Source of the DNA: Betaproteobacteria bacterium
GTDB taxonomy: Bacteria; Bdellovibrionota_B; Oligoflexia; Silvanigrellales; Silvanigrellaceae
Direction of reading: 5' to 3'
DNA: 64,000 bases
Assembly: GCA_016868315.1 (NCBI GenBank)
Contig: VGHE01000001.1
Location: forward strand, 434,001 to 498,000
Shown here: positions 1 through 64,000 of the stretch, piece after piece
Numbering within the stretch: position 1 is the first letter of the stretch
Layout: each line of letters starts with the position of its first letter
The notes under the pieces: model-generated
Told to the model about the DNA's origin: nothing
Seen by the model: only the letters and a program-made list of their open reading frames with translations
The model's database searches: none
Translations under genes and position numbers: made by a program

Positions 1-1
1 T

Positions 2-181
2 CTCAACGCATTTGAGATTGAGAAACAGGATGAAGCACGCAACCGTTGGCAAAGAGCAGTAACGCAAATGAAACGTGTGCTCGAAACCGCAGAGGAGAGT
101 TTCGAAGATGTCGAGATCCACGCTCGAGATGCTGATGGTGATGGTTCAGGACGAGCCGCAGCGCCTCAGATCCGAATCTGA
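2..181 (+). CDS. C-terminal end of an upstream charged, helical protein (partial)
   Basis: The reading frame is open from the window edge to a TGA at 179-181 and gives 59 residues. The first part is highly charged and helical (EIEKQDEARNRWQRAVTQMK), typical of a coiled coil; the last 20 residues are Asp/Gly/Ala-rich. The start lies outside the window. Its last 74 bases overlap the next gene in another frame. Either the genes overlap, or this is one coiled-coil gene split by a frameshift near position 108. No function can be assigned. Confidence 0.5.
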   Translation, partial: LNAFEIEKQDEARNRWQRAVTQMKRVLETAEESFEDVEIHARDADGDGSGRAAAPQIRI

Positions 182-1022
182 AAAAGTCAGACAGCGCATC
201 CTAGCGCAGACAGCAGCTCTCAAGACTCGAGTTGAGGCTGCGGAGCGGCTTAGCCTGTTGTGGCGAGAATACTGCGAGGATCGTCGTAAGACAGAAGAAT
301 ATCTTGCGCTCGCCCGATCCGAGTACAAAGAGGTTTTGAAGAGAACTGAGACTGCGGCTCTTTCCGGACAGCCACGTCTCTATTGGTTCGCCAAGTCGAT
401 GTTTGCAAAGTTGCGCCGTCATTCACTTGAATATCAGGTTAGTGAGGCAAAGTTGAAGCTGGCGGCATTGCAGGCAGCGCGCGACAAACTCATTTCTGTT
501 GTTAAGCGCATGAATCTCGATGATGGCACTGCACTCACACACCTGCACGATTTCGACATCGCAGAGAAGCTGTCTGCGGAACATGCTCATTACATGGCGG
601 AGGCGTTTCTGCGCAGCGAAAAACTCCAGGTTGAGACGGTCTCCGTGCAGAAGAAGCTACTTGAACTCGATATTATCCTCAATAACGCAACCGCACTTGT
701 GGCTGAGGCAGCAGCTGCCACGAGTTCAGTTCGAGAGGGGAGAAGCCCCGTTGTCATTGATTCGGAAAAAATGCTGACTTCGCGTCTTCCTCACGTCGGT
801 TTTGTCAATCGCCCTAAACTTATGGCTCTCATTGACCAATGTGAATATGCTGCCGAGCATGCAGAGAAAGACCTTCAGAAAGTGAGAGACGGCCTTAAAT
901 GCGCCACCGAAGCTGCCATCGGAGGGCGTCCAACGCGCACGTCGCGCGATTGGATGGACTACTGCCGGACTATTGTTTGTCGGTATAAAGAGCAATCTGT
1001 GGAGCCGTCGACACCGCCTTGA
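108..1022 (+). CDS. Coiled-coil protein of unknown function
   Basis: A 304-residue protein, rich in Ala, Glu, Arg and Leu, with long predicted helices and coiled coil over most of its length. There is no signal peptide or membrane segment, so it is probably cytoplasmic. I chose ATG 108 because AGAGGAGAG at 91-99 sits about eight bases upstream; a GTG at 75 is an in-frame alternative without a good ribosome site. It starts inside the end of the previous frame. I do not recognise the family. It may form a scaffold or work with its upstream neighbour. Confidence 0.65.
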   Translation: MSRSTLEMLMVMVQDEPQRLRSESEKVRQRILAQTAALKTRVEAAERLSLLWREYCEDRRKTEEYLALARSEYKEVLKRTETAALSGQPRLYWFAKSMFAKLRRHSLEYQVSEAKLKLAALQAARDKLISVVKRMNLDDGTALTHLHDFDIAEKLSAEHAHYMAEAFLRSEKLQVETVSVQKKLLELDIILNNATALVAEAAAATSSVREGRSPVVIDSEKMLTSRLPHVGFVNRPKLMALIDQCEYAAEHAEKDLQKVRDGLKCATEAAIGGRPTRTSRDWMDYCRTIVCRYKEQSVEPSTPP

Positions 1023-1116
1023 CGAACTGACTTGAGAAAATCACTTGCCCGTTTTTACCATATCTATGTTTGCAGTTGTTTGAGCTTTGCCTGTTGATTT
1101 GAGGGAGTCTCTGATC

Positions 1117-2268
1117 ATGAGAATGAAGGTCTTGAGCGCGTTGAGCGCGTGTCTGTTGTCTGGTGGCTCTCTTGCAGCCCTGGCGGAAGCTCCCTCTTTG
1201 CGCGTTCCTTATCAGTTTACCTCTGCACGTCCTGCCTCACTTGGCGGTGCGTTCACAGCAGTTGCCGACGATCAAAATGCGTTGTTCTACAATCCCGCAG
1301 GTTTGGCTTATTTGGACTCCACGTTCGCAGCGCTTCTAGATTCTGAAGCCAGGGTCAGTGTGGGCTCGGGTGGCCTGTCGAGCGTCCTCGATGATTTCTC
1401 CAAAGGGGGGAAAATTTTGGGGGAGTTGATCGAAAGCAAGAACGATATATCTAAGGCTCTCGATAAGGTTGTCGAGCTCGGTGATTTGGCCTCGGGTCGC
1501 ACCGTTTTTTCAGGAGCAAAACTTCAAGGCTATCTCGTCAAGAAGAATTGGGGTTTTGCCCTGACTCCTTCCTTTGATGCGGGCGTTGGCATTCACTCTA
1601 AAGTCCTTCCCGAGACGCTCGACCTTGGATTTGTCGTGGATACAGATCTTCGTTTCGGTTATGCACATTCACTGCTCGATAGAAAGCTGAGTTTGGGGAT
1701 TGCACCCTACTACCGGTTGCGCGCGCAGGGGGGGCAAGCGAATTTGTCTCTGGCAGATGCCCTGTCTTCTTCATTAATCGATGATCAGATTTCAGTTGGA
1801 CAAGGTTGGGGTGCCGACCTTGGGCTGATGATTCGGCCTGTAGAGACCATGCAGCCAACATTTGGGCTTGCAATCATCAATGTCGGTGACACCAAGTTCT
1901 ACGATGCGCCTCAGTCACTCAAAAGAGAATCATCGAATAAGAAGCCTGATCCGCTCAAACAGGTTGTGAATGCCGGATTCTCAATTACGCCTGTCGAGGG
2001 GAGCGCATTCGTTCGCCTCTCCGGCGAATTGCGTGAAATCAATCGTCCGACCCCTGCAGAGTACAAGCCAGCTTTTGGTGTCGAAACAGGGTTTCGCTCT
2101 GCGTTCATTCGCACACTCGCGGGTCTGGGTTGGGGCAATGGTGGCTGGACTGCGGGAGTTGAACTCAGAACTTTCGTCAAATTTAGATTTGCAACGTACA
2201 TTGAGCCCAATCTCTTCTTTGATCGCGTGAATAATCAGCGCGTCTGGGTGCTTTCTGCGGGACTTTGA
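1117..2268 (+). CDS. Outer-membrane beta-barrel protein with a PorV/UPF0164-type N-terminal motif
   Basis: A 383-residue exported protein with a signal peptide (MRMKVLSAL... ending near ALAEA). After it comes the motif ARPASLGGAFTAVADD..ALFYNPAGLA, typical of the PorV/FadL-related family (UPF0164/TraF-like) whose members form outer-membrane barrels. The rest alternates hydrophobic and polar residues like beta strands. GAGGGAG at 1101-1107 supports ATG 1117 over an upstream GTG at 1087. The next gene, 38 bases on, also encodes a probable outer-membrane protein, so they may be co-transcribed. The cargo or role is unknown. Confidence 0.8.
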   Translation: MRMKVLSALSACLLSGGSLAALAEAPSLRVPYQFTSARPASLGGAFTAVADDQNALFYNPAGLAYLDSTFAALLDSEARVSVGSGGLSSVLDDFSKGGKILGELIESKNDISKALDKVVELGDLASGRTVFSGAKLQGYLVKKNWGFALTPSFDAGVGIHSKVLPETLDLGFVVDTDLRFGYAHSLLDRKLSLGIAPYYRLRAQGGQANLSLADALSSSLIDDQISVGQGWGADLGLMIRPVETMQPTFGLAIINVGDTKFYDAPQSLKRESSNKKPDPLKQVVNAGFSITPVEGSAFVRLSGELREINRPTPAEYKPAFGVETGFRSAFIRTLAGLGWGNGGWTAGVELRTFVKFRFATYIEPNLFFDRVNNQRVWVLSAGL

Positions 2269-2306
2269 GTTTGTCTAATCTCTGATCATTGAATGAGGTC
2301 TTCCCG

Positions 2307-3035
2307 ATGTACTTGAGCTCCAAAAATAAATCTCGCAAACAGCAGTTGATTCTTGTCGCTCTTTTCTCAGCCGTATGTTCTTCCTCTGGTGCATTTGCTT
2401 CAGATAAAGTTGCTCCTGCGTCTGCGACCCCATCACCGGCAGCAGCTCCGGCTCCGGATATCGCACCCGCCGTCACTCCTGCTGAAACTCCAGCCGCCGC
2501 AGAAGGTAAGAGTGCGGCCTCAGAACCAACACAGCCTGCCGAATGGGTTTATAACATGCGCGCGAGTCTCGGTGCGGCGCGCTCGGCAAAGGTGTCGAAG
2601 GAATTCAGTTCCGATCGCCTCGGTGCAGCAGTCTTCGCTGGCCATATTTTGCCAGAGGTGGAGCTTTCCCTGGGATTTGCCAAGACAAAGGACTTCACGG
2701 TTGGACTTTCGTACCATTCCTTTTCGGGAGTCGAAGTTGCCTCCGATAAGAGTTGGGCGCTTCAGTCGATCGGGACACAAGCGCGCACGATTCTTGATTT
2801 AGGGCTGACTCCTGGGTTGGATATCGCTGCTCATGCTGGGGTCGCTGTTCAGGTTCTCGTTGGCGAAGAGCAGAAGTCTAGGCAGGACTCTGTGAAGTAC
2901 GGATTCGCGGCAACTGGCGCTTCGTTTTTGCGCTGGTCTTGGATGGAGGCTGTTTATGTGTTGGGTGGTGTTGACTTGACCGTCGGAACCGCCTCGTCGT
3001 TTGCAGCTTCGGTGGGTTTGGAAACTAATTTCTGA
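2307..3035 (+). CDS. Exported protein with Ala/Pro linker and a beta-barrel-like domain
   Basis: A 242-residue protein. A signal peptide (residues 1 to about 32, ending in GAFAS) is followed by a roughly 50-residue Ala/Pro/Thr-rich linker. The C-terminal domain of about 150 residues has alternating strands and ends in Phe, a common last residue of outer-membrane barrels. ATG 2307 follows TGAGGT with seven bases between; an upstream TTG at 2289 has no ribosome site. The Ala/Pro segment resembles a peptidoglycan-spanning linker. It meets the next gene tail to tail with one base between stops. Confidence 0.7.
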   Translation: MYLSSKNKSRKQQLILVALFSAVCSSSGAFASDKVAPASATPSPAAAPAPDIAPAVTPAETPAAAEGKSAASEPTQPAEWVYNMRASLGAARSAKVSKEFSSDRLGAAVFAGHILPEVELSLGFAKTKDFTVGLSYHSFSGVEVASDKSWALQSIGTQARTILDLGLTPGLDIAAHAGVAVQVLVGEEQKSRQDSVKYGFAATGASFLRWSWMEAVYVLGGVDLTVGTASSFAASVGLETNF

Positions 3036-3036
3036 A

Positions 3037-3666
3037 TCACTTCGGTGCTGCTGCTGATTTCTTCACATCATCGAGGTTCTGGCTCTTAAACTCTTCGATT
3101 CCAACCGAACCCTCAATGGGCTGGCCTCCGCAATCAAGTGTGCCACCATCGAGCAGCCCAGCCTGCGACAGCGATGCTTTTGTACCCGGCAGCAGCAAGA
3201 GTTTACCATCAGCCGGAACTCCAATATTTGTAACATTCGCCGCATCAAAGCCATACTGCTGAAGTGATTTCTGGATGCTTTGATTTTCAAGTGAGATTTG
3301 TTTGAGAGCGGACAACAGACCCGTTGTAGGCTCGATCACAAACAGGTTTCTGAGTTCGTGACCCGTGTTGAGTGTTATCGCGTATTCATAACCAGCGACG
3401 GTTTCTTCGTTGAGAATGTAAAATTTTCTGTTTCGGTAATCTACCCCATTGCACTGGCCTGGGCATGCGACCCGGAGTCCTGACTTCGAGCTGGGATTTG
3501 CTCCGTCGACTCCCGGAGAAATCATGGCACACAAGGTCGCCTGACCTTCCTCTCCGCTCACAAGTTCCTTCGTCTTGGCTTGGTTGTATGAGCGAGGCTT
3601 ACAGGCAAAAAAGCCGCCACCAATTAACCCAACCACACTGGCTAGCATCAGTCTTTGATGAACCAC
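3037..3666 (-). CDS. Lipoprotein with a CKPRSYN N-terminus, function unknown
   Basis: A 209-residue lipoprotein. The signal sequence ends in the lipobox GGFFAC, and the mature protein would start CKPRSYN. The start is a GTG at 3666, preceded by GGGAGGGAA in the ribosome-site position; upstream in-frame ATG codons lack such a site. The mature part has several Cys residues (CAM, CPGQC, DCGG), suggesting disulfides in the periplasm. I recognise no family. The same CKPRSYN mature start occurs on the unrelated lipoprotein at 32281-34374. It is divergent from the small exported protein at 3795. Confidence 0.75.
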   Translation of the reverse strand: MVHQRLMLASVVGLIGGGFFACKPRSYNQAKTKELVSGEEGQATLCAMISPGVDGANPSSKSGLRVACPGQCNGVDYRNRKFYILNEETVAGYEYAITLNTGHELRNLFVIEPTTGLLSALKQISLENQSIQKSLQQYGFDAANVTNIGVPADGKLLLLPGTKASLSQAGLLDGGTLDCGGQPIEGSVGIEEFKSQNLDDVKKSAAAPK

Positions 3667-3794
3667 TTTGATTCCCTCCCGCGCAAACGTGCGCGGGTTT
3701 GATCGGAAAATTGGATTCTTTGAACAAGGAAAAAATTGCATCGTGCCTTACCAAAGTGACGTTGCTATAAGCCAGCAAAACGGAGAAGTGTTCA

Positions 3795-4274
3795 ATGCGA
3801 ATTGAAAAAACAAAAACATTCTGTTTTTTTAAAAATATTTTGTTTGTCGCTCTGCTGTCGTTTGCAGGGCTCTATTTTAGCTTTCGAAAGGTCAGCGCAG
3901 CAGTCGATGCGCTGCCTCGTCCCTTTCCAACGGTTACTGCAACCCGTCGTCCTCCTGCGCTGCAGCCCATTTCAGTTTCCCGTCCTGCCTTGCCCATGTG
4001 GATTGGCCAAGGTGAGTTGCACCCGCACATGGATGAATTTGTTTGTCGGGTGCGATGTGAGCGGAATTGGCTGGGTTACGACCTAGAAGTTCTGCAGGCG
4101 ACCCGTGGTGCTGAGGATTGGGTTTCATTCGAAGGCGAGGCAGTCCGCTGTTTTGAGGAAGAAGCGAATTCTCAGCAGTGGTTTCTGCACGCCGGTCTTT
4201 GGATGACCTCGGCTGATTCGCCTGAGGATAATCTCTGTTTCCTGGTACTCACGGCGAGTCGCCATGTTCCCTGA
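3795..4274 (+). CDS. Small exported protein of unknown function
   Basis: A 159-residue protein with an N-terminal hydrophobic segment (about residues 11-30) after a Lys-rich start, most likely a signal peptide ending near VSAA. A Pro-rich stretch follows, then a compact domain with four Cys that could form disulfides. CGGAGAAG about eight bases upstream supports the ATG. It is divergent from the CKPRSYN lipoprotein and is followed 81 bases later by a histidine kinase. No family recognised. Confidence 0.6.
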   Translation: MRIEKTKTFCFFKNILFVALLSFAGLYFSFRKVSAAVDALPRPFPTVTATRRPPALQPISVSRPALPMWIGQGELHPHMDEFVCRVRCERNWLGYDLEVLQATRGAEDWVSFEGEAVRCFEEEANSQQWFLHAGLWMTSADSPEDNLCFLVLTASRHVP

Positions 4275-4355
4275 TGGGCTGAAAAATCTTCAGCGTCGTG
4301 TTTGCTCCTGTGACCGATATCCTCCTCGTATGAAGAGACGGGAGTGCCTCGGGCG

Positions 4356-5450
4356 ATGATTTCATTTGCTGCCACACAGTATGCAGGTTTTCTTTTGTTG
4401 GCAGAAATTATGTTCTGCCTCCTGCTTTTCCGCAGCGAGCGTCTGCGAGTCTGGGCAGATGTGATTTGTTGTGGACTTGTTGGAGCATTTATTCATTTTT
4501 TGCTGCTTCAGTTTGGTAAAGTGCGCGCGGAAGAATGGGAAGTCCTTTCGGCTTCAATTTTGGTTTTGGGGTTTTCGTTTGTGGGCTGGTCTGCAACCCG
4601 CACTGGAGTTTATCCAAGCCAAACAGATCTCTTACGCGATGAGGGTAATTCGCAAGAGTTAGAGATACCACAGAGAGCAAACACATCCATGCATGATGAG
4701 CGTCTCAAGTTGATGGGTGCGATGTCTGCTCGTTTTGTCCACGAAATGAGCCAACCTGTCGCAATTATGATGCTACGGATCGATGAGATAAAACGTGCGC
4801 GCAAAAATCTTGATGAGAAGTCTCTCGAGAAATCCTTAAACAATATCGAAGTGCAAGTTCAACATTTGGTGCATTTGTCTAAGGCTCTCAAAGATTTTGC
4901 TAGCTCTGACTCCCAAATACAGCCAGGATTTGTGCAGCTTGATGAGATTTTTTCTCTTACAAAAAATCTCTGCGATGCTTGGACACTGATGCAAGGAATT
5001 GAAATGCGATGGCCCGCTAAAATTCCGGATATCGAGGTTTCAGGTGGAACGACACTCCACGCACAGGTGTTGATGAATCTGGTCAAGAACGCAGTTGATG
5101 CTGTTTCCGAGCTTCCCGAAGGACAAACACGCTGGATTGATGTGGCCATCATTGAAAGGGGTGGTGGTGTTGAAATTGCGATTGCAAATGCCGGGGCACC
5201 GATCAACCGAAAGGCGCAGAGCCGGCTCTTTAAGCCCTTCTACTCGACCAAACGTATGGGACAAGGGCTTGGATTAGGTCTTTCCATCTGTCAGCAGCTT
5301 GTGCACTCTCTTGGTGGTGAAATCTGGTACGACGAAACAGCCTCTTATCCGCGTTTCGTCGTGTGTTACTCATTTCTGCCTTCAGTGCGTAGCCGGATGA
5401 CAGAAAAATCCTCCACGGATGAGCAGCATTTTGATCGGAACGTCGCCTGA
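4356..5450 (+). CDS. Membrane sensor histidine kinase (orphan)
   Basis: About 364 residues. Three hydrophobic segments lie in the first 80 residues, followed by a dimerisation/phosphoacceptor region with the H box RFVHEMSQP (His about 129), the N box LMNLVKNAVDAV, a G1-type box with Asn instead of Asp (IANAGAPI) and the G2 box GLGLGLSIC. This is a complete HisKA/HATPase core with almost no periplasmic sensor loop, so the signal may come from the membrane. No response regulator is adjacent. ATG 4356 has GGGAG eleven bases upstream; GTG 4344 is an equally possible start. Confidence 0.85.
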   Translation: MISFAATQYAGFLLLAEIMFCLLLFRSERLRVWADVICCGLVGAFIHFLLLQFGKVRAEEWEVLSASILVLGFSFVGWSATRTGVYPSQTDLLRDEGNSQELEIPQRANTSMHDERLKLMGAMSARFVHEMSQPVAIMMLRIDEIKRARKNLDEKSLEKSLNNIEVQVQHLVHLSKALKDFASSDSQIQPGFVQLDEIFSLTKNLCDAWTLMQGIEMRWPAKIPDIEVSGGTTLHAQVLMNLVKNAVDAVSELPEGQTRWIDVAIIERGGGVEIAIANAGAPINRKAQSRLFKPFYSTKRMGQGLGLGLSICQQLVHSLGGEIWYDETASYPRFVVCYSFLPSVRSRMTEKSSTDEQHFDRNVA

Positions 5451-5457
5451 TAGGTTT

Positions 5458-6666
5458 TTAAAACCGGTAACCTGCTCCCAAGGAAAAGCTCAATTTTTCA
5501 ATCTGAGATTTGCTCAGCTGATCATTCACGAGTGGCAGAGAAAGTTTAACATTAGCATAGTCGAAGTTTAACTCGGCATACGCTCCGCGCCAGACCGGCA
5601 CATTAAGATTGATACCCGCAAAAATTGGCAAACCTTCGGTCTTAAAGTTCTCCGATGTGTTGGTGGCTTCACCATCCTCCAAGACTGGGGTTTTGTATTT
5701 CGTGCCCAGTCCCAATGCACCGGAGAGAGACAGGCGAGCATTTTGTCCGACAACGAGCCCCTGCTCGGCATAGAGTCCGAATCCTTGTCCGTTGAGCTCT
5801 CTCACCGCAGGAAAGAGGGCGTCGACATTTGTGCCGGCTTTTGCGAGTGTCGATTTGCTCGCGAGGCTATCAAGCAGCACAAGCCCAACCTCTGTCCATA
5901 GGCGAGCGTCTGAGGTGAGTGCACGTGCACCCCCACGAAATTGGTAGGCTGTCGTTGCAAAATTTTGGGTACCAATGACTTTACCTTCTTTGACGATATC
6001 CAGCGCGGGGCTCGTTGCACTGCTTGAAAAGACGACACCTGCGCTACCCTGCAAATTGAATTTCCCAAATCGCATAGGCTGGCGCGGAAAGGCGGCTGAT
6101 GCGCGCAAACCAAATCCGCGCTGGGTGTATCCAGGGCTGAGGAATTTGTTGAGAGCCAATCCTGGAAGTGATAATTGGTGCACAATGAATGCACCTGAGA
6201 GCGATGCGACTTCACTTATTTGAGTGCCGGAAGCAAGGGCGCTTGCAGCACTTGAAGAGGACAACGGGCGAATCGCATAGCCACTCAGTGATGAGCAATT
6301 CTCCTCACCAACAAGTACTTGTGCCATGAGTCGCGAGGAGTTTCGATTCACACGGACAAGCCGCACAATTGCAACGCGGTTCTGCCCTCGATCGAGAACC
6401 TCTGCAAGTTCGCCTTCATTCATGCCACGTATTTTAACGGGCACAAGGCAGGTCTTCTTTTGAACATTGCGGCTCCCTGAGCCGATTTTTCCAACTCCCA
6501 CCGTGTCACTGTTTTTCTTTGAGCGACCACTCTGTGCACTGGCCATTGAGCACAGGCTTCCCGGAGTAATGCATGCGATCCATAAGCAAATCCGCAGCAC
6601 GGATGCAGTCCGCTGCCACAAGACGGTGAGTTCCATGGGGTTGTTCCGGACATGATCTCGCTTCAT
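5458..6666 (-). CDS. Probable outer-membrane beta-barrel protein
   Basis: About 402 residues. An N-terminal hydrophobic export signal (ending near SMASAQ) is followed by a Ser/Lys-rich stretch, a small Cys-containing domain (residues about 60-130), then a long region of alternating strands that ends in GAGYRF, a typical barrel C-terminus with terminal Phe. The start is uncertain: ATG 6666 has GGAAA eight bases upstream, while ATG 6681 and ATG 6636 are alternatives. It converges on the histidine kinase with a 7-base gap. Family not recognised. Confidence 0.65.
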   Translation of the reverse strand: MKRDHVRNNPMELTVLWQRTASVLRICLWIACITPGSLCSMASAQSGRSKKNSDTVGVGKIGSGSRNVQKKTCLVPVKIRGMNEGELAEVLDRGQNRVAIVRLVRVNRNSSRLMAQVLVGEENCSSLSGYAIRPLSSSSAASALASGTQISEVASLSGAFIVHQLSLPGLALNKFLSPGYTQRGFGLRASAAFPRQPMRFGKFNLQGSAGVVFSSSATSPALDIVKEGKVIGTQNFATTAYQFRGGARALTSDARLWTEVGLVLLDSLASKSTLAKAGTNVDALFPAVRELNGQGFGLYAEQGLVVGQNARLSLSGALGLGTKYKTPVLEDGEATNTSENFKTEGLPIFAGINLNVPVWRGAYAELNFDYANVKLSLPLVNDQLSKSQIEKLSFSLGAGYRF

Positions 6667-6762
6667 GCAATAATTTTCCATAATTGCAGGAAAATCAGCA
6701 AGGTAAAAAATTGCAGGGCTGGAGCCAACGGTCTCGGTTACTGTTGAATGGGAGGGGGGCTC

Positions 6763-8577
6763 ATGATGTTCGCCAATAGCGTGTTGTCGACAGCGGCTGC
6801 AGCGAGCCTGTTTACAACTTCACCCTCTTTTTTCTCCAACCAGGAAGAGCATGGCTCGCGGCTTCAGCCGATGGTTCACGCGGAATCGCCTGTTATCGCC
6901 GTTGCGCCTGGATTTTCTGTTTTGCGCACAGGAAGTTGGGCTTGGGATGGTGTGCCCATCTATGGAACCTCTTTCAAATCTGCTGCTGTCTCGGAGGGGC
7001 AAACTCCCACATGGTTTGCCGGTCATTTTCCAAACGTTGGGATGAATCTCGATGCATTGAGCCTTTCTTCTGGCTTCGAGCTCGACCCGGAACAAGCGCG
7101 TGAATTCTTCTCCCGGCGATTGTCGCTGGGAAGTTGGGAAACACCCCTACCGAAACCGGTTTATGTTGCGAACAACCACCAGCTCGAGAGTTGGTGGCGA
7201 CTTGCGCTCCCCCAAGGAAGAATTTTTTGGATGCGCGAGCACGATTCCTTTTGGGGACAAGAGCAATTTCAACCGCTACATCTTACTGGCAAGGCGGTTA
7301 TCTATCGCGAAAATAAGGTGGTTTCAGCAAGTGCTGGGCTTGAGGAAATTGAACTGACAGATCTGATTGATGTCTCCTATCTGCGTACAAAATTGTTTCG
7401 TGTGTTGAACTGTCTTGGTGCTGCGCAGAGTTATAAAAAATGCGGGAATTATGCCCGTTCAAACAGTGGTGTGTACCGGTACGGCTTCGATACCCCAGAG
7501 CATTCCGAGATGGTGGCTTACTATTCCATCAATCGAGCTATGAAATGGCATCAGAGAATTCAGAGTCCTGAGCAGAAAACCTACTTCGAAGAGTTTGGTC
7601 TGAAAGGTCCACTCGACGTTTTTGTGCGTGTTGCGGATTCTCAAAACGCATTCTACATCGACGTCCCTAATCCGCTCGATAGCCCCAATCCTTTTATCGT
7701 TATTGGAACCGGTGAAGAAACTGATGATGGGAGCAGATTACGCTATCTCAGCAAAGATGCTGATGTATATATTCATGAGTTTGCGCACCATGTTATGTTT
7801 CGATCAATTAAGGAAAAAAGCGTCACGAAACAGGGACGAATCATCCAAGAGGGGCTCGCTGATTATTTTACTTATACGATAACAGGAAACAATTTTCTCG
7901 CAGAGAGTGTTATCGATTTCGGTGGTTCGCTCCGTCAGGGCAATAAAGCAACCATCCTGGATGAGAGCCTTTTTCCTCCATCAAGTGCAGAAGCAATGTA
8001 TGAGGTGGGTGCAGTTCTGAGTTCAGTGATTTGGAGCATGCGTGAAAATTCTGCGGAGTGGCGAGATGGCTACCGCAGAATAGACAAAGTCCTGTGGGAT
8101 TCCATTGACCTCGTTCCCGCGAGCGCAACGCTCTATCAACTCGCCTGCGCGATGTACATTACCGCAGGCAATTTTGAACGCTCCGAAAATATTCCCTCCG
8201 GCACTGTGCGCACACCTATGACAGACATTTTTGTGCAACGGAATTTCTTCGCGAGCAACACTCCCGCAGCCGGCGAGAATTGTCCGCCTATTAGCGCAGT
8301 CCTTCAGACAGCCGACTCGCGAGAGGGAGAACCAAGCTCGCTTCCTCCGGTGGAAACGCCCCGGACGCCCGTTCCTTACACGGGTGAAAGTTTGCCAGCA
8401 TTACCGCCTGTTTCTGGCAGTATCTATGTTCCACTCCAACCGCGGCGTCCGCTCTGCGGTACCATCGCAGCTTGGAGTGGCAAACAGAATGCTGCTCCAT
8501 TGTTGCTGCTGACGCCGTTACTTTTCATCGGATCGAGGCTTCGTAAATTGCTCCGATGGCGGCATCGCTGCCGATAA
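6763..8577 (+). CDS. Exported zinc metalloprotease (HExxH) with C-terminal membrane/Arg tail
   Basis: A 604-residue protein. The zinc-binding motif HEFAHH begins at His 338, and a third ligand is likely Glu 363 in EGLADYF, the gluzincin arrangement of thermolysin-like peptidases. The N-terminus is hydrophobic and suits a signal peptide. After a Pro-rich stretch the C-terminus has a Cys-Gly-Thr, about 14 hydrophobic residues, then an Arg-rich end (RLRKLLRWRHRCR), the tripartite layout of bacterial C-terminal sorting signals. GGAGGGGGG at 6751-6759 places the start at ATG 6763 (or 6766). Its last 53 bases overlap the convergent gene. Confidence 0.8.
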   Translation: MMFANSVLSTAAAASLFTTSPSFFSNQEEHGSRLQPMVHAESPVIAVAPGFSVLRTGSWAWDGVPIYGTSFKSAAVSEGQTPTWFAGHFPNVGMNLDALSLSSGFELDPEQAREFFSRRLSLGSWETPLPKPVYVANNHQLESWWRLALPQGRIFWMREHDSFWGQEQFQPLHLTGKAVIYRENKVVSASAGLEEIELTDLIDVSYLRTKLFRVLNCLGAAQSYKKCGNYARSNSGVYRYGFDTPEHSEMVAYYSINRAMKWHQRIQSPEQKTYFEEFGLKGPLDVFVRVADSQNAFYIDVPNPLDSPNPFIVIGTGEETDDGSRLRYLSKDADVYIHEFAHHVMFRSIKEKSVTKQGRIIQEGLADYFTYTITGNNFLAESVIDFGGSLRQGNKATILDESLFPPSSAEAMYEVGAVLSSVIWSMRENSAEWRDGYRRIDKVLWDSIDLVPASATLYQLACAMYITAGNFERSENIPSGTVRTPMTDIFVQRNFFASNTPAAGENCPPISAVLQTADSREGEPSSLPPVETPRTPVPYTGESLPALPPVSGSIYVPLQPRRPLCGTIAAWSGKQNAAPLLLLTPLLFIGSRLRKLLRWRHRCR

Positions 8578-9679
8578 AAGTTCCGCGCTGCTGCAACCAA
8601 ATAAAGTCAGGACGAGCGTCTTGCAGCCAAACACCTCCGCGGATGCGACCTTGGGCATCAATCTCGAGTCGATATCTGTAGAGAACCGAACCTACAGCAG
8701 GCCGCTCAACAAGTTGACCCAAGGCGTTCCATTGTGGCTCGACTTCCATTCCATAATGCATCGCTGTCTCAACGATGATTTCTGATTGAGTTCCTGATGC
8801 TGCGCCGGGTGATGCTCCTTGGCGCGCGATTTCACGACTCTGGAATCTATAAATAGGTTGATTCCAAACCTCACCCATGCGAGCAATGTCTGCCACAAAT
8901 CCTTCCCTGAGAAGACCAATCTGGTTCGCCAGAACGACGTGAAACGCACCGGCATTGGAGTCGCGGCAGGGCGGTGTATTGAGTCCGAGAATTCCGAATG
9001 TATTACAACGCGCTCCCAGTCCGAGCGCTGCGCGCGTGTTTCGTGTTGCCATATGCCAAGTCAGTAAAGCTTTTACGTCTGAAGAGCCGAAGGGTACCTT
9101 TATTCCGCCAGGCCCCTTCAAGGTCACGGGCTTAGGCTCGAGATATTCGAGTGCCGCTGGAGCCCAGCCATGACACAGCCCCTCCCAAGCAGCTGCGCCA
9201 GGATAGGTGCGTCCGCGCTCGGATTTGACTGTTGGAAAATCAAAGCGACCCGCGTAAATATCTAACTTTTCCGCAGGCGAGAGAGCCGCGAGCTGAGTCT
9301 GTGACATGGAAGCTAGGGTTTGCCGAGAGTGGAGCGGATAGGCGAATGGACTCCCCACTGGATTCATCCATCGAAAAGCGATGCCAGCCCTCTGAGTGGC
9401 CCAATAGGAATCAGACCAAGGCATTCGATTCAAGCTTCCGGACTTTGGCAGCTCCTGAAATCGCAGCTCGTAGTTTCGCCCAAATCTCGAGGGCTCGTTT
9501 ATGACGTCCCAGGCCTCGAAGACTGTAGCTTTCTCTTCTGATTGCTCCACAGAACACGAAGTTGCAATCGAGAAGCTCGCGACGCTCAGCAAGAGCGTTT
9601 TCAGGGTTCTGATGCGACGACCACTTTTCAGCCCAAGTTCATGCCATCGATTCCTGACTGTTGCTGTAGGTAAGCTCAT
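8525..9679 (-). CDS. Transglutaminase-elicitor (GP42-like) family lipoprotein
   Basis: A 384-residue lipoprotein (lipobox IATSC, Cys 42). It matches the transglutaminase-elicitor family, known from Phytophthora GP42 and some bacteria: PWSDSYW (87-93), SPAEKLDIY (134-142), LCHGWAPAA with Cys 169 as probable catalytic Cys, AFHVVLAN with His 247, and VWNQPIYRFQSRE (271-283) at the place of the Pep-13 peptide. It would act outside the inner membrane, perhaps cross-linking or deamidating proteins. GGAGGAGG eight bases upstream fixes the start. A larger paralogue lies at 32281-34374. The family call is from memory of motifs; activity is inferred. Confidence 0.8.
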   Translation of the reverse strand: MSLPTATVRNRWHELGLKSGRRIRTLKTLLLSVASFSIATSCSVEQSEEKATVFEAWDVINEPSRFGRNYELRFQELPKSGSLNRMPWSDSYWATQRAGIAFRWMNPVGSPFAYPLHSRQTLASMSQTQLAALSPAEKLDIYAGRFDFPTVKSERGRTYPGAAAWEGLCHGWAPAALEYLEPKPVTLKGPGGIKVPFGSSDVKALLTWHMATRNTRAALGLGARCNTFGILGLNTPPCRDSNAGAFHVVLANQIGLLREGFVADIARMGEVWNQPIYRFQSREIARQGASPGAASGTQSEIIVETAMHYGMEVEPQWNALGQLVERPAVGSVLYRYRLEIDAQGRIRGGVWLQDARPDFIWLQQRGTFIGSDAAIGAIYEASIR

Positions 9680-9701
9680 GACCTGCGCCTCCTCCAGAGA
9701 A

Positions 9702-9730
9702 AGACGTGCGGGAGGAGTCCTCGCACGTCT
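9702..9730 (-). terminator. Hairpin between the GH57 gene and the transglutaminase-elicitor gene
   Basis: A perfect 9-bp stem, AGACGTGCG at 9702-9710 against CGCACGTCT at 9722-9730, with an 11-base loop, starts at the stop codon of the GH57 gene. On the minus strand only a short T-rich run (TTTCTCT) follows, so it may be a weak terminator or attenuator, or an mRNA-processing site. Confidence 0.45.
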
Positions 9731-11019
9731 CAGGAGAGAGTAACGACTCTGTCGTATTTTGCCGATGGAGCAATGTTGATGCTTGAATCAGATTCTGCGC
9801 CAAGGCTGGCTGGTGTGTTCAGCTGCAGTGCGCGTTGTACACGACAAACACGCTCAAAAGCTTCTACAGCACTGCGGTGATCCAAATAGGCATCGTAGGG
9901 TGAGTCGTATGGGCTAAAGTATTTGTGGACATCGCCGTCGTGTGAATACTTGATGCACATGTAATAGAAGTGGTCGCTGGTCTGGAGTTTGCGCCATTGT
10001 TCGGTTAGTTCCGGGTTGGCGATTGCACGCACCATGGGCTCGAGTGCCATCACGCGATCGAGCGCTTCTTCCTGAAGAGGATTGCTCAGCCATGCGGACA
10101 AGTCGCGTTCGGTATCCGCCCAGCTGGTGGGCACAGGAACGGCCATAGCGCTGCGCGAATCGCGCTGCAGAGCTTCCTCCACGCCAACAAAGTGCAGCTG
10201 CGGATGTGAAACCACTCTGTGAATGAGATCCTCGAAGAAATGGAAGATTCCGGAATCGGCCCACTGGTGTTCACCAAAGGTTTCGTAATCCATGAACAGT
10301 CCAATGAACTCATGTTGTCCATCGAGAAGTGATTCCAGCCAGTTTACATAGCGGTCTGCCGTGAGAGGCCAACTTGCCCAATTGCGATCAGAGAACCGGA
10401 AGGCCATGTCGTCGGAGAGCTTATAGCTCTTGGGCAGAAGCTTGAGCGAGCTCTGCGTTGGGTGGCGGAAAACGTGATGCGCATTCCAGCCCTGGGGCAG
10501 CCATGGATCCCAACCCTCGAGCAAACATCCCTCGAAGCCGAGTTGTGAAACCAGGCTGCCAATGGCGTCAGAGTATATCAACTCCGTGTTGCGGAAAACG
10601 CGGGGGGTTTTGTTGAATAAATTCTTCAGCGTGCAAAGCTGTTCTGCAACCTGACTGCGGAACTCATCTGCAGAGCGCAGAGCAGCCAAAGAGTGGTGTG
10701 AAGTTTCGCAGATGATGTGTGCGTTGGGGAGCTGCCCCAGAAAAGTATAGAGAGCGTAAAGGTGAGGATCGTATTCCTTGCATTGGCTTAAGAATGTTCC
10801 GCTGAAGGAGAACGAAACTCGAAAATCATTCGGGTACTTTAAAAGAAGATGCTCGAGCAGTTTTCCCATCGGCCAATAACATTTTTCGGCGACTTTATGG
10901 AAAACACTGCGGTTTTTCTCATCGCTGAAGAGCTGCTCTGCAGGAGTATTTTCGTCGAGTCTGACCTGACGCAAGCGGTACGGCTGATGCACTTGAAAAT
11001 AAAAACAAAGAGCAACCAT
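9730..11019 (-). CDS. Glycoside hydrolase family 57 (alpha-amylase-like)
   Basis: A 429-residue enzyme of the GH57 family, which hydrolyses or transfers alpha-1,4-glucans. Motifs: FQVHQPYRLR at the N-terminus (region 1), RNTELIYSD (Glu is the candidate nucleophile) and FMDYETFGEHQW (Asp is the candidate acid/base). There is no signal peptide, so it is probably cytoplasmic and acts on stored glycogen or imported oligosaccharides. ATG 11019 has GGAG eight bases upstream; in-frame codons farther up have none. It sits between a lipoprotein and a subtilase gene on the same strand. Exact specificity cannot be read. Confidence 0.88.
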   Translation of the reverse strand: MVALCFYFQVHQPYRLRQVRLDENTPAEQLFSDEKNRSVFHKVAEKCYWPMGKLLEHLLLKYPNDFRVSFSFSGTFLSQCKEYDPHLYALYTFLGQLPNAHIICETSHHSLAALRSADEFRSQVAEQLCTLKNLFNKTPRVFRNTELIYSDAIGSLVSQLGFEGCLLEGWDPWLPQGWNAHHVFRHPTQSSLKLLPKSYKLSDDMAFRFSDRNWASWPLTADRYVNWLESLLDGQHEFIGLFMDYETFGEHQWADSGIFHFFEDLIHRVVSHPQLHFVGVEEALQRDSRSAMAVPVPTSWADTERDLSAWLSNPLQEEALDRVMALEPMVRAIANPELTEQWRKLQTSDHFYYMCIKYSHDGDVHKYFSPYDSPYDAYLDHRSAVEAFERVCRVQRALQLNTPASLGAESDSSINIAPSAKYDRVVTLS

Positions 11020-11091
11020 TTGAACGACTCCGGAGCTTGGATTTGCTCGGGAGTGTACCTGCAAATTTGTCTGAGCAACATAATCGTGGCG

Positions 11092-12408
11092 TCATCTTGA
11101 TGTGGATGTCAGAAAGCGAGAGAGCTTGACAGCACAATGTTGGTCACTGTCGGATGCTGTGCAGGGCAGGGGAGCCTGCAGGAGCCTGCGAATATTGAGA
11201 ATTCCTGCGCCGTGCCGTTGAGTGTCCCACCCCTCAGGAATATCCATCGCAAATGTTTTTGCTACGGCGAGAAAAAGTCGACTGATGTTTTTTTGACCAT
11301 AGCGATGAGCGAGCCGCACTGGATTGTGCTGCTGAAGCCAAAGGGTTGCGGCTCCAGCTGTGAATGCAGTGGAGTAGCTCGTTCCACTGGACATGCGGAT
11401 GAGTCCGCTCAGGGAAAGCAGACTTCCACCCCGGGTTTTGAGGTCGTAGGATTGTGTGTTCGTAGGCTGAAGACTTCTTAATTTTCTTTCCTGTAATCCT
11501 AAGTGGCACACATTTTCACCCGGAGCCGCCCAGGCAATACTCTTGCTACTGAACGCGGGTTTCCAATGATTTTTCGCACGCGTCGAAGCCGTGACAGCCA
11601 CGACACCTGGCAGCTTGGCCGGCAGTGGAATGATGTCGACGGGCAGGGTTTGTCCTCCTGCTGCAATAACTATACTCCCCGCGTCGAGTGCTGACTCGAT
11701 AGCTTTGCGGATGCGTTGCTGGGCGTCGAAAATCGCACCTAGACTGATGGTGATGACGTGTGCGCCCAGTTGTGAGGCCTGAGCTATCCCGCCTAACAGA
11801 TTCACGAGATCAGCTGTGCCACCTGTTGAGATATTTCCCACCATGACCACACTGTCGGTGACCTTGATGGGAAAGAGGATCGAAAACGGCGCGACTCCCC
11901 GTAGCGACCAGCCACTGACATTTGTCTCTGCCATTGATCCGACAATAAGACTCGCTGTTTCAGTTCCATGACCAAAGTTGAGGCCTTTGTCGTTGTTGTC
12001 GAGGGGAGCAAGATGTGGCTGAACAAAGTTGAAAATTGCATCTCGCGTGGCTGGTTCGGAGATGTAATAGAGTCCGGCAAAGCCTTTGTCTGAATCGGCA
12101 TGGCGTTGCAGCATAGGAAATGGAATGACGCCCGTGTCAATGTGCGCAACTCTAATTCCTTTGCCGGGGTAGGAAATTCCGTTTTTGGAGAGGAACTGAT
12201 GCGCGGCATCCACTTCTAAATCACTCCAAGCCCATTCGCAGTCATTCCATTCGGGAATATGTGGTGGAGCGTTAATCTCTTGCGCAGTGTGCGGATTTGA
12301 GGGCTCTTCAGTGTTCGGGGCTAACTGGTCTGCGAACCCCACTCCGTTCATTGCGAATGTGAGAATTGCAATTTTCAGGGCAGCAGATGTGAACTGAAAC
12401 CGGTCCAT
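11092..12408 (-). CDS. Exported subtilisin-family (S8) serine protease, unusual oxyanion site
   Basis: A 438-residue protein with a signal peptide (residues about 1-26, ending in GFADQ). The S8 catalytic triad is visible: Asp 91 in HIDTG, His 147 in FGHGTE and Ser 344 in SGTSYSTA. The position where subtilases carry the oxyanion-hole Asn (AAGN) reads AAGGQ, so this Asn appears replaced by Gly. There is no obvious long propeptide or C-terminal repeat domain. GGAGG upstream of ATG 12408 supports the start. It would act in the periplasm or outside the cell. Activity may be reduced or altered. Confidence 0.85.
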   Translation of the reverse strand: MDRFQFTSAALKIAILTFAMNGVGFADQLAPNTEEPSNPHTAQEINAPPHIPEWNDCEWAWSDLEVDAAHQFLSKNGISYPGKGIRVAHIDTGVIPFPMLQRHADSDKGFAGLYYISEPATRDAIFNFVQPHLAPLDNNDKGLNFGHGTETASLIVGSMAETNVSGWSLRGVAPFSILFPIKVTDSVVMVGNISTGGTADLVNLLGGIAQASQLGAHVITISLGAIFDAQQRIRKAIESALDAGSIVIAAGGQTLPVDIIPLPAKLPGVVAVTASTRAKNHWKPAFSSKSIAWAAPGENVCHLGLQERKLRSLQPTNTQSYDLKTRGGSLLSLSGLIRMSSGTSYSTAFTAGAATLWLQQHNPVRLAHRYGQKNISRLFLAVAKTFAMDIPEGWDTQRHGAGILNIRRLLQAPLPCTASDSDQHCAVKLSRFLTSTSR

Positions 12409-12590
12409 TGTTGACCTCCGGCGTTGGTTCAGGCTTGCAGGCGAGGGAGGAGAACTTCAAGAAGGCGAGAAGTCTCCCCCTGATTTGGCAGGTTGGCGAG
12501 GCGGGACGTTGTTCATGAGGAATCAAAACATCTCATGGGATGTATTCCATTGTTTGAACACCGTGGTTTGGGACTGTTGTTAAGGTAACG

Positions 12591-12616
12591 AAAAAAAAGG
12601 CAGCATGAGAACTGCC
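12591..12616 (-). terminator. Rho-independent terminator of the response regulator-HPt pair
   Basis: On the minus strand the stem GGCAG/CTGCC (12612-12616 with 12599-12603), with an 8-base loop, is followed by eight T residues (A-run 12591-12598 on the plus strand). It lies 35 bases beyond the HPt stop codon. The rest of the gap from 12409 to 12590 shows nothing else recognisable. Confidence 0.75.
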
Positions 12617-12650
12617 GATTCACCTGAAATGGTAAGGATTAGTTTTGTAT

Positions 12651-13040
12651 TTAGGCGCAAATATAGGAGTTTAGTTCGAGCAAAGATGCAGTGAAGCTTG
12701 CGCTGATACGCTCGACCAATGCATTGTTTACTTCTGGCTGATTTGTTTGAGCTGATTTTTCGAGCTGCGCACAGAGTGCAGACATTTTCGCTGCTCCGAT
12801 GTTTGCGGCGGAGCCTTTAAGCCTGTGCGCAAGTCTGCTTGCAGAAGTGAGTTCTCCTTGCGCAAGAGCTGAGCGCAACTCCTCAAGAATAGAAGGCGTG
12901 GAGTCTGCAAAGAGCTTGACGAGCTCAACCACTAAGCTCTCTGTTCCGGGCGGAGAAAGTTCCTCCAGCCCGCGGAGTAATTCGATATCCAGGCAAGACA
13001 TGGATTGTATTTCTTGAGTTGTGCAATCAATCAAAATCAT
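12651..13040 (-). CDS. Histidine phosphotransfer (HPt) domain protein
   Basis: A 129-residue single-domain protein with the HPt signature AHRLKGSAANIGA, whose His receives phosphate in multi-step phosphorelays. Length and helical content fit a free-standing HPt four-helix bundle. It begins about 20 bases after the response regulator stop, so the two are surely co-transcribed. The start is uncertain: ATG 13040 has AAGGG about 15 bases upstream, TTG 13052 is poor, and a later ATG before SCLDIELL is possible. No hybrid kinase lies nearby; the partner kinase must be encoded elsewhere. Confidence 0.85.
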   Translation of the reverse strand: MILIDCTTQEIQSMSCLDIELLRGLEELSPPGTESLVVELVKLFADSTPSILEELRSALAQGELTSASRLAHRLKGSAANIGAAKMSALCAQLEKSAQTNQPEVNNALVERISASFTASLLELNSYICA

Positions 13041-13059
13041 AATTTTATTCAACGCCCTT

Positions 13060-13776
13060 TCACAGAGCGTTGAGCATTGGTGTCACGCTCGTCTGGACAT
13101 CCAGACTGAGGCCTGCACCATACACAGATTGAATTTTTACGTTGCTCGATACTCCTTCAAGAGCTCTCCTGAGTTCGAAAAGCTTTCGATAGAAGGCGTT
13201 ATCGCTCACGCGTACGGGTCCCCATGCTTCACGTTTGAGGGTTTCTTTAGGCACCACTGTTCCTTTTGCCTTGATGAGTTGGGCAAGAAGCAGCGTTTCA
13301 ACGGGTGCGAGAAATTGTCTTCCGACAGGACCAGTGACAACACGGTGTGCTGTATCGAGGCTCACATCACCGGCTTGGAGTGCGCTCTTTGCGGCCCTGT
13401 CTTGCAGATGAGCCAAGCGTGTTTGGAAGCGCGCCTGAACTTCGCGTGGTTTGATTGGTTTGAGAAGGAAGTCATCTGCGCCTTTGCGGAATGCGTCGAC
13501 CAAGAAGTCGTCGGCTGGGTCGGCGGTAATGACGATGATTGGGCAATATGGCCAGCGGGCGCGAAGTTGGGGAACGATGTCGAGTCCGGATTGGGCATTC
13601 GCAAGATGGATGTCGACAAAGACTGCGAGCGGCTCAATATTAGGAACGCGGGAAGTAAATTCGGTTAGAGTCGAAAATGCCAATGAGCGCAGAGAAATTG
13701 ATTTTTCAATGATCCGCGAGACCATCGGATCGTCATCGAGGGTGATCACATATTGGTTGCCGGCCAGTTGCTGCAT
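13060..13776 (-). CDS. OmpR-type response regulator
   Basis: A 238-residue regulator. The N-terminal receiver domain (about residues 5-125) has acidic DDD, a phosphoacceptor Asp in VFVDIHLAN and the Lys of LLKPIKP. The C-terminal domain (about 140-235) is a winged helix (KETLKREAWG...FYRKLFELRRAL...SVYGAGLSL). GGAGG just before ATG 13776 sets the start, removing a longer N-terminal open frame. It is followed at once by the HPt gene, which suggests control by a phosphorelay. Target genes are unknown. Confidence 0.88.
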   Translation of the reverse strand: MQQLAGNQYVITLDDDPMVSRIIEKSISLRSLAFSTLTEFTSRVPNIEPLAVFVDIHLANAQSGLDIVPQLRARWPYCPIIVITADPADDFLVDAFRKGADDFLLKPIKPREVQARFQTRLAHLQDRAAKSALQAGDVSLDTAHRVVTGPVGRQFLAPVETLLLAQLIKAKGTVVPKETLKREAWGPVRVSDNAFYRKLFELRRALEGVSSNVKIQSVYGAGLSLDVQTSVTPMLNAL

Positions 13777-13953
13777 TTTTCCTCCGAAATTTGCGTTCTG
13801 GAAAATATTGTTTCTTTCCTGGGAGGTTTTTCTAATGAATATTTCCCGAAACGCTACAAATTCGGCGGGACGCTTACCCAATTGTAAGACAAGGCGCAAT
13901 GGTAAGAAAAAGCCGAGCTATATTTGTTTCTTGCTCGACTTAGCGATGTATTT

Positions 13954-14334
13954 TCAATTGTCTTCGGTCGCTCTTTTGAGGAACGAACGTGCTGATGCTA
14001 GGTTTCTTCTGCTTCTGAGCACGGCATTGACCATGTTTCCCTTGCTGTCGGTTGAGCGGTACATGTATTTCCACTCTCCGTTCACTTTCACATAAGACTC
14101 TTCGACCTGCATCCCTGAGCTGCGCTCGCGCGCCGCGCGTTTGGGTTTTCTAGAAACAACTTCGCCGAATTTCTGCACCCACTCGAACACGGTTTTGTGG
14201 GAAACTTCGACGCCATGCTGCATAAGTTTATCTGAGACGGCTCGGTAAGTGAGATTGTCTCTCTGATACCAGGTGACGGCCAACTCGATCACTTCCCACG
14301 GATAGCGATGTTGCTTGTCCAGTCTTTCAGTCAT
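13954..14334 (-). pseudogene. IS6-family transposase remnant
   Basis: 126 residues match the N-terminal half of IS6/IS240-type DDE transposases: YPWEVIELAVTWY, SDKLMQHGVEVSHKTVFEW and KVNGEWKYMYRSTDSKGN. Intact proteins are about 230 residues. Here the frame stops after SFLKRATEDN, so the last catalytic acidic residue and C-terminal part are gone, and the first catalytic Asp position reads Glu (VEESYVKV). I see no terminal inverted repeats of the usual IS6 type on either side. This is a decayed insertion and the only mobile-element trace in the window. Confidence 0.8.
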
Positions 14335-14562
14335 GTGTGTGTTCCTCTGAGTGAGTCGGACAGTTCACGCCGACCGCATCTCTTTTCGTGCCTTCGCCGG
14401 CAAAGTTTAGGCTTTTTAAATTCAATAAAATCGGCCGCTTCTGTTTTGAGTTCCATAACCGATTGAGAGCGCTGACGGGCAGGACTGCAAGCTCGACAGA
14501 TTGACTCTCCCGTTTGGGGTGGATTGCGGTACTCTTCTGAGACTGATTCAGGGAGTGATGCA
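14335..14562. other. Gap beside the IS remnant; only a ribosome site is visible
   Basis: About 230 bases without a supported gene. An open frame of 107 codons on the minus strand runs into the transglycosylase start and has no ribosome site or protein-like composition, so I do not call it. The right end holds AGGGAG (14550-14555), the ribosome site of the next gene. No clear promoter or inverted repeat was seen. Confidence 0.4.
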
Positions 14563-16866
14563 ATGTTCTGCCGACCGATGCATATGTTGCTTTATTCCAC
14601 TGTGTTTTCGGTGGCCTCCGGATTTGCGCGCCAGGTGTACGCCAATTCATCTGTGCTCAACACACCACCCAGGGCCGTCGCTTCTTCGATAGAATTGCAA
14701 ATTTCTGAAGTGTTGGTGGATGCGCGTGTAAAGCTCCAAGCTGGTGAAATTTCCCTGGCTCAATCGATTTTGCAGAAGGCAAGACCGCTTCTTGGTGATG
14801 GTTTGTCACGTGTCATTTGGAACGCGCTGAATGTTGAGCTGAATGAAGCGAAGGGGCAGTGGAGCGAGGCGGCGTATTGGGGGTCTGCTGCACTTAGGGA
14901 GTATACGGCTCTCGTTGGAACGGACTTGCGCACAACACCGGTTATTTTGTGGAATTCTTCGGTAAGAGACCTGTTTTTCCGCACTGTAAAAAATTATCTT
15001 CAGTCGGGTCTTGTGCTCGAGGCGCACGCTCTGATTGAGAGAAGACGGACTGAACTTTCTCGTGAGATTCTTCTTTCACAAGAGGAAGTCGTTCTAAAAA
15101 AAGTATCCGATGAGTTGCGCAGAATCGACCGCGAACAAGATGCACAGATGGTCGAGAAGATTATCTTCAGAAACTATCCGTTCTTGAGTCAGGCGCTCCG
15201 AGAAATGCTGACGCCAGACACGGTGTGCCGTCTCGACGATGATTTTAGTAAACTCAAAGACAAGAAATCAGTAGCATCAGCGCTGATTCAGCGCCTGGGT
15301 GCAAACGATGACCTCCGCGATTTTAGCTACTCAATGATGGGATTGCCGAGTGCCCTGCGTCTCCTCAATCTTCCCGTAGATTCATTGCCCAGTACAGCCA
15401 AGTCCGAATTGCTTGATTTGGTCGAGTGGCTGCATTCGGTTCGTGAATACAACTACTCCTACGAGATCACGAGCAAACTGATTCAGTCTCAGAGTTTTGA
15501 GCCTCCGTTTACGCGCGACCGCATGCATATGCTGCATGCACGTACGCTCAACGGTGTTCATCGCCCGGTCGAAGCCGCTGCGTTTTATCGTGGACTTATT
15601 TTGCAATACCCACAGACAGACATAGCTAATACGGCTCGCCCGAGGTACGTGTTGTCTTTGCACTACGCGCAAAAATATACCGACGTCGCGCGTGAAGCCG
15701 CTACACTTTCTGGCATTGTCAGACCCCGTGATGTGACTTGGCGCACTTTCTGGGCAAGGTATCTGAGCCGCCAGTATTCGCTTGCCATCACTTCAACTGA
15801 ACACGAGCAAAACCAGGAACAACGTGCACGTCTGCAATACTGGCGTGGGCGCGCATTTGAGAGCGAGGGGCTGCACCGCGAGGCCAAAGAGGCCTTCAAG
15901 CGCGTGCCGTTCGTGGAAAATCCATCTTATTATGGCTTGTTTTCAAGTTGGCGTCTCGAGCCAGGCCAGGTGCAGCCTGCTGCGGTGCAGCGCCCTGGCG
16001 TTGCTTTTGCTGCAAAGAAACTCCCGCAAACCTACACCGACGAACTTTCCGTGCTCAGAGCGCGAGTTAAATTTTCAGAGCGCAATGCAGCTGTGGGAGC
16101 GCTTGTTACGGGTGGTTTTGGCAACATCATGCGTGGGCCTTTGCGCAAGCGTCTGCAGACACTCGGAATGTCTGGCTCTGAACTTGCCGAGCTGCTCGTT
16201 CATGCGGGCGATGCTCACGCGAGTGTCCAATTTGCCTCGAATCAGAGAAAACTGATTGGAAATGTCCCCGTAGGTCGTTCCAAGGAATGGAAGGGCTTCG
16301 TGGAAAAAAACAACGATACCATGAAGCTCTTGTACCCATTGCCGTACAAAGAAATTGTTGCTGAAGCTGCAGAAAACCTTGGAATCAGTCCATGGCTCAT
16401 CTTGAGCATTATGCGTACGGAGTCTCTCTTCCAGCCCACCGTGGTCAGTAATGTGGGTGCGCGCGGGCTTATGCAGATTATGCCAACATCCGGGGCGCGG
16501 ATTGCTGAATTGAGCGGATATCCGGATTTTGAGCCGGCACATCTCGACCGACCCGAGGTGAGCATAGGTTTTGGAGCATGGTATCTCGCGCGCCTCCTCG
16601 ACTACTACAGAGGCAACTTGCCGCTCGCAATTGCAGCGTACAATGCCGGGCCGGAGGCAGTGGATCGCTGGCTCGAAAGGAATTCGAGTATGAGTCTCGA
16701 TGAGTTCCTCGAGGACATACCATTCGACCAAACGCGAAAATATGTGGCGACAGTGCTGACCAACATGGAGATCTATAGCCGTGTTTATTCTGGGGGCTCG
16801 AAGGGGATTGCGGTGAACATGTTTGTTAAGCTTCCAAAGCCTCGAGAAGACTTGGAAATGTTCTGA
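14563..16866 (+). CDS. slt: Soluble lytic murein transglycosylase
   Basis: A 767-residue periplasmic protein. After a signal peptide (cleavage near QVYA) comes a long alpha-helical region resembling the superhelical ring of Slt70. The C-terminal lysozyme-like SLT domain has the catalytic Glu 620 in IMRTESLF, the GARGLMQIMP motif and LAIAAYNAGPEAVDRW. It cleaves peptidoglycan glycan strands and forms 1,6-anhydro ends. The length is slightly above that of E. coli Slt70. ATG 14563 follows AGGGAG by seven bases. A terminator follows the gene. Confidence 0.9.
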   Translation: MFCRPMHMLLYSTVFSVASGFARQVYANSSVLNTPPRAVASSIELQISEVLVDARVKLQAGEISLAQSILQKARPLLGDGLSRVIWNALNVELNEAKGQWSEAAYWGSAALREYTALVGTDLRTTPVILWNSSVRDLFFRTVKNYLQSGLVLEAHALIERRRTELSREILLSQEEVVLKKVSDELRRIDREQDAQMVEKIIFRNYPFLSQALREMLTPDTVCRLDDDFSKLKDKKSVASALIQRLGANDDLRDFSYSMMGLPSALRLLNLPVDSLPSTAKSELLDLVEWLHSVREYNYSYEITSKLIQSQSFEPPFTRDRMHMLHARTLNGVHRPVEAAAFYRGLILQYPQTDIANTARPRYVLSLHYAQKYTDVAREAATLSGIVRPRDVTWRTFWARYLSRQYSLAITSTEHEQNQEQRARLQYWRGRAFESEGLHREAKEAFKRVPFVENPSYYGLFSSWRLEPGQVQPAAVQRPGVAFAAKKLPQTYTDELSVLRARVKFSERNAAVGALVTGGFGNIMRGPLRKRLQTLGMSGSELAELLVHAGDAHASVQFASNQRKLIGNVPVGRSKEWKGFVEKNNDTMKLLYPLPYKEIVAEAAENLGISPWLILSIMRTESLFQPTVVSNVGARGLMQIMPTSGARIAELSGYPDFEPAHLDRPEVSIGFGAWYLARLLDYYRGNLPLAIAAYNAGPEAVDRWLERNSSMSLDEFLEDIPFDQTRKYVATVLTNMEIYSRVYSGGSKGIAVNMFVKLPKPREDLEMF

Positions 16867-16904
16867 TATAAGAATCTCTAGCCTTTTCCCGCGTGCTGAT
16901 TTAT

Positions 16905-16941
16905 ACGCCCTCCTGCCCCTTCCGAGGGGCGTGTTTTTTTT
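16905..16941 (+). terminator. Rho-independent terminator after slt
   Basis: ACGCCCTC (16905-16912) pairs with GAGGGGCGT (16924-16932) with one bulged G, followed by an eight-T run. It lies 40 bases after the slt stop and just before the phnC ribosome site, so it probably separates slt from phnC. Confidence 0.8.
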
Positions 16942-16962
16942 GAACAAAACAGGAGAAATGGT

Positions 16963-17808
16963 GTGTTTCAGCCACGCGCTCAGGCGTCATGGAAAATTTC
17001 ATCGGAAGAATCTGGATCACAATCTTCCGATGCGCTGTCCCCCATTCTTTCCATCCGTGGAGTCGAGAAGACTTACCCGAATGGAACGCGCGCACTCAAG
17101 GGTGTGAGTTTCGATGTTCCTCGTGGAAGTTTTGTTGCCGTCATTGGTCTCTCGGGTTCGGGAAAATCGACCATGTTGCGCTGCATCAACCGTATTCATG
17201 AACCCACCGCAGGTTCGATACTTTTCGATGGTCAAGAAATGACAACACTCTCTCCCAAAGAACTGCGTCAGGCGCGGCAGCAGATCGGGATGGTGTTCCA
17301 GCACTTCAACCTCATCAAGCGCCGTGATGTTCTAACCAATGTTCTGTCCGGAAAGTTGGGGCAAATAGCAGAGCTCCCCTTTGGCGGCATTTTCAAGCGC
17401 TGGCCAAAGGAATGGATTGATGAGGCGAACGAAGCTCTTAAACTGGTCGGAATTCCTGATAAGGCGCTCGTTCGAGCTGACGGTCTTTCCGGAGGGCAGC
17501 AGCAGCGTGTGGCTATTGCGCGCACATTGATGCAGAAACCCAAGCTGCTTCTTGCTGACGAGCCTGTGGCATCGCTCGACCCATCGACCAGCAATTCCGT
17601 GATGCAGTACCTCAAAATTCTCAATGAAAATCACGGAGTGACAGTGGTTTGTAACCTGCACTTCTTGAGCCTTGTGCGCGAGTACGCGACTCACGTGGTT
17701 GCGTTGCGCGGTGGCGAAAAAGTGTTTGAGGGCAAGCCTCTGGAAATCACTCCCCAGTGGTTCAGAGATATCTATGGCGAACAGGCCAAAGAAGTGGAGA
17801 TTCACTGA
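16963..17808 (+). CDS. phnC: Phosphonate-type ABC transporter ATP-binding protein
   Basis: A 281-residue ABC ATPase with Walker A (GLSGSGKST), Q-loop (GMVFQHFNLI), signature (LSGGQQQRVAIA) and Walker B (LLLADEPVASLD). The sequence flavour, including the insert after Q-loop (KRRDVLTNVLSGKLG), is that of PhnC. The start is GTG 16963, six bases after AGGAGA. The permease gene phnE follows with two bases between. No phnD binding protein or phosphonate-degrading gene is in the window, so the true substrate may be phosphonate, phosphite or another oxyanion. Confidence 0.88.
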   Translation: MFQPRAQASWKISSEESGSQSSDALSPILSIRGVEKTYPNGTRALKGVSFDVPRGSFVAVIGLSGSGKSTMLRCINRIHEPTAGSILFDGQEMTTLSPKELRQARQQIGMVFQHFNLIKRRDVLTNVLSGKLGQIAELPFGGIFKRWPKEWIDEANEALKLVGIPDKALVRADGLSGGQQQRVAIARTLMQKPKLLLADEPVASLDPSTSNSVMQYLKILNENHGVTVVCNLHFLSLVREYATHVVALRGGEKVFEGKPLEITPQWFRDIYGEQAKEVEIH

Positions 17809-17810
17809 CC

Positions 17811-19106
17811 ATGCGTATTCCATCCTTTGTACCGTTGGTTGAAAGTGAACGCCGTTCGCGCGAGCGCGTCGGCTTTGTGATTGAAATTTTGGTCTGGGGC
17901 TACCTCGCCCTCGTTGGCGCGCGCATCATCTGGTGGGACATCATTCTGCCCTTCATTGAAGGCTATGCCATCGACGATGTTCCGCGTGCGTGGGCGCTTT
18001 CGATTGTGGAGAAGCTCGCCTACGACAGCAGGTATTCTGAATTTAGCTGGACTGCGTGCGGAATTGTGTTTGCAGTCGGTGCTCTGATCGGCGCTGCTGT
18101 GGGTGTGACCGGGCGTGGATTTGGTCCATGGGTTGCCAGCATTTCCAAGCTTCAGGTTAACAATCCCGAAGATTCCATTCGTATCCGTGAACATTGGTCA
18201 TTTGCGCGCAAGGAAGGTGTTTTATTGCTCGCGCTCACCATCCTGACCGGTTGGGTTCTGACCAAAGTTCAGCTCGGCAAGATGGTCGAGGTGGTCGGAC
18301 TGCAGAGTTTTGCACGGCTGGTCATGCAACTTGCGTGCGGTTTACCCGTGATCGGGCAGCCGCTTTTTGTCGTCCTGGAAACTCTCTTCAACGGAATTGT
18401 TGCTCTTCACAACGCTGTATCCGGATTGTTCGGCACTGCGGGTGAGCCATTGACCAAGTTCACACTCGAATGTGTTCCGACCGATGCATCGTACTACGGC
18501 AATGCTGTTTCGAAGCTGCTAGAGAGTGTTTATCTCGCGTTTATGGCAACCTTCTTTTCGGTGCCAGTGGCATTTGTGCTCGCATTTTTTGGTGCGCGCA
18601 ACCTGACGAGACATTCGGCCTTCACACGATTCTCGTATTTTGCAGTGCGCCTCTACATTAACATCACCCGCTCGATCGAACCTATTATCTGGGCGATCTT
18701 GTTCTCGGTCTGGATAGGCATCGGGCCATTCGCAGGTGCTCTTGCGCTGATGGTGCACAGTGTTTCGAGTCTCGTGAAGCAGTACTCGGAGGCCATTGAA
18801 GGCGTGGACGACGGTCCAATCGAAGCACTTGAAGCCACAGGCGCGAGTCATGTAGCGGTGGCTTGGTTCGCAGTTGTGCCTCAAGTCATTCTTCCCTACC
18901 TGGCATTCACAATTTACCGCTGGGATATCAACGTGCGCATGGCCACAATCATTGGTCTGGTTGGTGGCGGCGGTATTGGTGGTCTGCTGATTCAGGAGCA
19001 GGGTCTGGCACACTGGACTCAAGTGGGAACACTTGCAGCGCTGATTTTCATCGTCGTTTGGACGATGGATTTCCTTTCTGCAAAGGTGCGCGAAGCGATC
19101 CAATAA
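17811..19106 (+). CDS. phnE: Phosphonate-type ABC transporter permease, long form
   Basis: A 431-residue inner-membrane protein with at least six membrane spans. The permease contact loop is visible (IEALEATGASHVAVAWFAVVP), followed by the PhnE-like glycine-rich segment (IGLVGGGGIGG). It is longer than usual PhnE (about 260 residues) because of an N-terminal extension of some 170 residues with extra hydrophobic segments. It works with the ATPase encoded two bases upstream; a binding protein is missing here. lipB starts 13 bases downstream, so they are probably transcribed together. Confidence 0.85.
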   Translation: MRIPSFVPLVESERRSRERVGFVIEILVWGYLALVGARIIWWDIILPFIEGYAIDDVPRAWALSIVEKLAYDSRYSEFSWTACGIVFAVGALIGAAVGVTGRGFGPWVASISKLQVNNPEDSIRIREHWSFARKEGVLLLALTILTGWVLTKVQLGKMVEVVGLQSFARLVMQLACGLPVIGQPLFVVLETLFNGIVALHNAVSGLFGTAGEPLTKFTLECVPTDASYYGNAVSKLLESVYLAFMATFFSVPVAFVLAFFGARNLTRHSAFTRFSYFAVRLYINITRSIEPIIWAILFSVWIGIGPFAGALALMVHSVSSLVKQYSEAIEGVDDGPIEALEATGASHVAVAWFAVVPQVILPYLAFTIYRWDINVRMATIIGLVGGGGIGGLLIQEQGLAHWTQVGTLAALIFIVVWTMDFLSAKVREAIQ

Positions 19107-19118
19107 GGTTCGGGCGTG

Positions 19119-19769
19119 ATGAAAATTCTTCAGCTGGGGCTGATGAAATACGAAGAGGCTCTCGCGCTCATGGAAGAGATCCATGGTGCGGTGGCCTCTG
19201 GTGCCACTCAAGAGGAAACCTTGCTCATCGTGGAGCATCCTCCGGTCGTAACCATGGGGTTACGCGACCGATCCACGGATCTCGTCACCCCGCTCGATGC
19301 TCTCTCGGTGCACGGCGTTCATTTTCAGAAGATCGACAGAGGCGGCAGTGTCACGGTTCATGAACCTGGGCAGCTTGTTATTTATCCGATTGTTCGTGTC
19401 GATGCGCGTCGCTTGACGGTGCGAAGGCTTGTTTGGGCTCTCGAGGAAATCATGATTCTCGAGTGTGCGCGTTGGGGGGTTGTTGCTGCCCGAGACGACA
19501 TTAACCCAGGCGTTTGGGTGGGCTCCAACAAAGTCGGTGCTGTGGGCGTTCGTGTTGCAAATCATGTCAGTAAGCATGGTCTTGCACTGAATATCTCGAA
19601 CACGCTGAAGACTTTTTCCCATGTCGTCCCCTGTGGCATTCAGGGCCGGGGAGTCACGTCATTGCGAACTGAAGTGCAGAAACTTGGAGTGGAAATGAAT
19701 CTGCCGCTCATCGGAAACCGGATGGCGGCAGACTTTGAACAACGGGTTGTCGGCTTTCGGGCAGAGTGA
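19119..19769 (+). CDS. lipB: Octanoyl-[acyl-carrier-protein]:protein octanoyltransferase
   Basis: A 216-residue enzyme that moves octanoate from acyl-carrier protein to lipoyl domains, the first step of lipoate synthesis. Motifs: VEHPPVVTMG, DRGGSVTVHEPGQLVIYP, the Lys of NKVGAVGV and the catalytic Cys in VVPCGI. Length fits the family. I use ATG 19119; GTG 19116 directly before it is possible. The fused oxoacid dehydrogenase E1 at 36629-39058 belongs to an enzyme class that needs lipoylated partners, though lipA and E2 are not in the window. Confidence 0.92.
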   Translation: MKILQLGLMKYEEALALMEEIHGAVASGATQEETLLIVEHPPVVTMGLRDRSTDLVTPLDALSVHGVHFQKIDRGGSVTVHEPGQLVIYPIVRVDARRLTVRRLVWALEEIMILECARWGVVAARDDINPGVWVGSNKVGAVGVRVANHVSKHGLALNISNTLKTFSHVVPCGIQGRGVTSLRTEVQKLGVEMNLPLIGNRMAADFEQRVVGFRAE

Positions 19770-19802
19770 CGCTACTTTTCAGTAGCGACTCCTCCCATGA
19801 GC

Positions 19803-20405
19803 TTATTTCTTGGCAACAAGCTTCAGGTTCAGTTCGAACTCATCGCTGATGATCTTGTCAGCGGTCAACTCCTTAAAGAAGTTACCTGAGCCGTATTTGA
19901 GACCCCATTTGGTGCGGTCGATTTTGATGGTCGCTTCGCCGGTTGCAGCGCCCTTATCCATCATGATTTTTGCAGGGAAAGTTACAGGATTGGTTTTACC
20001 AATCATGGTGAAGTCGCCTGTGATGGTCACTTCATCTTTCTTCTTTGGATCTGCTTTCACGCCTGTGATTTTGAACGAGGCCGTTGGATATTTGCTGACA
20101 TCAAAAAAGTCTGCACTCGCCAGATGTCCCACAAGTTTTTTCTGATAGTCGGGGCTGCCTTTAAGATCTTCGTTGGCAATTGTGCTCATGTCGATCACAA
20201 AACTTCCCGCTGTGAGTTGACCCTTCTTATCGAAGGACACGCTGCCTTCTTTGACGTTGATCGCACCGTTGTGGGCGCTTCCCATTTTCTTGGTGCCTTT
20301 CCAGCCAACAGCGCTGGCAGCTGCATCAATTTTCAAAACATTCGAAGCAAATGCGGGCAGGGAAACCATTGTTAGCGCAACTGCAAAAAAAGATGTCTTC
20401 AACAT
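19803..20405 (-). CDS. YceI-family periplasmic lipid-binding-like protein
   Basis: A 200-residue protein with a signal peptide ending in PAFAS and a YceI fold: DAAASAVGWKGTKKMG, GSFVIDMSTI, HLASADFFDVSKYPTASF and GDFTMIGKTNPVTFP. YceI proteins form a lipocalin-like barrel that holds isoprenoid lipids in the periplasm. I chose ATG 20405 because GAGG lies seven bases upstream; ATG 20417 lies directly after the upstream terminator T-run. The closely preceding terminator suggests that transcription starts nearby or comes from read-through. Confidence 0.88.
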   Translation of the reverse strand: MLKTSFFAVALTMVSLPAFASNVLKIDAAASAVGWKGTKKMGSAHNGAINVKEGSVSFDKKGQLTAGSFVIDMSTIANEDLKGSPDYQKKLVGHLASADFFDVSKYPTASFKITGVKADPKKKDEVTITGDFTMIGKTNPVTFPAKIMMDKGAATGEATIKIDRTKWGLKYGSGNFFKELTADKIISDEFELNLKLVAKK

Positions 20406-20419
20406 GGCAAACCTCATGC

Positions 20420-20454
20420 AAAAAAAGAGTCACCCACAAATTGGGGTGACTCAA
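20420..20454 (-). terminator. Rho-independent terminator after the gene at 20524-21690
   Basis: A 9-bp perfect stem, GAGTCACCC (20427-20435) against GGGTGACTC (20444-20452), with an 8-base loop; on the minus strand it is followed by seven T residues (plus-strand A-run 20420-20426). It stands 70 bases past the stop of the exported protein gene and only about 15 bases before the YceI start. Confidence 0.88.
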
Positions 20455-20523
20455 TTATCCATGCAATTGAAGCGGGGGCAAGCATCTGTCAGTCAATACC
20501 AGGAGATTGACAACCCAGATACC

Positions 20524-21690
20524 TCAGAGTGGCTGAGGTGCTGGAGATTTGTATTCATACAAACGCTGCTCAACCTTGACTCCATTCCAGGAGTAAAACT
20601 CTTTCTCAAACTTTTTCTTGTTCGGGGTAGAATCTTTCTTTCCTGGGATTGTTACGTTGGCGTACCCGAAGATGCGACCATTGAAACCTTCAAAAAGGTT
20701 GTCCACGGTGACTTCCTTGACCTCAATTTTAAAGCCACGTGCCAGCGCAGCAGCCCCTTTAACGTCGAGGGTGTTTTTGGCCAGTGTGATGGCGCCTTCG
20801 ATGCCAGCATCACCGACACTTGTGGGCGACGACGCTGCCGAGAGATAGCCATCGGCGAGGATCTGCGGCTTGAAATTGAGGCTGAACTGCGGAGCCGCAC
20901 TGTTCGATGGAGTGGGTGCCAATTCGAGGTCGAGATTCACAGTTCCGCGGATTCCCACTTTTGCATCAATTGAGCCTGGACCCACAGGAATCGTAATGTT
21001 CTTGAGGGGGACATCGAATGCTGTGTTCCAGATGCGTGCTTCCTGGTCGTCGATGCGTCCGCGACGAAAGACCTGTTTCCCATTCACGTAGATTTGTGTT
21101 TCCCGCTGTTCCGAACCATCTTCAAGACGAACTACACGCTGCACGACCGATGCAAGTGATGGTGCTTGAGCGTCCAGCAAGCGACCTGAGACTGAGTGCA
21201 TTGTGGTGCGGTCAGGACCGGATGGGATTTCACGCTGGGTGATGTTTCCCGAAGAACGGACGTGTGCCAGGTCATGAGTGACTTCATGGCTCCAGCGGGT
21301 GTTTTCGGGCGAGTCACTTTGCACGGGCATCGAGTTGGTGAATGTCGGCCTTGCGGCTGCTGATACCGCCACTGTGCCGAGATCATCGGCGTTGGTGCGC
21401 AGAGTTGCGCCGAAGGCGTTCAGTTCACGTTCGGTTTTGTTAAGCGCGTTCAGGTATTCCGAAAGAGGCACGACGCGTCCATCGTGAAGTTCAACTCCGG
21501 TGGTGGACATTGGGGCATCCGTGAGCACATCTTGGCGAGTGAAAGCTTTGAACATCACACGCTGCGCAGTTTCGTTTGGTTTCAGTTTAATTTGTGAGAG
21601 GCTGTCCGCTGACGCATGGTGCGACGTCAGAGCAAGAGCGGAAAAAGCTATGATGCCCGACTGCAGCGGTGAGTTTGTCAGGTGTTGCAT
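20524..21690 (-). CDS. Exported protein of unknown function
   Basis: A 388-residue protein with a signal peptide ending in SHHASADS. The middle has a WSHEVTHDLAHVRSSG segment with several His residues, and the C-terminal half has repeated beta-type patterns (IDAKVGIRGTVNLDLEL, LSAASSPTSVGDAGIEGAITLAK). No membrane span other than the signal. AGGAGG eight bases before ATG 21690 is a strong ribosome site, a clear promoter lies upstream and a terminator downstream, so it is a single-gene unit. I do not recognise the family; the His cluster is not a known catalytic motif. Confidence 0.7.
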   Translation of the reverse strand: MQHLTNSPLQSGIIAFSALALTSHHASADSLSQIKLKPNETAQRVMFKAFTRQDVLTDAPMSTTGVELHDGRVVPLSEYLNALNKTERELNAFGATLRTNADDLGTVAVSAAARPTFTNSMPVQSDSPENTRWSHEVTHDLAHVRSSGNITQREIPSGPDRTTMHSVSGRLLDAQAPSLASVVQRVVRLEDGSEQRETQIYVNGKQVFRRGRIDDQEARIWNTAFDVPLKNITIPVGPGSIDAKVGIRGTVNLDLELAPTPSNSAAPQFSLNFKPQILADGYLSAASSPTSVGDAGIEGAITLAKNTLDVKGAAALARGFKIEVKEVTVDNLFEGFNGRIFGYANVTIPGKKDSTPNKKKFEKEFYSWNGVKVEQRLYEYKSPAPQPL

Positions 21691-21720
21691 CTGGAAAGCC
21701 TCCTAGGGATTTGATTAATC

Positions 21721-21748
21721 ATATTAGAGAATTATGTTTTCCGGTCAA
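21721..21748 (-). promoter_or_regulatory. Sigma-70-type promoter for the gene at 20524-21690
   Basis: On the minus strand TTGACC (21743-21748) and TAATAT (21721-21726) are separated by 16 bases, leaving a short leader of about 25 bases before AGGAGG and the ATG. The match to the consensus is good in both boxes. Confidence 0.6.
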
Positions 21749-21840
21749 CATCTCAGCCGAGCTTACTGTTTCGTGCGAGCTGTGGCAACTTAGAAACTCT
21801 TGCGGATGTGCAACCTTTGCTCCGGAGCGTCCTCACAGGA

Positions 21841-23079
21841 ATGACACAACCCTCAGTGAAAAGAGATAAAAATGAGATGAGACGAAGGCATCTGCGCGGA
21901 AAGGCCAGGTGGGTTCGCTTGTTCGCGGTCTTAATGATGTTTGGAGTCGCCATGGGGGTCGTTTGGATTTCCCAGCGGCAGGTGAACGTATCTCCCGGCT
22001 CTCATTCTGTGGCTGCTTATCTTCAACCAGTGGAAGCTACTCATCCCGCTGAATCCGTGCCTTCAGGAGCGCTGGATGGCTCGTCCGAGCGAAGCTATTC
22101 CTCGAAAGACGGGGTTGCTTCCGGAGCCAAATGGGTCATCAGCGAAGGCGAATTTCAAGCTATCGCAGCCGCTGTGCGCAGCGGAGATGTCACCGTTCGC
22201 AACAAGTCTCTTAATCACCTTCAATCTCTTGCAGAGTTCAGTGCAAATCTGAGCAAAATACGTGAGGAGTTAGTGCGGATGGACTCTGCCGATGAAGCTT
22301 TCGCACCTTTGGTGGCTGCGTTGGCTGCAGTGGGTACCGCCGAGATTCAAAATGTGCTGCGAGAAGTGGTTGAGCAACGCAGTGGGGATTGGCGCTGCTA
22401 CTCTGCGGTTGTGCCATCCTTGGGACTCCTGACACAGCCCTCGGCATCGACGGTTGAGTTTTTGGTCTCACAGTCGCGCCATCCTGATCCCGATATCTCA
22501 TCAACGGCTGCTCTTGCAGTCGGCTCAATTGTGCACACGCTCAGCAAAACCGACCCGCGCAAGGGCGAAGAGCTTTTGGGCAGTTATCTCGCCAAAATCT
22601 CGAGCAACGATACAACGCTCGATGATTTAAAAGAGAGTCTTGCGGTTGTTGGTAACTCTGGATTGAGCTCGGCTGTGCCAGTGATTTTGAAGCACGTTAA
22701 TGATCCTCGTGCTGATTTGCGTGCGGAAGTCGTTATGGCTTTGCGTTTCATGCGCACAACTCAAGTTGAAGACGTACTTCTGTTGCGGCTTGCGCGCGAA
22801 ACAGATTTGGAGGTGCGCCTGCGCATTGTTGACGCGCTCATTCATGGACCAGTACCGGAGAGAGCCCTCTCTCAGATAGCATCTGCATTGAAACAGCGAG
22901 GCAAAACCGAATCGGTGCTGCGCGAAAAGCTCCTTGAGCTATTTTTTCATGTGAATCTCGATTCTAACGCGAAACGGCGATGGAGCGAGTGGCTGACTCG
23001 TTACGTTGAGGATGAAACGGATTCTGCTGTCCGGCGCAAAGCCAGTGCTGCGCTGCAAGAGCTGCTGCGTGCACCCTGA
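21841..23079 (+). CDS. HEAT-repeat protein with N-terminal membrane anchor
   Basis: About 412 residues. A charged N-terminus is followed by one hydrophobic segment (VRLFAVLMMFGVAMGVVWI), then a linker, then several HEAT/armadillo-like helical repeats of about 30 residues (for example DPRADLRAEVVMALRFMRT and ETDLEVRLRIVDALIHG). Such repeats form protein-binding solenoids; this one would lie in the periplasm, anchored to the inner membrane. The start is uncertain between ATG 21841 and ATG 21877; neither has a strong ribosome site. It converges on the aspartokinase gene. Confidence 0.75.
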   Translation: MTQPSVKRDKNEMRRRHLRGKARWVRLFAVLMMFGVAMGVVWISQRQVNVSPGSHSVAAYLQPVEATHPAESVPSGALDGSSERSYSSKDGVASGAKWVISEGEFQAIAAAVRSGDVTVRNKSLNHLQSLAEFSANLSKIREELVRMDSADEAFAPLVAALAAVGTAEIQNVLREVVEQRSGDWRCYSAVVPSLGLLTQPSASTVEFLVSQSRHPDPDISSTAALAVGSIVHTLSKTDPRKGEELLGSYLAKISSNDTTLDDLKESLAVVGNSGLSSAVPVILKHVNDPRADLRAEVVMALRFMRTTQVEDVLLLRLARETDLEVRLRIVDALIHGPVPERALSQIASALKQRGKTESVLREKLLELFFHVNLDSNAKRRWSEWLTRYVEDETDSAVRRKASAALQELLRAP

Positions 23080-23091
23080 CTCGAGCTGTTT

Positions 23092-23901
23092 TCAACCCTC
23101 AAAAATCGGGGTAGCAGGGCGTGTTGCTGTAGCGCACTCTTGCTGTCCAATCCACGTGCCCAGATTTTTGGTGCTCACGGTCTGCGATGTTTCAAAAGGA
23201 AGTACCCACAAAGGAATGCCGTTGTATTGTGCAATCTCAATGCAGCGGGGCTGAAGCACTTGTGCACCCGCCTGCGTAATAGCAAGGGCTGATGCAAAGC
23301 TCATGTGGTCGAATTTTTTGGCTTGCGCTGAACTTTTGGGATCGGCGTTGAAGATTCCCTCGACGTCTTTGTAAAATTCAACGTGTTGGGCACCAAGCGC
23401 AGCAGCCAACGCCACAGCGGTTGTGTCGGAGCCGCCGCGTCCGAGCGTGGTGATGTCTCCGGTTTTCTTTGACATCCCCTGAAAGCCTGCGACGATTGCG
23501 ATTTTATTGTTGCTGAGAGCCTGAAGAATACGCTGTGGTTTGACCTCAAGAATTCGTGCTTCTGTGTGCGCTTCGTTGGTTAAAATGCCGCTCTGGCTGC
23601 CGGTGAAACTCACGGCATCAATACCTGCGCGTGCCAGAGCCATGGCGAGCAGTGAGATGCTGATGCGTTCTCCCACGGAGACCAGCATATCGAGTTCCCG
23701 CGAGGGTGGATTGGGGTGAACTTTATGGGCGAGCGAAATCAATTCGTCTGTGGTGTCACCCATTGCACTGACTACGACCACCAACGCTGGATGGGTTGTC
23801 ATCTTATTTTTGATGATTTGTGCGATACTCAGAAATCGTTCGGGGGAGCTGACAGCAGCACCCCCGAATTTCATAACGATACTCGATTGCGGAAGAACCA
23901 T
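23092..23901 (-). CDS. lysC: Aspartokinase catalytic domain without ACT domains
   Basis: A 269-residue aspartate kinase, which phosphorylates aspartate in the first step of lysine, threonine and methionine synthesis. Visible: VMKFGGAAVSSPERF, SAMGDTTDEL, GRGGSDTTAVALAAALGA and FYKDVEGIFNADP. Ordinary bacterial aspartokinases have about 400 residues with two C-terminal ACT domains; these are absent here, so feedback inhibition is probably lost or supplied by another protein. ATG 23901 follows the response regulator stop by four bases, showing tight coupling; farther upstream codons would overlap that gene. Confidence 0.85.
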   Translation of the reverse strand: MVLPQSSIVMKFGGAAVSSPERFLSIAQIIKNKMTTHPALVVVVSAMGDTTDELISLAHKVHPNPPSRELDMLVSVGERISISLLAMALARAGIDAVSFTGSQSGILTNEAHTEARILEVKPQRILQALSNNKIAIVAGFQGMSKKTGDITTLGRGGSDTTAVALAAALGAQHVEFYKDVEGIFNADPKSSAQAKKFDHMSFASALAITQAGAQVLQPRCIEIAQYNGIPLWVLPFETSQTVSTKNLGTWIGQQECATATRPATPIFEG

Positions 23902-23905
23902 TCTA

Positions 23906-24403
23906 TCAGCCTGTTCTGTTAAGAAGCTCTCTGACTGTGCGTTGGATTTCATCGACATCGAAGGGTTTGGTGATGTACTCGTCGCAACCGGCTTCAAAGC
24001 CGCGGCGGATGTCTTCCTCGGTTTTGTTGCCAGAAATGAATGCGACAGGCAAATCCTTCAACATCGGTTTGGATTTCAGAAGCCCGCAGAGTTCGTAGCC
24101 ATCAACCCAAGGCAACTGGATATCGAGAAGAATCAGGTCGATTCTTGTGTCTTCTACGATCTTGGTGAGCTCCATCGCATCCTTGGCCACGAGAACACGA
24201 TAATTGTCTTTTTCGAAGATTCTCTTGATCGCGTTGCGCATGACGAGCTCGTCATCGACTACGAGGATGGTCTTCGTCTCGAGTCGCTTAGAAGCTGCTC
24301 GATAATCATCCAAACTCACGACCTTGCTCTGTGCAACTGCTCGTTTGTTGAGCTCTGCAACCTGTTTCGAAAGCGATTTGTCGCCGAATCTGCGCCTGTT
24401 CAT
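23906..24403 (-). CDS. Single-domain response regulator with N-terminal extension
   Basis: About 165 residues. A basic N-terminal stretch (MNRRRFGDKSLSKQ...) of about 45 residues precedes a full receiver domain: VVDDE acidic pair, phosphoacceptor Asp in LILLDIQLPWVDGYEL, Thr/Ser in AFISGN and Lys in YITKPFD. There is no output domain. ATG 24403 has AAGG nine bases upstream; ATG 24490 would lengthen the protein to 194 residues but has no ribosome site. It is followed by lysC with a 4-base gap. The signal it receives is unknown. Confidence 0.8.
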   Translation of the reverse strand: MNRRRFGDKSLSKQVAELNKRAVAQSKVVSLDDYRAASKRLETKTILVVDDELVMRNAIKRIFEKDNYRVLVAKDAMELTKIVEDTRIDLILLDIQLPWVDGYELCGLLKSKPMLKDLPVAFISGNKTEEDIRRGFEAGCDEYITKPFDVDEIQRTVRELLNRTG

Positions 24404-24497
24404 ATGTGCAACCTTGTTGTTGAACTCTTGGTCGAGCCTCCTCAGTGTAACTGACGCCTTCAGGGGTGCTCGATGGGCGCTGTGTGCCATGTTGCAA

Positions 24498-24527
24498 ATT
24501 TGACTGACAAATGCTGCCGAGCGTATA
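24498..24527 (+). promoter_or_regulatory. Strong sigma-70 promoter of the gldA-like operon
   Basis: TTGACT at 24498-24503 and a perfect TATAAT at 24522-24527 are separated by 18 bases. The expected transcript start, near 24534, leaves a leader of about 65 bases before the ATPase gene, with GGAGG in front of its ATG. It also argues against extending the divergent response regulator gene upstream through this region. Confidence 0.75.
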
Positions 24528-24598
24528 ATCCGCAACGCTTTGGAAAAACTCAACGTAACACAAAGCTCATTTGAAGTTCTCTAGGGTTAGGAGGAACA

Positions 24599-25558
24599 AT
24601 GATTGAGGTGAAAGACCTTATGAAGCTCTACGGAGAGCGAAAAGTTTTGCACGGTCTCAACTTTTCTGTTGGCGTGGGACGTGTGTGTGGTTTTTTGGGT
24701 CCGAACGGAGCTGGAAAATCTACGACGATGGATATCCTCGCTGGTTTGCTCGGGCCAAGCGACGGAACCGCGAAATTATGTGGGCTCGACGTGGTCACAC
24801 AGACCCGTGAGGTTAAGGAGATTGTCGGATACCTTCCGGATAATCCTCCGCTCTATAAAGAGATGACCGTTGTTGAGTTCGTTAAGTACGTCGCCAAGCT
24901 GCGTGGCGTTCCTGCCAATCAACGCAAATCTGCCGTCGATCGAGCGCTTGCAGATTGTGCTGTTACCGACGTTGCGAATCGTTTGGTGGGCAATTTGTCG
25001 AAGGGTTATCGTCAGCGCGTGGCACTGTGTGCAGCGCTTGTGCATCAACCCAAGATTCTGATTCTCGACGAGCCTACGGAAGGTCTTGACCCCAACCAAA
25101 TCCTTCTCATCCGCGGCCTGATCCGCAAGCTGGCCAAAGAACGCACGGTTATTCTGAGCTCGCATATTCTCTCTGAAGTTCAGGCGACCTGCGACGATGT
25201 TATCATCATCAACCAAGGACAAATTGTGGCTCAGGCATCCTTGGCTGATGCAGGTACCAGCAAGCCTTCAGTTATTTTCTCGTTTGCTGACCGCACGGAT
25301 GCTGCGCTGAGTTGGTTCAAAGAGAAAACTTTCGTATCCAAAGTCGAGCTTTTCAACGAGAAGCCCGATAGCGTTGTCGTGAACTTCAAAGATGATTTCT
25401 ACGGTGATGCTAAGAAAGCAAACATGGTTCAGGTCAACAGCCAGCTTGTACAGCAGGGCTTCGGCCTCACCAGTGTCTATGAGCACCGAACCGGTCTTGA
25501 GTCACTGTTCTTCGATGCCATCAAGAATCAAAGTCCAGCCGTCAGGGGGCAAGCATGA
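24599..25558 (+). CDS. ABC-2-type exporter ATP-binding protein, GldA-like
   Basis: A 319-residue ABC ATPase: Walker A GPNGAGKST, signature-like LSKGYRQRVALCAAL, Walker B ILILDEPTEGLDP and the H-loop His in LSSHILSEV. The ATPase domain fills residues 1 to about 225; the last 95 residues resemble the regulatory tail of GldA/NatA-like proteins. It is the first gene of a five-gene operon with permease, GldG-like and DUF4340 proteins. In Bacteroidetes the GldA-GldF-GldG system supports gliding; in other phyla the cargo is unknown. AGGAGG precedes the ATG. Confidence 0.88.
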   Translation: MIEVKDLMKLYGERKVLHGLNFSVGVGRVCGFLGPNGAGKSTTMDILAGLLGPSDGTAKLCGLDVVTQTREVKEIVGYLPDNPPLYKEMTVVEFVKYVAKLRGVPANQRKSAVDRALADCAVTDVANRLVGNLSKGYRQRVALCAALVHQPKILILDEPTEGLDPNQILLIRGLIRKLAKERTVILSSHILSEVQATCDDVIIINQGQIVAQASLADAGTSKPSVIFSFADRTDAALSWFKEKTFVSKVELFNEKPDSVVVNFKDDFYGDAKKANMVQVNSQLVQQGFGLTSVYEHRTGLESLFFDAIKNQSPAVRGQA

Positions 25559-26283
25559 GTGCTGCATTGACCATTGCACAACGAGATTTTCGTGGATTCC
25601 TTGGCACTCCGGTGGGCTGGATTGCCGCATGTATTCTTTTCCTTGTTTCGGGTTTGCTTTTCACTATCGTTACCGGGCAGCTGTTGCTCAAGGGTGAGTC
25701 GGTAGATCCCGTAGCTGAAATCATGGGTAGCCTAATTGGCTTTCTGAACTACATTAATATTTTCGTAGTGCCGATTTTCACAATGCGCGTCATGAGCGAA
25801 GAGCTTGCACAAGGTACTTTCCGTTTGCAGGCTGGCGCTCCCATCAGCTCCGGAGAAATCGTTGCCGGAAAATTCCTTGGCATTATGTTCTATTTTTCCA
25901 TCATTGGCCTGCTGTTGCTTATTTATCCAGTTTACGTTTCTGTGTTTGCAGAGCCAGACTACAAGGTCATGTCATTAGGATTTCTGGGTCTGATTCTCAA
26001 CATTGCAGCAATTGTGTCGATTGGTCTTTTTGTTGCTTCGCTCACCCAGAATGCGGTTATTAGCTATCTAGGCTCCGTCTTTTTCGTCATCCTGTTCCTG
26101 TTCAGTGCTTATATTAAAGGTATGCCTGAGTGGTATCAGCGTTCGGTCAATATTCTTGAACTGGGCAATGAATTGTCACGCGGAATTCTCAAAACATCAT
26201 CGGTGGCCATCTACCTTGCGATTGTGGCTACTTTCCTGTTCTTGAGCCGTTTGGTCGTTGAAACCAAGCGTTGGAGAGTTTGA
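25555..26283 (+). CDS. ABC-2-type permease, GldF-like
   Basis: A 242-residue inner-membrane protein with six hydrophobic segments. MRVMSEELAQGTFRLQAGAPISSGEIVAGKF is partly typical of ABC-2 permeases (the EE..GT..L..P.s..eiv.GK pattern near residues 80-105). It overlaps the ATPase gene by four bases (ATGA), so translation is coupled. With the GldA-like ATPase it would form the membrane channel of the exporter. Confidence 0.87.
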   Translation: MSAALTIAQRDFRGFLGTPVGWIAACILFLVSGLLFTIVTGQLLLKGESVDPVAEIMGSLIGFLNYINIFVVPIFTMRVMSEELAQGTFRLQAGAPISSGEIVAGKFLGIMFYFSIIGLLLLIYPVYVSVFAEPDYKVMSLGFLGLILNIAAIVSIGLFVASLTQNAVISYLGSVFFVILFLFSAYIKGMPEWYQRSVNILELGNELSRGILKTSSVAIYLAIVATFLFLSRLVVETKRWRV

Positions 26284-26284
26284 A

Positions 26285-28030
26285 ATGAAAAAATATCGTC
26301 TTGAACTTTCAATTGGACTCATTCTCGCATCGCTTCTCGTGCTGCTCCTGTGGAGCAATCTGGCTGCAGTTGCCCCGCAATTGCCGATTGGCTTGCTAGC
26401 AGCTTGTCTTGTTGGTCTAATCTCTGTCATTGCGCCATGGCCAGAGCGCGATTCTGAAGGCCGCGTTGTCTCCTCTCCCACCGAGCGTTATGCGCCCAAG
26501 GAGTTTGCACTGGCGGCTGTTTGGAGTGTCCTGGGCATTGTTATCATCATTGGTGTGGCAACTCTTCTAAACCGCGACCGGTTCAGCAAGACCTTTGACC
26601 TCACCCAGCGTAAAGTGAATTCGCTGAGCACAGAGACGTTGAATGTTCTGAAGGAATTAAAGACCGATGTTCAGATCGTCTGTATTCCTTCTCAAAATCA
26701 GCAAGAACGCTACTGCGACGAAAGCACTCAGTTGCGGCGCCTTTTCGCAGAGAATTCTCCGAAGATTCAGCATTTCGCGCTCAGCCTGGATGATCCCGAG
26801 GCTTTCCAACAGGTGCGTCCGGGCGGCTACAGCCGGCTTGTTCTTTTGACCAAAGACAAAGCCCGCAATGAGGTTGTTGGTGCGGTAACTGAGAGCAAAC
26901 TCACCAACGCGCTTTTGAACCTAACCAAATCCAAGCGCGCAGTTTATTTCCTCACGGGCAATGGCGAACATGAAACATCTATGGAGGGCGGCCGGAACTT
27001 CTTCAACGTGGCTGAGATTCTTCGCAATCGCAATTACGAAGTGATTCCTCACAAGATCACCGAAGAGCTTCCTGCTCAGGCTCAACTTGTCATTGCTGGG
27101 CCGGCTCAAGGGCCATACACGCAGCTTGTCGAGAACAGTCTGCGTCGCTTTCTGGCGCGCGGGGGGCGATTGATTTTCGTCGTCAACCCCTATCGTGAGC
27201 CAGGGATGCCAAAGCTGTTTGCAGATCTCGGTGTTAGGCTTGATTCCTCGGTTCTCATCAACAACCGTGGTGCAACTCAATTTGGTGCGCAGCTGGCGCA
27301 ACTTGATCCGATGCGCCCACCAATCATTATCGGTGAATTTTCCCGGAACTCGCCGGTCACGAGCCCCTTCCGCACAACTGATGTCGGCCTTGCAGACGGA
27401 GCTCGTGCAATGAGCTTCGCTGCTCCTGCGTCAACTGATGCAAATGCATTGAAGGTCAAGGGCACAGAGCTCATGTCGGCAATCCACTCTGCACCCGTCA
27501 CTCTCACCGAAGACCAACGCAACCGTCTTCCTTTGGAGGGTGACTTGGCGCTGAAGCCAAACGCTGGTTTCGACCCCAACAAAACCTATACAGTGGCTCT
27601 CGATCTTGAAATCGAGAATCCCGCGAAGTTGGCAGAGGGCTTACCAAGCGCAACCTTGGCGTCGAAGGATTCGGTAGCAAACGTCGGACTCGAGAGCGGC
27701 ACAACGCCTGATAGCGCTGACAAGTCCAAGTCAGATGCAGCAACTCCCGCCGCGTCTGCAGATAAAGCGCCCGCAGGTGTTGTGGTTCTCGGTTTCGATC
27801 CGGTTGCTTTTGAACGCATTCAGCTGGTCACGACCAACATCATGCCAATTGCGGTAGCTCACCTTTATAAAGATCGCGACCTCATCAGCATACCTAATAA
27901 AGATTTCGCTCCGAAGCGTTTCAAGCTTGAACGCAATCCAGGAAACTTTGTGCTGTTGTTTGCGTTCATTCTGCCTCTCCTGACTGCTCTGGCTGGCCTG
28001 TATATCTACGTTCGTCGGAGGTCTGCATGA
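26285..28030 (+). CDS. GldG-family ABC transport accessory protein
   Basis: A 581-residue protein. There are two hydrophobic segments near the N-terminus (about residues 8-50 and 82-102), then a large periplasmic part with the GldG hallmark FDLTQRKVNSLSTETLNVLKEL, a GNGEHE motif and an Ala/Ser/Asp-rich insert near residues 460-510, and a final membrane span followed by RRRSA. GldG-type proteins form a complex with the ABC-2 permease. GGAGAG seven bases before ATG 26285 sets the start. The next gene overlaps by four bases. Confidence 0.87.
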   Translation: MKKYRLELSIGLILASLLVLLLWSNLAAVAPQLPIGLLAACLVGLISVIAPWPERDSEGRVVSSPTERYAPKEFALAAVWSVLGIVIIIGVATLLNRDRFSKTFDLTQRKVNSLSTETLNVLKELKTDVQIVCIPSQNQQERYCDESTQLRRLFAENSPKIQHFALSLDDPEAFQQVRPGGYSRLVLLTKDKARNEVVGAVTESKLTNALLNLTKSKRAVYFLTGNGEHETSMEGGRNFFNVAEILRNRNYEVIPHKITEELPAQAQLVIAGPAQGPYTQLVENSLRRFLARGGRLIFVVNPYREPGMPKLFADLGVRLDSSVLINNRGATQFGAQLAQLDPMRPPIIIGEFSRNSPVTSPFRTTDVGLADGARAMSFAAPASTDANALKVKGTELMSAIHSAPVTLTEDQRNRLPLEGDLALKPNAGFDPNKTYTVALDLEIENPAKLAEGLPSATLASKDSVANVGLESGTTPDSADKSKSDAATPAASADKAPAGVVVLGFDPVAFERIQLVTTNIMPIAVAHLYKDRDLISIPNKDFAPKRFKLERNPGNFVLLFAFILPLLTALAGLYIYVRRRSA

Positions 28031-29511
28031 AGCCGTGGCTCAAGATCACTCTGGCAGTGGTCGCAGGCGCTGCCATTTGGGGAGGGCTGGTGCTCGACCA
28101 GCACCTTGCTGAGAAGGAAGAAGTGAGCAAAAAGCAGGAAGCCAAAGTGCTTGATTTTGAGAGCAAAGATGTTCTTAAAATCACGCTTCAGAACAAACAC
28201 GGTCAGTTTGTTTTTCAGCGTGACACCGCGACATCGGATTGGAGGTTGGTGCAGCCACAAGGCCCGAAACTGGATCAGGATTCCATTCGGAACATGCTTG
28301 CCGCAATTCAATCTCAGAACTACGAGCAGCATCTTGAAGAACAGCAGAAGGCAATTGATTCTTTCAAGAAAGGTGATGCAGCTTCAGCTCAGGTTTTCGG
28401 CTTCGAGAAGCCGCGCGCGTCCGTGGTTCTCGATGTCGCAGCAAATAAAGAGGCGGGCACAAAAGCACGTGAGCTGAAGTTCTGGTTGGGCGGTGATCTC
28501 GCGTTCGGAGCGGGAGCGGGCGCGGCTTTCAATGCAGTCTCGAGCTATGCAGTGAGTTCCGATCGCAAAGGCCTCATTGTAGTCCCGCACTCGCTGCTCA
28601 CTTCGTTGGAAAAAGATCTGAAAGATCTGCGCACGAAAACCATCGGTGATTTCCTCACAGCCGACGTTGCTTCTTTTGAACTTACCAAAAGCGATGGCAC
28701 GCAACTTGTTCTCTCAAAGTCGAAGGACAACGGTCAGAGCATCTGGTCTGTCAGCAAGCCAAAGCAAATTAAGGCTGACAACAATCAGGTGGGTCTCTAC
28801 CTTGATTCGTTCACTCGGCTCCGTGCGGACAACATCACCGAGTCTGCGGCAATCAACGAGCAAAACAAAACTGCCCTCGGCTTGGCAGCACCGAGTGCTA
28901 CGCTTGTTCTCAAGGCCGAAGATGGAAAGGTTCTCCAGACGATTCAGATGGGGCTCACGAAGGAGTCGCTTTACCTGACGCTGGCCGATGGAGCTGTCGG
29001 AAGTGTCGAATTGACAAAATTTTCCGACCTTGCGCCCTCTTTGAAATTCTTTCGCGATCGTCGGGTGTTTGCGGGTGTAAGCTTCAACGATATCAATCTG
29101 TTGGTTACGAAAGCTGGTCAGCGATACCAGAAGGAAGGATCGGCTTGGTATAATGCTTCTGCGGATGCACCCAAAGATCCTAAAAAACCAGAGAAAGTTG
29201 CCGTCGATGACGCCAGAAACTTTGTCGAAGATTGGGAGTTCTCAACTGCGGAAGATATCCTAGATGCCGACGAAACAACTGAATTGGCGAAGTTTGGACT
29301 GGATAAGCCCCTGACTCAATTTACTTTGGGTTCGACGGACGACAAAAAGCCACAAATTCAGGTGACGGTTGGCAATCGAGTTCCCAATAACGAAAAAGCG
29401 GTCTATTTAAAGCGAGCCGATAAACCCGAAGTTTTCGTGATGGAAACGAAATGGCTTGACGTGCTCACCCGTCTTGATCAAGGAGGGCAGAGTCCACAAG
29501 CCAAGAAGTGA
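28027..29511 (+). CDS. DUF4340 domain protein
   Basis: A 494-residue protein with one N-terminal membrane segment (about residues 6-26), then a periplasmic region with repeated units of the DUF4340 type (KVLDFESKDVLKITL, DWRLVQP, FGFEKPRA, then again TADVASFELTKSD). This family nearly always lies next to GldG-like genes, as here. It overlaps the previous gene by four bases (ATGA) after a CGGAGG ribosome site. It probably binds the exporter's cargo or its periplasmic module; the function is unproven. Confidence 0.85.
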   Translation: MKPWLKITLAVVAGAAIWGGLVLDQHLAEKEEVSKKQEAKVLDFESKDVLKITLQNKHGQFVFQRDTATSDWRLVQPQGPKLDQDSIRNMLAAIQSQNYEQHLEEQQKAIDSFKKGDAASAQVFGFEKPRASVVLDVAANKEAGTKARELKFWLGGDLAFGAGAGAAFNAVSSYAVSSDRKGLIVVPHSLLTSLEKDLKDLRTKTIGDFLTADVASFELTKSDGTQLVLSKSKDNGQSIWSVSKPKQIKADNNQVGLYLDSFTRLRADNITESAAINEQNKTALGLAAPSATLVLKAEDGKVLQTIQMGLTKESLYLTLADGAVGSVELTKFSDLAPSLKFFRDRRVFAGVSFNDINLLVTKAGQRYQKEGSAWYNASADAPKDPKKPEKVAVDDARNFVEDWEFSTAEDILDADETTELAKFGLDKPLTQFTLGSTDDKKPQIQVTVGNRVPNNEKAVYLKRADKPEVFVMETKWLDVLTRLDQGGQSPQAKK

Positions 29512-29524
29512 GGACTCTTCGCCT

Positions 29525-30190
29525 ATGTCAGCCAAGACTGAACTTATACTGGTGCCCGTTTCGACCCACACTGGTGAATTGCGCATTCTCGTGAAGCGTG
29601 ATTCCTCAACCGAGAAGCAGACCCTCCCAGGAACTCTTCTCAGAGCCGATTTCCTGCAAAAATCTGGCCTCGAGTACGCACTGCGCGAAATTCTTTCGCA
29701 GTGCGATGCCGAGGAGCTTTCCTCCTGGATCGCATCGTCCAAGTGCAAAGATCGCGTCGTGGATGTGTACGACCGCGATCTCTTGTTTGAAGGCGCACAG
29801 AGCGTTGCAATCGTCCGCGTTGTAGCTATCCCGAGCGAGCTCGCTCCCGATGCGCGTGGGCTCTGGTTGACCCCTGCAGAGCTGTTTGCCGAAACGAGTC
29901 ACTTGTCGCACGACTGTCGCTTGTTCATCCGAGATGCATTGGCCTCGGTTCCCTATTGGATCCGTCATTCTTCGCTGGCATTCGAGCTTCTTCCTAAGGT
30001 GTTTTCCATCCAGGATCTGCGCCTTCTGGTTGGGCTTCTCTCGGGGCAGGATATTGACCCTGGGAATTTCCATCGTCGCCTGAAGAGGCTCGATTTACTC
30101 AATCCGCTCGTCGCGGGGCAGCGAGTGCACAGGTGGGAGTTCGCCTGGGGCAAGGGTGAAGTTTTGAAGGGCGAAGGGCTTATTCCTTAA
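29525..30190 (+). CDS. NrtR-like protein: degenerate Nudix domain plus winged helix
   Basis: A 221-residue protein. Residues about 1-140 look like a Nudix fold with the remnant ALREILSQCDAEELS, where the catalytic EE pair of the Nudix box is lost. Residues about 150-215 (LAFELLPKVFSIQDLRLLVGLL...FHRRLKRLDLL) match the winged helix of NrtR-type regulators. NrtR family members bind ADP-ribose or related metabolites and repress genes of NAD or sugar metabolism. It lies 13 bases after DUF4340 at the end of the exporter operon, so it may sense a nucleotide and regulate this operon. Confidence 0.75.
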   Translation: MSAKTELILVPVSTHTGELRILVKRDSSTEKQTLPGTLLRADFLQKSGLEYALREILSQCDAEELSSWIASSKCKDRVVDVYDRDLLFEGAQSVAIVRVVAIPSELAPDARGLWLTPAELFAETSHLSHDCRLFIRDALASVPYWIRHSSLAFELLPKVFSIQDLRLLVGLLSGQDIDPGNFHRRLKRLDLLNPLVAGQRVHRWEFAWGKGEVLKGEGLIP

Positions 30191-30203
30191 GCCCTTTTTT
30201 TTT
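30174..30203 (+). terminator. Rho-independent terminator of the gldA-like operon
   Basis: A 9-bp perfect stem, AAGGGCTTA (30174-30182) against TAAGCCCTT (30188-30196), with a five-base loop, is followed by a run of T residues to 30203. The stem contains the stop codon of the NrtR-like gene. Confidence 0.9.
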
Positions 30204-30214
30204 GGCACGTGCGC

Positions 30215-30243
30215 TTGACCTTCATTCCGCGAAAATCTATACC
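30215..30243 (+). promoter_or_regulatory. Promoter of tRNA-Asn
   Basis: TTGACC (30215-30220) and TATACC (30238-30243) with an ideal 17-base spacer, ten bases before the mature tRNA 5' end. Confidence 0.65.
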
Positions 30244-30252
30244 CACGGGCGT

Positions 30253-30328
30253 TCCCCAGTAGCTCAGTCGGTAGAGCAGCGGACTGTTAATCCGCGTGTC
30301 GTCGGTTCAAATCCGGCCTGGGGAGCCA
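30253..30328 (+). tRNA. tRNA-Asn (anticodon GTT)
   Basis: 76 bases fold as a cloverleaf. The acceptor stem TCCCCAG pairs with CTGGGGA. The D-arm is AGCTCAGTCGGTAGAGCA, the anticodon arm CGGACTGTTAATCCG has GTT, and the T-arm contains GGTTCAAATCC. The discriminator is G and CCA is encoded (30326-30328). It has its own promoter and lies between convergent protein genes. No integrase or duplicated tRNA end is seen beside it. Confidence 0.95.
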
Positions 30329-30356
30329 TCTCTTTCAAGCTTGCCTTGCACTGCTC

Positions 30357-32135
30357 TCAAGCCACATCTAGTTCGTAATCTTGCCGTTCTTCGCTCTTGG
30401 CTTGGCCAAAGGGATACACGAATATTTTGAGCAATTCTGACTCGTCGAGTTCAGTCAAATCCAGATTGCGGCAGCCGATGTTGCAGATTGTGAGCTGGCT
30501 CTCTTTGTTCAGATTGACCCAGCGCGGGCGCGTTTGGCTATCGCTGCCTAGGCCGAGCGGATCTGCATGGGGCGTTAAATAAATCGATTTACTGACCGAG
30601 TATTTGAGTTCTGGAGGCGGATAGCCTGCGTTAATGAAGGCCATGATTTTCGCTTCGGGTTCGATAATTGCCATGAACATTGAGGTGTGGACTGTTCCCA
30701 ACAGAACGCCCTCTGCGGACAATGAGGCCATGTTGAACAGCTTCTGAATCAGCAACTCACTCTCTTCTGTGAAGCCTCCCGTGCCCAGGGCTTTGTTGAG
30801 AACAAACTTGATTGTGTATGCACTTGTGGCGGCTGCTAGACCCTCACCGCTCGCATCACCCACAGCAAGAAAGATTCTTCCTTGGTCGAGGTTTCGAAGA
30901 ATCCACCATGAACCGCGATACTGCGTCGAAGAATTTGTTTCGACTTTGACCACTGCGTCGCCTGCAAGTTGCATTTCGCCCGAAGCTCCAAAATCATCGA
31001 GTAGGTGTTGGCAGAAATCGCGCTCGAGTGACCGCACGTTCTTGCCCTGAGTACGAGTTATCTCGCGCGCCTCTTTGCTTCCCACTGCTGCTGTTTCGAG
31101 ACCTAGAATATCGGGAGCCTCAGATTTAAGACTCAGACGCCAGAATTGCTGTCTGTAGCTCCACAGCAGCAAAACAAAGCTGGCGGCAAGCCAAAGGAGT
31201 GCGAAAATCCAGTCACTGAGGAAAGATGGGCGGTCGATTGCGACGTTCGCAGGAATTTTCCCGGCAGGAACAATTTGAATGAGGAATGTGTTTGTATCCT
31301 TTGACTTCTGCCATGCAATCCAAATGCTTTTGCGCGTCATGGCAAACTTGTGTTCCTGTGCACCGCTCTCACTTGTGCGCGAATTCATGAATGCTTGAAG
31401 CTCACTTGTCTCGATTTTGTATTCAGCGAATCCTTTAGAGTAAAGAAACTTCTGGTTCTCTTTGCTGTACAGTGCAATCTCGCCAGGACGCTGCTCGGCT
31501 TGCAAACTCGGCAGCAGTTCCTCGGAGAGGGTATGAACGATCCAAATCGACCAAGGGTTGTTCGATGCTCTGGCTTTATGCGCAACCTGAAGCCACTGGG
31601 CGTTTGGACGCAGACTTCGGATAAAGCTTGCATTTGATGTCTGCTCTGCGGTGATGCCCGAGATGAGCTGCAAGGCACTGGCCTGAGTTTCATTGCTCCA
31701 GGGGATGGGCGAATCCTTGTCGCTCGCGAAAAGCTTGATAGCCTTCGGTGACATCAGGGTTGCCGAAACACTCGGCTCAAATCCCTGTCGTCGTGTGACA
31801 ATGTGGGTTGCGAGCCATTCCGGTTGGTGTTCGAATAATGCTGACCAAGTTCCAACATGGCTTTTCAATTCGCCTGGGGACATGGAGTTGGTGAAGGCAG
31901 AAAGTCGTCGTGAGATGTTCGTCCAATAGGCTGTGCGTCGCTCAAATTCTTTCACTGCGTTGGTCGTGAGACTCGAGAAAGCGTTCAGCTGATTGCGTTC
32001 GTCGGCTTCGCTCCAATCTGAGCGATTCATCATGACGAAGAAGGCAATCCAGACGCTCAATACGAGCCAGAACCGACCTTCGCGGTCGATAGCAGCCTTA
32101 TTCAGCTTGTAATATGCCTTGAGCCGTTCTTTCAC
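30357..32135 (-). CDS. Membrane-bound SpoIIE-type (PP2C) phosphatase
   Basis: A 592-residue protein. There is a membrane span near residues 22-38, a periplasmic sensor-like region of about 270 residues, a second span near 310-330, then a cytoplasmic SpoIIE/RsbU-like domain with GDASGEGLAAATSAYT (metal-binding Asp), SMFMAIIE and FINAGYPPPEL. Such proteins dephosphorylate anti-sigma-factor antagonists in partner-switching systems. No antagonist or anti-sigma kinase gene is next to it. The start is GTG 32135 with AAGGAG six bases upstream. It is divergent from the lipoprotein gene at 32281. Confidence 0.87.
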   Translation of the reverse strand: MKERLKAYYKLNKAAIDREGRFWLVLSVWIAFFVMMNRSDWSEADERNQLNAFSSLTTNAVKEFERRTAYWTNISRRLSAFTNSMSPGELKSHVGTWSALFEHQPEWLATHIVTRRQGFEPSVSATLMSPKAIKLFASDKDSPIPWSNETQASALQLISGITAEQTSNASFIRSLRPNAQWLQVAHKARASNNPWSIWIVHTLSEELLPSLQAEQRPGEIALYSKENQKFLYSKGFAEYKIETSELQAFMNSRTSESGAQEHKFAMTRKSIWIAWQKSKDTNTFLIQIVPAGKIPANVAIDRPSFLSDWIFALLWLAASFVLLLWSYRQQFWRLSLKSEAPDILGLETAAVGSKEAREITRTQGKNVRSLERDFCQHLLDDFGASGEMQLAGDAVVKVETNSSTQYRGSWWILRNLDQGRIFLAVGDASGEGLAAATSAYTIKFVLNKALGTGGFTEESELLIQKLFNMASLSAEGVLLGTVHTSMFMAIIEPEAKIMAFINAGYPPPELKYSVSKSIYLTPHADPLGLGSDSQTRPRWVNLNKESQLTICNIGCRNLDLTELDESELLKIFVYPFGQAKSEERQDYELDVA

Positions 32136-32280
32136 AGTCCACTCCTTCGACCGTGCGCATCGGCGCTCCTGGGAAAGTATTTACAGGACTGTCATGGTTT
32201 TGACGTTCTAGTTTTCTTGGCAACCAGATCCTCCGACATACAAAACGCGCTTTTACTTCACACGAGGAAGGATTCTTTAA

Positions 32281-34374
32281 ATGCAAGCTCCACAAAAAAA
32301 TCAGCGAAGACAATTGGGCATTCTCTCGGGTCTGTTGGCCGTGGTGGCCTTCTCAGGATGTAAGCCACGCTCCTACAATTCGGGCGTTTACGAAGCCCCA
32401 GGAAATGCAGATCGCCCGGAGCGCTTGGGTTTGCCCGCAACAATGCCCTGGAGCGAATTGAAGGATCTCAAGGCGGCAGAACGCAGCGTTCCTTGGACAG
32501 ATACCTATTGGCCTTTGTTTCAAAAAGGTATGGCTGTGCGCTGGGCTGTTCCTGAAGGAGGAGCCACAGCTTTGCCAAAGAACCCTGAAACTCCTTGGCG
32601 GCAAGTGTCGCAGATGCTTGAAGCTTGGAATCAGGGCGACAAGGCTCGTTTGAATTTGCTCTCGCCAGCCGAAAAATATGAGCTCATCAAGCTTGGCGAT
32701 GCAAGCGTGAATGCTTCCCTCTTGGCAGAGCTCGAGGCGAACGAAAAACAATTTCTCAGTGCACCCGGCCTCAAGGAGTCACGCGATCGTCTTGAGGCCA
32801 TCGCCAAACAACAGCAGCAGATGAAGCTGCAAATTGACCAGTTGTCGCGGGAAATAAATGCTCTGGTTTCGAAGGTGCGCGACGACAATGCAAGCGGCCT
32901 AAAACTCAAAGGCTTCCTGAAAGATCCAGCTTTGCGAAATAGGGTTAACCGCGAGGAAGTGCTTCAGCAGATTTCGGTTCTTCAAAATGCGGTGGTGAAT
33001 AATATTGCTGGCATCAAAGCAAAACAAACCGCTTTGGACAACCTCGAAACACAAGCAAAAGACTTCAACAAGAAAAAATCTGAGGCCAAGGAAGTCTACG
33101 ACAAGGAACTCAAGACCTGGCAAAAATCTGGCCTTGCCGTTGCGGGAAAGATGTCCGACTCACTCAATATGATCTCTACGAGCTGGGAGAATTATCTCAA
33201 CTACAGCAGTTCCTACGATGAGCCATGGGAGTGGATGGGACATTGTCATGGTTGGGCGGTTGCGGCTCTCAATGAGGCAACCCCTAAACATGGTGTGCTT
33301 GTGCAGCGTGCTGGAAAGGAAATCTTCTTCACTGAGGGAGATATTCGCGGCCTGCTGACAAAAGTTTACTCTGACCAATCACCTCCAGCAAAATTCGCCA
33401 GTTTGCGCTGTGATAGCGACAAGCTTGTCAAAGACCGATTGGGTCGCGTAGCAGATGGTAAACTGTGTCTTGGTGAGAACAAAAAGTCATGCACGCAAAC
33501 AGACAAGGGAGAGATTGTCTACATTGCAACTGGGCAAAGCCAGCGAGGGTTATCCGTCATTGGAAGCAAGGTGAATGACGATAATCCGCGTGTTGCTGTG
33601 TGGACAGGCGGCGGAACTGAAGACTCGGTTCAGGTTGCTATTTATCCGGATCTCGATACGTTCTCAAAAAATCTTTCCAAAATCCGTGCTCGTGATTACT
33701 CAGGTAGTCAGCGTGGTATCTTGAACATTTCACTCTCTTGCCGCGACACAAATCCGATGACCTTACACATGGCACTGAAGGGATTCATTGCAGACAAGAA
33801 AATCGGTTTCGTGATGGACCGCACTCGAACCGCGCAGGTTTGGAATCAACCGGTGCACAAGTTCGAAATTGCGACGCTTCCTATCAAAAAGAATGACAAA
33901 GATGGAACTCTGAGTGTTCCCGGGGAACCCGTGGCAGTCGCAGAAGTTGATGATCTATTCCGCGATTTCCGCGCAAAGGGCACTGCATTTCTGGTTCAAA
34001 TGAAAGTTAAGTTGCACTATGGTGTCGAGAATGGTCCTCGCTTAACCTATCGTGCTCCAGATGAAGCAACCGATGTCGATACGGTTGTCTACACGCTCGA
34101 GCTCGATGCCAAACAGAATCTCATTGGTGGTGAATGGGGGCTCATTCCGACAACTGAAAATGCGAAGGACTCTTCATTAGCTGCGGGGCGGAGTGGTGCA
34201 GGACCTGACTTTCTTTGGTTGATTGATCAGAAGGAAAAACCAATCAAAGGCAAGCTCGATCATGCCTTGATCGATAAGATCCATCGTTGTTCTCTGGAGG
34301 CCAACAACATTCAGAAATATCCTTGGTCGGTCGGCGGGGTTACGCTCGATTACACCATCTGCAAGGTCGACTGA
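32281..34374 (+). CDS. Transglutaminase-elicitor family lipoprotein with coiled-coil insert
   Basis: A 697-residue lipoprotein (lipobox AFSGC, Cys 27; mature start CKPRSYN). It shares the family motifs of the shorter paralogue at 8525: PWTDTYW (71-77), SPAEKYEL (from 128), HCHGWAVAA with probable catalytic Cys 322, LHMALK with His 496 and VWNQPVHKFEIAT (520-532), the counterpart of the oomycete Pep-13 peptide. Between the second and third motif it has an insert of about 150 residues, largely coiled coil (about 150-290). Several Cys pairs suit the periplasm. GAGGAAGG upstream supports the ATG. The enzyme role is inferred. Confidence 0.8.
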   Translation: MQAPQKNQRRQLGILSGLLAVVAFSGCKPRSYNSGVYEAPGNADRPERLGLPATMPWSELKDLKAAERSVPWTDTYWPLFQKGMAVRWAVPEGGATALPKNPETPWRQVSQMLEAWNQGDKARLNLLSPAEKYELIKLGDASVNASLLAELEANEKQFLSAPGLKESRDRLEAIAKQQQQMKLQIDQLSREINALVSKVRDDNASGLKLKGFLKDPALRNRVNREEVLQQISVLQNAVVNNIAGIKAKQTALDNLETQAKDFNKKKSEAKEVYDKELKTWQKSGLAVAGKMSDSLNMISTSWENYLNYSSSYDEPWEWMGHCHGWAVAALNEATPKHGVLVQRAGKEIFFTEGDIRGLLTKVYSDQSPPAKFASLRCDSDKLVKDRLGRVADGKLCLGENKKSCTQTDKGEIVYIATGQSQRGLSVIGSKVNDDNPRVAVWTGGGTEDSVQVAIYPDLDTFSKNLSKIRARDYSGSQRGILNISLSCRDTNPMTLHMALKGFIADKKIGFVMDRTRTAQVWNQPVHKFEIATLPIKKNDKDGTLSVPGEPVAVAEVDDLFRDFRAKGTAFLVQMKVKLHYGVENGPRLTYRAPDEATDVDTVVYTLELDAKQNLIGGEWGLIPTTENAKDSSLAAGRSGAGPDFLWLIDQKEKPIKGKLDHALIDKIHRCSLEANNIQKYPWSVGGVTLDYTICKVD

Positions 34375-34410
34375 GGCTCGCTCGGCTCGAACGTTTCCTA
34401 AAAGCGCATG

Positions 34411-34449
34411 AAAAAAGCGCCGCTGTGGGTTTCTTCCACAGCGGCGCTT
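34411..34449 (-). terminator. Strong terminator of bolA-grx4, possibly bidirectional
   Basis: A perfect 14-bp stem, AAGCGCCGCTGTGG (34415-34428) against CCACAGCGGCGCTT (34436-34449), with a seven-base loop. On the minus strand it ends in six T residues (plus-strand A-run 34411-34416). It lies between two convergent genes and could also stop plus-strand transcription weakly. Confidence 0.88.
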
Positions 34450-34468
34450 AACTTTGAGCATAGAAGGT

Positions 34469-34783
34469 TCAAGTGAGCCCGAGTTCCTTTTGCAAATCGC
34501 CCGAACGGTACATTTCAGTGACAATGTCGCAGCCACCAACAAATTCACCATTGATGTAGATTTGTGGCGAGGTCGGCCAATTGTTCATGGCCGAAAGCGT
34601 TTTCCACAGATCAGGATCGGAATCCATGTCCTCTGTTTTGAATGGCACATTCAATTCATTGAACACGCGCACGACGCGTGCTGAGAAGCCGCAGCGCGGT
34701 TGGTTCGGCGTGCCGCGCATGTACACCACAACCTTGTTGTTCTTCACGTCCGTTTCAATTTTATCTTTCCAATTTGCGTTCAT
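34469..34783 (-). CDS. grxD: Monothiol glutaredoxin, Grx4 family
   Basis: 104 residues with the monothiol active site CGFS (in QPRCGFSARV), WPTSPQIYINGEFVGGCDI for glutathione binding and the family's usual length. Grx4 proteins hold a [2Fe-2S] cluster with glutathione and pass it on, often together with BolA. The bolA gene is 19 bases upstream on the same strand, a classic pairing, and a strong terminator follows. It acts in the cytoplasm in iron-sulfur delivery or iron sensing. Confidence 0.93.
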   Translation of the reverse strand: MNANWKDKIETDVKNNKVVVYMRGTPNQPRCGFSARVVRVFNELNVPFKTEDMDSDPDLWKTLSAMNNWPTSPQIYINGEFVGGCDIVTEMYRSGDLQKELGLT

Positions 34784-34802
34784 ATTTTTCTCCTGAAGAC
34801 CT

Positions 34803-35072
34803 TCAAGTGAACATCATTTGCTTTGGTTTTTCCACCGCCCATTCGTCGGGTGTGTGGGTTTTCATGGTGAGTGCATGAACTTCGCCTGTCGCGATTTCGG
34901 CTTGAAACAGATCGAGAACAAGGCGGTGCCGCGCAAGCAGTTTCTTGCCCGCAAACACCGGCGAAACCACAAGCACAGCATAGTGATCGTTGCCACCACT
35001 GAACTCATTCACCACGATTTCTGCGTCAGGAATTCCCTCAAGTATTCTCGCTTTAACCTGCTCTTTATTCAC
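34803..35072 (-). CDS. bolA: BolA-family protein
   Basis: 89 residues: KARILEGIPDAEIVVNEFSGGNDHYAVLVVSP is partly the conserved BolA core, with the C-terminal His in VHALTMKTHTPDEW. BolA proteins bind Grx4 through a shared [2Fe-2S] cluster. The start is GTG 35072 with AGGGGG five bases upstream; the longer open frame further up lacks protein-like features. It is the first gene of the pair with grxD. Confidence 0.9.
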   Translation of the reverse strand: MNKEQVKARILEGIPDAEIVVNEFSGGNDHYAVLVVSPVFAGKKLLARHRLVLDLFQAEIATGEVHALTMKTHTPDEWAVEKPKQMMFT

Positions 35073-35193
35073 AAGACCCCCTATCGACCCACCCAAGATC
35101 CGTAACAACCGTAGTCGAGGAAGGCAAGTGAATGCAGTCTCTTGAGTTTTGAGCTTGGTATTCCGAACCAGCTTAAAGGGGGGGAGAGGAAGA

Positions 35194-36141
35194 ATGAGAT
35201 TTTCCACTCGCATCTTGCCCTTGGCACTGGCTTTTTTCGGGACGTCGTCCTGTAAGAATGCCACGTTGTCGGCGCAGGCTCTCCAGCAAGGGCAAGTGAG
35301 TCGCCCCGAAGCTCATGAAATTCTTAATATCTTTGAAATGAGGGAGGATATTCGCTTTTGGGCGCCGCGGTGCGGGGTCAGCGCCTCAAAGCAGAACTGT
35401 GACATTGGTGATGCTACTCTTTTCAACGGGTTGCTCTGCCTATCCGGGGAGGAGCTAAGCTGTGAGGCAGTGCGGCGCTCACAAGGGAGCGATGGGCGCA
35501 TGTGGAGAGCCGAATTTCGGGTGGCATCGGATGCAGTGAATAGCTTTTCGCGTGACATGGCCATGGGTGTTCTTGCGTATCTCGTGGCAACCCGCGACGT
35601 CGAGCTCGCACGGCGTTGGATGTCATGGATTGAAGCCAACGGTCAGCGCTTGTGCCGAGAGAGCAGCGACAATCGCTGTGAGTTCACACCAGGGTTTTGG
35701 CTTTTGTTCCGAGAGGTGTGGGAGTATCTGGGCTTGCCCCTAAATCAACCGATGCGCACCGCAGTGGTGAGCGACACGCTCATGGCTCTCTTGCAATCAC
35801 AATTCTCTCCGCCTGGTTTCGAATTGCATCTCGCCGGTGTGAATTATCTCGTTCGACGCGGCATGAAGCAAACGGGAGCCACATTGGATTCGCTTGCACT
35901 GGCGCTTGTTTCAAGGCAGCCCGATAATCCCTTTTTTGCGTATCTTCATGAGGGAGCGACGGGGCGAGTGATTCGGCAAACGCTCCAATGGTGCCCACGC
36001 ACAGCGCCGGCCATGCGGGTAGAATGGAGTTTCGAGCGCAATCAGCAAGACAACCCCTGGGAGCGCTCAATGGGCTGGGAATGCATCATGCTGACGAACT
36101 TTTTGATTCGAGATCTTAAAGCAGATATCTTAAATCGATAA
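35194..36141 (+). CDS. Lipoprotein of unknown function
   Basis: A 315-residue lipoprotein (lipobox GTSSC about residue 20, mature start CKNATLSAQ). The mature part is mostly helical with several Cys (PRCGVS, QNCD, LCLSGEELSC, QRLCRESSDNRC), so disulfides are likely. The row of motifs (MAMGVLAYLVATRDVELARRWMSWIEANG) recalls helical-barrel proteins of the six-hairpin type, but no catalytic signature is visible. GGGGGGGAGAGGAAG precedes ATG 35194. Its end overlaps the convergent DUF2141 gene by 26 bases. Confidence 0.7.
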   Translation: MRFSTRILPLALAFFGTSSCKNATLSAQALQQGQVSRPEAHEILNIFEMREDIRFWAPRCGVSASKQNCDIGDATLFNGLLCLSGEELSCEAVRRSQGSDGRMWRAEFRVASDAVNSFSRDMAMGVLAYLVATRDVELARRWMSWIEANGQRLCRESSDNRCEFTPGFWLLFREVWEYLGLPLNQPMRTAVVSDTLMALLQSQFSPPGFELHLAGVNYLVRRGMKQTGATLDSLALALVSRQPDNPFFAYLHEGATGRVIRQTLQWCPRTAPAMRVEWSFERNQQDNPWERSMGWECIMLTNFLIRDLKADILNR

Positions 36142-36607
36142 CAACATTTTGCTCTTCTTCGCCGAGAGAAAATGCGCACTCCTGAAATGCAGGAGCACCA
36201 ATCCGAAGACCTGGGTTGTTTGAGAAACCAAAACCCTCAGCAGGAATTCCGAAGATCCCGAAGTTTAATTTTTTATCGAAGTTTTCATCGTGGAACAGCG
36301 CAACGGCGTAGGTGCCCCAGGGAAGATCGTTGAATGCAAAGCTCGAAGTTTTCAGCTCTGCAGCCTTGATACAGAGGGTTGAGGTTGCTGTGCGCGCTTC
36401 AGCCGGGAAGCCTTGAGGGGTCGAGAAGAGACTCACGCAAACCTGACCCTGAATGTTGCGCGTTCGATCGACGCGCACCTGAATGCTGCCGCGTTGCTCC
36501 ATTGAGAGAGAGCTTGCTGAAGGAAGCGTCTCGTCTGAATGTGCACGAACCGACCACAACGCAAAAGCGAGCGCAGCCAGACATGTGGTGCGTATTCGGA
36601 ATGACAT
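36116..36607 (-). CDS. DUF2141 exported protein
   Basis: A 163-residue protein with a signal peptide ending in RAHSD. The DUF2141 signature is clear: VSLFSTPQGFP, WGTYAVALFHDENFDKKLN and GIPAEGFGFSNN...APAFQECAF. Members are small beta-sandwich proteins of the periplasm or cell surface with unknown function. It follows the E1 dehydrogenase gene by 21 bases on the same strand. Its end overlaps the convergent lipoprotein gene. Confidence 0.85.
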   Translation of the reverse strand: MSFRIRTTCLAALAFALWSVRAHSDETLPSASSLSMEQRGSIQVRVDRTRNIQGQVCVSLFSTPQGFPAEARTATSTLCIKAAELKTSSFAFNDLPWGTYAVALFHDENFDKKLNFGIFGIPAEGFGFSNNPGLRIGAPAFQECAFSLGEEEQNVVIDLRYLL

Positions 36608-36628
36608 GGAGATTCCCTCTAGTTCAAA

Positions 36629-39058
36629 TTAGCTCGGGAATTTTTCCCCGAAACGTTCGCGCATCATGGAAAGGACTTGTTCAACAACATCTTCAGTGCT
36701 TGGTTTGCAGTAGTAGTCGCCGTCCGACGCATATGGAGATCGGCTCTCCAGAGCACACAATGTTCTTGGAGGAGCATCGAGATGTTCATATCCTCTCTGC
36801 ACTTCCAACACCTGCTGCAACATATAGGCCGATGCACCACCTGGCACGTCTTCATCCAGAAATAGCACCATATTTGTTTTTTGTAATGATTTCAATATTA
36901 AACCCTGAGTGTCGAAGGGCAAAAGAGTTTGAACGTCGATAATCTCGGTTGAAACTCCGAGTTGAGCGAGCTCCGTTGCAGCCTCTTGTGCGACACGCAC
37001 GCATGCGCCATAGGTCACGATGGTGATGTCGTTGCCGGGTTGAACAACCTCAGGAACTCCGAGCGGTACACGGAACTCAGTTAGGTTGTCGGGTATTTTC
37101 TCTTTCAACCGATAGCCGTTGAGTACTTCAATAACGAGTGCCGGATTGTCACCCGCAAAAAGGGTGTTGTAGAGGCCTGCAGCCTGTGTCATGTTGCGCG
37201 GGACACAAACATACATACCCCGCAGCGCATGCAAGATCATGCCGATTGGAGAGCCTGTGTGCCAGATACCTTCGAGGCGATGACCTTTGGTGCGGATAAT
37301 GACCGGAGCCTTCTGGCCACCAGCGGTGCGGAAGTGGAGCGTTGCAAGGTCGTCGGACATGATTTGCAACGCGTAAAGTAGGTAATCGAGATATTGTATA
37401 TCCACGAGTGGACGCAAGCCACGCAGTGCGCAGCCGATACCTTGACCTAAAATTGTTGCTTCCCGGATTCCTGTGTCGGTGACCCGAAGATCGCCATATT
37501 TCGCGTTCAATCCTTCGAAAACCAGGTTCACATCACCCAGCTTGCCGACGTCTTCGCCAAGAGCAAAGAAGCGTGGGTTGGTTTTGAAGAAATGATCGAA
37601 GAGTTTGAGCAGAACCACTCGACCATCAACCACCTCTGAACTTTCAGAATAGGTCGGTGCAACAGAGGCCGACTTCATCGGTGTTTCAGAGGACTCGCTA
37701 TAGAGGTGTGAGCCATAGCGGCGCCTGTTGGTCTCGAAATATTTTTCGGAGAAAGCGCGCAGTTCTTGCGCCGCAGGGTGCGTTTCACCGCGCAGAGCCA
37801 ACAGAGCCTTGCGTATATTCGCATGAATCAGTTTACGGTTCAGTGTTACAGCATTGCGCAGATCGTCGGCGCAGGTTGCGACTTGTGCCGAGGCCTTAAG
37901 TGACGCAGAAGCGGCCGCATCCAGCAGATTCTGTGCTTGTTGTTTTTCTTCGCGCATCGGCGCGAGGTACATTTCCCAAGCCTCTTTGCGCGCCTGTTCA
38001 ACGAACGCACGATCTTCGTTTTCCATTGAATCGAGTTCGGGGTCGGTTACAAGGCGCTGTTCAATCATCCAGCGGCGCATGCGCTTCAAGCAGTCATGAT
38101 CTTCTTCCCAGGCAAGACGCTCTTTGGTTTTGTAGCGTTCGTGACTACCGCTGGTGGAGTGACCTTGCGGCTGGGTCAGTTCAACAATGTGAAACAAGGC
38201 TGGCGTATGCTCGCGGCGCGTTTTTTCGACACCGAGGTGATACGCCTCTACGAGTTTCGGATAATCCCAGCCAGCGACCACGTGCAGATCGAAGCCCTTG
38301 GCGGAGCCGCGCGATTGGAAGCCTGCGAGTGCTTCGGAAATGGAGCTTTTGATAGTTTGGTGGTCACGCGGAACCGAGATGCCATAGCCGTCATCCCAGA
38401 CGGACATGACCAGAGGAACCTGGAGTACCCCTGTGGCATTGAGAGTTTCCCAGAAAATACCTTCGCTTGTGCTCGCGTCCCCGATTGTACCGAAGGCCAC
38501 CTCGTTTCCTTGGCGCGAGAATCCGCCCCCAGCCGATGAAAGAGCTGGTTCGTTGCGGTAAAGCTTTGAGGCATAGGCCAAACCGAGCAGGCGGGACATT
38601 TGTCCGGCGGTCGGTGAAATGTCGGACGACGACTGTTTCTTTTCCACAACAGGCAGCCAGTTGCCTTGGGCATCTAGCATCCGGGTGGCGAAGTGGCAGT
38701 TCATCTGCCGGCCGGCCGATGCGGGTTCGTTTTCAACCACGGTGTCGGCGTACAGCTGAGAGAAGAATTCGCGGACTGAAAGCAGGCCTGCCGCCATCAT
38801 GAAAGTTTGGTCGCGGTAGTAACCGCTGCGGATGTCACCTTCGCGAAATACTTTGGCCATGGCCAGTTGCGGAACCTCTTTGCCGTCGCCAAAGATTCCA
38901 AACTTTGCCTTGCCCGTGAGCACTTCCTTGCGCCCCGCCAGACTTGCCAATCGGCTTCGGTAGCCAACACGGTAATCGGCAATGATCTCTTCTCTGGACA
39001 GTTGGAGTTTTCCTTTTGCTAGAGAAATTCCGTTGGGTTTGGCAGCAACTTTTTCCAT
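36629..39058 (-). CDS. Fused alpha/beta E1 component of a 2-oxoacid dehydrogenase
   Basis: An 809-residue protein joining the alpha subunit (about residues 1-450) and beta subunit (about 480-809) of branched-chain-type E1. The alpha part has the thiamine diphosphate motif GDASTSEGIFWETLN and YGISVPRDHQTIK; the beta part has FALGEDVGKLGDV, RVTDTGIREATILGQGIG and DVQTLLPFD. It would decarboxylate a branched 2-oxoacid and pass the acyl group to a lipoylated E2. E2 and E3 are not in the window. ATG 39058 follows GGAGCGGAGC. A terminator stands just upstream. Confidence 0.88.
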   Translation of the reverse strand: MEKVAAKPNGISLAKGKLQLSREEIIADYRVGYRSRLASLAGRKEVLTGKAKFGIFGDGKEVPQLAMAKVFREGDIRSGYYRDQTFMMAAGLLSVREFFSQLYADTVVENEPASAGRQMNCHFATRMLDAQGNWLPVVEKKQSSSDISPTAGQMSRLLGLAYASKLYRNEPALSSAGGGFSRQGNEVAFGTIGDASTSEGIFWETLNATGVLQVPLVMSVWDDGYGISVPRDHQTIKSSISEALAGFQSRGSAKGFDLHVVAGWDYPKLVEAYHLGVEKTRREHTPALFHIVELTQPQGHSTSGSHERYKTKERLAWEEDHDCLKRMRRWMIEQRLVTDPELDSMENEDRAFVEQARKEAWEMYLAPMREEKQQAQNLLDAAASASLKASAQVATCADDLRNAVTLNRKLIHANIRKALLALRGETHPAAQELRAFSEKYFETNRRRYGSHLYSESSETPMKSASVAPTYSESSEVVDGRVVLLKLFDHFFKTNPRFFALGEDVGKLGDVNLVFEGLNAKYGDLRVTDTGIREATILGQGIGCALRGLRPLVDIQYLDYLLYALQIMSDDLATLHFRTAGGQKAPVIIRTKGHRLEGIWHTGSPIGMILHALRGMYVCVPRNMTQAAGLYNTLFAGDNPALVIEVLNGYRLKEKIPDNLTEFRVPLGVPEVVQPGNDITIVTYGACVRVAQEAATELAQLGVSTEIIDVQTLLPFDTQGLILKSLQKTNMVLFLDEDVPGGASAYMLQQVLEVQRGYEHLDAPPRTLCALESRSPYASDGDYYCKPSTEDVVEQVLSMMRERFGEKFPS

Positions 39059-39074
39059 GCTCCGCTCCAAATAA

Positions 39075-39104
39075 AAATCCGGGGGTCTGTTTTTCACCCC
39101 CGGA
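39075..39104 (-). terminator. Rho-independent terminator at the end of the heme block
   Basis: On the minus strand a 9-bp perfect stem (ACCCCCGGA 39096-39104 with TCCGGGGGT 39078-39086) is followed by an ATTTTTATTT run. It lies 32 bases after the stop of the gene at 39136-39678 and just before the E1 start, so E1 probably has its own promoter or relies on read-through. Confidence 0.8.
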
Positions 39105-39135
39105 CCATATCAGAGTGGAGTGTGAATTCAACAAC

Positions 39136-39678
39136 TCAAGGCGCGATGGCTGTTGACTCTTGAGCCAAATTCGAGCCGTGGCGCACGGGTTGCGCACGAT
39201 TTCGGGCAAACGCCTGGGCTCCGAAGGTCATAAAACGTCCCAAGTACTCCTGCACCAGGAGCAATGGGTTTACCCGCTGCTTGTCGTGCGAGGTGACCCA
39301 ACTCACCGAGCCTTCAGGGTTGATGAAAGCATCCACATCGAAGGCATCGACACTCTGCTCTTGGTAGGCCTGAATCTGAACGATGCGCACACGCAGGCGG
39401 AAACCGTCATTCTGTACAACCAATTTTTCCTTGCCACGCAAAAGCATGATGCCGGAGCGCGGAATACCAAGCTTGAAGATACGCACAGCGAGCTCTGGTC
39501 TCTCTTGAATCACGAGATCGTTGAAATAGGTCACGTGGGCATGCAGGGTGGAGGTCAATTCCTCCAAAAACAGATTGAACGACTGCGTGAGGATTTCAGT
39601 GGGCTGATTTCCAGGAGCCGTTTTGCCACATGCTAAACGTGCCATGTTTTGGATCCAGAGAAGCTCTGAATGTTTCAT
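39136..39678 (-). CDS. Protein of unknown function
   Basis: A 180-residue protein without signal peptide or membrane segment. There are a helical N-terminal half (QSFNLFLEELTSTLHAHVTYFNDLV) and a beta-rich middle (MLLRGKEKLVVQNDGFRLRVRIVQI), followed by VNPLLLVQEYLGRFMTFG. ATG 39678 has AGG nine bases upstream. It comes 45 bases after the outer-membrane protein gene on the same strand and before a terminator, so it ends the block that begins with ccsA. I do not recognise it. Confidence 0.65.
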   Translation of the reverse strand: MKHSELLWIQNMARLACGKTAPGNQPTEILTQSFNLFLEELTSTLHAHVTYFNDLVIQERPELAVRIFKLGIPRSGIMLLRGKEKLVVQNDGFRLRVRIVQIQAYQEQSVDAFDVDAFINPEGSVSWVTSHDKQRVNPLLLVQEYLGRFMTFGAQAFARNRAQPVRHGSNLAQESTAIAP

Positions 39679-39723
39679 GATTTTCTGCCTCGTGAGTTTG
39701 CTGAAGCATACCATGAAAAACGA

Positions 39724-40932
39724 TCAGAGGAGAAATTCCGCACCCAAAAAATATCGAAAGGTAGACTCGCGCGCGGAGTCGATGAGTGCGCTGTAGCGTG
39801 TTGATGAGAGCACACTTGGAGTGAAGGCAGAACTCTCACTCGTGTACAGGAGCGATGCAGACAGATTCATATTGGTCTGAACTCGCCAGGCAAGCGTGTT
39901 TTTCCATTCAATGGTGCTTGTCGAGTACTCCGCCGAGATCTCCCCAGGTGTCCACTCGTTCGACTTTCGTCCGAGAGCTGCAATCTTCGCTGCAAGAGAA
40001 GGGGAAATATACGACTGGCCATGACCACTCACATTCCGGAAATGAGAAATGAGCATCAAGCCTGGGGAAAATATAATGCGTGGGGTGAGATTGAATTCGA
40101 GAAACGAACCTTCGTTCTCAAGCGCCTGCACCACCAGCGAAGATCCCAAAGCGAGGGAGTTCCAGCTGCGTATGAGGGGGAAACCAGACGGGTTCTGGAA
40201 GCGAAAATTTCTGCTTCCAAGCCATTCGATGTCGAGCGACCAAGCACGGATGTCTGCTGCAGGTAGAGCCTCGGCCGAGAGAATCCGTTGCCAAGAGAAA
40301 AGAGGTTGCACAACAAACCGCGCTACCTTCAGCTGGACAGCAGGTGCGAGATGCAGTCGTGAAAAGTTTTCGCGGAATGAGTTTGCACCCAAAGTGTATG
40401 ATGCGCGAAAATGGGTGGAGAAGCTGCTGAAAGGAATCCAGTGCAGTCCGGAACTGATTCCCGCATTCCAGCCTGAGCTGCGGCCGCCCCGCGCGTAGGT
40501 GGGAAAGATGGGATCGCCCGGAGGTGCGTAAAACGTGCCCGTCGAGTTGCCCGCAACAACTGCGGCGGTGGCGTCGATGTTTGCCTGCCAGTTTAATTCG
40601 TCGCTGAATCCCTCGTAGCCTAAAATAGTGTTTCCAGAGAACACACCTTCGCCGCCCTGAAGCTTCAAGGTCTTTATGGTTTTTGCGGCATCGGCGGGTG
40701 AAAGTTTGTCGGCTGCAGTGTCGTAGTCGGTCTGGCTTTTTGAGTTGAGCGGTACTTTTGAGCCCGAGAGCCATCCACCCTCCGCACCCATGTATGTGGA
40801 AGAGCGGAGTTGCCAGTCCATGGCATTGGCGTGCGTGGGAACTTTTGCAATCCAAGCGAGAGCCAGCACACTGGCGATGTTTGCGCCATATCCGCTCTTT
40901 TTCATGCGATTCCAAAAATTGATGTTCACCAT
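39724..40932 (-). CDS. Outer-membrane beta-barrel-like protein
   Basis: A 402-residue protein with a signal peptide (ALAWIAKVPTHANA) and, after about 80 residues, long stretches of alternating amphipathic strands rich in Ser, Tyr and Trp, ending in FRYFLGAEFLL. This fits an outer-membrane barrel, but no family is recognised. GAGG nine bases before ATG 40932 supports the start; farther upstream lies the hemD-like gene. It is the sixth gene of the ccsA-to-terminator block. Confidence 0.7.
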   Translation of the reverse strand: MVNINFWNRMKKSGYGANIASVLALAWIAKVPTHANAMDWQLRSSTYMGAEGGWLSGSKVPLNSKSQTDYDTAADKLSPADAAKTIKTLKLQGGEGVFSGNTILGYEGFSDELNWQANIDATAAVVAGNSTGTFYAPPGDPIFPTYARGGRSSGWNAGISSGLHWIPFSSFSTHFRASYTLGANSFRENFSRLHLAPAVQLKVARFVVQPLFSWQRILSAEALPAADIRAWSLDIEWLGSRNFRFQNPSGFPLIRSWNSLALGSSLVVQALENEGSFLEFNLTPRIIFSPGLMLISHFRNVSGHGQSYISPSLAAKIAALGRKSNEWTPGEISAEYSTSTIEWKNTLAWRVQTNMNLSASLLYTSESSAFTPSVLSSTRYSALIDSARESTFRYFLGAEFLL

Positions 40933-40951
40933 GGAGTGTAACCTCTGTGTC

Positions 40952-41803
40952 TCATGAGTCTGATTCGCTGGCAGAAACCAGTTTTTCAAACTCATTGAAG
41001 GGCTGCAGACGCGGTTGCAGAAAAAGCTCTTGAGCGCGCTGCAGTGCACTTTTCTCCCAAGCACAAAAACGGATTCTCGATGGTAGATCAACACTTGATG
41101 TGACGCCCACATGCCTCATGAGAAGCGCAACAGTGGCATCCAGAATCTCTGCTGACTTCACCCCAAAGCACACAGGAAAATCACCTCGGAGTGCATCAGC
41201 AATTTCCTGTGGGAGCGACGCATCATGAAGGGTCAAAGTATAGATTGCGTGCACCTGGAACTTCCACTGCGACCAATTTCGAGCTGCACGAAACTCGTTC
41301 AGTATTCGTGCCGACGTGGAGTTGGTTTTGGTCCACAAATTCAGCGTCATGCTGGGAATGAGCTTGATGCGCTCGAGCTGCTCGAGCGTCCACTGCAGCC
41401 CATTTAAGCGAGCCGATTTCTCGGTGAGGTCAGGAAATGACCATTCGATGGTGGCAGAGAGATTTTGCAAGGTCTGGACTGCGGAGTCGGTTACAGCTCC
41501 CACTCCCACGGCCATGGCGGAGTATTTGACAGCATCGGTGTCATGCGCTTTGACGCGGTTTCGCCAAAGCAGGTTGAAGAAGTGAAGGGCTGTGGTGCTT
41601 GTAAAGACGTGCAGCTCGCCTTTGTTCTGGAGGGCGGCGGACATGGCATCCGCGTTAAGGTGAGAATTAGCCTTTGCGCGCAGCACTGACCATTCATGAT
41701 GAGGGGGTGGGTGGGAGTCTTCAAGTGCCACGCCACAGCGGATAGCTAGCATTTGTGCTCTCTCCTGGAGAATCATCCTGCGCACAAACTCTGGGTCATT
41801 CAC
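40952..41803 (-). CDS. hemD: Probable uroporphyrinogen-III synthase (divergent)
   Basis: A 283-residue protein whose identity rests mainly on position: it follows hemC with an 8-base overlap in a hemA-hemC order. Weak family features agree: VFTSTTALHFFNLL (usual FTS.nav), AVGVGAVTDSAV, VCFGVKSAEILDA (second FTS-like site) and CAWEKSALQRAQEL near the end. HemD closes hydroxymethylbilane with ring D inversion to uroporphyrinogen III. HemD is known to be poorly conserved, so divergence is not surprising. Moderately sure. Confidence 0.65.
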   Translation of the reverse strand: MNDPEFVRRMILQERAQMLAIRCGVALEDSHPPPHHEWSVLRAKANSHLNADAMSAALQNKGELHVFTSTTALHFFNLLWRNRVKAHDTDAVKYSAMAVGVGAVTDSAVQTLQNLSATIEWSFPDLTEKSARLNGLQWTLEQLERIKLIPSMTLNLWTKTNSTSARILNEFRAARNWSQWKFQVHAIYTLTLHDASLPQEIADALRGDFPVCFGVKSAEILDATVALLMRHVGVTSSVDLPSRIRFCAWEKSALQRAQELFLQPRLQPFNEFEKLVSASESDS

Positions 41804-42893
41804 TCGAATCAGGGGTGCGCAACGTCATGAGCTTATCATATCCTGAATTCAAAAGTTGAGTGTGCAGACTTCTGGCCAAAGAGCTGCGCCGTAGATCGTC
41901 AAAGAGCTGAGCGTGATTAGAGGTGCGGGCTTTGGTTTGCCAATCTTCAAATGCCTTGAGTTCGAGTGTCATTTGCAAGGAGCTGCGGAGCCCCCGAGCC
42001 TCGGCCCAGGAGGTGAGGTTGCGATCCTCAAGATGAACCGCAAGAGCTGTGTGGCAGTTTCCACCTGTGAGCCATAAAACTGTGCGTTCAAATGCTGCTG
42101 AAAGCGATGAGTGTGGGTGATTCAAGACACTCAGTGCTTGTTTCAATTGAGCATCGTTGTCGCGGCATTCAATTGCCACAATGCCTTGCGCTGGAGCCGG
42201 TGTGGAAAGTTGAGCGGGTAAGGTCAGCATGGACTCAGTGTGGTAGAGGTTGAGCCTGTCGATTCCTGCACGCGCGAGCATGATGAACGAAAACTCATTC
42301 GCCTCTGCGCGCCCGAGGCGTGTGTCGACATTGCCTCGCAGCACTCTCAGGTCAAGCTCCGCTCCCGCGAAGGCATCGCGCAAAAAACCTTGGCGGCGAG
42401 CGCTGGTCGTGCCCACAGGTTTTAAACCAGTCCAATCAAGTGATTTGAGTGCTTGGAAAACTTCTAGTGTTGTTTTTTGCAGAGGATTTGCACCAAGAAT
42501 ATCCTTCAGAATCCTGAGTAAATCTGGCGAAAAAATCATTACGTCTGCAGGATTTGCACGTGGCAAAACAGCAGCAACATGCAGACCCTGCGTGGTTTCC
42601 ACAGGGAGGTCTTTCATGCTGTGCACGGCCAGATCTGCTCTGCCTGCAAGAATTTCTTCTTGCACTTCCTTAACAAACAGGCCTTTGCCCGTTTTTAAGT
42701 GAGCAGGCAAATTCGGATCGTCAAGCGAGACTTCTGCAAGAGCACCGCGCTGCATTTTGTCGCCCGAGGTCACCACCAGGTTCAACTCGACCTGGATTCC
42801 CTGTCCTTCAAGCAAACTCTTTACGGTGTTTGCCTGCCACAGGGCGAGCGCACTTTTTCGAGTTGCAATGCGGACAATCCGTGCAGAGGTCAT
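41796..42893 (-). CDS. hemC: Porphobilinogen deaminase (hydroxymethylbilane synthase)
   Basis: A 365-residue enzyme that joins four porphobilinogens. Motifs: IATRKSALALWQA, GLFVKEVQEEILAGRADLAVHSMKDLP, VGTTSARRQGFLR, LRGNVDTRL and the dipyrromethane-cofactor Cys in GGNCHTALAVH. It is a little longer than the usual 310 residues because of inserts between the motifs (for example KDILGANPLQKTTLE). It starts two bases after hemA ends and overlaps the hemD-like gene. Confidence 0.94.
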   Translation of the reverse strand: MTSARIVRIATRKSALALWQANTVKSLLEGQGIQVELNLVVTSGDKMQRGALAEVSLDDPNLPAHLKTGKGLFVKEVQEEILAGRADLAVHSMKDLPVETTQGLHVAAVLPRANPADVMIFSPDLLRILKDILGANPLQKTTLEVFQALKSLDWTGLKPVGTTSARRQGFLRDAFAGAELDLRVLRGNVDTRLGRAEANEFSFIMLARAGIDRLNLYHTESMLTLPAQLSTPAPAQGIVAIECRDNDAQLKQALSVLNHPHSSLSAAFERTVLWLTGGNCHTALAVHLEDRNLTSWAEARGLRSSLQMTLELKAFEDWQTKARTSNHAQLFDDLRRSSLARSLHTQLLNSGYDKLMTLRTPDSSE

Positions 42894-42895
42894 TT

Positions 42896-44269
42896 TCAGT
42901 CCTTTTCTTCTTGGGAAAGCTTGAACAACAGCTGCAGCACGTCACCGACCGAATTGGCGTCATGTTCTATCCGTAAATCTGCTCGTGCGAGGAAAGCTGG
43001 ATGTGAGACAAGCTTTTTTGCAACGGCATCGGCGGTAATGCCAATCTGCTTTTCATCCAGTTGAGGAGACGCCTTCAGGCTCTTGTTGACTTCCAGAATC
43101 ACGATCTGACGCACCCAGGCATGGAATTTACCGATATTCACCAAGTTCTCGCGTTGTCGGCGTTGTGAGGTGAATTCGGCGAGTTCATCGACGATGATTT
43201 TTTCGGCTGCCGCAGCAGCAGCCTTCCTCGCCACGCGGCTCGATTCCATCACTTTATCGAGATCATCGATGTCAAAGACGAATATGTTTTTCAGTTGTCC
43301 GAGTGCTGGGTCAACGTTGCGTGGCACGCTGATATCCACAATGACTGCTGGCAATCCCGAGCGTCGGCGTGTCAGAACATCGCCGTGTTCCGGTCTCAAG
43401 ACAAACTCCTGCGCAGCTGTTGCAGCGATAATAACATCGTATTCTTTGAGTTGCTTGAGGCCATCATCCAAATGAATGGCGTTTGAATCGGGTACTTGTT
43501 CACAAAGCTTGCGTGCGTTTGCCAACGTTCGGTTGGCGAAAGTGATTTGAGTTGCACCGCAGGCTCGAAGATGTTGTGCGGTGATGCGTGCCATTTCTCC
43601 TGCCCCCAGGAGCAAACAATTCTGGCGGCTCAGATCTTCAAAGACACGCTGAATGATTTCAACAGCAGCATGGCCAATGCTGATTGCATTTTTTCCGAGA
43701 TCTGTTTCGGTGCGAATGCGTTTGGCAACCTGGAATGTTCGATTAAAGGCAGCGTTTGCCTCCTGTGTACACAGCCCACGGCTCACAGCAGATTGATAGG
43801 CGTCTTTGAGCTGCCCAAGAATATGGGGCTCACCAATGACGAGCGAATCAAGGCTCGCCGCAACTCGGAAAAGCTGATGAAGGGCTTGATCGCCAGTTTG
43901 CCAGCGCAGCCACGAGGATACGTTTCCGGAAATAGATTTGCTGCGCGGGGAGTCAGCGTTCGGGCTTGTGCGGTTCTTGAGAGTCCACTCTGCGTAGGAG
44001 GAAAAAATAGTTTCGATTTTCGACGGAGCAAGGTCGCCGAACAAACACAGATCAAAACGATTGCAAGTCGAGATGACAACGACTTCAAAAGTCTCTGTGT
44101 TCATCGTGGCTGCGATGATTTCTTTCAGCGCGGCTGGCCCCTGTGGCAAGGCATAGCCCTGCGCCCAGAGTTCTCTGACTTCGACCGGACAACGGGTGTA
44201 GTGAGCACCACAGTAGATCATCGAGGTGTTGCCTGAAGTGGATTTTTCAGGTGAGTTGTTCTTTGTCAT
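42896..44269 (-). CDS. hemA: Glutamyl-tRNA reductase
   Basis: A 457-residue enzyme that reduces glutamyl-tRNA to glutamate-1-semialdehyde, the first committed step of C5 heme synthesis. The catalytic Cys 69 lies in ISTCNRFD; other signatures are GEPHILGQLKDAY, LLLGAGEMARITAQHL and FVFDIDDLDKVM. Residue 72 is Asp where Glu is usual in the STCNR.E motif. The start overlaps the asparaginase stop by four bases (ATGA); an in-frame ATG 16 codons later, before IYCGAHYT, would also give a normal N-terminus. Confidence 0.94.
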   Translation of the reverse strand: MTKNNSPEKSTSGNTSMIYCGAHYTRCPVEVRELWAQGYALPQGPAALKEIIAATMNTETFEVVVISTCNRFDLCLFGDLAPSKIETIFSSYAEWTLKNRTSPNADSPRSKSISGNVSSWLRWQTGDQALHQLFRVAASLDSLVIGEPHILGQLKDAYQSAVSRGLCTQEANAAFNRTFQVAKRIRTETDLGKNAISIGHAAVEIIQRVFEDLSRQNCLLLGAGEMARITAQHLRACGATQITFANRTLANARKLCEQVPDSNAIHLDDGLKQLKEYDVIIAATAAQEFVLRPEHGDVLTRRRSGLPAVIVDISVPRNVDPALGQLKNIFVFDIDDLDKVMESSRVARKAAAAAAEKIIVDELAEFTSQRRQRENLVNIGKFHAWVRQIVILEVNKSLKASPQLDEKQIGITADAVAKKLVSHPAFLARADLRIEHDANSVGDVLQLLFKLSQEEKD

Positions 44270-45306
44270 CGAACAGAAACCTCATGGAATTCCGATGCTA
44301 AGGGCGTTGCAAAGAATTCATGCCGGTTTTCAAATGCAATGCCTCTTCCTAGCATCACCATGAGCTTAAGAATCATGCATTCAAGGCTCATGTTGTGACC
44401 CGAGATCGCGCCGTGTCGTGCAAATGCTCGACCATTTTCGTAGCTTTGCAAATCAATGCTTCCGGTTTGGCATTGCGATCCAATCACAAGGGGAATTTGC
44501 TTTTGTGAGGCTGCTTCAGCAAGGTTGAGCCAGCAAGGATTTTTGAGCGGCAGATTACCCACTCCAAAGCCCCGCACGAGGATGCCCCGGTAGTTTTTAA
44601 GAAGAACATTCTTCAACTCGGGAGACAATGGTGCGGAGGGAACCACATCAAGAACGAAAACATTTTCGCAGACGCGTGTGTCGACCGACGGGCGATGACG
44701 TCGTGCTGCCGCAATAGGTGCCTTAATCAGATTTTGGCTGACACTAAAATGGACGCCGAAATGTCCCAAGGGAGGCATGTGCTGCGAAGCGAAAGCATGA
44801 AGGTTTTCGCTACTGCGTTTGGTGACGCTCGAACCACGATAAACAACACTGTCGAAGCAAACCATCACTTCAGGATAGCCCATGGTGGCGAGCTCAATAG
44901 CGTCGATAATATTCGCGCGAGCATCGTTGCGTAGCTCGGAGAGTGGACGCTGCGAGCCTGTCAGGACAACAGGTTTGGTCAGCCCGGCAAGGAAAAACGA
45001 CAGGGCTGTGGCCGTGTACGCCATGGTATCTGTGCCGTGAATGATCACCACACCATCAAATTTTTCCCATGAGTCGTGAATGATTGTGGCGAGCTGACTC
45101 CATAAATGCGAGTCGACATCTGAGGAATCGATGTTGGAGACAAGCTCGAGTTCAATATCGGCCAGTCGGCTGAGTTCGGGAATCTGAGAATGGAGTTCTT
45201 CGAGAGTGTTTTTGTCTTGTCGGGCGGCCTGCTGCTGTGGGTCGAGAACCATCGCGAATGTTCCGCCGGTATGCAACACAAGTACTCGAGGTAGTTTTCT
45301 GTTCAT
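44266..45306 (-). CDS. ansA: L-asparaginase, cytoplasmic type I
   Basis: A 346-residue enzyme hydrolysing asparagine to aspartate and ammonia. The two catalytic Thr motifs are present: LHTGGTFAM and IIHGTDTMAYTA, plus VVLTGSQRP. No signal peptide, so cytoplasmic. ATG 45306 has AAGG 12 bases upstream; the open frame upstream overlaps the ccsA-like gene. It lies between the ccsA/hemX-like gene and hemA with a four-base overlap into hemA, an unusual place for an asparaginase. Confidence 0.9.
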   Translation of the reverse strand: MNRKLPRVLVLHTGGTFAMVLDPQQQAARQDKNTLEELHSQIPELSRLADIELELVSNIDSSDVDSHLWSQLATIIHDSWEKFDGVVIIHGTDTMAYTATALSFFLAGLTKPVVLTGSQRPLSELRNDARANIIDAIELATMGYPEVMVCFDSVVYRGSSVTKRSSENLHAFASQHMPPLGHFGVHFSVSQNLIKAPIAAARRHRPSVDTRVCENVFVLDVVPSAPLSPELKNVLLKNYRGILVRGFGVGNLPLKNPCWLNLAEAASQKQIPLVIGSQCQTGSIDLQSYENGRAFARHGAISGHNMSLECMILKLMVMLGRGIAFENRHEFFATPLASEFHEVSVR

Positions 45307-45319
45307 TCGTTTTTGCACC

Positions 45320-46186
45320 TTATTGCCCGCGACCAGACAGGTTCCAGATTGTGCCGAACAGAGTAAGTGCCAGCAGTACCGACCCCCAAATGGAAAGATG
45401 TGCGCCACGTTTGCCTGTCCAGCCCCAGAAGCCCCGCCCAACAAGCGCGAGTAGATACCAACTCCAAACCGCAAACGCCCATACAACCTTGAGTGGCGAA
45501 AGATGTGCACGCATTTGAGCTTCGAGGATCAGCATCACGCCTGTCGCCAGGCTTGTACTGATGAGGAGAAAGCCAACGAGTGAAACGCGGCCAACGATGG
45601 CGTCAAGGGTTTGCAGGCTCGGCATGAATCGGCGCTGCTCTAAGACGTGTGATTTGAGGCGTCGATAATCCCAGATGTACAGCAGCGATGCAGAGAAAGC
45701 GACCAAACACAGCGCCTCGCCCGTGAGGGCTGTAGTGATGTGCAGAATCGATAAGCCTGGTAGCGTGTGAATTTGAGCTGATGCGCTTTCCGTGAGGAAA
45801 GGTGCGGCGACGTTCAGAGCCCACACAATGGCACCAGTCAGAAAGCCGAGTGGTCTGAGTTCAAGTTTGTCTCGTTCAAGGAGAACCGCGACGATGGCAA
45901 TGAGTGTGGCGAGCCCCGACAAAGCGATGGGGAGAACCGTTCCGGCAGGCGAGGCGATAAGTAGGGTCAGGTGTGCTGCGCTCAGAACCAGCCCGCACAG
46001 AAAAAAACTGCGGGCGGCACGACGGCAGTATTCGGGCCAGGCCTTTTCCGTATTGCGTCCTTGAATTGCAGCTGCGTCAAGAATCATTGCAGCACTGAAG
46101 AACGCAACAAGTGCAATGCGCACAACTGCTTCTGCACTTTGCATGTAGCCGAGCACGATGAGTGCTTGTTGCGGGTCTTTGTCCAT
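45320..46186 (-). CDS. CcsA/HemX-family heme-related membrane protein
   Basis: A 288-residue protein with about eight membrane spans. Family marks: LHITTALTGEALCLVAFSASLLYI with its conserved His, and KVVWAFAVWSWYLLALVGRGFWGWTGKRGA partly matching the CcsA C-terminal signature. CcsA proteins handle heme for cytochrome c assembly; HemX of Bacillus lies beside hemA and lowers its level. Position upstream of hemA favours a HemX-like role. ATG 46186 has GGGGA eight bases upstream; ATG 46204 is an alternative. Confidence 0.82.
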   Translation of the reverse strand: MDKDPQQALIVLGYMQSAEAVVRIALVAFFSAAMILDAAAIQGRNTEKAWPEYCRRAARSFFLCGLVLSAAHLTLLIASPAGTVLPIALSGLATLIAIVAVLLERDKLELRPLGFLTGAIVWALNVAAPFLTESASAQIHTLPGLSILHITTALTGEALCLVAFSASLLYIWDYRRLKSHVLEQRRFMPSLQTLDAIVGRVSLVGFLLISTSLATGVMLILEAQMRAHLSPLKVVWAFAVWSWYLLALVGRGFWGWTGKRGAHLSIWGSVLLALTLFGTIWNLSGRGQ

Positions 46187-46204
46187 GTTCTTGTCCCCAT
46201 TCAA

Positions 46205-46405
46205 CTCTTTTTGACGCGTTTAAGAATTAAAACAAAAAAAAATTAAAACAAGGGATTTTAGTTGGTTGATTACGTCAAAAACCCTCTCAATCAAGTTCCT
46301 GGGCAGTTTCTGCTCATGCCCGGGCAATCGTTGCCGATACCCAGTGTAACTGCTGGGAAATGGTTTCCCAACGGTGGAAATGGCTCAATTAGAGGAAAAG
46401 ACGCC
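46205..46405. promoter_or_regulatory. Intergenic region between divergent genes with a leader hairpin
   Basis: An A/T-rich stretch (46220-46260) that probably holds promoters for both sides is followed by a leader with the hairpin TGGGAAA (46354-46360)/TTTCCCA (46364-46370). AGAGGAAAAG at 46391-46400 is the ribosome site of the next gene. No riboswitch class is recognised. Confidence 0.4.
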
Positions 46406-47221
46406 ATGACTCATAGCACATTACATTCTTTTCGGAGGGTTTTTCCACTCCTGACTTTAACCGGGGTGCTCGCTGTCGCGTGCGGTTCTTCGGTAAGCCA
46501 GATTGTGAAGAGTTTCTCGTTCAATCTGGAAGAGCGCAAGGCTCAGCTGGTGACTGAATTTTCGACAGAAGTCGCTCTCAATATGGAGGTCGCGATTCCA
46601 ATCCGCGACATCGGCTGGGTTCGCCTGATTCCCGCAGTCGGCCAGCGCGGTTTCCAAATTGCGACCGACATCGACTTTTCTGCGTTTGTCGACCCGGCTC
46701 TGGCAATCGGACGGACACGCACTTTGCCCAACGGTGTGAGTTTTCCTTCTTACGTGAGCACGGATCTGTACTCCGTTGAGCTCAAGAAAGATCAGAATTT
46801 CAGCACCAAGTTTTATCTCGGAACTTCTTCCGAGAAGAAGTACGTTGGTGTTGGGCTTGAGCTTAAGTTCGTCGACTCCCGCTTCCCTGAGGGGTTGGCT
46901 ATTTCACAGAACCTCCAAGACGCCTCGCGCCGCAACGTAGGAGTGGTCTCCTTTTACGGTCCGAAGATGAGCAATGGCAGGATGGTTGCCCCCGGTGGAA
47001 TCTTCATTGCCTCCGACATCAATGCCTTGCGCGGACAGTCGGCAGCTCAGGGTTTCACGGTCAGCACCGCTGGTATGGAAATGCAGTCCGTCGAGCTGAG
47101 CCCGTATGACGGTTTCGATGTGGAGGGTAAAAACTCCCGCACATACAAACGCCCTGATCAGCAGTTCAGGCTGTTCAACAAGTTCAGAGGTGCAGGACGT
47201 CAGGCTGGCTTAGTGGATTAA
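46406..47221 (+). CDS. Lipoprotein of unknown function
   Basis: A 271-residue lipoprotein: signal sequence RRVFPLLTLTGVLAVAC, mature start CGSSVSQIVKSF. The mature part is beta-rich (SVELKKDQNFSTKFYLG, KYVGVGLELKFVD), with no further Cys and no recognised motif. ATG 46406 is supported by AGAGGAAAAG. A terminator follows within 40 bases, so it seems to be transcribed alone. Confidence 0.7.
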   Translation: MTHSTLHSFRRVFPLLTLTGVLAVACGSSVSQIVKSFSFNLEERKAQLVTEFSTEVALNMEVAIPIRDIGWVRLIPAVGQRGFQIATDIDFSAFVDPALAIGRTRTLPNGVSFPSYVSTDLYSVELKKDQNFSTKFYLGTSSEKKYVGVGLELKFVDSRFPEGLAISQNLQDASRRNVGVVSFYGPKMSNGRMVAPGGIFIASDINALRGQSAAQGFTVSTAGMEMQSVELSPYDGFDVEGKNSRTYKRPDQQFRLFNKFRGAGRQAGLVD

Positions 47222-47250
47222 GCCTGACTCCAAGCGCTAAGCTTGCATGG

Positions 47251-47290
47251 CCTCCGTTGCCGCGGTACCTAGTAGGCAACGGAGGTTTTT
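47251..47290 (+). terminator. Terminator hairpin that contains the next gene's ribosome site
   Basis: A perfect 11-bp stem, CCTCCGTTGCC (47251-47261) against GGCAACGGAGG (47275-47285), with a 13-base loop, is followed by TTTTT. It has the form of a Rho-independent terminator for the lipoprotein gene ending at 47221. The GGAGG of its 3' arm is also the only good ribosome site of the J-domain gene at 47293, with the T-run as spacer. Read-through transcripts would therefore hide that site. Confidence 0.85.
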
Positions 47291-47292
47291 CT

Positions 47293-48006
47293 ATGGAACA
47301 TGACCACCACCATTCGGGACGAACACCTCCCCCGGCGTGTTCGGAAACCATTGCTCAATGCCTTAAGATGGTCATGTCTCTTTCAGCGAATGATCTTGCT
47401 CAGCCGTCCAGCCGTTCAGCGCTCAGGGCACTGCGTGACACAATCGATGCACTTTTGAAAAAGCATGAGGAAGTTGTTCCCTCACCGGACGTTTTTCACG
47501 AACGCGGCAGTACAAATGTGTCTTCACACGCTTCCCGAGCTTTCTTCACCGAGGAAGAAATCGAAAGTGAAATCGCTTCTGACTCGACCACTGCAGGGGT
47601 AGAAAGCAGAGTCTGGCGCAGTCGCCGCAAGTCATCGCAGGAAAAAGAGGAAAAGCGCGCACGGCTCGAAAAGCGTGAAGAGATTCTGCGTAACCTGCGC
47701 AATGCTGTTTCGGAATTCAAGGCTGAAAAAAACGAAGATGCCTCAGTCACGACCTCGTTTGGCTCTTCACAGCCAGAAATTGATCCGCTCGATAAATTCG
47801 AGATGCGTCGCCAGAGAGCGTCTTTTTGGCCTCAGGGGAGCAAAGAGTGGGCGCGTCAATTATTGGGTGTTGAGCTTGGAATGGATGCCAACGAAAAGCG
47901 ACAATGCTACCTCGAGATGGTTAAAGCGTGTCATCCAGACCACAATCAAAATATTGCACCCGACGCCATTCAGTTGATTAACGCAGCGTGGGAAGTTCTC
48001 CGCTGA
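47293..48006 (+). CDS. Protein with C-terminal J-domain
   Basis: A 237-residue protein. There is a His-rich start (MEHDHHHSG), a helical region, a charged coiled-coil stretch (SSQEKEEKRARLEKREEI) and a final J-domain of about 55 residues with the HPD motif (CHPDHNQN) that stimulates DnaK-type chaperones. A J-domain at the C-terminus marks a specialised co-chaperone that brings a client to DnaK. ATG 47293 follows GGAGG by seven bases, but that GGAGG lies in a terminator-like hairpin. The dipeptidase gene follows after 14 bases. Confidence 0.78.
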   Translation: MEHDHHHSGRTPPPACSETIAQCLKMVMSLSANDLAQPSSRSALRALRDTIDALLKKHEEVVPSPDVFHERGSTNVSSHASRAFFTEEEIESEIASDSTTAGVESRVWRSRRKSSQEKEEKRARLEKREEILRNLRNAVSEFKAEKNEDASVTTSFGSSQPEIDPLDKFEMRRQRASFWPQGSKEWARQLLGVELGMDANEKRQCYLEMVKACHPDHNQNIAPDAIQLINAAWEVLR

Positions 48007-48020
48007 CAGGAGTTTCGAGA

Positions 48021-49493
48021 ATGCAAGATCAGCACCGTCATGGTCCATCGTGTGGTTGCGTTAACGAAAAGGGTGAGCCTCTTTACGTCACAGCTCCATC
48101 TGAAAGCACTGAAAAGGCGCTCGAATATTGCGAAAAGAATATGCGCAATTGGCTTGGCGAATTGGAAACATTGGTCAAAATTCCGAGTGTTAGTTTGGAT
48201 GGGTTTGATCCGGGTGCAATGAAGCTCAGTGCCGAGGCTACCGCAGAGTCGTTGCGCCGCGCTGGTCTCGACAAAGTCGAACTGTTGTCCTTCGGAGATG
48301 TTCATCCATACGTATATGCTGAGTGGATTCAAAAGCCCGATGCACCCACTTTGCTTCTTTACGCACACCACGATGTTCAACCGCCTGGGCGCGATGAAAA
48401 ATGGAAATCAGCACCGTTTGTACCGACCGTTTCAGGAGGCCGTTTGTATGGTCGCGGCTCTGCGGATGATAAGGCGGGAATTCTTGCGCACGTCGCAGCC
48501 ATTGCTTCGTTCTTGAAAACGTCTGGTGAGTTACCAGTCAACGTAAAAATTCTGATTGAAGGTGAGGAGGAAACTGGTAGCCATCATCTTGCAGAATTTG
48601 TGCGACGCTATCGCCATACTCTGAATGCGGATGCCATGATCCTCACCGACTGTGCCAATCTCGATTCAGGGGTTCCTAGTGTGACCACTGCGCTACGTGG
48701 GCTTGTGGCGCTCGATGTGGAACTTGAGGCTCTCACTCATCCAGTTCACTCAGGGCTTTGGGGTGGCATTCTGCCCGATCCTGTTCTGGCTTTGAGCAAG
48801 CTTTTGGCCACCTTGACCGATGCGCGCGGCCGCATTGCTGTGCCCGGGCTCTACGACGACGTTCGCCCTCTCTCACAGCAAGAGCGCACAGCATTTGAAT
48901 CCATCAGGATGGCGGAGCTTGCGCGCCGCGCAACAGGTCTTTTGCCCGATTTACCCTTCGTTGTTTCAGAGGCCGATTTCGCTTCGGCTCTGTGGCGTGA
49001 ACCAGCTCTGAGTGTAAATGCGATTCAAAGTGGGAGCCGTAAACTTGTCAGCAATGTCATTCAAGACGGAGCTTGGGCTCGTGTTTCGATTCGAATCGTG
49101 CCCGACATGAAGCCGGAAAAAGTTCTTGCAGCGCTGGAAAATCATCTGCGCCGACATGCTCCTGCGGGCTTCAAGTTGAATTTGGTGCCGCAGGCTGCCG
49201 TGAACTGGTGGTGTGTCAACGATCTCAATGAACCTGCCTACCAAATCGCTGCACGTTCGCTCGAGAAAGGATACGGACGAACCACGCAGTTTATTGGCTG
49301 TGGAGCGAGTATTCCTTTTGTGCAGCCGCTTTCCGAAGAGCTGGGAGGGATTCCTGCAATTCTCGTTGGAGTCGAGGATCCCTACACAAATGCGCATTCA
49401 GAAAATGAAAGTTTGAGTCTGGATGATTTCCGAAAAACTCTTTTGGGGCAGATTCACATGCTGGCAGATTTCAGCAAGTACAAACGAGCCTAA
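48021..49493 (+). CDS. M20-family dipeptidase
   Basis: A 490-residue metallopeptidase of the M20/ArgE-DapE-like dipeptidase group. Metal and catalytic residues: YAHHDVQPPG, GRGSADDKAGI, IEGEEETGS (catalytic and metal Glu), ILTDCAN and the late His in NAHSENESL. A bridging-domain motif LTHPVHSGLWGG is also present. The N-terminus has an unusual HRHGPSCGC stretch that could bind a metal. CAGGAG precedes ATG 48021. No signal peptide, so it probably degrades peptides in the cytoplasm. It meets the anti-sigma-like gene with no spacer. Confidence 0.88.
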   Translation: MQDQHRHGPSCGCVNEKGEPLYVTAPSESTEKALEYCEKNMRNWLGELETLVKIPSVSLDGFDPGAMKLSAEATAESLRRAGLDKVELLSFGDVHPYVYAEWIQKPDAPTLLLYAHHDVQPPGRDEKWKSAPFVPTVSGGRLYGRGSADDKAGILAHVAAIASFLKTSGELPVNVKILIEGEEETGSHHLAEFVRRYRHTLNADAMILTDCANLDSGVPSVTTALRGLVALDVELEALTHPVHSGLWGGILPDPVLALSKLLATLTDARGRIAVPGLYDDVRPLSQQERTAFESIRMAELARRATGLLPDLPFVVSEADFASALWREPALSVNAIQSGSRKLVSNVIQDGAWARVSIRIVPDMKPEKVLAALENHLRRHAPAGFKLNLVPQAAVNWWCVNDLNEPAYQIAARSLEKGYGRTTQFIGCGASIPFVQPLSEELGGIPAILVGVEDPYTNAHSENESLSLDDFRKTLLGQIHMLADFSKYKRA

Positions 49494-50207
49494 TTAAGGG
49501 GTATCGTTGAGAGCAAACGAATCTTGAACCATGGCGTAGCCGAAGTTGCCTTCGCGCCAAACTTTGACCTTTCTGACTTTACCCGATTTGCCGGCCACCT
49601 TACGTGTGAGTTTTTCCTTCGGGAATTTTCGCTGCGATTTCTCAGACAGCTTCACAATAAGCAGCGTGGCTGGTTCGCTTATCTTCTTGGCCTGTGGATT
49701 TGCGTTGCGGTTCATTTGGATACTGACTGCAGGCTCACCATCCCAGGAGAAGAACCGACCCTCGCTGGGTTGGTACTCTGCCAACACCTGTGCAGGCAGG
49801 TCTGAGACAAAAAAGTCTTTGTCAGCAAAAAGCTCGAATACGATGTCGTTCATGGCCTTGGAATCGCCCTCGAGATCGAAATCTGGAGGATAGACCTTCG
49901 GACCAGGAAGCTGCGCTAGCTCGGCGATAGGGTCGAGCGGTTCATCGGAAGGTGGCTTGACGATGAGGAAAGTGAGCGAGGCGGCAAGCACGGCACTCAA
50001 AATCGAGGCCGTAAGCGGTGATGTTTTTCGCAATAGAGTGATTTGCGGTGGAGCGAGGGACGCAGAAGTTTCCGCGTTGGATGCGAGAATACGATCGCGC
50101 CATTTACTTTTGGTTTCTGTATTGGGTGCCAGGTTTTGAAAATGGTCAACCACCTGCTTCTTCCAGCGGGTCGCGGAGGGGTTTTGATGGTGGTTGTCTT
50201 GGTTCAT
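49494..50207 (-). CDS. Single-span membrane protein, probable anti-sigma factor
   Basis: A 237-residue protein: a cytoplasmic N-terminal part of about 65 residues (KKQVVDHFQNLAP, KSKWRDRIL), one membrane span (ILSAVLAASLTFLIV) and a periplasmic C-terminal part rich in Lys. This topology and the position 74 bases after a sigma-factor gene on the same strand suggest an anti-sigma factor, though no zinc-finger HxxxCxxC motif is present. AGGGAAG before ATG 50207 supports the start. Function is inferred from context. Confidence 0.6.
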   Translation of the reverse strand: MNQDNHHQNPSATRWKKQVVDHFQNLAPNTETKSKWRDRILASNAETSASLAPPQITLLRKTSPLTASILSAVLAASLTFLIVKPPSDEPLDPIAELAQLPGPKVYPPDFDLEGDSKAMNDIVFELFADKDFFVSDLPAQVLAEYQPSEGRFFSWDGEPAVSIQMNRNANPQAKKISEPATLLIVKLSEKSQRKFPKEKLTRKVAGKSGKVRKVKVWREGNFGYAMVQDSFALNDTP

Positions 50208-50281
50208 ATCTTTGAGCTTCCCTGGTCTCATAATGAACTACGGTCGTTCTCCGCGATTTATTCCATCAGCGGCATTTTTAA

Positions 50282-50911
50282 TCACTTTTTTAATTTAGCC
50301 ACCGTTCGACTGAGCGTACTCATTACAGTTCCTATTGTAATATCAAGGATTTGGGCAATTTCCTTGTAGCTGTACTCCTCGGCTGCCAGATAGATAATGC
50401 TTCTTTGCCTCGGACTGAGCTTTTCAAAGCGTTCTACCCAGCCATCATCAAGAGCCTCCTTGAAGAACTCGGCCTCCTGCTCGGCAAGACTCGTACCCTT
50501 TTCGCTCAGTAGTCTGACCTCGGCGGGGCTACTGTGCGAATCCTGCCTGAAGTCCGCTTCATCCCAGTCATCGAGTGATTTGTGGCTGAGCCGGCGTGAA
50601 GATTTTTGGCGTTCGTCAATAAATGCGTTTTTTGTAATTTTCATCATCCAGTTGAGTAGGTGCTTTTCGATGCTTGTTGCATCGACTCTCTGCACAAGCT
50701 CGAGCGCCTGACGAGGCTCTTCAACTTGATAATTCGTTGCGAAAAATGCTGGGAGTCCGCTGAGTGCCTTCACGAGAGTCTGTTGAACCAAGTCTTCAGC
50801 CTCAGGTGCATTCTGTACCAGACTGAATGCGAATCTGTATAGATTGTCCCAGGATTTTTCCGTGTGTGCGAGAAAAACCGCACTCCAGGAATATGCTTGA
50901 GGGGTGTTCAA
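50282..50911 (-). CDS. ECF-type RNA polymerase sigma factor
   Basis: A 209-residue sigma-70 family protein. Region 2 is FAFSLVQNAPEAEDLVQQTL with WMMKITKNAFIDERQK; region 4 is LSPRQRSIIYLAAEEYSYKEIAQIL with TIGTVMSTLSRTVAKLKK as the recognition helix. The linker between them is longer than in most ECF factors. The start overlaps the end of the AI-2E-type permease gene by four bases (ATGA), so its synthesis is coupled to membrane genes. The probable anti-sigma gene follows. Confidence 0.88.
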   Translation of the reverse strand: MNTPQAYSWSAVFLAHTEKSWDNLYRFAFSLVQNAPEAEDLVQQTLVKALSGLPAFFATNYQVEEPRQALELVQRVDATSIEKHLLNWMMKITKNAFIDERQKSSRRLSHKSLDDWDEADFRQDSHSSPAEVRLLSEKGTSLAEQEAEFFKEALDDGWVERFEKLSPRQRSIIYLAAEEYSYKEIAQILDITIGTVMSTLSRTVAKLKK

Positions 50912-52023
50912 TCTTTCGACTCCATGACAACTTCACGTTCAGATAGCTGTACTGATGAACCTCTGTAAAAGCCAGAATTTCTGTACGAATCAAGCAGGTG
51001 CAGAAGAGCTACGCGTCCGAAAGCAGCGAGCGGGATGGCAAGAATGACACCGTAAACTCCGAACCAATCACCAAAGCAAAGAACCGAAATGATGATCATG
51101 AATGGGTGCAAACCTGAGAACTGACCCATGATTTTTGGCGTCAGAATGATTGCGTCGAGAAGTTGAATGAGCGCGAATGCGATGAGCACGCCGATAATGA
51201 CTGGCGTAGGGGAATTGTTAGCAAGAATAATAAGGAATGAAAATGTACTGCCTACAACGATATCCATGTAAGGAATGATGCGTGCCACTCCTGTCAGCAC
51301 ACCAATCGCAACTCCGCCGGGTAGGCCAGCTAATGCAAATCCAGACGCATAAAGGGTCGACAAAAGAGAAATGACAAGCAGTTGTCCGCGCACCACTGCA
51401 CGCAAAGTGCGATCAACCTGCAATGCAAAAATGCGCACATTGTGACGTAGGTCAGGCGGAATGAGGTTGGCCGCTTTTTGCAGAAGCCTTCTAAAGTCAC
51501 GCATGAGAAAGAATGCAAAAACCGGAGCGAGAACGAGAGCCAGCGCCCAGCCAGCAACCATGCGGGTATTGTCAACAATACGCGAAAATGAAAGCGACTG
51601 AAGAATGAGGTCGGTGGACAGCTCGTAGTTATTGAGGACCGATTGGAATTTATCGAGTTGCCTAGATGAACCCGTGAGGTTTGCCAAAGACTTCTGGAGA
51701 GATGGCAGAACGGTCTGTTCCAAATGCTGCTTGGCGCGCGGTAGGGATTTGATCACCTGTTCCAGCTGATGAGCTACAAGTGGAATAACGTACCATATGG
51801 CAATGCTCAGAGCTGCAATAATGAAAGCGATGACCAAACCAACAACAAACGTTCTGCGCAGACCGCGATTATCAAGGCGCTCGATGGTCGGATTAAAAAG
51901 CCAGGCCAGCACCAGCGCCAGCAGAAAGGGGCCAATCACAATTCTCAAGAACAATAGACATGCGATGGCCATAAGCAGCAGAGACAAAGCGAAGTAAAAT
52001 GAGCGCCGGGTGTTGTTGATCAT
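50908..52023 (-). CDS. AI-2E/PerM-family membrane transporter
   Basis: A 371-residue inner-membrane protein with seven or eight spans and the family layout: N-terminal hydrophobic pair (FLLALVLAWLFNPTIERL), a helical soluble loop (residues about 95-150) and the conserved GVLTGVARIIPYMDIVVG and LTPKIMGQFSGLHPFMII motifs. Members export small molecules or ions; some act on autoinducer 2 or sodium/proton exchange. It overlaps the genes on both sides by four bases (ATGA), in a strictly coupled chain. Confidence 0.9.
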   Translation of the reverse strand: MINNTRRSFYFALSLLLMAIACLLFLRIVIGPFLLALVLAWLFNPTIERLDNRGLRRTFVVGLVIAFIIAALSIAIWYVIPLVAHQLEQVIKSLPRAKQHLEQTVLPSLQKSLANLTGSSRQLDKFQSVLNNYELSTDLILQSLSFSRIVDNTRMVAGWALALVLAPVFAFFLMRDFRRLLQKAANLIPPDLRHNVRIFALQVDRTLRAVVRGQLLVISLLSTLYASGFALAGLPGGVAIGVLTGVARIIPYMDIVVGSTFSFLIILANNSPTPVIIGVLIAFALIQLLDAIILTPKIMGQFSGLHPFMIIISVLCFGDWFGVYGVILAIPLAAFGRVALLHLLDSYRNSGFYRGSSVQLSEREVVMESKD

Positions 52024-52319
52024 GTATTTTGGTCAAGCTCACTCAGTTGTTCATCGACTTCTCGGATCTCACCGATGATTTCCTTCAATTCGGTTTCACT
52101 GATGAGGGTGCGTAGCTGCTCTGGGAGTCCGTCTTCGTGCCACTCATAAAAAGTGCGGCCGAGCTCTGCGAAGAGCTCCTTCCGACGGTTCAAATGTTGC
52201 ATTTTGGAGATCTGTCGCTTGGCGACATCGACGCCGCGCAAGACCTCCTGGCGACCGATACGAGCCACGTCATTGAGTGATTCCTGAATTTTCTTGAGTT
52301 CGTCAGGGAAGGTTTTCAT
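52020..52319 (-). CDS. Small coiled-coil protein
   Basis: A 99-residue, highly charged helical protein (DELKKIQESLNDVARIGRQ, RRKELFAELGRTFYEWHEDG, LKEIIGEIREVDEQLSEL) with no membrane span. It resembles small cytoplasmic phasin-like or YtxH-like helpers in composition, but I assign no family. ATGA overlaps join it to both neighbours, suggesting it works with the membrane proteins on either side. Confidence 0.75.
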   Translation of the reverse strand: MKTFPDELKKIQESLNDVARIGRQEVLRGVDVAKRQISKMQHLNRRKELFAELGRTFYEWHEDGLPEQLRTLISETELKEIIGEIREVDEQLSELDQNT

Positions 52320-52960
52320 TGTTGCTCCTTAGCGACCCACGAATTCTGCACCGCCGCGCATGAAACTGCAATTGATACAAAAGGTATCAATGCCAGTGAT
52401 TGAATGTGTGTGAGTTTATATAAGGCATGGGCGACAAGCGAGAGGAGAGCCCAAAGTAAAAGGGTTCTCTGCAGAGCCATGGCCATTCCTTGTGCTGCAA
52501 GTGGGCTGAGTGCCAGAAGCAATTCTGAACGCCCTCCTTCAACAGGGGTTCCAGGACGCTGTTGAGCCACATAAATGGCAAATGCAGAGGTGACCACCAG
52601 TGCATAGAGCACGTTGAGCTGCATGGGCATCACCAAGTAAACAGAGCAGCACAAAGCCAGCAAACTGAGCTGTACATTCAAAGCCCCTGGGTTGAGTTTC
52701 TTGTGCATCAGCTGCCACGAAAGAAGAGCGCCAAAGCAGCCCGCAACGGCACTCGACAGGAGAATCCCTTCAGACGAATAATGGTAGTGCAGAGCCAATA
52801 AGTAGGGCGGTAGCGCAACAACTAGAAAGCTGAGGAACGTTCTCATGCTCCAAGTGGTCAGATGTCCCGGGCGAAGACCCAGCCATTGGCTCAACACGAG
52901 AGCCAGGGCATGCGTCGCTGTGGGGCGTTGGTTGTCGATCGCGGCACTCGGATTTTTCAA
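52316..52960 (-). CDS. Polytopic membrane protein of unknown function
   Basis: Up to 214 residues with about six hydrophobic segments (from TFLSFLVVALPPYLLAL to LALIPFVSIAVSCAAV) and a cytoplasmic N-terminus of about 38 residues. The start is open: TTG 52960 has AGG seven bases upstream and GAGG farther back; ATG 52846 begins just before the first span but has a ribosome site too close to it. It heads the ATGA-linked chain. Its 5' end overlaps the divergent gene at 52845. Family not recognised. Confidence 0.65.
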   Translation of the reverse strand: MKNPSAAIDNQRPTATHALALVLSQWLGLRPGHLTTWSMRTFLSFLVVALPPYLLALHYHYSSEGILLSSAVAGCFGALLSWQLMHKKLNPGALNVQLSLLALCCSVYLVMPMQLNVLYALVVTSAFAIYVAQQRPGTPVEGGRSELLLALSPLAAQGMAMALQRTLLLWALLSLVAHALYKLTHIQSLALIPFVSIAVSCAAVQNSWVAKEQQ

Positions 52961-53618
52961 GGTTTCACCTGCCTCTGCTCAATCAACGGGTGGAGAGTAT
53001 CGCGGATACTTTCGTCCAGGACACAATCTTACTGCCGCTCTCGGATTACAGCAATCGCGTTGGTCGTTGGTTCTCCCCTCGCTAGAGAAACCTTTGACGA
53101 CAGAACGCTACAATCTGTTGGCACTTGTTTCTTATGGTTTCCATTTTCAACTTTTCCAACGCACCGGGATGGTGCTCGGAACAGGGCTTCAGGCCATTCT
53201 CGACCGGACTTCTAATCGTGGTTACGAACCGAATTTTGGTGTGGTTCTGCCCACTATTTTGGGTGGATTTGTGCAGTCTCTTGGCGCGAATTCGCGCTTA
53301 CTATTACTCGGAGAGCTCGGGGTGTCTTGGTATCCCTATTCACAGTGGCGTGTTGAGGAGACAAAAGCTCTCTACGAGGGCGGCGTGCTCGACCAAATTG
53401 CCCTCAGTGCGCAATTGGACTTCCGATTGCAGAAGCGTAACGCCTTTTCCCTTATTGCAGGTTGGCGTTTGTCGGCGGATATGTTGATTGGCGAAAAGGT
53501 TACGGTTGCAGGGGAAGGCAATGCCTTTCCGTCCATGCGTCATGAGGGTTGGTGTGTTGCTGTTGGCATTACACGGCAGGTTACCGAAACGCTCACGGGA
53601 GTCCAATCTGACGATTGA
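52845..53618 (+). CDS. Exported, probably outer-membrane protein
   Basis: Up to 257 residues. The signal peptide is RWLSIAALGFFKVSPASA, preceded by an atypically long basic stretch if translation begins at ATG 52845 (GAGG eight bases upstream). GTG 52920 would give a normal signal peptide but a weaker ribosome site. The mature part has the alternating strands of a beta-barrel (HNLTAALGLQQSRWSLVL, YNLLALVSYGFHFQLF, LDFRLQKRNAFSLIAGWRL). The first 116 bases are antisense to the start of the membrane protein gene. The end lies in a strong hairpin (53594-53626) without T-run. Confidence 0.65.
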   Translation: MLQVVRCPGRRPSHWLNTRARACVAVGRWLSIAALGFFKVSPASAQSTGGEYRGYFRPGHNLTAALGLQQSRWSLVLPSLEKPLTTERYNLLALVSYGFHFQLFQRTGMVLGTGLQAILDRTSNRGYEPNFGVVLPTILGGFVQSLGANSRLLLLGELGVSWYPYSQWRVEETKALYEGGVLDQIALSAQLDFRLQKRNAFSLIAGWRLSADMLIGEKVTVAGEGNAFPSMRHEGWCVAVGITRQVTETLTGVQSDD

Positions 53619-53671
53619 CTCCCGTGACGAGCAAGCATACGCGCTTGTAGAACAACACGTCCGAGTAAAGC

Positions 53672-54172
53672 TCAGTGTTTGGTCGTGTCTTCAACGAAGA
53701 TTTTGATAATCTCGTACTCTTTTTCGCCGCGCGGCAAATTGACCGTAACAATTTCTCCGACTCGCTTGTTGATGAGTGATGCGGCAAGAGGGCTTGAGAG
53801 CGAGATCGCGTTAATCTTGATGTCGGCCTCGAGGTCGCCGACGATTTTGTAGGTTTTCTCTTCAGGTTTGGCATTCTCCGTGACATCGCGCAGTCGGACA
53901 CATGAGCCGAAAACAACTTTGTCGAGGGTTCCTGGCTCAATTTGAATGACTTGAAGTCGGGAGAGTTTGTCTTCCAGCTCCATGATACGGCCTTCAATAA
54001 AGCTCTGACGTTCGCGTGCGGAGTGGTATTCGGCATTTTCTGAGAGGTCGCCGAGAGCACGTGCATCTGCAATTTCTGCGATGATGCTGGGGCGGTCGAC
54101 TGTTTTCAGGCGTTTGAGCTCTTCTTTGATTTTCTCAAAGCCCGAAGGAGTGATTGGAATAGGCGTCGTCAT
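53672..54172 (-). CDS. greA: Transcription elongation factor GreA
   Basis: 166 residues with the N-terminal coiled coil carrying the acidic tip (ALGDLSENAEYHSARERQ) that enters the RNA polymerase secondary channel to trigger transcript cleavage, and the C-terminal FKBP-like domain (SPLAASLINKRVGEIVTVNLPRG). Length fits, with an N-terminal TTPIPITPSG slightly longer than in E. coli. ATG 54172 follows AAGGG by about eight bases; the open frame extends upstream without a better site. Confidence 0.94.
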   Translation of the reverse strand: MTTPIPITPSGFEKIKEELKRLKTVDRPSIIAEIADARALGDLSENAEYHSARERQSFIEGRIMELEDKLSRLQVIQIEPGTLDKVVFGSCVRLRDVTENAKPEEKTYKIVGDLEADIKINAISLSSPLAASLINKRVGEIVTVNLPRGEKEYEIIKIFVEDTTKH

Positions 54173-54267
54173 GAGAATGCCCTTCATCTCAACATTCAAC
54201 AAAAAATCGACCAGCTTTCAGAAAAAGCGGCCGATGCTAGTAAAACTCTCTCTCGACCAGGAATCTA

Positions 54268-54567
54268 TCACGGCTTTTTCTGACCATCAACGTATTTGAG
54301 CCTGAGGTCGTAGAGGAGACCATCGAGGAGGTGCTGTTCTTCAGGGCTCAGGTTGCCTTTTGTTTTCTCTTTGAGCATTGACAACAACTCGATGTTTTGT
54401 GCTGCAAGTTCGAGGTTCTTTGCTGTTGCGCCGGTGTCGGGCTCAGGAACCAAACCAAGCCCAACAAGTGCTGCGTTTCCGAGCGAAAGAGCGAGAAGGC
54501 TGAAGAGTGAGGAAGAGTGTTCCACGTGTGTGCTCCTGGGTTTGGTACCGATGTGCTCTGATAGCAT
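54268..54567 (-). CDS. DUF1844 protein
   Basis: About 99 residues matching DUF1844: SLFSLLALSLGNAALVGLGLVP, then TAKNLELAAQNIELLSMLKEKTKGNLSPEEQHLLDGLLYDLRLKYV in part. Such small proteins have one hydrophobic helix and a helical tail and occur in Deltaproteobacteria, Acidobacteria and Planctomycetes with unknown function. The start is uncertain (ATG 54567 or GTG 54594; neither has a clear ribosome site). It lies upstream of greA on the same strand. Confidence 0.75.
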   Translation of the reverse strand: MLSEHIGTKPRSTHVEHSSSLFSLLALSLGNAALVGLGLVPEPDTGATAKNLELAAQNIELLSMLKEKTKGNLSPEEQHLLDGLLYDLRLKYVDGQKKP

Positions 54568-54663
54568 TGGTTCATTGACATAACTGAAGCGCACCGGTGC
54601 GACTCGTTTTATTCTATAAATTGTTCAGGTTCTTTCAATACCGGAGCACATGAGGTCGAGCCG

Positions 54664-55407
54664 ATGCCTTTTGCCTTGCAAGTCATGGAGGGACAACTTC
54701 CAGGCGAAATACTGCCAATTTTGAGCAACGAGATTACTCTGGGACGCTCCTCGGGGCAGCTTTTGCTCGAGGATACAGAGGTTTCGGGGAAGCACTGCAC
54801 GATCCAGATGCTTGCAGGGGAGCTCTTCGTTGTTGATCATGGGAGCCGCAATGGGACGCTCGTGAATGGGCAGAAGGTCGATAGGCTCAAGCTCCGCACT
54901 GGCGATCGGCTCAAGGTGGGTGGCAATGAGTTTCGGATTGTGGATTGGCCCATGGCATCGGATTTTCTCGATCCAATGAAGATGCTCGAAAACTGGTGCA
55001 GCAGTCTCGCACAAGGCGAACGAGACGGTTTTTCTCAAAACATTGCCGAGCTCATCCGCAAGGAGTGGCAGCAGTGCCTCGAGGATGTTCACTTAAAGCT
55101 GACCCTCGAGGCACGTGACGGCCGTGTGGTGAACTACAGCGTTCCAGTGAAAGAAATCGTTGTAGGTCGTTCGGGTGTTGTTCCTCTTCTTGCTGAAGAT
55201 GAAGAGGCATCTCGAAAGCACGCTCGGTTTTATGTGCGCGAAGATGGGCGCGTTTGCGTTGAAGATCTTATGTCTGCGAACGGAACCTTTGTGAATGAAG
55301 AGCGCCTCGCAGGGAGTCGACCCCTGTCTTCAACCGATATTATCAGACTCGGCAAAACGAGAATGCAGGTCAGCACGGTATTGCCGGAGTTCATTGACCC
55401 AATTTGA
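54664..55407 (+). CDS. Protein with two FHA domains
   Basis: A 247-residue cytoplasmic protein with two forkhead-associated domains, which bind phosphothreonine peptides. FHA1 (about residues 1-95): LGRSSGQ, SGKHC, HGSRNGTLVNG. FHA2 (about 150-240): VGRSGVV, SRKHARF, MSANGTFVNE. A helical linker joins them. The key Arg, Ser and Asn residues are present in both. No Ser/Thr kinase is encoded nearby. GAGG precedes the ATG by about eight bases. The end overlaps the CarH-like gene by 17 bases, tail to tail. Confidence 0.9.
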   Translation: MPFALQVMEGQLPGEILPILSNEITLGRSSGQLLLEDTEVSGKHCTIQMLAGELFVVDHGSRNGTLVNGQKVDRLKLRTGDRLKVGGNEFRIVDWPMASDFLDPMKMLENWCSSLAQGERDGFSQNIAELIRKEWQQCLEDVHLKLTLEARDGRVVNYSVPVKEIVVGRSGVVPLLAEDEEASRKHARFYVREDGRVCVEDLMSANGTFVNEERLAGSRPLSSTDIIRLGKTRMQVSTVLPEFIDPI

Positions 55408-56413
55408 GTGCCAAGTGCTTGTGTAAATCTTCCGCAGAAAGATTCTGATTCTGCTTACACTCGTGAGCAATCTGCTCTAGGTTCGAAAGATTTTTCAAAA
55501 ACACCAGACCTTTAAGATCTAGCTTCTGATTTTCTATAGCCTTGATGCCAGAGCCGCCCACGACGACCGGACTGTGTGGCGCAACGAGAACAGAAAGTTT
55601 CTGGAGTGAATGGATCATTGAAGTAATGTTGAGCGACGACGCGCAACTCACAACGACGAGTGTGGGCTTTCTGCGCATGCAGTATTCTTCCACATCGACG
55701 ATAGGTGTGTTTGCTCCGAGATATGTCACTCTAAAGCCCCAATGTTTGAGGTAAAGAGCAACTCTCAGAAGACCGAGTTCGTGAAGCTCATGGGGCAGGG
55801 TGGCACAAACCACCAAAGGTTGGGCCTTGTCTGGAGATGCGCTCTCGCCATTGTTCAGATAAAAGAGCCCGAGCAGCATATGCTTGAGACGTGCGGTAAG
55901 TGCGTGCTCTGCCGCAACCGTGATGGCTCCCTGGTGCCAGTGTTCTCCGACTTCGACCATGAGGTCGAGTGCGCTGTCGGCAAACGACAATGCACTGTCC
56001 GAAAGCGCATAAACCTGCTCAAGTGCACGAATCGCGGCCTCAACGTCATCTTTCTTCAATGCATCTAATATAGAGTGGAACGGAACGGGGAGTTGTTTTT
56101 TTTCTTGAGCCAGCAGTTCCACACTCGGTTCATGTTTTTGTGGAGCACTGAGGTCAAAAAACGCCGAGGCCTGTTTTAGAAGGTCTTCTCGACCTTGGTT
56201 GGCTATTTGTTTGAGGTCGTTGCCCTTGCCACGCAAATGCATGACAAACCAGAAAAGCTTGAGGTCTTCCTGTGTGTAAAGCCGATGCCCACCGGTTGTC
56301 CGTTCGGGAGAAAAAATAGAGTATCTTCGCTCCCATGCGCGCAGCGCTGAGGTCGATACGCCGACGATTCCGGCGAGCTCCTGGATTGTGAGGTGCTTTT
56401 TTTCTTCTTTCAT
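55391..56413 (-). CDS. CarH-type MerR regulator with B12-binding photoreceptor domain
   Basis: A 340-residue regulator. The MerR-type DNA-binding domain (residues 8-75: IQELAGIVGVSTSALRAWERRY) is followed by a helix bundle with the W-x9-EH motif (Trp 159, Glu 169, His 170) and a Rossmann-like cobalamin domain with E209-x-H211-x-x-G214. His 160 after Trp 159 matches the position that binds cobalt after light exposure in Thermus CarH. CarH binds adenosylcobalamin in the dark, represses carotenoid genes and falls off DNA in light. No carotenoid gene is near. The lower-ligand motif has Glu for the usual Asp. Confidence 0.87.
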   Translation of the reverse strand: MKEEKKHLTIQELAGIVGVSTSALRAWERRYSIFSPERTTGGHRLYTQEDLKLFWFVMHLRGKGNDLKQIANQGREDLLKQASAFFDLSAPQKHEPSVELLAQEKKQLPVPFHSILDALKKDDVEAAIRALEQVYALSDSALSFADSALDLMVEVGEHWHQGAITVAAEHALTARLKHMLLGLFYLNNGESASPDKAQPLVVCATLPHELHELGLLRVALYLKHWGFRVTYLGANTPIVDVEEYCMRRKPTLVVVSCASSLNITSMIHSLQKLSVLVAPHSPVVVGGSGIKAIENQKLDLKGLVFLKNLSNLEQIAHECKQNQNLSAEDLHKHLALKLGQ

Positions 56414-56740
56414 ATGAGCCGCGATTCAACTCCTCTTTTCCCTGTTCGAAACTACATGTGCAGAAATTGAGGCAAAGATAAAATCAGGGAATTCGCAGAA
56501 ATTAGGGCTTTGGCCGAGCACGGGAGCGGCTCCACTGAAAACCGGGATACGCCCTCCTTGGATAACTTGAGGTCAATATTGTTCAAGGTTCAGGCGAGGC
56601 CTGACAAAAGTTTCGACAAAGCCTCTGAACTCACTGATATGAGCCCAAAGATGATTGGCTTTTTTCTGTTGGCCGAACTTTTGCTGTTACCTCCGAGGGA
56701 GCCGCATGCCTCGTGGTTCTGCCCGATACGGAGAGACGAT
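56414..56740. other. 327-base gap; open frame not accepted as coding
   Basis: The plus frame leading into the lipoprotein gene is open from 56510, but it has no ribosome site and no protein-like features, and the lipoprotein signal peptide starts cleanly at 56741. This stretch probably carries promoters for the divergent genes; I see no certain -35/-10 pair and no CarH operator that I can name. GGAGAG at 56730-56735 is the next gene's ribosome site. Confidence 0.4.
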
Positions 56741-57025
56741 ATGAAGAGCAAAAGATTTATCTTGCTTGGCGTGCTGTTGGCCGGATTGGTGCCGGCCTGT
56801 GTTTCGAGCCGACAGGAAGACCCGGATGCGAACGTCCGTCCTGTCGGTCAGGATGAACTCTATGGAGTGATTTACGACGAGCGCGAGAACTATCCCTGGC
56901 TTTCGTCAAAACACGATAAAGGCATTTACTCGACCAATTCTCCTAACGCACCGTTTGGTCAGGATCCGCTCGAGTATTCTAATTTGAAGAAAAAGATTCA
57001 AAAGACATCAAAGAAAAAGAAGTGA
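56741..57025 (+). CDS. Small lipoprotein with Lys-rich tail
   Basis: A 94-residue lipoprotein: MKSKRFILLGVLLAGLVPAC with Cys 20 lipidated, then an acidic middle (GVIYDERENYPWLSSKHDKG) and a Lys-rich end (KKKIQKTSKKKK) that could touch peptidoglycan, nucleic acid or membrane. GGAGAG five bases before ATG 56741 supports the start. No family recognised. Confidence 0.7.
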   Translation: MKSKRFILLGVLLAGLVPACVSSRQEDPDANVRPVGQDELYGVIYDERENYPWLSSKHDKGIYSTNSPNAPFGQDPLEYSNLKKKIQKTSKKKK

Positions 57026-57042
57026 ACTGGCTTACATGGTGC

Positions 57043-57816
57043 TCACGCACTCTCCGGTAGAACAGCAGAGCCCCCGGGCTCGGAGTCCGCTCCGGTTTGG
57101 GGGCAAACTAGCAATTGATACTCCCACCTGATTGTCTCTCCATGAAAGGTCAGGCGCATGTCAGTCATGAGTTCGATTTGTGCGGTTGCATCTGAAATAA
57201 GTTGATTCTTGGACCAAACTGCTGAAATCCGAACTCCATCGGGCTGGCAATCCAAAGCGAAATAGACGTGAGTGTCGCACGACTGCGACAAATCCATGCT
57301 GGCATCCAAAAATTCAACAACATAACTGGTCAGTTCTTGATCGCCCCGGGTTGCTGAATACAGCGGATACGGAATCTGACTGCGTTCAATCTTCAGTCTG
57401 GGGCGTGGCCTCATTTCAGATCGGCGCAGGCATGACTCGATTTTTTTGATGAGAGGATGCAACAGCTTTTCAGTGTCTTCACGAGATCGTGAAACGCAAA
57501 GTTTGGGTGTCGCCTGTGTCGTGGGTGAGGGCAAATGCCGGCTCAACAGACAGTAGGAGCGGAATGCAGAAAGATGATAAATGCTGCCGTAGTTGAAGAC
57601 TCCAGACAATGGGAACGAGCGTTCGAAAGGGGTGCCATCGTGCCAGTGATTCTCGTGTCCCGTTCCAGAATCACTCGAACCTGATTCTTTTTTCTGCTGC
57701 CCCTCACGGCTGAAAAAGAAGGCAACAACCAGCATGTAGCAGCTGACAGCAATGACGACCGTCGCTACGAAGCTGATCTCTGCAGAGATAATTTCATTTG
57801 AAAGAATGATGCTCAC
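57043..57816 (-). CDS. Single-span membrane protein of unknown function
   Basis: A 257-residue protein with one N-terminal membrane span (FVATVVIAVSCYMLVVAFFF), then a Ser/His-rich linker and a domain of mixed character with several Cys (SYCLLSRHL, SQSCDTHVYFALDCQPDG). The start is GTG 57816 with AAGAGG about five bases upstream. It is divergent from the gene at 57967 and converges on the small lipoprotein gene. I do not recognise it. Confidence 0.6.
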   Translation of the reverse strand: MSIILSNEIISAEISFVATVVIAVSCYMLVVAFFFSREGQQKKESGSSDSGTGHENHWHDGTPFERSFPLSGVFNYGSIYHLSAFRSYCLLSRHLPSPTTQATPKLCVSRSREDTEKLLHPLIKKIESCLRRSEMRPRPRLKIERSQIPYPLYSATRGDQELTSYVVEFLDASMDLSQSCDTHVYFALDCQPDGVRISAVWSKNQLISDATAQIELMTDMRLTFHGETIRWEYQLLVCPQTGADSEPGGSAVLPESA

Positions 57817-57966
57817 ACATGCCTCTTGCCTTCATTTCAAGTGTGCGTCAGACATAAGCAAACTCCCAAACGGTTTTTGCAGCCCTACGTCTGAATTTTG
57901 TCGAGGTGCATATTCTGGTCGACGGCCTTGCGCTGGGTTAATCTCAAGGTCTGGAGGGTGAGAAAC

Positions 57967-58788
57967 GTGCCGCAGGCTTTGGACTCATTGCCGCCACCCG
58001 CCGTAGAATGGCGTCGCGAGAGCGACGACGAACGTCGGGAGCGCCTGGAAAAGTCGGGGGTGCTCAACCCGCAGGTCAAACCTGCGCAGGGGAGCGGTAC
58101 TCCTGCAGCTCCGGGTGCCTCGTCCTCTTGGTGGACTCCTGATAAATTTGTTGCTGATGCTCAGGAGCAAAAGAAAACATCGCAAAAATTTTACACGCTC
58201 TGGTGCGGGGTTGACCTGGCGCGCTGGAATCCGGTGAAATCACCACGTGATACAAGAAACGTCGCCGATGGATCGTTCGGATTGAATTTTGAACTGACTC
58301 ATCCGCAATGGCGCGTTTTGAATGCGCAATTTGGCTTCGGCCCCAAGGCCGTTTTTTATCACGGCGGCCAGTATGCAAAACTCAATGAGCCTCCCTTCTC
58401 TGGGAGCGGATATGCGCGTTTTTCTTCCGGCGAACTTGGAATTCAAGCAAGCCTGACCCAGCGTGCCGATGAAACTCAAAGCGATTGGGTTGGTCTCTGG
58501 TCGTGGAGCTTTTATTATCTTCCTGTGCGTTTCATTGAGGCTGAGTCAACATCTTCAGTCAGCATGATTCCACGCTCAGATACTTATAGCCGCACGGCGT
58601 TGAGTCTGCCTGGAATCGGGTTGCAAACTGCACTTGGCTTCGACTGGAATTCGCTGCTTAAGGTGGACATGTTTGCTGGTATTCAAGGTGCATGGCCTTG
58701 GCAGCTCCGCTCACGTGTGGGTCTTCAGTTCTCGATGGCCTTGAGCCACGCTGCTCACTCAGCCTCTGCTGGGATGCCAACGCCATGA
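57967..58788 (+). CDS. Protein of unknown function with beta-rich domain
   Basis: About 273 residues from GTG 57967, which follows GGAGGG by about nine bases. The first 70 residues are Pro/Arg/Glu-rich and have no signal peptide. The rest is beta-rich (SFGLNFELTHPQWRVLNAQFGF, GYARFSSGELGIQASL, WSWSFYYLPVRFIEAE) and looks like a barrel or sandwich of the envelope type, so the missing signal is odd; an in-frame upstream start is possible but has no ribosome site. The next gene overlaps by four bases (ATGA). Confidence 0.6.
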   Translation: MPQALDSLPPPAVEWRRESDDERRERLEKSGVLNPQVKPAQGSGTPAAPGASSSWWTPDKFVADAQEQKKTSQKFYTLWCGVDLARWNPVKSPRDTRNVADGSFGLNFELTHPQWRVLNAQFGFGPKAVFYHGGQYAKLNEPPFSGSGYARFSSGELGIQASLTQRADETQSDWVGLWSWSFYYLPVRFIEAESTSSVSMIPRSDTYSRTALSLPGIGLQTALGFDWNSLLKVDMFAGIQGAWPWQLRSRVGLQFSMALSHAAHSASAGMPTP

Positions 58789-59540
58789 GTGCAGCTTTAT
58801 TCTGCGGCTGGCTCCCGCTGACTTTGCTTTGTGTTTCGACCGTCTGTGTTACATGCACCAGCGTCGGAAAAAACGAACAAAAAGAAACTTTGGAAAGAAT
58901 ATTGAAGGTCGAGGAAGTGCCCAAGGCTGAGCCCACCGAGGCGCCGACTCCGGCAGTCACTGTTGCAGCGGCAACGCCCACGGCAACTCCGACTCCTGCT
59001 CCAACAATCGACTTGCCCGGGGGTGTCCGAGCCAAGCCAGCCCCCAACCTGCAGCAGCCTGCTCGTATGGATTTGCCACTGCCTCGCGGCGTGGTGCACG
59101 CGGATTTGTTTCATTTCATCAATGCGCATGCCGAGGTCATTGCAACCTACCAACCGCTGGCAGAAGAATGGAAACTGTATGCTCGCATGTTCACGCCTGA
59201 GAGCAACATTTCAGTCGATGAGATTGCAGCATTGCGAGCTCGGGTGCGGGAAAACTTGGCTCGTGCGCACTGGCTTTTTGCTTGGGGTGTCTTTCAAGCC
59301 TCTGGGCAGTTACTCACCCTGAATCAAAAGTACACACTGATGGTTGATCGCCAGCAGGATTTCATCGAACGCATGAATATTCTCGTTTTTTTGATGGGCG
59401 AAATGCAGGCCTCAGGCATGAAAACAAATCACCGCGCATTTCTGCGCGAGTTCTACAAATACGTCAACACGAAGCATTTCAAGCGCCCCATGCGCGACCG
59501 CCCCGGCAAGCCGGTGGGACCACTGAATCCTATTCAATGA
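58785..59540 (+). CDS. Lipoprotein with Pro/Thr linker, function unknown
   Basis: A 251-residue lipoprotein (lipobox VCVTC near residue 24). A Thr/Pro/Ala-rich linker of about 45 residues (TPAVTVAAATPTATPTPAPT) follows, then a helical domain of about 150 residues (FHFINAHAEVIATYQPLAEEW, ARVRENLARAHWLFAWGVFQ). The linker would carry the domain away from the membrane through the wall. ATGA overlap with the previous gene shows coupling. Family not recognised. Confidence 0.7.
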   Translation: MSAALFCGWLPLTLLCVSTVCVTCTSVGKNEQKETLERILKVEEVPKAEPTEAPTPAVTVAAATPTATPTPAPTIDLPGGVRAKPAPNLQQPARMDLPLPRGVVHADLFHFINAHAEVIATYQPLAEEWKLYARMFTPESNISVDEIAALRARVRENLARAHWLFAWGVFQASGQLLTLNQKYTLMVDRQQDFIERMNILVFLMGEMQASGMKTNHRAFLREFYKYVNTKHFKRPMRDRPGKPVGPLNPIQ

Positions 59541-59603
59541 TGCAAGCAAGCAGTGTCTGGAAGAAATGAAGACATTTGGGTTGGCAGCGCGTGCGATTCA
59601 AGC

Positions 59604-60794
59604 TCAAAGTTCGGGAAGTGGTTGCCCAGTGGTGTAATCACCAAGCGGATTAACCTCACGCCACTGATTCTTTTTCAGATCGGTCATGACGACGCTGTCT
59701 CCGTCGCGCCCAACCAAATGGTTCGGTGAAAGCGGTACCTTTCCACTGGGTGTATCGAGCACGTATTGTGGAATAGCAAAACCCGTTGTGTTGCCTCTGA
59801 GACTACGCATGAGGTCGAGGCCTTTTTCGATGGGCACACGCATATGTGCGGTGCCTTCTACGGTTTGTGCCTGATATAAGTAGTACGGGCGCACGCGCAT
59901 CCGTACTAAACCTTCAAAAAGTGCTTTGAGGCGCTCCGCGGTGTCGTTGATGCCCGCAAGCAGAACACTCTGGTTGCCTACGGGAATGCCGCGGCTCAGC
60001 AAGGTGTCTATTGCCGCTGATGCTTCGGGTGTGAGTTCTTCAGGGCAGTTAAAGTGAGTGTTGATCCAGAGCGGATGATAGCGTGCCAGCATGTCTGCAA
60101 GCTCTTCAGTAATCCGGTAAGGCAGAGTGACTGGAACGCGCGTGCCAATGCGGAGAATTTCCACATGTGGAATAGCACGCAGGCGCGAGAGCAGGTTTTC
60201 GAGAGTGCCATCTTGCGCAATGAGCGGATCACCACCGGTGATAAGCACATCGCGTATCGAAGGGTTCTTTGCGATGTAATCAATACCTTGATCAACAATG
60301 CGTGGATTAAAATGCAATCCAACTTCTTCGTCTCTTCGTTTGCGGAAACAGTACCGGCAATAAACCGGACACAATTGTGCCACACAGAATGCGACTCGAT
60401 CTTTGTAAACGTGAACGACTTCTTTCACAGGTGAGTTGCCGACTTCTTGAAGCGGGTCGGAAATGCCGATTCTGTCGACCGTCTCCTCAAGACGCGGGAG
60501 CGCTTGTAGGCGCACCGGGCAGAATTCGTTTTCAAGATCCATGAGCGCCAGATAATAAGGTGTGACGCCTGCCTCGAAGAGATCTTTCAGAGTGGAAAAA
60601 GCCTCTTGCTCGGACGCAGAGAGTTTGAGGATCCGTTGTGCTTCTTCGGCTGAAGTGACCTGATTTTTCATTTGCCAGCGCCAGTTGAGGAACTGCTCTT
60701 CTGTTGTGCCAAACAGCAATGCACCACGGGCAGTCACTGATTCTTTGCGCGTGGCTGTTTGCCTGTGGAGCGGCGTGAGCGAACGGAATGGCAT
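59604..60794 (-). CDS. kamA: KamA-family radical SAM aminomutase (lysine 2,3-aminomutase-like)
   Basis: A 396-residue radical SAM enzyme. The [4Fe-4S] motif CPVYCRYCF gives Cys 142, 146 and 149. Further marks: ITGGDPL, IGTRVPVTLPYRIT, NTHFNCPEELT, GNQSVLLAGIND and the C-terminal TPSGKVPLSPNHLVG with the Lys expected to bind pyridoxal phosphate. KamA-type enzymes shift an amino group from C2 to C3 of lysine or glutamate; some serve EF-P modification. Its length is between EpmB and clostridial KamA. AGGGG precedes the ATG. The substrate cannot be told from sequence alone. Confidence 0.88.
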   Translation of the reverse strand: MPFRSLTPLHRQTATRKESVTARGALLFGTTEEQFLNWRWQMKNQVTSAEEAQRILKLSASEQEAFSTLKDLFEAGVTPYYLALMDLENEFCPVRLQALPRLEETVDRIGISDPLQEVGNSPVKEVVHVYKDRVAFCVAQLCPVYCRYCFRKRRDEEVGLHFNPRIVDQGIDYIAKNPSIRDVLITGGDPLIAQDGTLENLLSRLRAIPHVEILRIGTRVPVTLPYRITEELADMLARYHPLWINTHFNCPEELTPEASAAIDTLLSRGIPVGNQSVLLAGINDTAERLKALFEGLVRMRVRPYYLYQAQTVEGTAHMRVPIEKGLDLMRSLRGNTTGFAIPQYVLDTPSGKVPLSPNHLVGRDGDSVVMTDLKKNQWREVNPLGDYTTGQPLPEL

Positions 60795-60920
60795 GATTCA
60801 TCCCCTTGAAGACCAGGTCGTTGAGAGTCTATAACTTGTGGACGCGGCTTGCGGAAGGGTGTTCCACGAGTCGGGCGGGGCTGTTCATCGGCTCTCAACA
60901 AGTTGCTCCAGGAGGCCGCT

Positions 60921-61643
60921 ATGTCCCTGAAATCATCGCACCACCCCGAATCGGGCACTGTGGCCGTCATTCTGGCAGGATGCGGAGCAAAGGATGGTTC
61001 TGAGATCACCGAGGCTGTCTCGCTGCTTGTTGCATTGAGCCAACAGGGCTTTCAGGTGCAATGTTTTGCTCCAGATAGAAGCACACATGATACCATCAAT
61101 CACTTGACCGGCGCCCCTCACCAGACGATGCGCAACCAGCTCGAGGAATCTGCTCGTATTGCGCGCGGACGCGTTCAACCGCTCTCGGAGCTCCGTGCAC
61201 AAAGCTACGCTGCGGTCGTCATTGCGGGCGGATTCGGTGTGGTTAAGAATCTCTGCAATTATGCGGTGGCAGGCCGAGAGGCTCATCTTGAAGCAGATGT
61301 ACGCGCTTCACTTTTGCCGTTCGTAACCGCTCGCAAACCTTGCGCGGCATTGTGCATCGCACCCATGGTACTTGCACTCCTTTGTAAAGAAGCGGGCATT
61401 AAAGAAGCTGAGTTGACTCTCGGTAGTGGCGCAGCCCGGGACGCTGTAGCTGCGCTGGAATTCTGGGGTTCGCGACATGTGCCGACCCAACCGGGTCAGG
61501 CCTGCATTGATGCGAAAAATCATCTCGTGACAGCTCCTGCTTATATGTACGACGATGCTACTCCCGCAGATATTTTTGCCTCAGCAATAGCGCTTGTGGC
61601 GGGGCTATCAAAATTGATTGAGACCTCACATCGTGGCTCATGA
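60921..61643 (+). CDS. elbB: ElbB-like DJ-1/PfpI family protein
   Basis: A 240-residue protein of the DJ-1/PfpI superfamily, closest to ElbB: VAVILAGCGAKDGSEITEAV, VQPLSELRAQSYAAVVIAGGFGVVKNL and KPCAALCIAPMVLALL with the nucleophile-elbow Cys. E. coli ElbB has weak glyoxalase activity and is linked to isoprenoid synthesis. ATG 60921 follows AGGAGG; the longer open frame upstream has no such site. The LolC/E gene starts inside its last codons. Confidence 0.88.
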   Translation: MSLKSSHHPESGTVAVILAGCGAKDGSEITEAVSLLVALSQQGFQVQCFAPDRSTHDTINHLTGAPHQTMRNQLEESARIARGRVQPLSELRAQSYAAVVIAGGFGVVKNLCNYAVAGREAHLEADVRASLLPFVTARKPCAALCIAPMVLALLCKEAGIKEAELTLGSGAARDAVAALEFWGSRHVPTQPGQACIDAKNHLVTAPAYMYDDATPADIFASAIALVAGLSKLIETSHRGS

Positions 61644-62964
61644 TCCAACCCCCCTACGTCCTGGTCTGGCAGCGATACTTTTTCTTCTGAAAAGGTATCT
61701 GTTTTCCTCTTGGACTGCCCGAAAAAGGAAATCTCAAGCTGCGTTTGGCGTTGCGCTTCCCGTTGTGGGAATTGCTGTGGGTGTTTGCGCATTCACGGTG
61801 GTTCTGAGTGTGATGGGAGGATTCGTTCAAGGTCTCAAAAAGCGACTTCTTGGTGTTGAGCCACACATTGAAGTCGTTGTGCGCGAAGGATTTGGTCGAA
61901 TCCCAGCGCAAGCAGAGCTGCTGCGCCGATTGCCACAACTTTCAAACCAAATTGTCTCCGTTTCTCCGTTCATCAAGAGCGACGTGATTGTTCAATCGAG
62001 CCGTAAGCCCATGACTGCATTGCTTTGGGGAGTTGATACCCAGAACGCTGAAGAAGTTATGCGATTTAATTCTTATTTTTTAAATTCAGACTCGCGTTTC
62101 TCGGAGCTTGCAGAAGATGCTGAGGCTGAAACGTCTCTGCAAGACGAAAGCCAAGCGGGTGGAACCTTTCCAACTCTTTTTGCAGGCGAAAAGCTTCTTA
62201 ATGTTCTCGACAGCTCTGTTGGCGATCGGCTCACATTGATTTCCACTCAGCCCGATGAAGGATTAGGAGGATTCGCTCCAACTCAGCAACCGGTTGTGGT
62301 CGCTGGTGCCTTTCACACAGGCTCTATGACCCACGATTCCAAAGTGATTTTTGCTCGACTCGAGCTGGTTCAGAAATTCATGGATGCCCCCGGAGAGTGG
62401 TCTGGGATTCAAGTGGCTTTGAGGGAGCCCCTGGAGGCGGAAACTGTCGCGCTCCAACTCAATGAAGCTCTGAAAGCTGATGGGCTGCGCGCTAAACCTT
62501 GGACGGAATCCAATAAGGCACTGCTCAAAGCACTTCGACTTGAACGCTGGGGCATGTCTTTTGTTCTCTACATGGTCATTTTGGTTGGTTGTTTCAGCAT
62601 CACAATTACGCTGGTTCTTGCAGTTCGACGCAAAGCTCGGGAAATGGCCATTCTGCGCTCTATCGGGTTGCGGCGCGTGGATCTTGGTTTGCTGTATCTT
62701 CTCAAGGGTGGCATTATCGGCCTCGTTGGGGTTGTGTTGGGACTTGGATTCGGCCTTCTTTTGTTACAGGTTGTCTCGAAAATTCCGCTCTCAATCATCG
62801 AGGATGCCTATCCTGGCCACGGTTTACCTGTGCTTGTTTCGTGGAGTGACGTCATCAGCGTGAGTCTGGGGAGTCTGTTGCTTTCGGTTGTTGCAGCGAT
62901 ATGGCCCGCGCTTGAAGTGATGCGGATCGATCCTGTGGAGACTCTTTCTGATCGTGCTGCCTGA
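61633..62964 (+). CDS. lolC: Lipoprotein-releasing system permease LolC/LolE
   Basis: A 443-residue inner-membrane protein: an N-terminal span (GVALPVVGIAVGVCAFTVVL), a large periplasmic domain (about residues 75-310) and three C-terminal FtsX-type spans with AVRRKAREMAILRSIGLRR and the final PALEVMRIDPVETL. With LolD it releases outer-membrane lipoproteins from the inner membrane. One copy only, which suggests a LolC/E (LolF-like) homodimer. The start is uncertain: GTG 61633 or TTG 61618, both overlapping elbB. lolD follows after 28 bases. Confidence 0.9.
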   Translation: MAHDPTPLRPGLAAILFLLKRYLFSSWTARKRKSQAAFGVALPVVGIAVGVCAFTVVLSVMGGFVQGLKKRLLGVEPHIEVVVREGFGRIPAQAELLRRLPQLSNQIVSVSPFIKSDVIVQSSRKPMTALLWGVDTQNAEEVMRFNSYFLNSDSRFSELAEDAEAETSLQDESQAGGTFPTLFAGEKLLNVLDSSVGDRLTLISTQPDEGLGGFAPTQQPVVVAGAFHTGSMTHDSKVIFARLELVQKFMDAPGEWSGIQVALREPLEAETVALQLNEALKADGLRAKPWTESNKALLKALRLERWGMSFVLYMVILVGCFSITITLVLAVRRKAREMAILRSIGLRRVDLGLLYLLKGGIIGLVGVVLGLGFGLLLLQVVSKIPLSIIEDAYPGHGLPVLVSWSDVISVSLGSLLLSVVAAIWPALEVMRIDPVETLSDRAA

Positions 62965-62992
62965 TTTGTTCGTCTGAGAGGTTTTTTAAAAA

Positions 62993-63760
62993 ATGCTGAA
63001 CGCTTCCGAAAATGAAAAGTCTCCCACTGCGACTCTGTCCGGTCGGGTTGGCTCTCATGCTGATTTGGCCGTGGAAATTCGCGATCTACGCAAGGTCTAC
63101 AATATGGGTGAGTTTTCCCTCGAGGCGTTGTGTGGCGTGAGCTTCACCATTCGCCGGGGCGAGGCTGTGGCGATTGTGGGTGAAAGTGGATCAGGTAAAA
63201 GCACTTTGCTGCATATTGTGGGTGCACTTGATTCGCCCACATCGGGTGATGTGAGGGTCGGCGGACTGAATCCATTTCAAGGAACCGATCACCAGGTCAG
63301 TCATTTTCGCAATCAACACGTCGGATTTGTTTTTCAGCACAACAATCTTTTGCCTGAATTCAATGCACTCGAGAATGTTGTGATGCCTGGTCTAATTTCT
63401 GGGAAGAATGCGACACAAGTTTATCGCAGGGCTCAAGCGCTTTTGGAGCGTGTTGGTCTCGGCCAGAGGGTCGCACACTACCCCGGGCAACTCAGCGGCG
63501 GCGAGCAGCAACGGGTTGCCATCGCGCGCGCCCTAATCAATGAACCGGTTCTACTTCTGGCTGACGAGCCCTCAGGCAATCTGGATAGCCGAAATGCGGC
63601 CAACATCCATGCTCTATTTGCTGAATTGAATCGCGATTTGCACACCACCTTGGTGATCGTCACACACAATCAAGACTTCGCACACACCCTTCCACGCCGC
63701 ATTGAGATGCGTGATGGGCGAATCGTTGCTGACTCTGCGGCTGCAATAAGCTCCCCGTAA
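62993..63760 (+). CDS. lolD: Lipoprotein-releasing system ATPase LolD
   Basis: A 255-residue ABC ATPase: Walker A GESGSGKST, Q-loop FVFQHNNLLPEF (the LolD-type HHLLPEF-like site), signature LSGGEQQRVAIARAL, Walker B VLLLADEPSGNLD and the H-loop His in VTHNQDF. About 25 extra N-terminal residues precede the domain. It powers LolC/E in moving lipoproteins to the periplasmic carrier. The many lipoproteins in this window are its presumed clients. The bamA gene follows. Confidence 0.92.
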   Translation: MLNASENEKSPTATLSGRVGSHADLAVEIRDLRKVYNMGEFSLEALCGVSFTIRRGEAVAIVGESGSGKSTLLHIVGALDSPTSGDVRVGGLNPFQGTDHQVSHFRNQHVGFVFQHNNLLPEFNALENVVMPGLISGKNATQVYRRAQALLERVGLGQRVAHYPGQLSGGEQQRVAIARALINEPVLLLADEPSGNLDSRNAANIHALFAELNRDLHTTLVIVTHNQDFAHTLPRRIEMRDGRIVADSAAAISSP

Positions 63761-63828
63761 ATTTGCAAATTTTTCGATGATGGGAAATAGTCGCCCGGCG
63801 TGCCATCTCAGAGAAGGGTAAACGATCT

Positions 63829-64000
63829 ATGACCAAAAGGTTCTGGCGCACCAGGCCCACCTTACTTGTCCTGACGTGCATGACAGTTCTTTTTGCGGCT
63901 CTGCTGCTGCGTCGCCATGGAGCATTGGCATCAGAAGCTGAAGCTGCGCCAAAGGTTGTTGAAATCAAAGTTCAGGGCAATCGCGCAGTGCAATCCGAAG
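63829..64000 (+). CDS. bamA: Start of BamA-like outer-membrane assembly protein (partial)
   Basis: 57 residues before the window ends: a basic start, a hydrophobic signal segment (LLVLTCMTVLFAALLL) and the beginning of a POTRA domain (KVVEIKVQGNRAVQSE), the usual first strand of BamA. AAGGG lies about ten bases upstream of ATG 63829. The lolC-lolD-bamA order is common in Deltaproteobacteria and relatives. BamA inserts beta-barrel proteins into the outer membrane. Called from the first POTRA motif and context. Confidence 0.75.
   Translation, partial: MTKRFWRTRPTLLVLTCMTVLFAALLLRRHGALASEAEAAPKVVEIKVQGNRAVQSE

Follow-up and report, generated by a model that had tools for sequence, protein, structure and literature searches.

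The window, the 64,000-nucleotide stretch of DNA analysed here, encodes two otherwise unrelated lipoproteins whose mature forms both begin CKPRSYN, and this shared start is one instance of a more permissive motif, C-[K/Q]-x-R-x-[F/Y]-N, that begins exactly at the lipidated Cys. On the sequence evidence, the motif is a real, strong and lineage-specific tag that directly follows the lipobox, and it is carried by a few related freshwater bacteria; Silvanigrella belongs to the Oligoflexia within the Bdellovibrionota. The role of the tag is likely that of a sorting signal. We place at roughly 55% the reading that it would be a lineage-specific lipoprotein sorting signal, read by a receptor, with the cell surface as the most likely destination.

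The initial annotation reported the identical start on both proteins, the lipoboxes FFAC and FSGC ahead of it and no similarity elsewhere, and all three observations are borne out (Table 1). It gave no strand for gene 1, which lies on the minus strand. The signal peptides and the mature domains of the two proteins are unrelated. Gene 1 is preceded by a GGAGGG Shine-Dalgarno sequence at 3679-3674, ahead of the GTG codon, and has orthologues in both other species of the window's genus. Its protein is without a known domain in Pfam and NCBIfam profile searches (0 matches), and its AlphaFold model, with a mean pLDDT of 42, is too poor for fold assignment. The gene 2 protein matches the TGase_elicitor profile PF16683 with 93.2 bits against a gathering score of 25, and 23 kb separate it from an untagged lipoprotein of the same family that serves as an internal contrast. 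The codons of the two tags are unlike at third positions (TGTAAGCCTCGCTCATACAAC versus TGTAAGCCACGCTCCTACAAT), and across the genome (3.24 Mb, 27 contigs) exact matches to CKPR[ST]Y are confined to these two genes. That the identity extends over all seven residues is in part fortuitous: R+4 and N+7 are the only fixed positions, while +6 is aromatic and +2 is biased towards K.

Table 1 Coordinates of the tagged lipoprotein genes, their N-terminal elements and the untagged family member within the window.
Feature	Coordinates	Strand	Basis and details
Tagged lipoprotein gene 1	3037..3666	-	Translation; 209 aa precursor, 188 aa mature; GTG start at 3666, stop end 3037
Gene 1 signal peptide with lipobox FFA-C	3604..3666	-	Sequence
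Gene 1 tag CKPRSYN	3583..3603	-	Sequence; orthologue tags CKPRTYN and CKVRQYN
Tagged lipoprotein gene 2, transglutaminase-elicitor domain protein, 697 aa	32281..34374	+	Translation; PF16683 E 1.9e-26
Gene 2 signal peptide with lipobox FSG-C	32281..32358	+	Sequence
Gene 2 tag CKPRSYN	32359..32379	+	Sequence; orthologue tags CKPRTYN and CKQRRYN
Untagged lipoprotein CSVEQ, transglutaminase-elicitor family	8525..9679	-	PF16683 E 1e-29; lipobox present

Unbiased evidence for the tag comes from a lipoprotein sample of the window's genome and from full-length protein searches. The sample covers 864 kb (the window and a further 800 kb from contigs 1 and 2), in which a rule-based scan found 73 lipoprotein candidates; fractions taken from it are approximate, as the scan misses some lipoproteins, including several that the initial annotation listed in the window, and may include a few false ones. 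A count against chance had been suggested in that annotation, and the outcome is clear: C-x-x-R-x-[FYH]-N stands at the Cys in 7 of the 73 predicted lipoproteins where ~0.01 is expected, which corresponds to P ~1e-17 to 1e-19 under simple site models that ignore relatedness. The same pattern shifted by offsets of 1-39 occurs in 0 of the 73. Random stretches of two more genomes gave the tag in 1 of 24 (G002) and 1 of 16 (G004) lipoproteins, with 0 off register. Chance identity is ruled out by the offset, composition and reversed-pattern controls, and the majority of the cell's other lipoproteins lack the tag.

The strict form CKPR[ST][YF]N occurs five times in the window's genome (reversed-pattern control, 0), six times in one and twice in the other of two further species of the genus, and twice in a different genus of the family. 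All 15 matches, from 14 genomes searched, are immediately preceded by a signal peptide and lipobox, the reversed pattern again giving 0. With C-x-x-R-x-[FYH]-N after a lipobox, the count in the window's genome is at least 15. A search that allowed mismatches and then applied a signal-peptide filter yielded 65 tagged lipoproteins from six genomes of one Silvanigrella-like family, which fall into 41 families without BLAST similarity outside the tag; all 65, and both window genes, pass a rule-based lipoprotein filter (hydrophobic-core signal peptide, lipobox ending in Cys). Among these 65, position +2 is K in 55 and Q in 6, +3 is P in 29 and Q in 12 alongside other residues, and +5 accepts any residue, most frequently T and S. 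R+4 and N+7 are present in 65 of 65, and +6 is F in 42, Y in 20 and H in 3, these limits being imposed by the search pattern; the scan would also have accepted K at +4 or W at +6 and met neither, in loci mostly fetched via the motif itself. Acidic residues are rare in the tag, and +7 is followed by a variable S/T/A-rich linker. The lineage-specific sorting or retention tag put forward in the initial annotation is well supported as a tag at the lipidated Cys (65 copies, six genomes) but is looser than the KPRSYN then described, and that it sorts or retains proteins is suggested by its position, its conservation and the analogy with the Bacteroidetes LES.

A general version of the tag with His at +6 was rejected, as two matches in genome G001 lie outside a usable lipoprotein frame. 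Adjoining lipoproteins L094 and L179 of the very fragmented genome G003 (contig C637, genus g4) begin CKPRTHN and CKTRTHN, a possible His+6 version in numbers too few to judge.

The composition and register of the tag bear on two alternatives. The invariant R+4 and N+7 could be modified or cleaved residues, such that the mature N-terminus would be a site of proteolytic release, glycosylation or unusual acylation. This is improbable: +8 and +9 vary in the 65 tagged proteins, leaving no constant N-x-S/T sequon at N+7, and no enzyme was identified. Alternatively, after ordinary Lol transport the tag could bind one scaffold, such as an outer-membrane barrel, a peptidoglycan or S-layer protein or a vesicle cargo receptor, and so gather its carriers on a common platform. 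A short fixed peptide on varied enzymes, followed by a flexible S/T/A-rich linker, is what such docking would look like, but the strict Cys+1 register suggests that the lipidated end and the tag are read together, which docking need not require, and we consider this explanation rather unlikely.

Could the shared start simply have been copied? The initial annotation had named two outcomes that would undo its proposal, an absence of further genome copies and recent gene conversion. Further copies are those of the 65 lipoproteins above. The second outcome amounts to shared N-terminal ancestry, with signal-peptide cassettes spread by recent gene conversion or duplication, and a few tagged genes are indeed true tandem paralogues (G001:C166 and G003:C637). 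Against this, signal peptides, linkers and mature domains are unrelated, and in homologues the tag persists where its flanks have diverged. Both gene conversion and a DNA repeat are excluded because all 65 tag DNAs are mutually different and all six codons occur at the fixed Arg (CGC, AGA, CGT, CGA, AGG and CGG), and shared ancestry is thus a highly improbable source of the tag. The adjoining tagged lipoproteins L031 and L043 of G001:C166, both CKPRNYN and 77% identical, represent a recent tandem duplication.

Conservation is instead apparent at the protein level. In 44 homologous tagged pairs (mean identity 50%), which are partly motif-ascertained, R+4 and N+7 are kept in 44 of 44, and identity within the tag is 77% at +6 (where F and Y interchange), 70% at +2 and 57% at +3, versus 14-41% at +5 and at +8 to +21 and 9-27% at signal-peptide positions -2 to -15. 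Searches that used each window protein at full length, and so are independent of the motif, recovered close orthologues, and only tagged ones; for either gene they come from both other species of the genus. The search with the transglutaminase-elicitor protein also recovered a further group of paralogues, bearing CQQRGFN, CVQRKYN and CLQRRFN, on the basis of which +2 is the least strict of the conserved positions. A second tagged transglutaminase-elicitor paralogue is located in G000:C17.

Matches to CKxRx[FY]N behind a lipobox number 8, 10 and 2 in three genomes of the window's genus, 4 in genus g2 and 17 in g3, with 1 for the reversed control, and 13 in the other 53 phylum genomes examined, with 6 for the reversed control. 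A phylum-wide signal was rejected, as matches outside g1-g3 are few and near the control level. The subset of g5 matches that was read in frame lies in short frames without a signal peptide, and 0 of 16 lipoproteins in a 400-kb stretch of a g5 genome carry the tag. The genome counts and the g5 frames therefore place the tag in a few genera, with absence or noise level in the sister genus g5. Two lipoproteins of G002 (L263, 1641-3303, and L253, 2378-4127) carry the near-tags CRTRRFS and CATRKFG, possibly degenerate forms in which N+7 has been lost.

Most tagged proteins are orphans, and those with a recognised domain are mostly enzymes. The domains are transglutaminase elicitor, FAD-dependent oxidoreductase, trypsin, M48 peptidase, phospholipase D (PLD), CotH kinase and RoxA-like cytochrome c, and there is also a weak nucleotidyltransferase match. 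One tagged protein is a tiny 58-aa lipoprotein, CKPRSFN (L011, 1348-1521 on the minus strand, G000:C1:203552), with an internal duplicated element EFEL/EFDI...DPxPDxDF and no Pfam match. Twenty untagged lipoproteins of the window's genome include housekeeping types, among them an SLT/LysM transglycosylase, a BamD-like YfiO and TPR proteins, and because a subtilase and a met-zincin, export-like in appearance, are also among them, cargo type does not cleanly separate tagged from untagged proteins. The transglutaminase-elicitor family also has untagged lipoprotein members (CSVEQ in the window, CGAQ in G002 and G003), and its g5 homologues carry an ordinary signal peptide that lacks a lipobox. Because members of this one family are tagged, untagged or non-lipidated, the sequences compared here indicate that the tag is gained or lost within a domain family, as would be expected of a localisation signal.

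A sorting signal read on the mature lipoprotein is the best explanation, because the tag is fixed to the Cys, independent of the domain behind it, conserved at the protein level and present on a subset only. We hypothesize that signal peptidase II exposes the lipidated Cys and that C-[K/Q]-x-R-x-[F/Y]-N is then read by a putative dedicated receptor, which would recognise R+4, the aromatic residue at +6 and N+7, with help from K+2. This receptor would divert tagged lipoproteins away from the default Lol destination, and their most likely endpoint would be the cell surface. The surface is favoured because the recognised tagged domains are mostly enzymes of types that usually act outside the cell, and because in the one domain family checked the sister genus has non-lipidated homologues with an ordinary signal peptide. 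No receptor or machinery specific to the tag was found, and LolA occurs in genera with the tag as well as in those without it.

Established Lol-avoidance rules, D+2 in E. coli and K+3/S+4 in Pseudomonas, are likewise read on mature lipoproteins beside the Cys, but they consist of one or two residues and mean retention, whereas the tag has four conserved positions over six residues. The main rival to surface sorting is nevertheless retention in the inner membrane, in which the basic K+2/R+4 N-terminus would keep tagged lipoproteins from LolCDE, and it holds this place because K+2 marks inner-membrane lipoproteins in Myxococcus. In Myxococcus xanthus, K+2 leads to the inner membrane and A+7 to the extracellular matrix (PMC3222651), so that sorting there also depends on residues found among +1 to +7 of the mature lipoprotein, with +2 and +7 both of importance; the difference is that M. 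xanthus uses single residues rather than a combined motif and has A at +7 where the tag has N. The K+2 of most tags and the cytochrome-like and FAD-dependent cargo would suit inner-membrane retention. However, six untagged lipoproteins in the 864-kb sample of the window's genome also have K+2, tagged ones occur with Q, M, V, L or T at this position, known avoidance signals use one or two residues and no fixed R-x-aromatic-N, and trypsin, PLD and CotH cargo fit an inner-membrane location poorly. We regard retention as unlikely on this balance, and return to the tag as a signal for surface sorting.

Even in well-studied phyla it is an open question how lipoproteins traverse the outer membrane and what recognises their N-termini, and the flippase of Bacteroidota was still unidentified in 2025 (PMC12578637). 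A tag this strong, non-acidic and easy to search for, carried by some genera and lacking in a sister genus, would allow a clean comparison in the hunt for a receptor; it would also let the sorted lipoproteome of an uncultured lineage be predicted from its sequence alone. The strings CKPRSYN, CKPRSFN, CKPRTYN and CKPRTFN were printed in none of the papers searched, and no relevant paper was found on lipoprotein sorting in Silvanigrella.

Slam, in Pseudomonadota, resembles the proposed system in that dedicated machinery sends a subset of lipoproteins to the surface; Slam reads the folded domain and is not known to read an N-terminal tag. In the order the SlipAM profile (PF04575) gave 0 matches, out of 15 genomes searched, with control genomes also at 0. 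The closest likeness is to the LES of Bacteroidetes, represented by QKDDE in C. canimorsus, SDDDD in B. fragilis and SDDFE in F. johnsoniae (Lauber et al. 2016, PMC5080379). The LES is defined by a degenerate acidic core, K-(D/E)2 or Q-A-(D/E)2 at about +2 to +6, is position-critical and is sufficient for surface export in Capnocytophaga (PMC5080379). Both are short motifs in fixed register that immediately follow the lipidated Cys; each is carried by some, mutually unrelated, lipoproteins and is absent from the other class. However, the LES is acidic and the tag is not, for which reason the tag is not classed as an LES: it is basic and aromatic with fixed R+4 and N+7, it belongs to a different phylum, and it is known here from sequence while surface export has been demonstrated for the LES. 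More tentatively, the tag might direct proteins to a separate lipoprotein export route of the Silvanigrella-like clade, hitherto undescribed and served by its own receptor, gained or lost between close genera and independent of both LES and Slam. The best reading is that the tag would be a sorting signal comparable to the Bacteroidetes LES but chemically different, built from K, R, an aromatic residue and N.

Follow-up and report, generated by a model that had tools for sequence, protein, structure and literature searches.

Two GP42-type (TGase_elicitor) lipoproteins in a Silvanigrellaceae genome and the occurrence of their family in Bdellovibrionota

The window, i.e., the whole stretch of 64,000 nucleotides that was analyzed, encodes two lipoproteins of the TGase_elicitor family, to which GP42 of Phytophthora sojae belongs. 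The short form (P0002) and the long form (P0001) are probably membrane-anchored cysteine acyltransferases (table 1). The pair is real and was correctly named in the original prediction; as a gene annotation, it is an already known Pfam family. The main value of the results lies in the distribution of the family and in a Vibrio gene nested among those of Bdellovibrionota; together they open the origin of GP42 to renewed testing. With the family so widespread in Bdellovibrionota, and often present in many copies, the source of this plant-sensed enzyme has to be considered anew.

Table 1. Features of the two TGase_elicitor genes, in window coordinates
Feature	Position	Strand	Evidence
P0002, short-form TGase_elicitor lipoprotein, 384 aa	8525..9679	minus	Pfam PF16683; PDB 3tw5 match; model Z
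Cys169 codon of P0002, presumed catalytic nucleophile, start of helix 169-178	9173..9175	minus	Opposite Ser in 3tw5; invariant in 44-sequence alignment; model helix
His247 codon of P0002, presumed catalytic base	8939..8941	minus	Invariant in 44-sequence alignment; opposite GP42 His
Asp264 codon of P0002, presumed third triad member	8888..8890	minus	Invariant in 44-sequence alignment; opposite GP42 Asp
Pep-13 counterpart VWNQPIYRFQSRE, P0002 residues 271-283	8831..8869	minus	Sequence; alignment
P0001, long-form TGase_elicitor lipoprotein, 697 aa	32281..34374	plus	Pfam PF16683; model Z; genus orthologues
Helical hairpin insert, P0001 residues 145-308, between SPAEK and CHGWA	32713..33204	plus	Model helices; motif gap
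Cys322 codon of P0001, presumed catalytic nucleophile	33244..33246	plus	Invariant in 19 long forms
Second insert, P0001 residues 377-487, predominantly of beta strands, with an invariant Cys at either end	33409..33741	plus	Long-form alignment; model
His496 codon of P0001, presumed catalytic base	33766..33768	plus	Invariant in 19 long forms
Asp513 codon of P0001, presumed third triad member	33817..33819	plus	Invariant in 19 long forms
Pep-13 counterpart VWNQPVHKFEIAT, P0001 residues 520-532	33838..33876	plus	Sequence; alignment

Family Assignment and Predicted Fold

Both open reading frames were found with the motifs in the order that had been claimed, and the agreement is far beyond chance as judged by the E-values of Pfam and phmmer. 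The series consists of PWSDSYW, SPAEK, CHGWA (with Cys169), His247 and VWNQPIYRFQSRE in P0002, and of PWTDTYW, SPAEK, CHGWA (with Cys322), His496 and VWNQPVHKFEIAT in P0001. The minus strand of P0002 had not been given previously, and the interval that had been named (8525-34374) concerns the pair only at its two ends, with many unrelated genes between them. In the HMM search with the Pfam TGase_elicitor model (PF16683), whose curated cut-off is 25 bits, P0002 scored 103.9 bits (E 1e-29) and P0001 93.2 bits (E 1.9e-26), so that the predicted family membership holds for both; NCBIfam had no model for either protein.

P0001 and P0002 are two of five TGase_elicitor paralogues in the genome. The alignment of all five shares the presumed lipobox Cys, the Cys of C[HN]GW, the His, the Asp and VWN.P. 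The N-termini are of the lipoprotein type in both proteins, as had been proposed, with a hydrophobic stretch closed by a lipobox-like Cys (C42 in P0002 and C27 in P0001), which is aligned across the five paralogues and across 19/19 long forms. A simple lipobox pattern was met in 58 of 143 relatives, a family-wide count that is uninformative because start codons were assigned mechanically. Orthologues of P0001 within the genus show 75% and 65% identity, and the closest relative of P0002 among the matches listed (75%) is from a genome named "uncultured Silvanigrella sp."

GP42 (3tw5) was the sole match among all PDB chains in phmmer searches, at 2.4e-23 for P0002 and 1.9e-10 for P0001, and a profile built from 44 relatives reached it at E 1e-52. 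The AlphaFold models, both of them confident (pLDDT 87.3 and pTM 0.82 for P0002; 82.1 and 0.74 for P0001), were superposed on 3tw5, the comparison that had been suggested, and this resulted in Z 30.1 with an rmsd of 2.2 Å over 282 residues for P0002 and Z 26.6 with 2.8 Å over 297 residues for P0001, far above other chains. Identity to GP42 over the superposed residues is 28-29%. Foldseek returned one significant match for the P0002 model, again 3tw5 (5.3e-22). Neither of the two outcomes that had been named as refutations (no hit to the family model, or a predicted fold with the Cys and His far apart) was seen, the latter as far as the superposition on GP42 tells.

The likeness to GP42 thus comprises the domain fold, the motif order, the positions of Cys, His and Asp, and VWNQP after the Asp. 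GP42 is an oomycete cell-wall glycoprotein whose solved residues start at 163, with a long N-terminal part before them, whereas in the bacterial proteins the domain begins soon after the lipobox Cys. The latter also differ in an extra Cys pair, C225 and C238 in P0002 and C377 and C487 in P0001, which was recovered by a simple pattern in 134/143 relatives and, judging from the sequences, may form a disulphide. P0001 has two large inserts that GP42 lacks. Because of the extra Cys pair and these inserts, the specificity of the bacterial enzymes may differ from that of GP42.

The first insert separates SPAEK from the Cys motif by 185 residues in P0001 versus 26 in P0002, and its model forms a hairpin of helices 145-159, 162-214, 224-291 and 296-308. 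The hairpin also gave structural matches to toxins and coiled coils of other kinds, which are meaningless, as is usual for long helices. A further invariant Cys pair of the long forms (C670 and C694) is located near the C terminus. The long forms compose a supported clade: the careful tree gives 100/100 to its three long-form rows, and another tree gives 98 SH-aLRT to eight.

Presumed Active Site and the Pep-13 Segment

The conserved Cys and His of both proteins were borne out, and an Asp as well. The order C169-H247-D264 in P0002 and C322-H496-D513 in P0001 is that of GP42, and the three residues are invariant across an alignment of 44 short forms and relatives and one of 19 long forms. A C..H..D order precedes VWN in 141 of 143 relatives. 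According to the alignment, the crystallized GP42 chain (3tw5) has a Ser at the position of C169, a His at H247 and an Asp at D264; the Ser is presumably the Cys-to-Ser mutation used for crystallization.

On the most probable reading, both proteins are cysteine acyltransferases; we infer their activity, cross-linking as against hydrolysis, location, substrate and the roles of the inserts as follows. Once the protein is exported and lipidated (at C42 or C27), its domain would face the periplasm or the cell surface. C169 or C322, positioned where the central helix begins and aided by the His and the Asp, would attack a glutamine side chain of a protein and form a thioester, and a lysine or another amine would accept the acyl group, so that proteins of the envelope or outside the cell would become cross-linked through an isopeptide bond. 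The VWN.P segment, a predicted strand after the presumed catalytic Asp, would support the active site, and the long hairpin of P0001 probably serves to position the enzyme or to bind a partner. GP42 itself has been described as a Ca2+-dependent transglutaminase (PMC4221288), the type that had been suggested for the two bacterial proteins, which may share this dependence. The occurrence of the family in Bdellovibrionota offers a test bed for the role of the enzyme in bacterial envelopes; we know of no bacterial member of the family that has been assayed.

Proteins with the GP42 fold could instead be envelope cysteine proteases, amidases or deamidases rather than cross-linkers, since both reactions make use of the Cys-His-Asp set and a papain-like fold suits proteases and deamidases too. 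Papain-like cysteine proteases and streptococcal Mac-1 are the next fold neighbors of P0002 after GP42, and they share the Cys that opens the central helix. However, they show no sequence match and the resemblance is distant, with a weak structural score (Z 5.0-5.6) far under the 30.1 of GP42, which is also the sole PDB protein matched by sequence. Proteolysis or deamidation is accordingly considered unlikely, and cross-linking is retained as the probable reaction.

The Pep-13 segment starts seven residues past the presumed catalytic Asp. Each of the two bacterial segments is identical to Pep-13 at 7/13 residues, including W2 and P5, which we take to be the essential ones; neither protein has the full 13-residue sequence. 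Among 123 bacterial relatives the core shows W in 123, N in 123, P in 120, V in 116 and Q in 96, whereas positions 7-13 are variable and are not kept in P0001 or P0002. Three long-form relatives (L133, L134 and L135) have VWNQG, with Gly for the Pro of Pep-13, and VWNKA or VWNQA occurs in 3/20 further sequences; therefore, even the Pro can be lost. A review places Pep-13 within the region needed for the transglutaminase activity of GP42 (PMC6770897).

The simplest reading indicated by these sequences is a constraint on the whole family, with the VWN.P core presumably kept for the enzyme, and therefore finding it in a bacterium reveals little about plants. The proposal that plants might recognize the two 13-residue segments gains little from the comparison, the core being family-wide and positions 7-13 varying freely among the bacterial relatives. 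That the VWNQP segments are plant immune epitopes, or were selected in relation to them, is very improbable in spite of the 7/13 matches: the nearest relatives among the matches listed are from uncultured Silvanigrellales genomes, and nothing in the analysis links these bacteria to plants. The retention of the Pep-13 core is apparently due to reasons unrelated to plants.

Distribution and Phylogeny of the Family

Occurrence was surveyed in two phylum samples of Bdellovibrionota and in 14 well-known control genomes. Of the 58 genomes from the window's phylum, 52 carry the family, as do 94 of the 192 in the second sample, which was taken from the phylum to which a Bacteriovoracaceae genome belongs; several copies per genome are frequent, and the 14 controls all lack it. 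A scan of the collection gave at least 503 confirmed relatives; among the best 80 of them, the labels Oligoflexia, Silvanigrellales and Bacteriovoracaceae prevail, and a few metagenome-assembled genomes (MAGs) are labelled Proteobacteria or Epsilonproteobacteria. One MAG with the latter label (G061) came from the phylum sample that also contained Bacteriovoracaceae. A TGase_elicitor domain fused to ankyrin repeats occurs in a MAG that is labelled Epsilonproteobacteria (L056:5959-8013). Phage records gave no TGase_elicitor match. Searching the literature for the family name together with Bdellovibrio gave no hits, and transglutaminase does not come up in the main text of a comparative genomics paper on Bdellovibrionota. 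A review that cites the structure paper restricts the homologues of GP42 to oomycetes and some marine Vibrio (PMC4915311).

A protein of this kind (WP_233902700) is encoded by a plasmid of Vibrio owensii (NZ_CP025798). It matches PF16683 at E 1.8e-41 and shares the domain, the motifs and a Pep-13 counterpart, VWNQPVIGYDVVF, with P0001 and P0002, but, unlike them, it also carries a ricin-type lectin domain at its C terminus. In the trees, it groups with another Bdellovibrionota subfamily and not with P0001 or P0002. In detail, the careful tree places it within a clade of 15 rows (98/95), all others of which are from the two sampled Bdellovibrionota phyla, and there its neighbor is a row from the family of the window itself (94/86); a larger quick tree showed the same placement with a support of 95. 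This nested position suggests that Vibrio received the gene from Bdellovibrionota, subject to the placement of the root, which was not inferred, and to the single Vibrio sequence on which the placement rests.

GP42 itself has a very long branch and its place shifts between trees. A single clade of GP42 and Vibrio was not rejected by the AU test (p 0.087). The same review states that the oomycetes took the GP42 gene from Vibrio (PMC4915311); with the unstable place of GP42 and this p value, such a route is neither supported nor refuted here. It is conceivable, with somewhat less than even chances, that the GP42 family is an old and expanded group of envelope enzymes of Bdellovibrionota, from which Vibrio and perhaps an oomycete ancestor obtained it, and that the long forms represent a cross-linker of their own, whose arm is the helical hairpin. 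If this is true, the published origin of GP42 in oomycetes from Vibrio would need revision.

Gene Neighborhoods

Synteny of P0001 and P0002 is kept within the genus and nearly gone beyond it. Across the phylum no shared partner was found among the neighboring genes, and their comparison showed no functional link with either protein; clusters beside short forms reappear solely within subsets of related loci, with the exception of common ABC-type ATPases. P0002 closes a co-oriented run on the minus strand (8525-13899) composed of a response regulator, a small ORF, a subtilisin-like protease, GH57 and P0002, with the order kept in a same-genus genome. To regard the subtilisin-like protease as a processing partner is only a guess. 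The P0001 gene is divergent from a gene for a SpoIIE-type phosphatase (30357-32135, minus), and the two are neighbors in 3/3 same-genus genomes.

The 3′ ends of P0002 and of a convergent ORF of 609 aa, with a weak match to DUF2268, overlap by 53 bases (8525-8577), and an overlap is also present in another locus (L038). Between the two genes of the pair, an ABC transporter set (24599-29511, plus) consisting of an ATPase, an ABC-2 membrane protein, ABC_transp_aux and DUF4340 resembles ABC operons of the gliding type, and its order is kept in another genome (G048).
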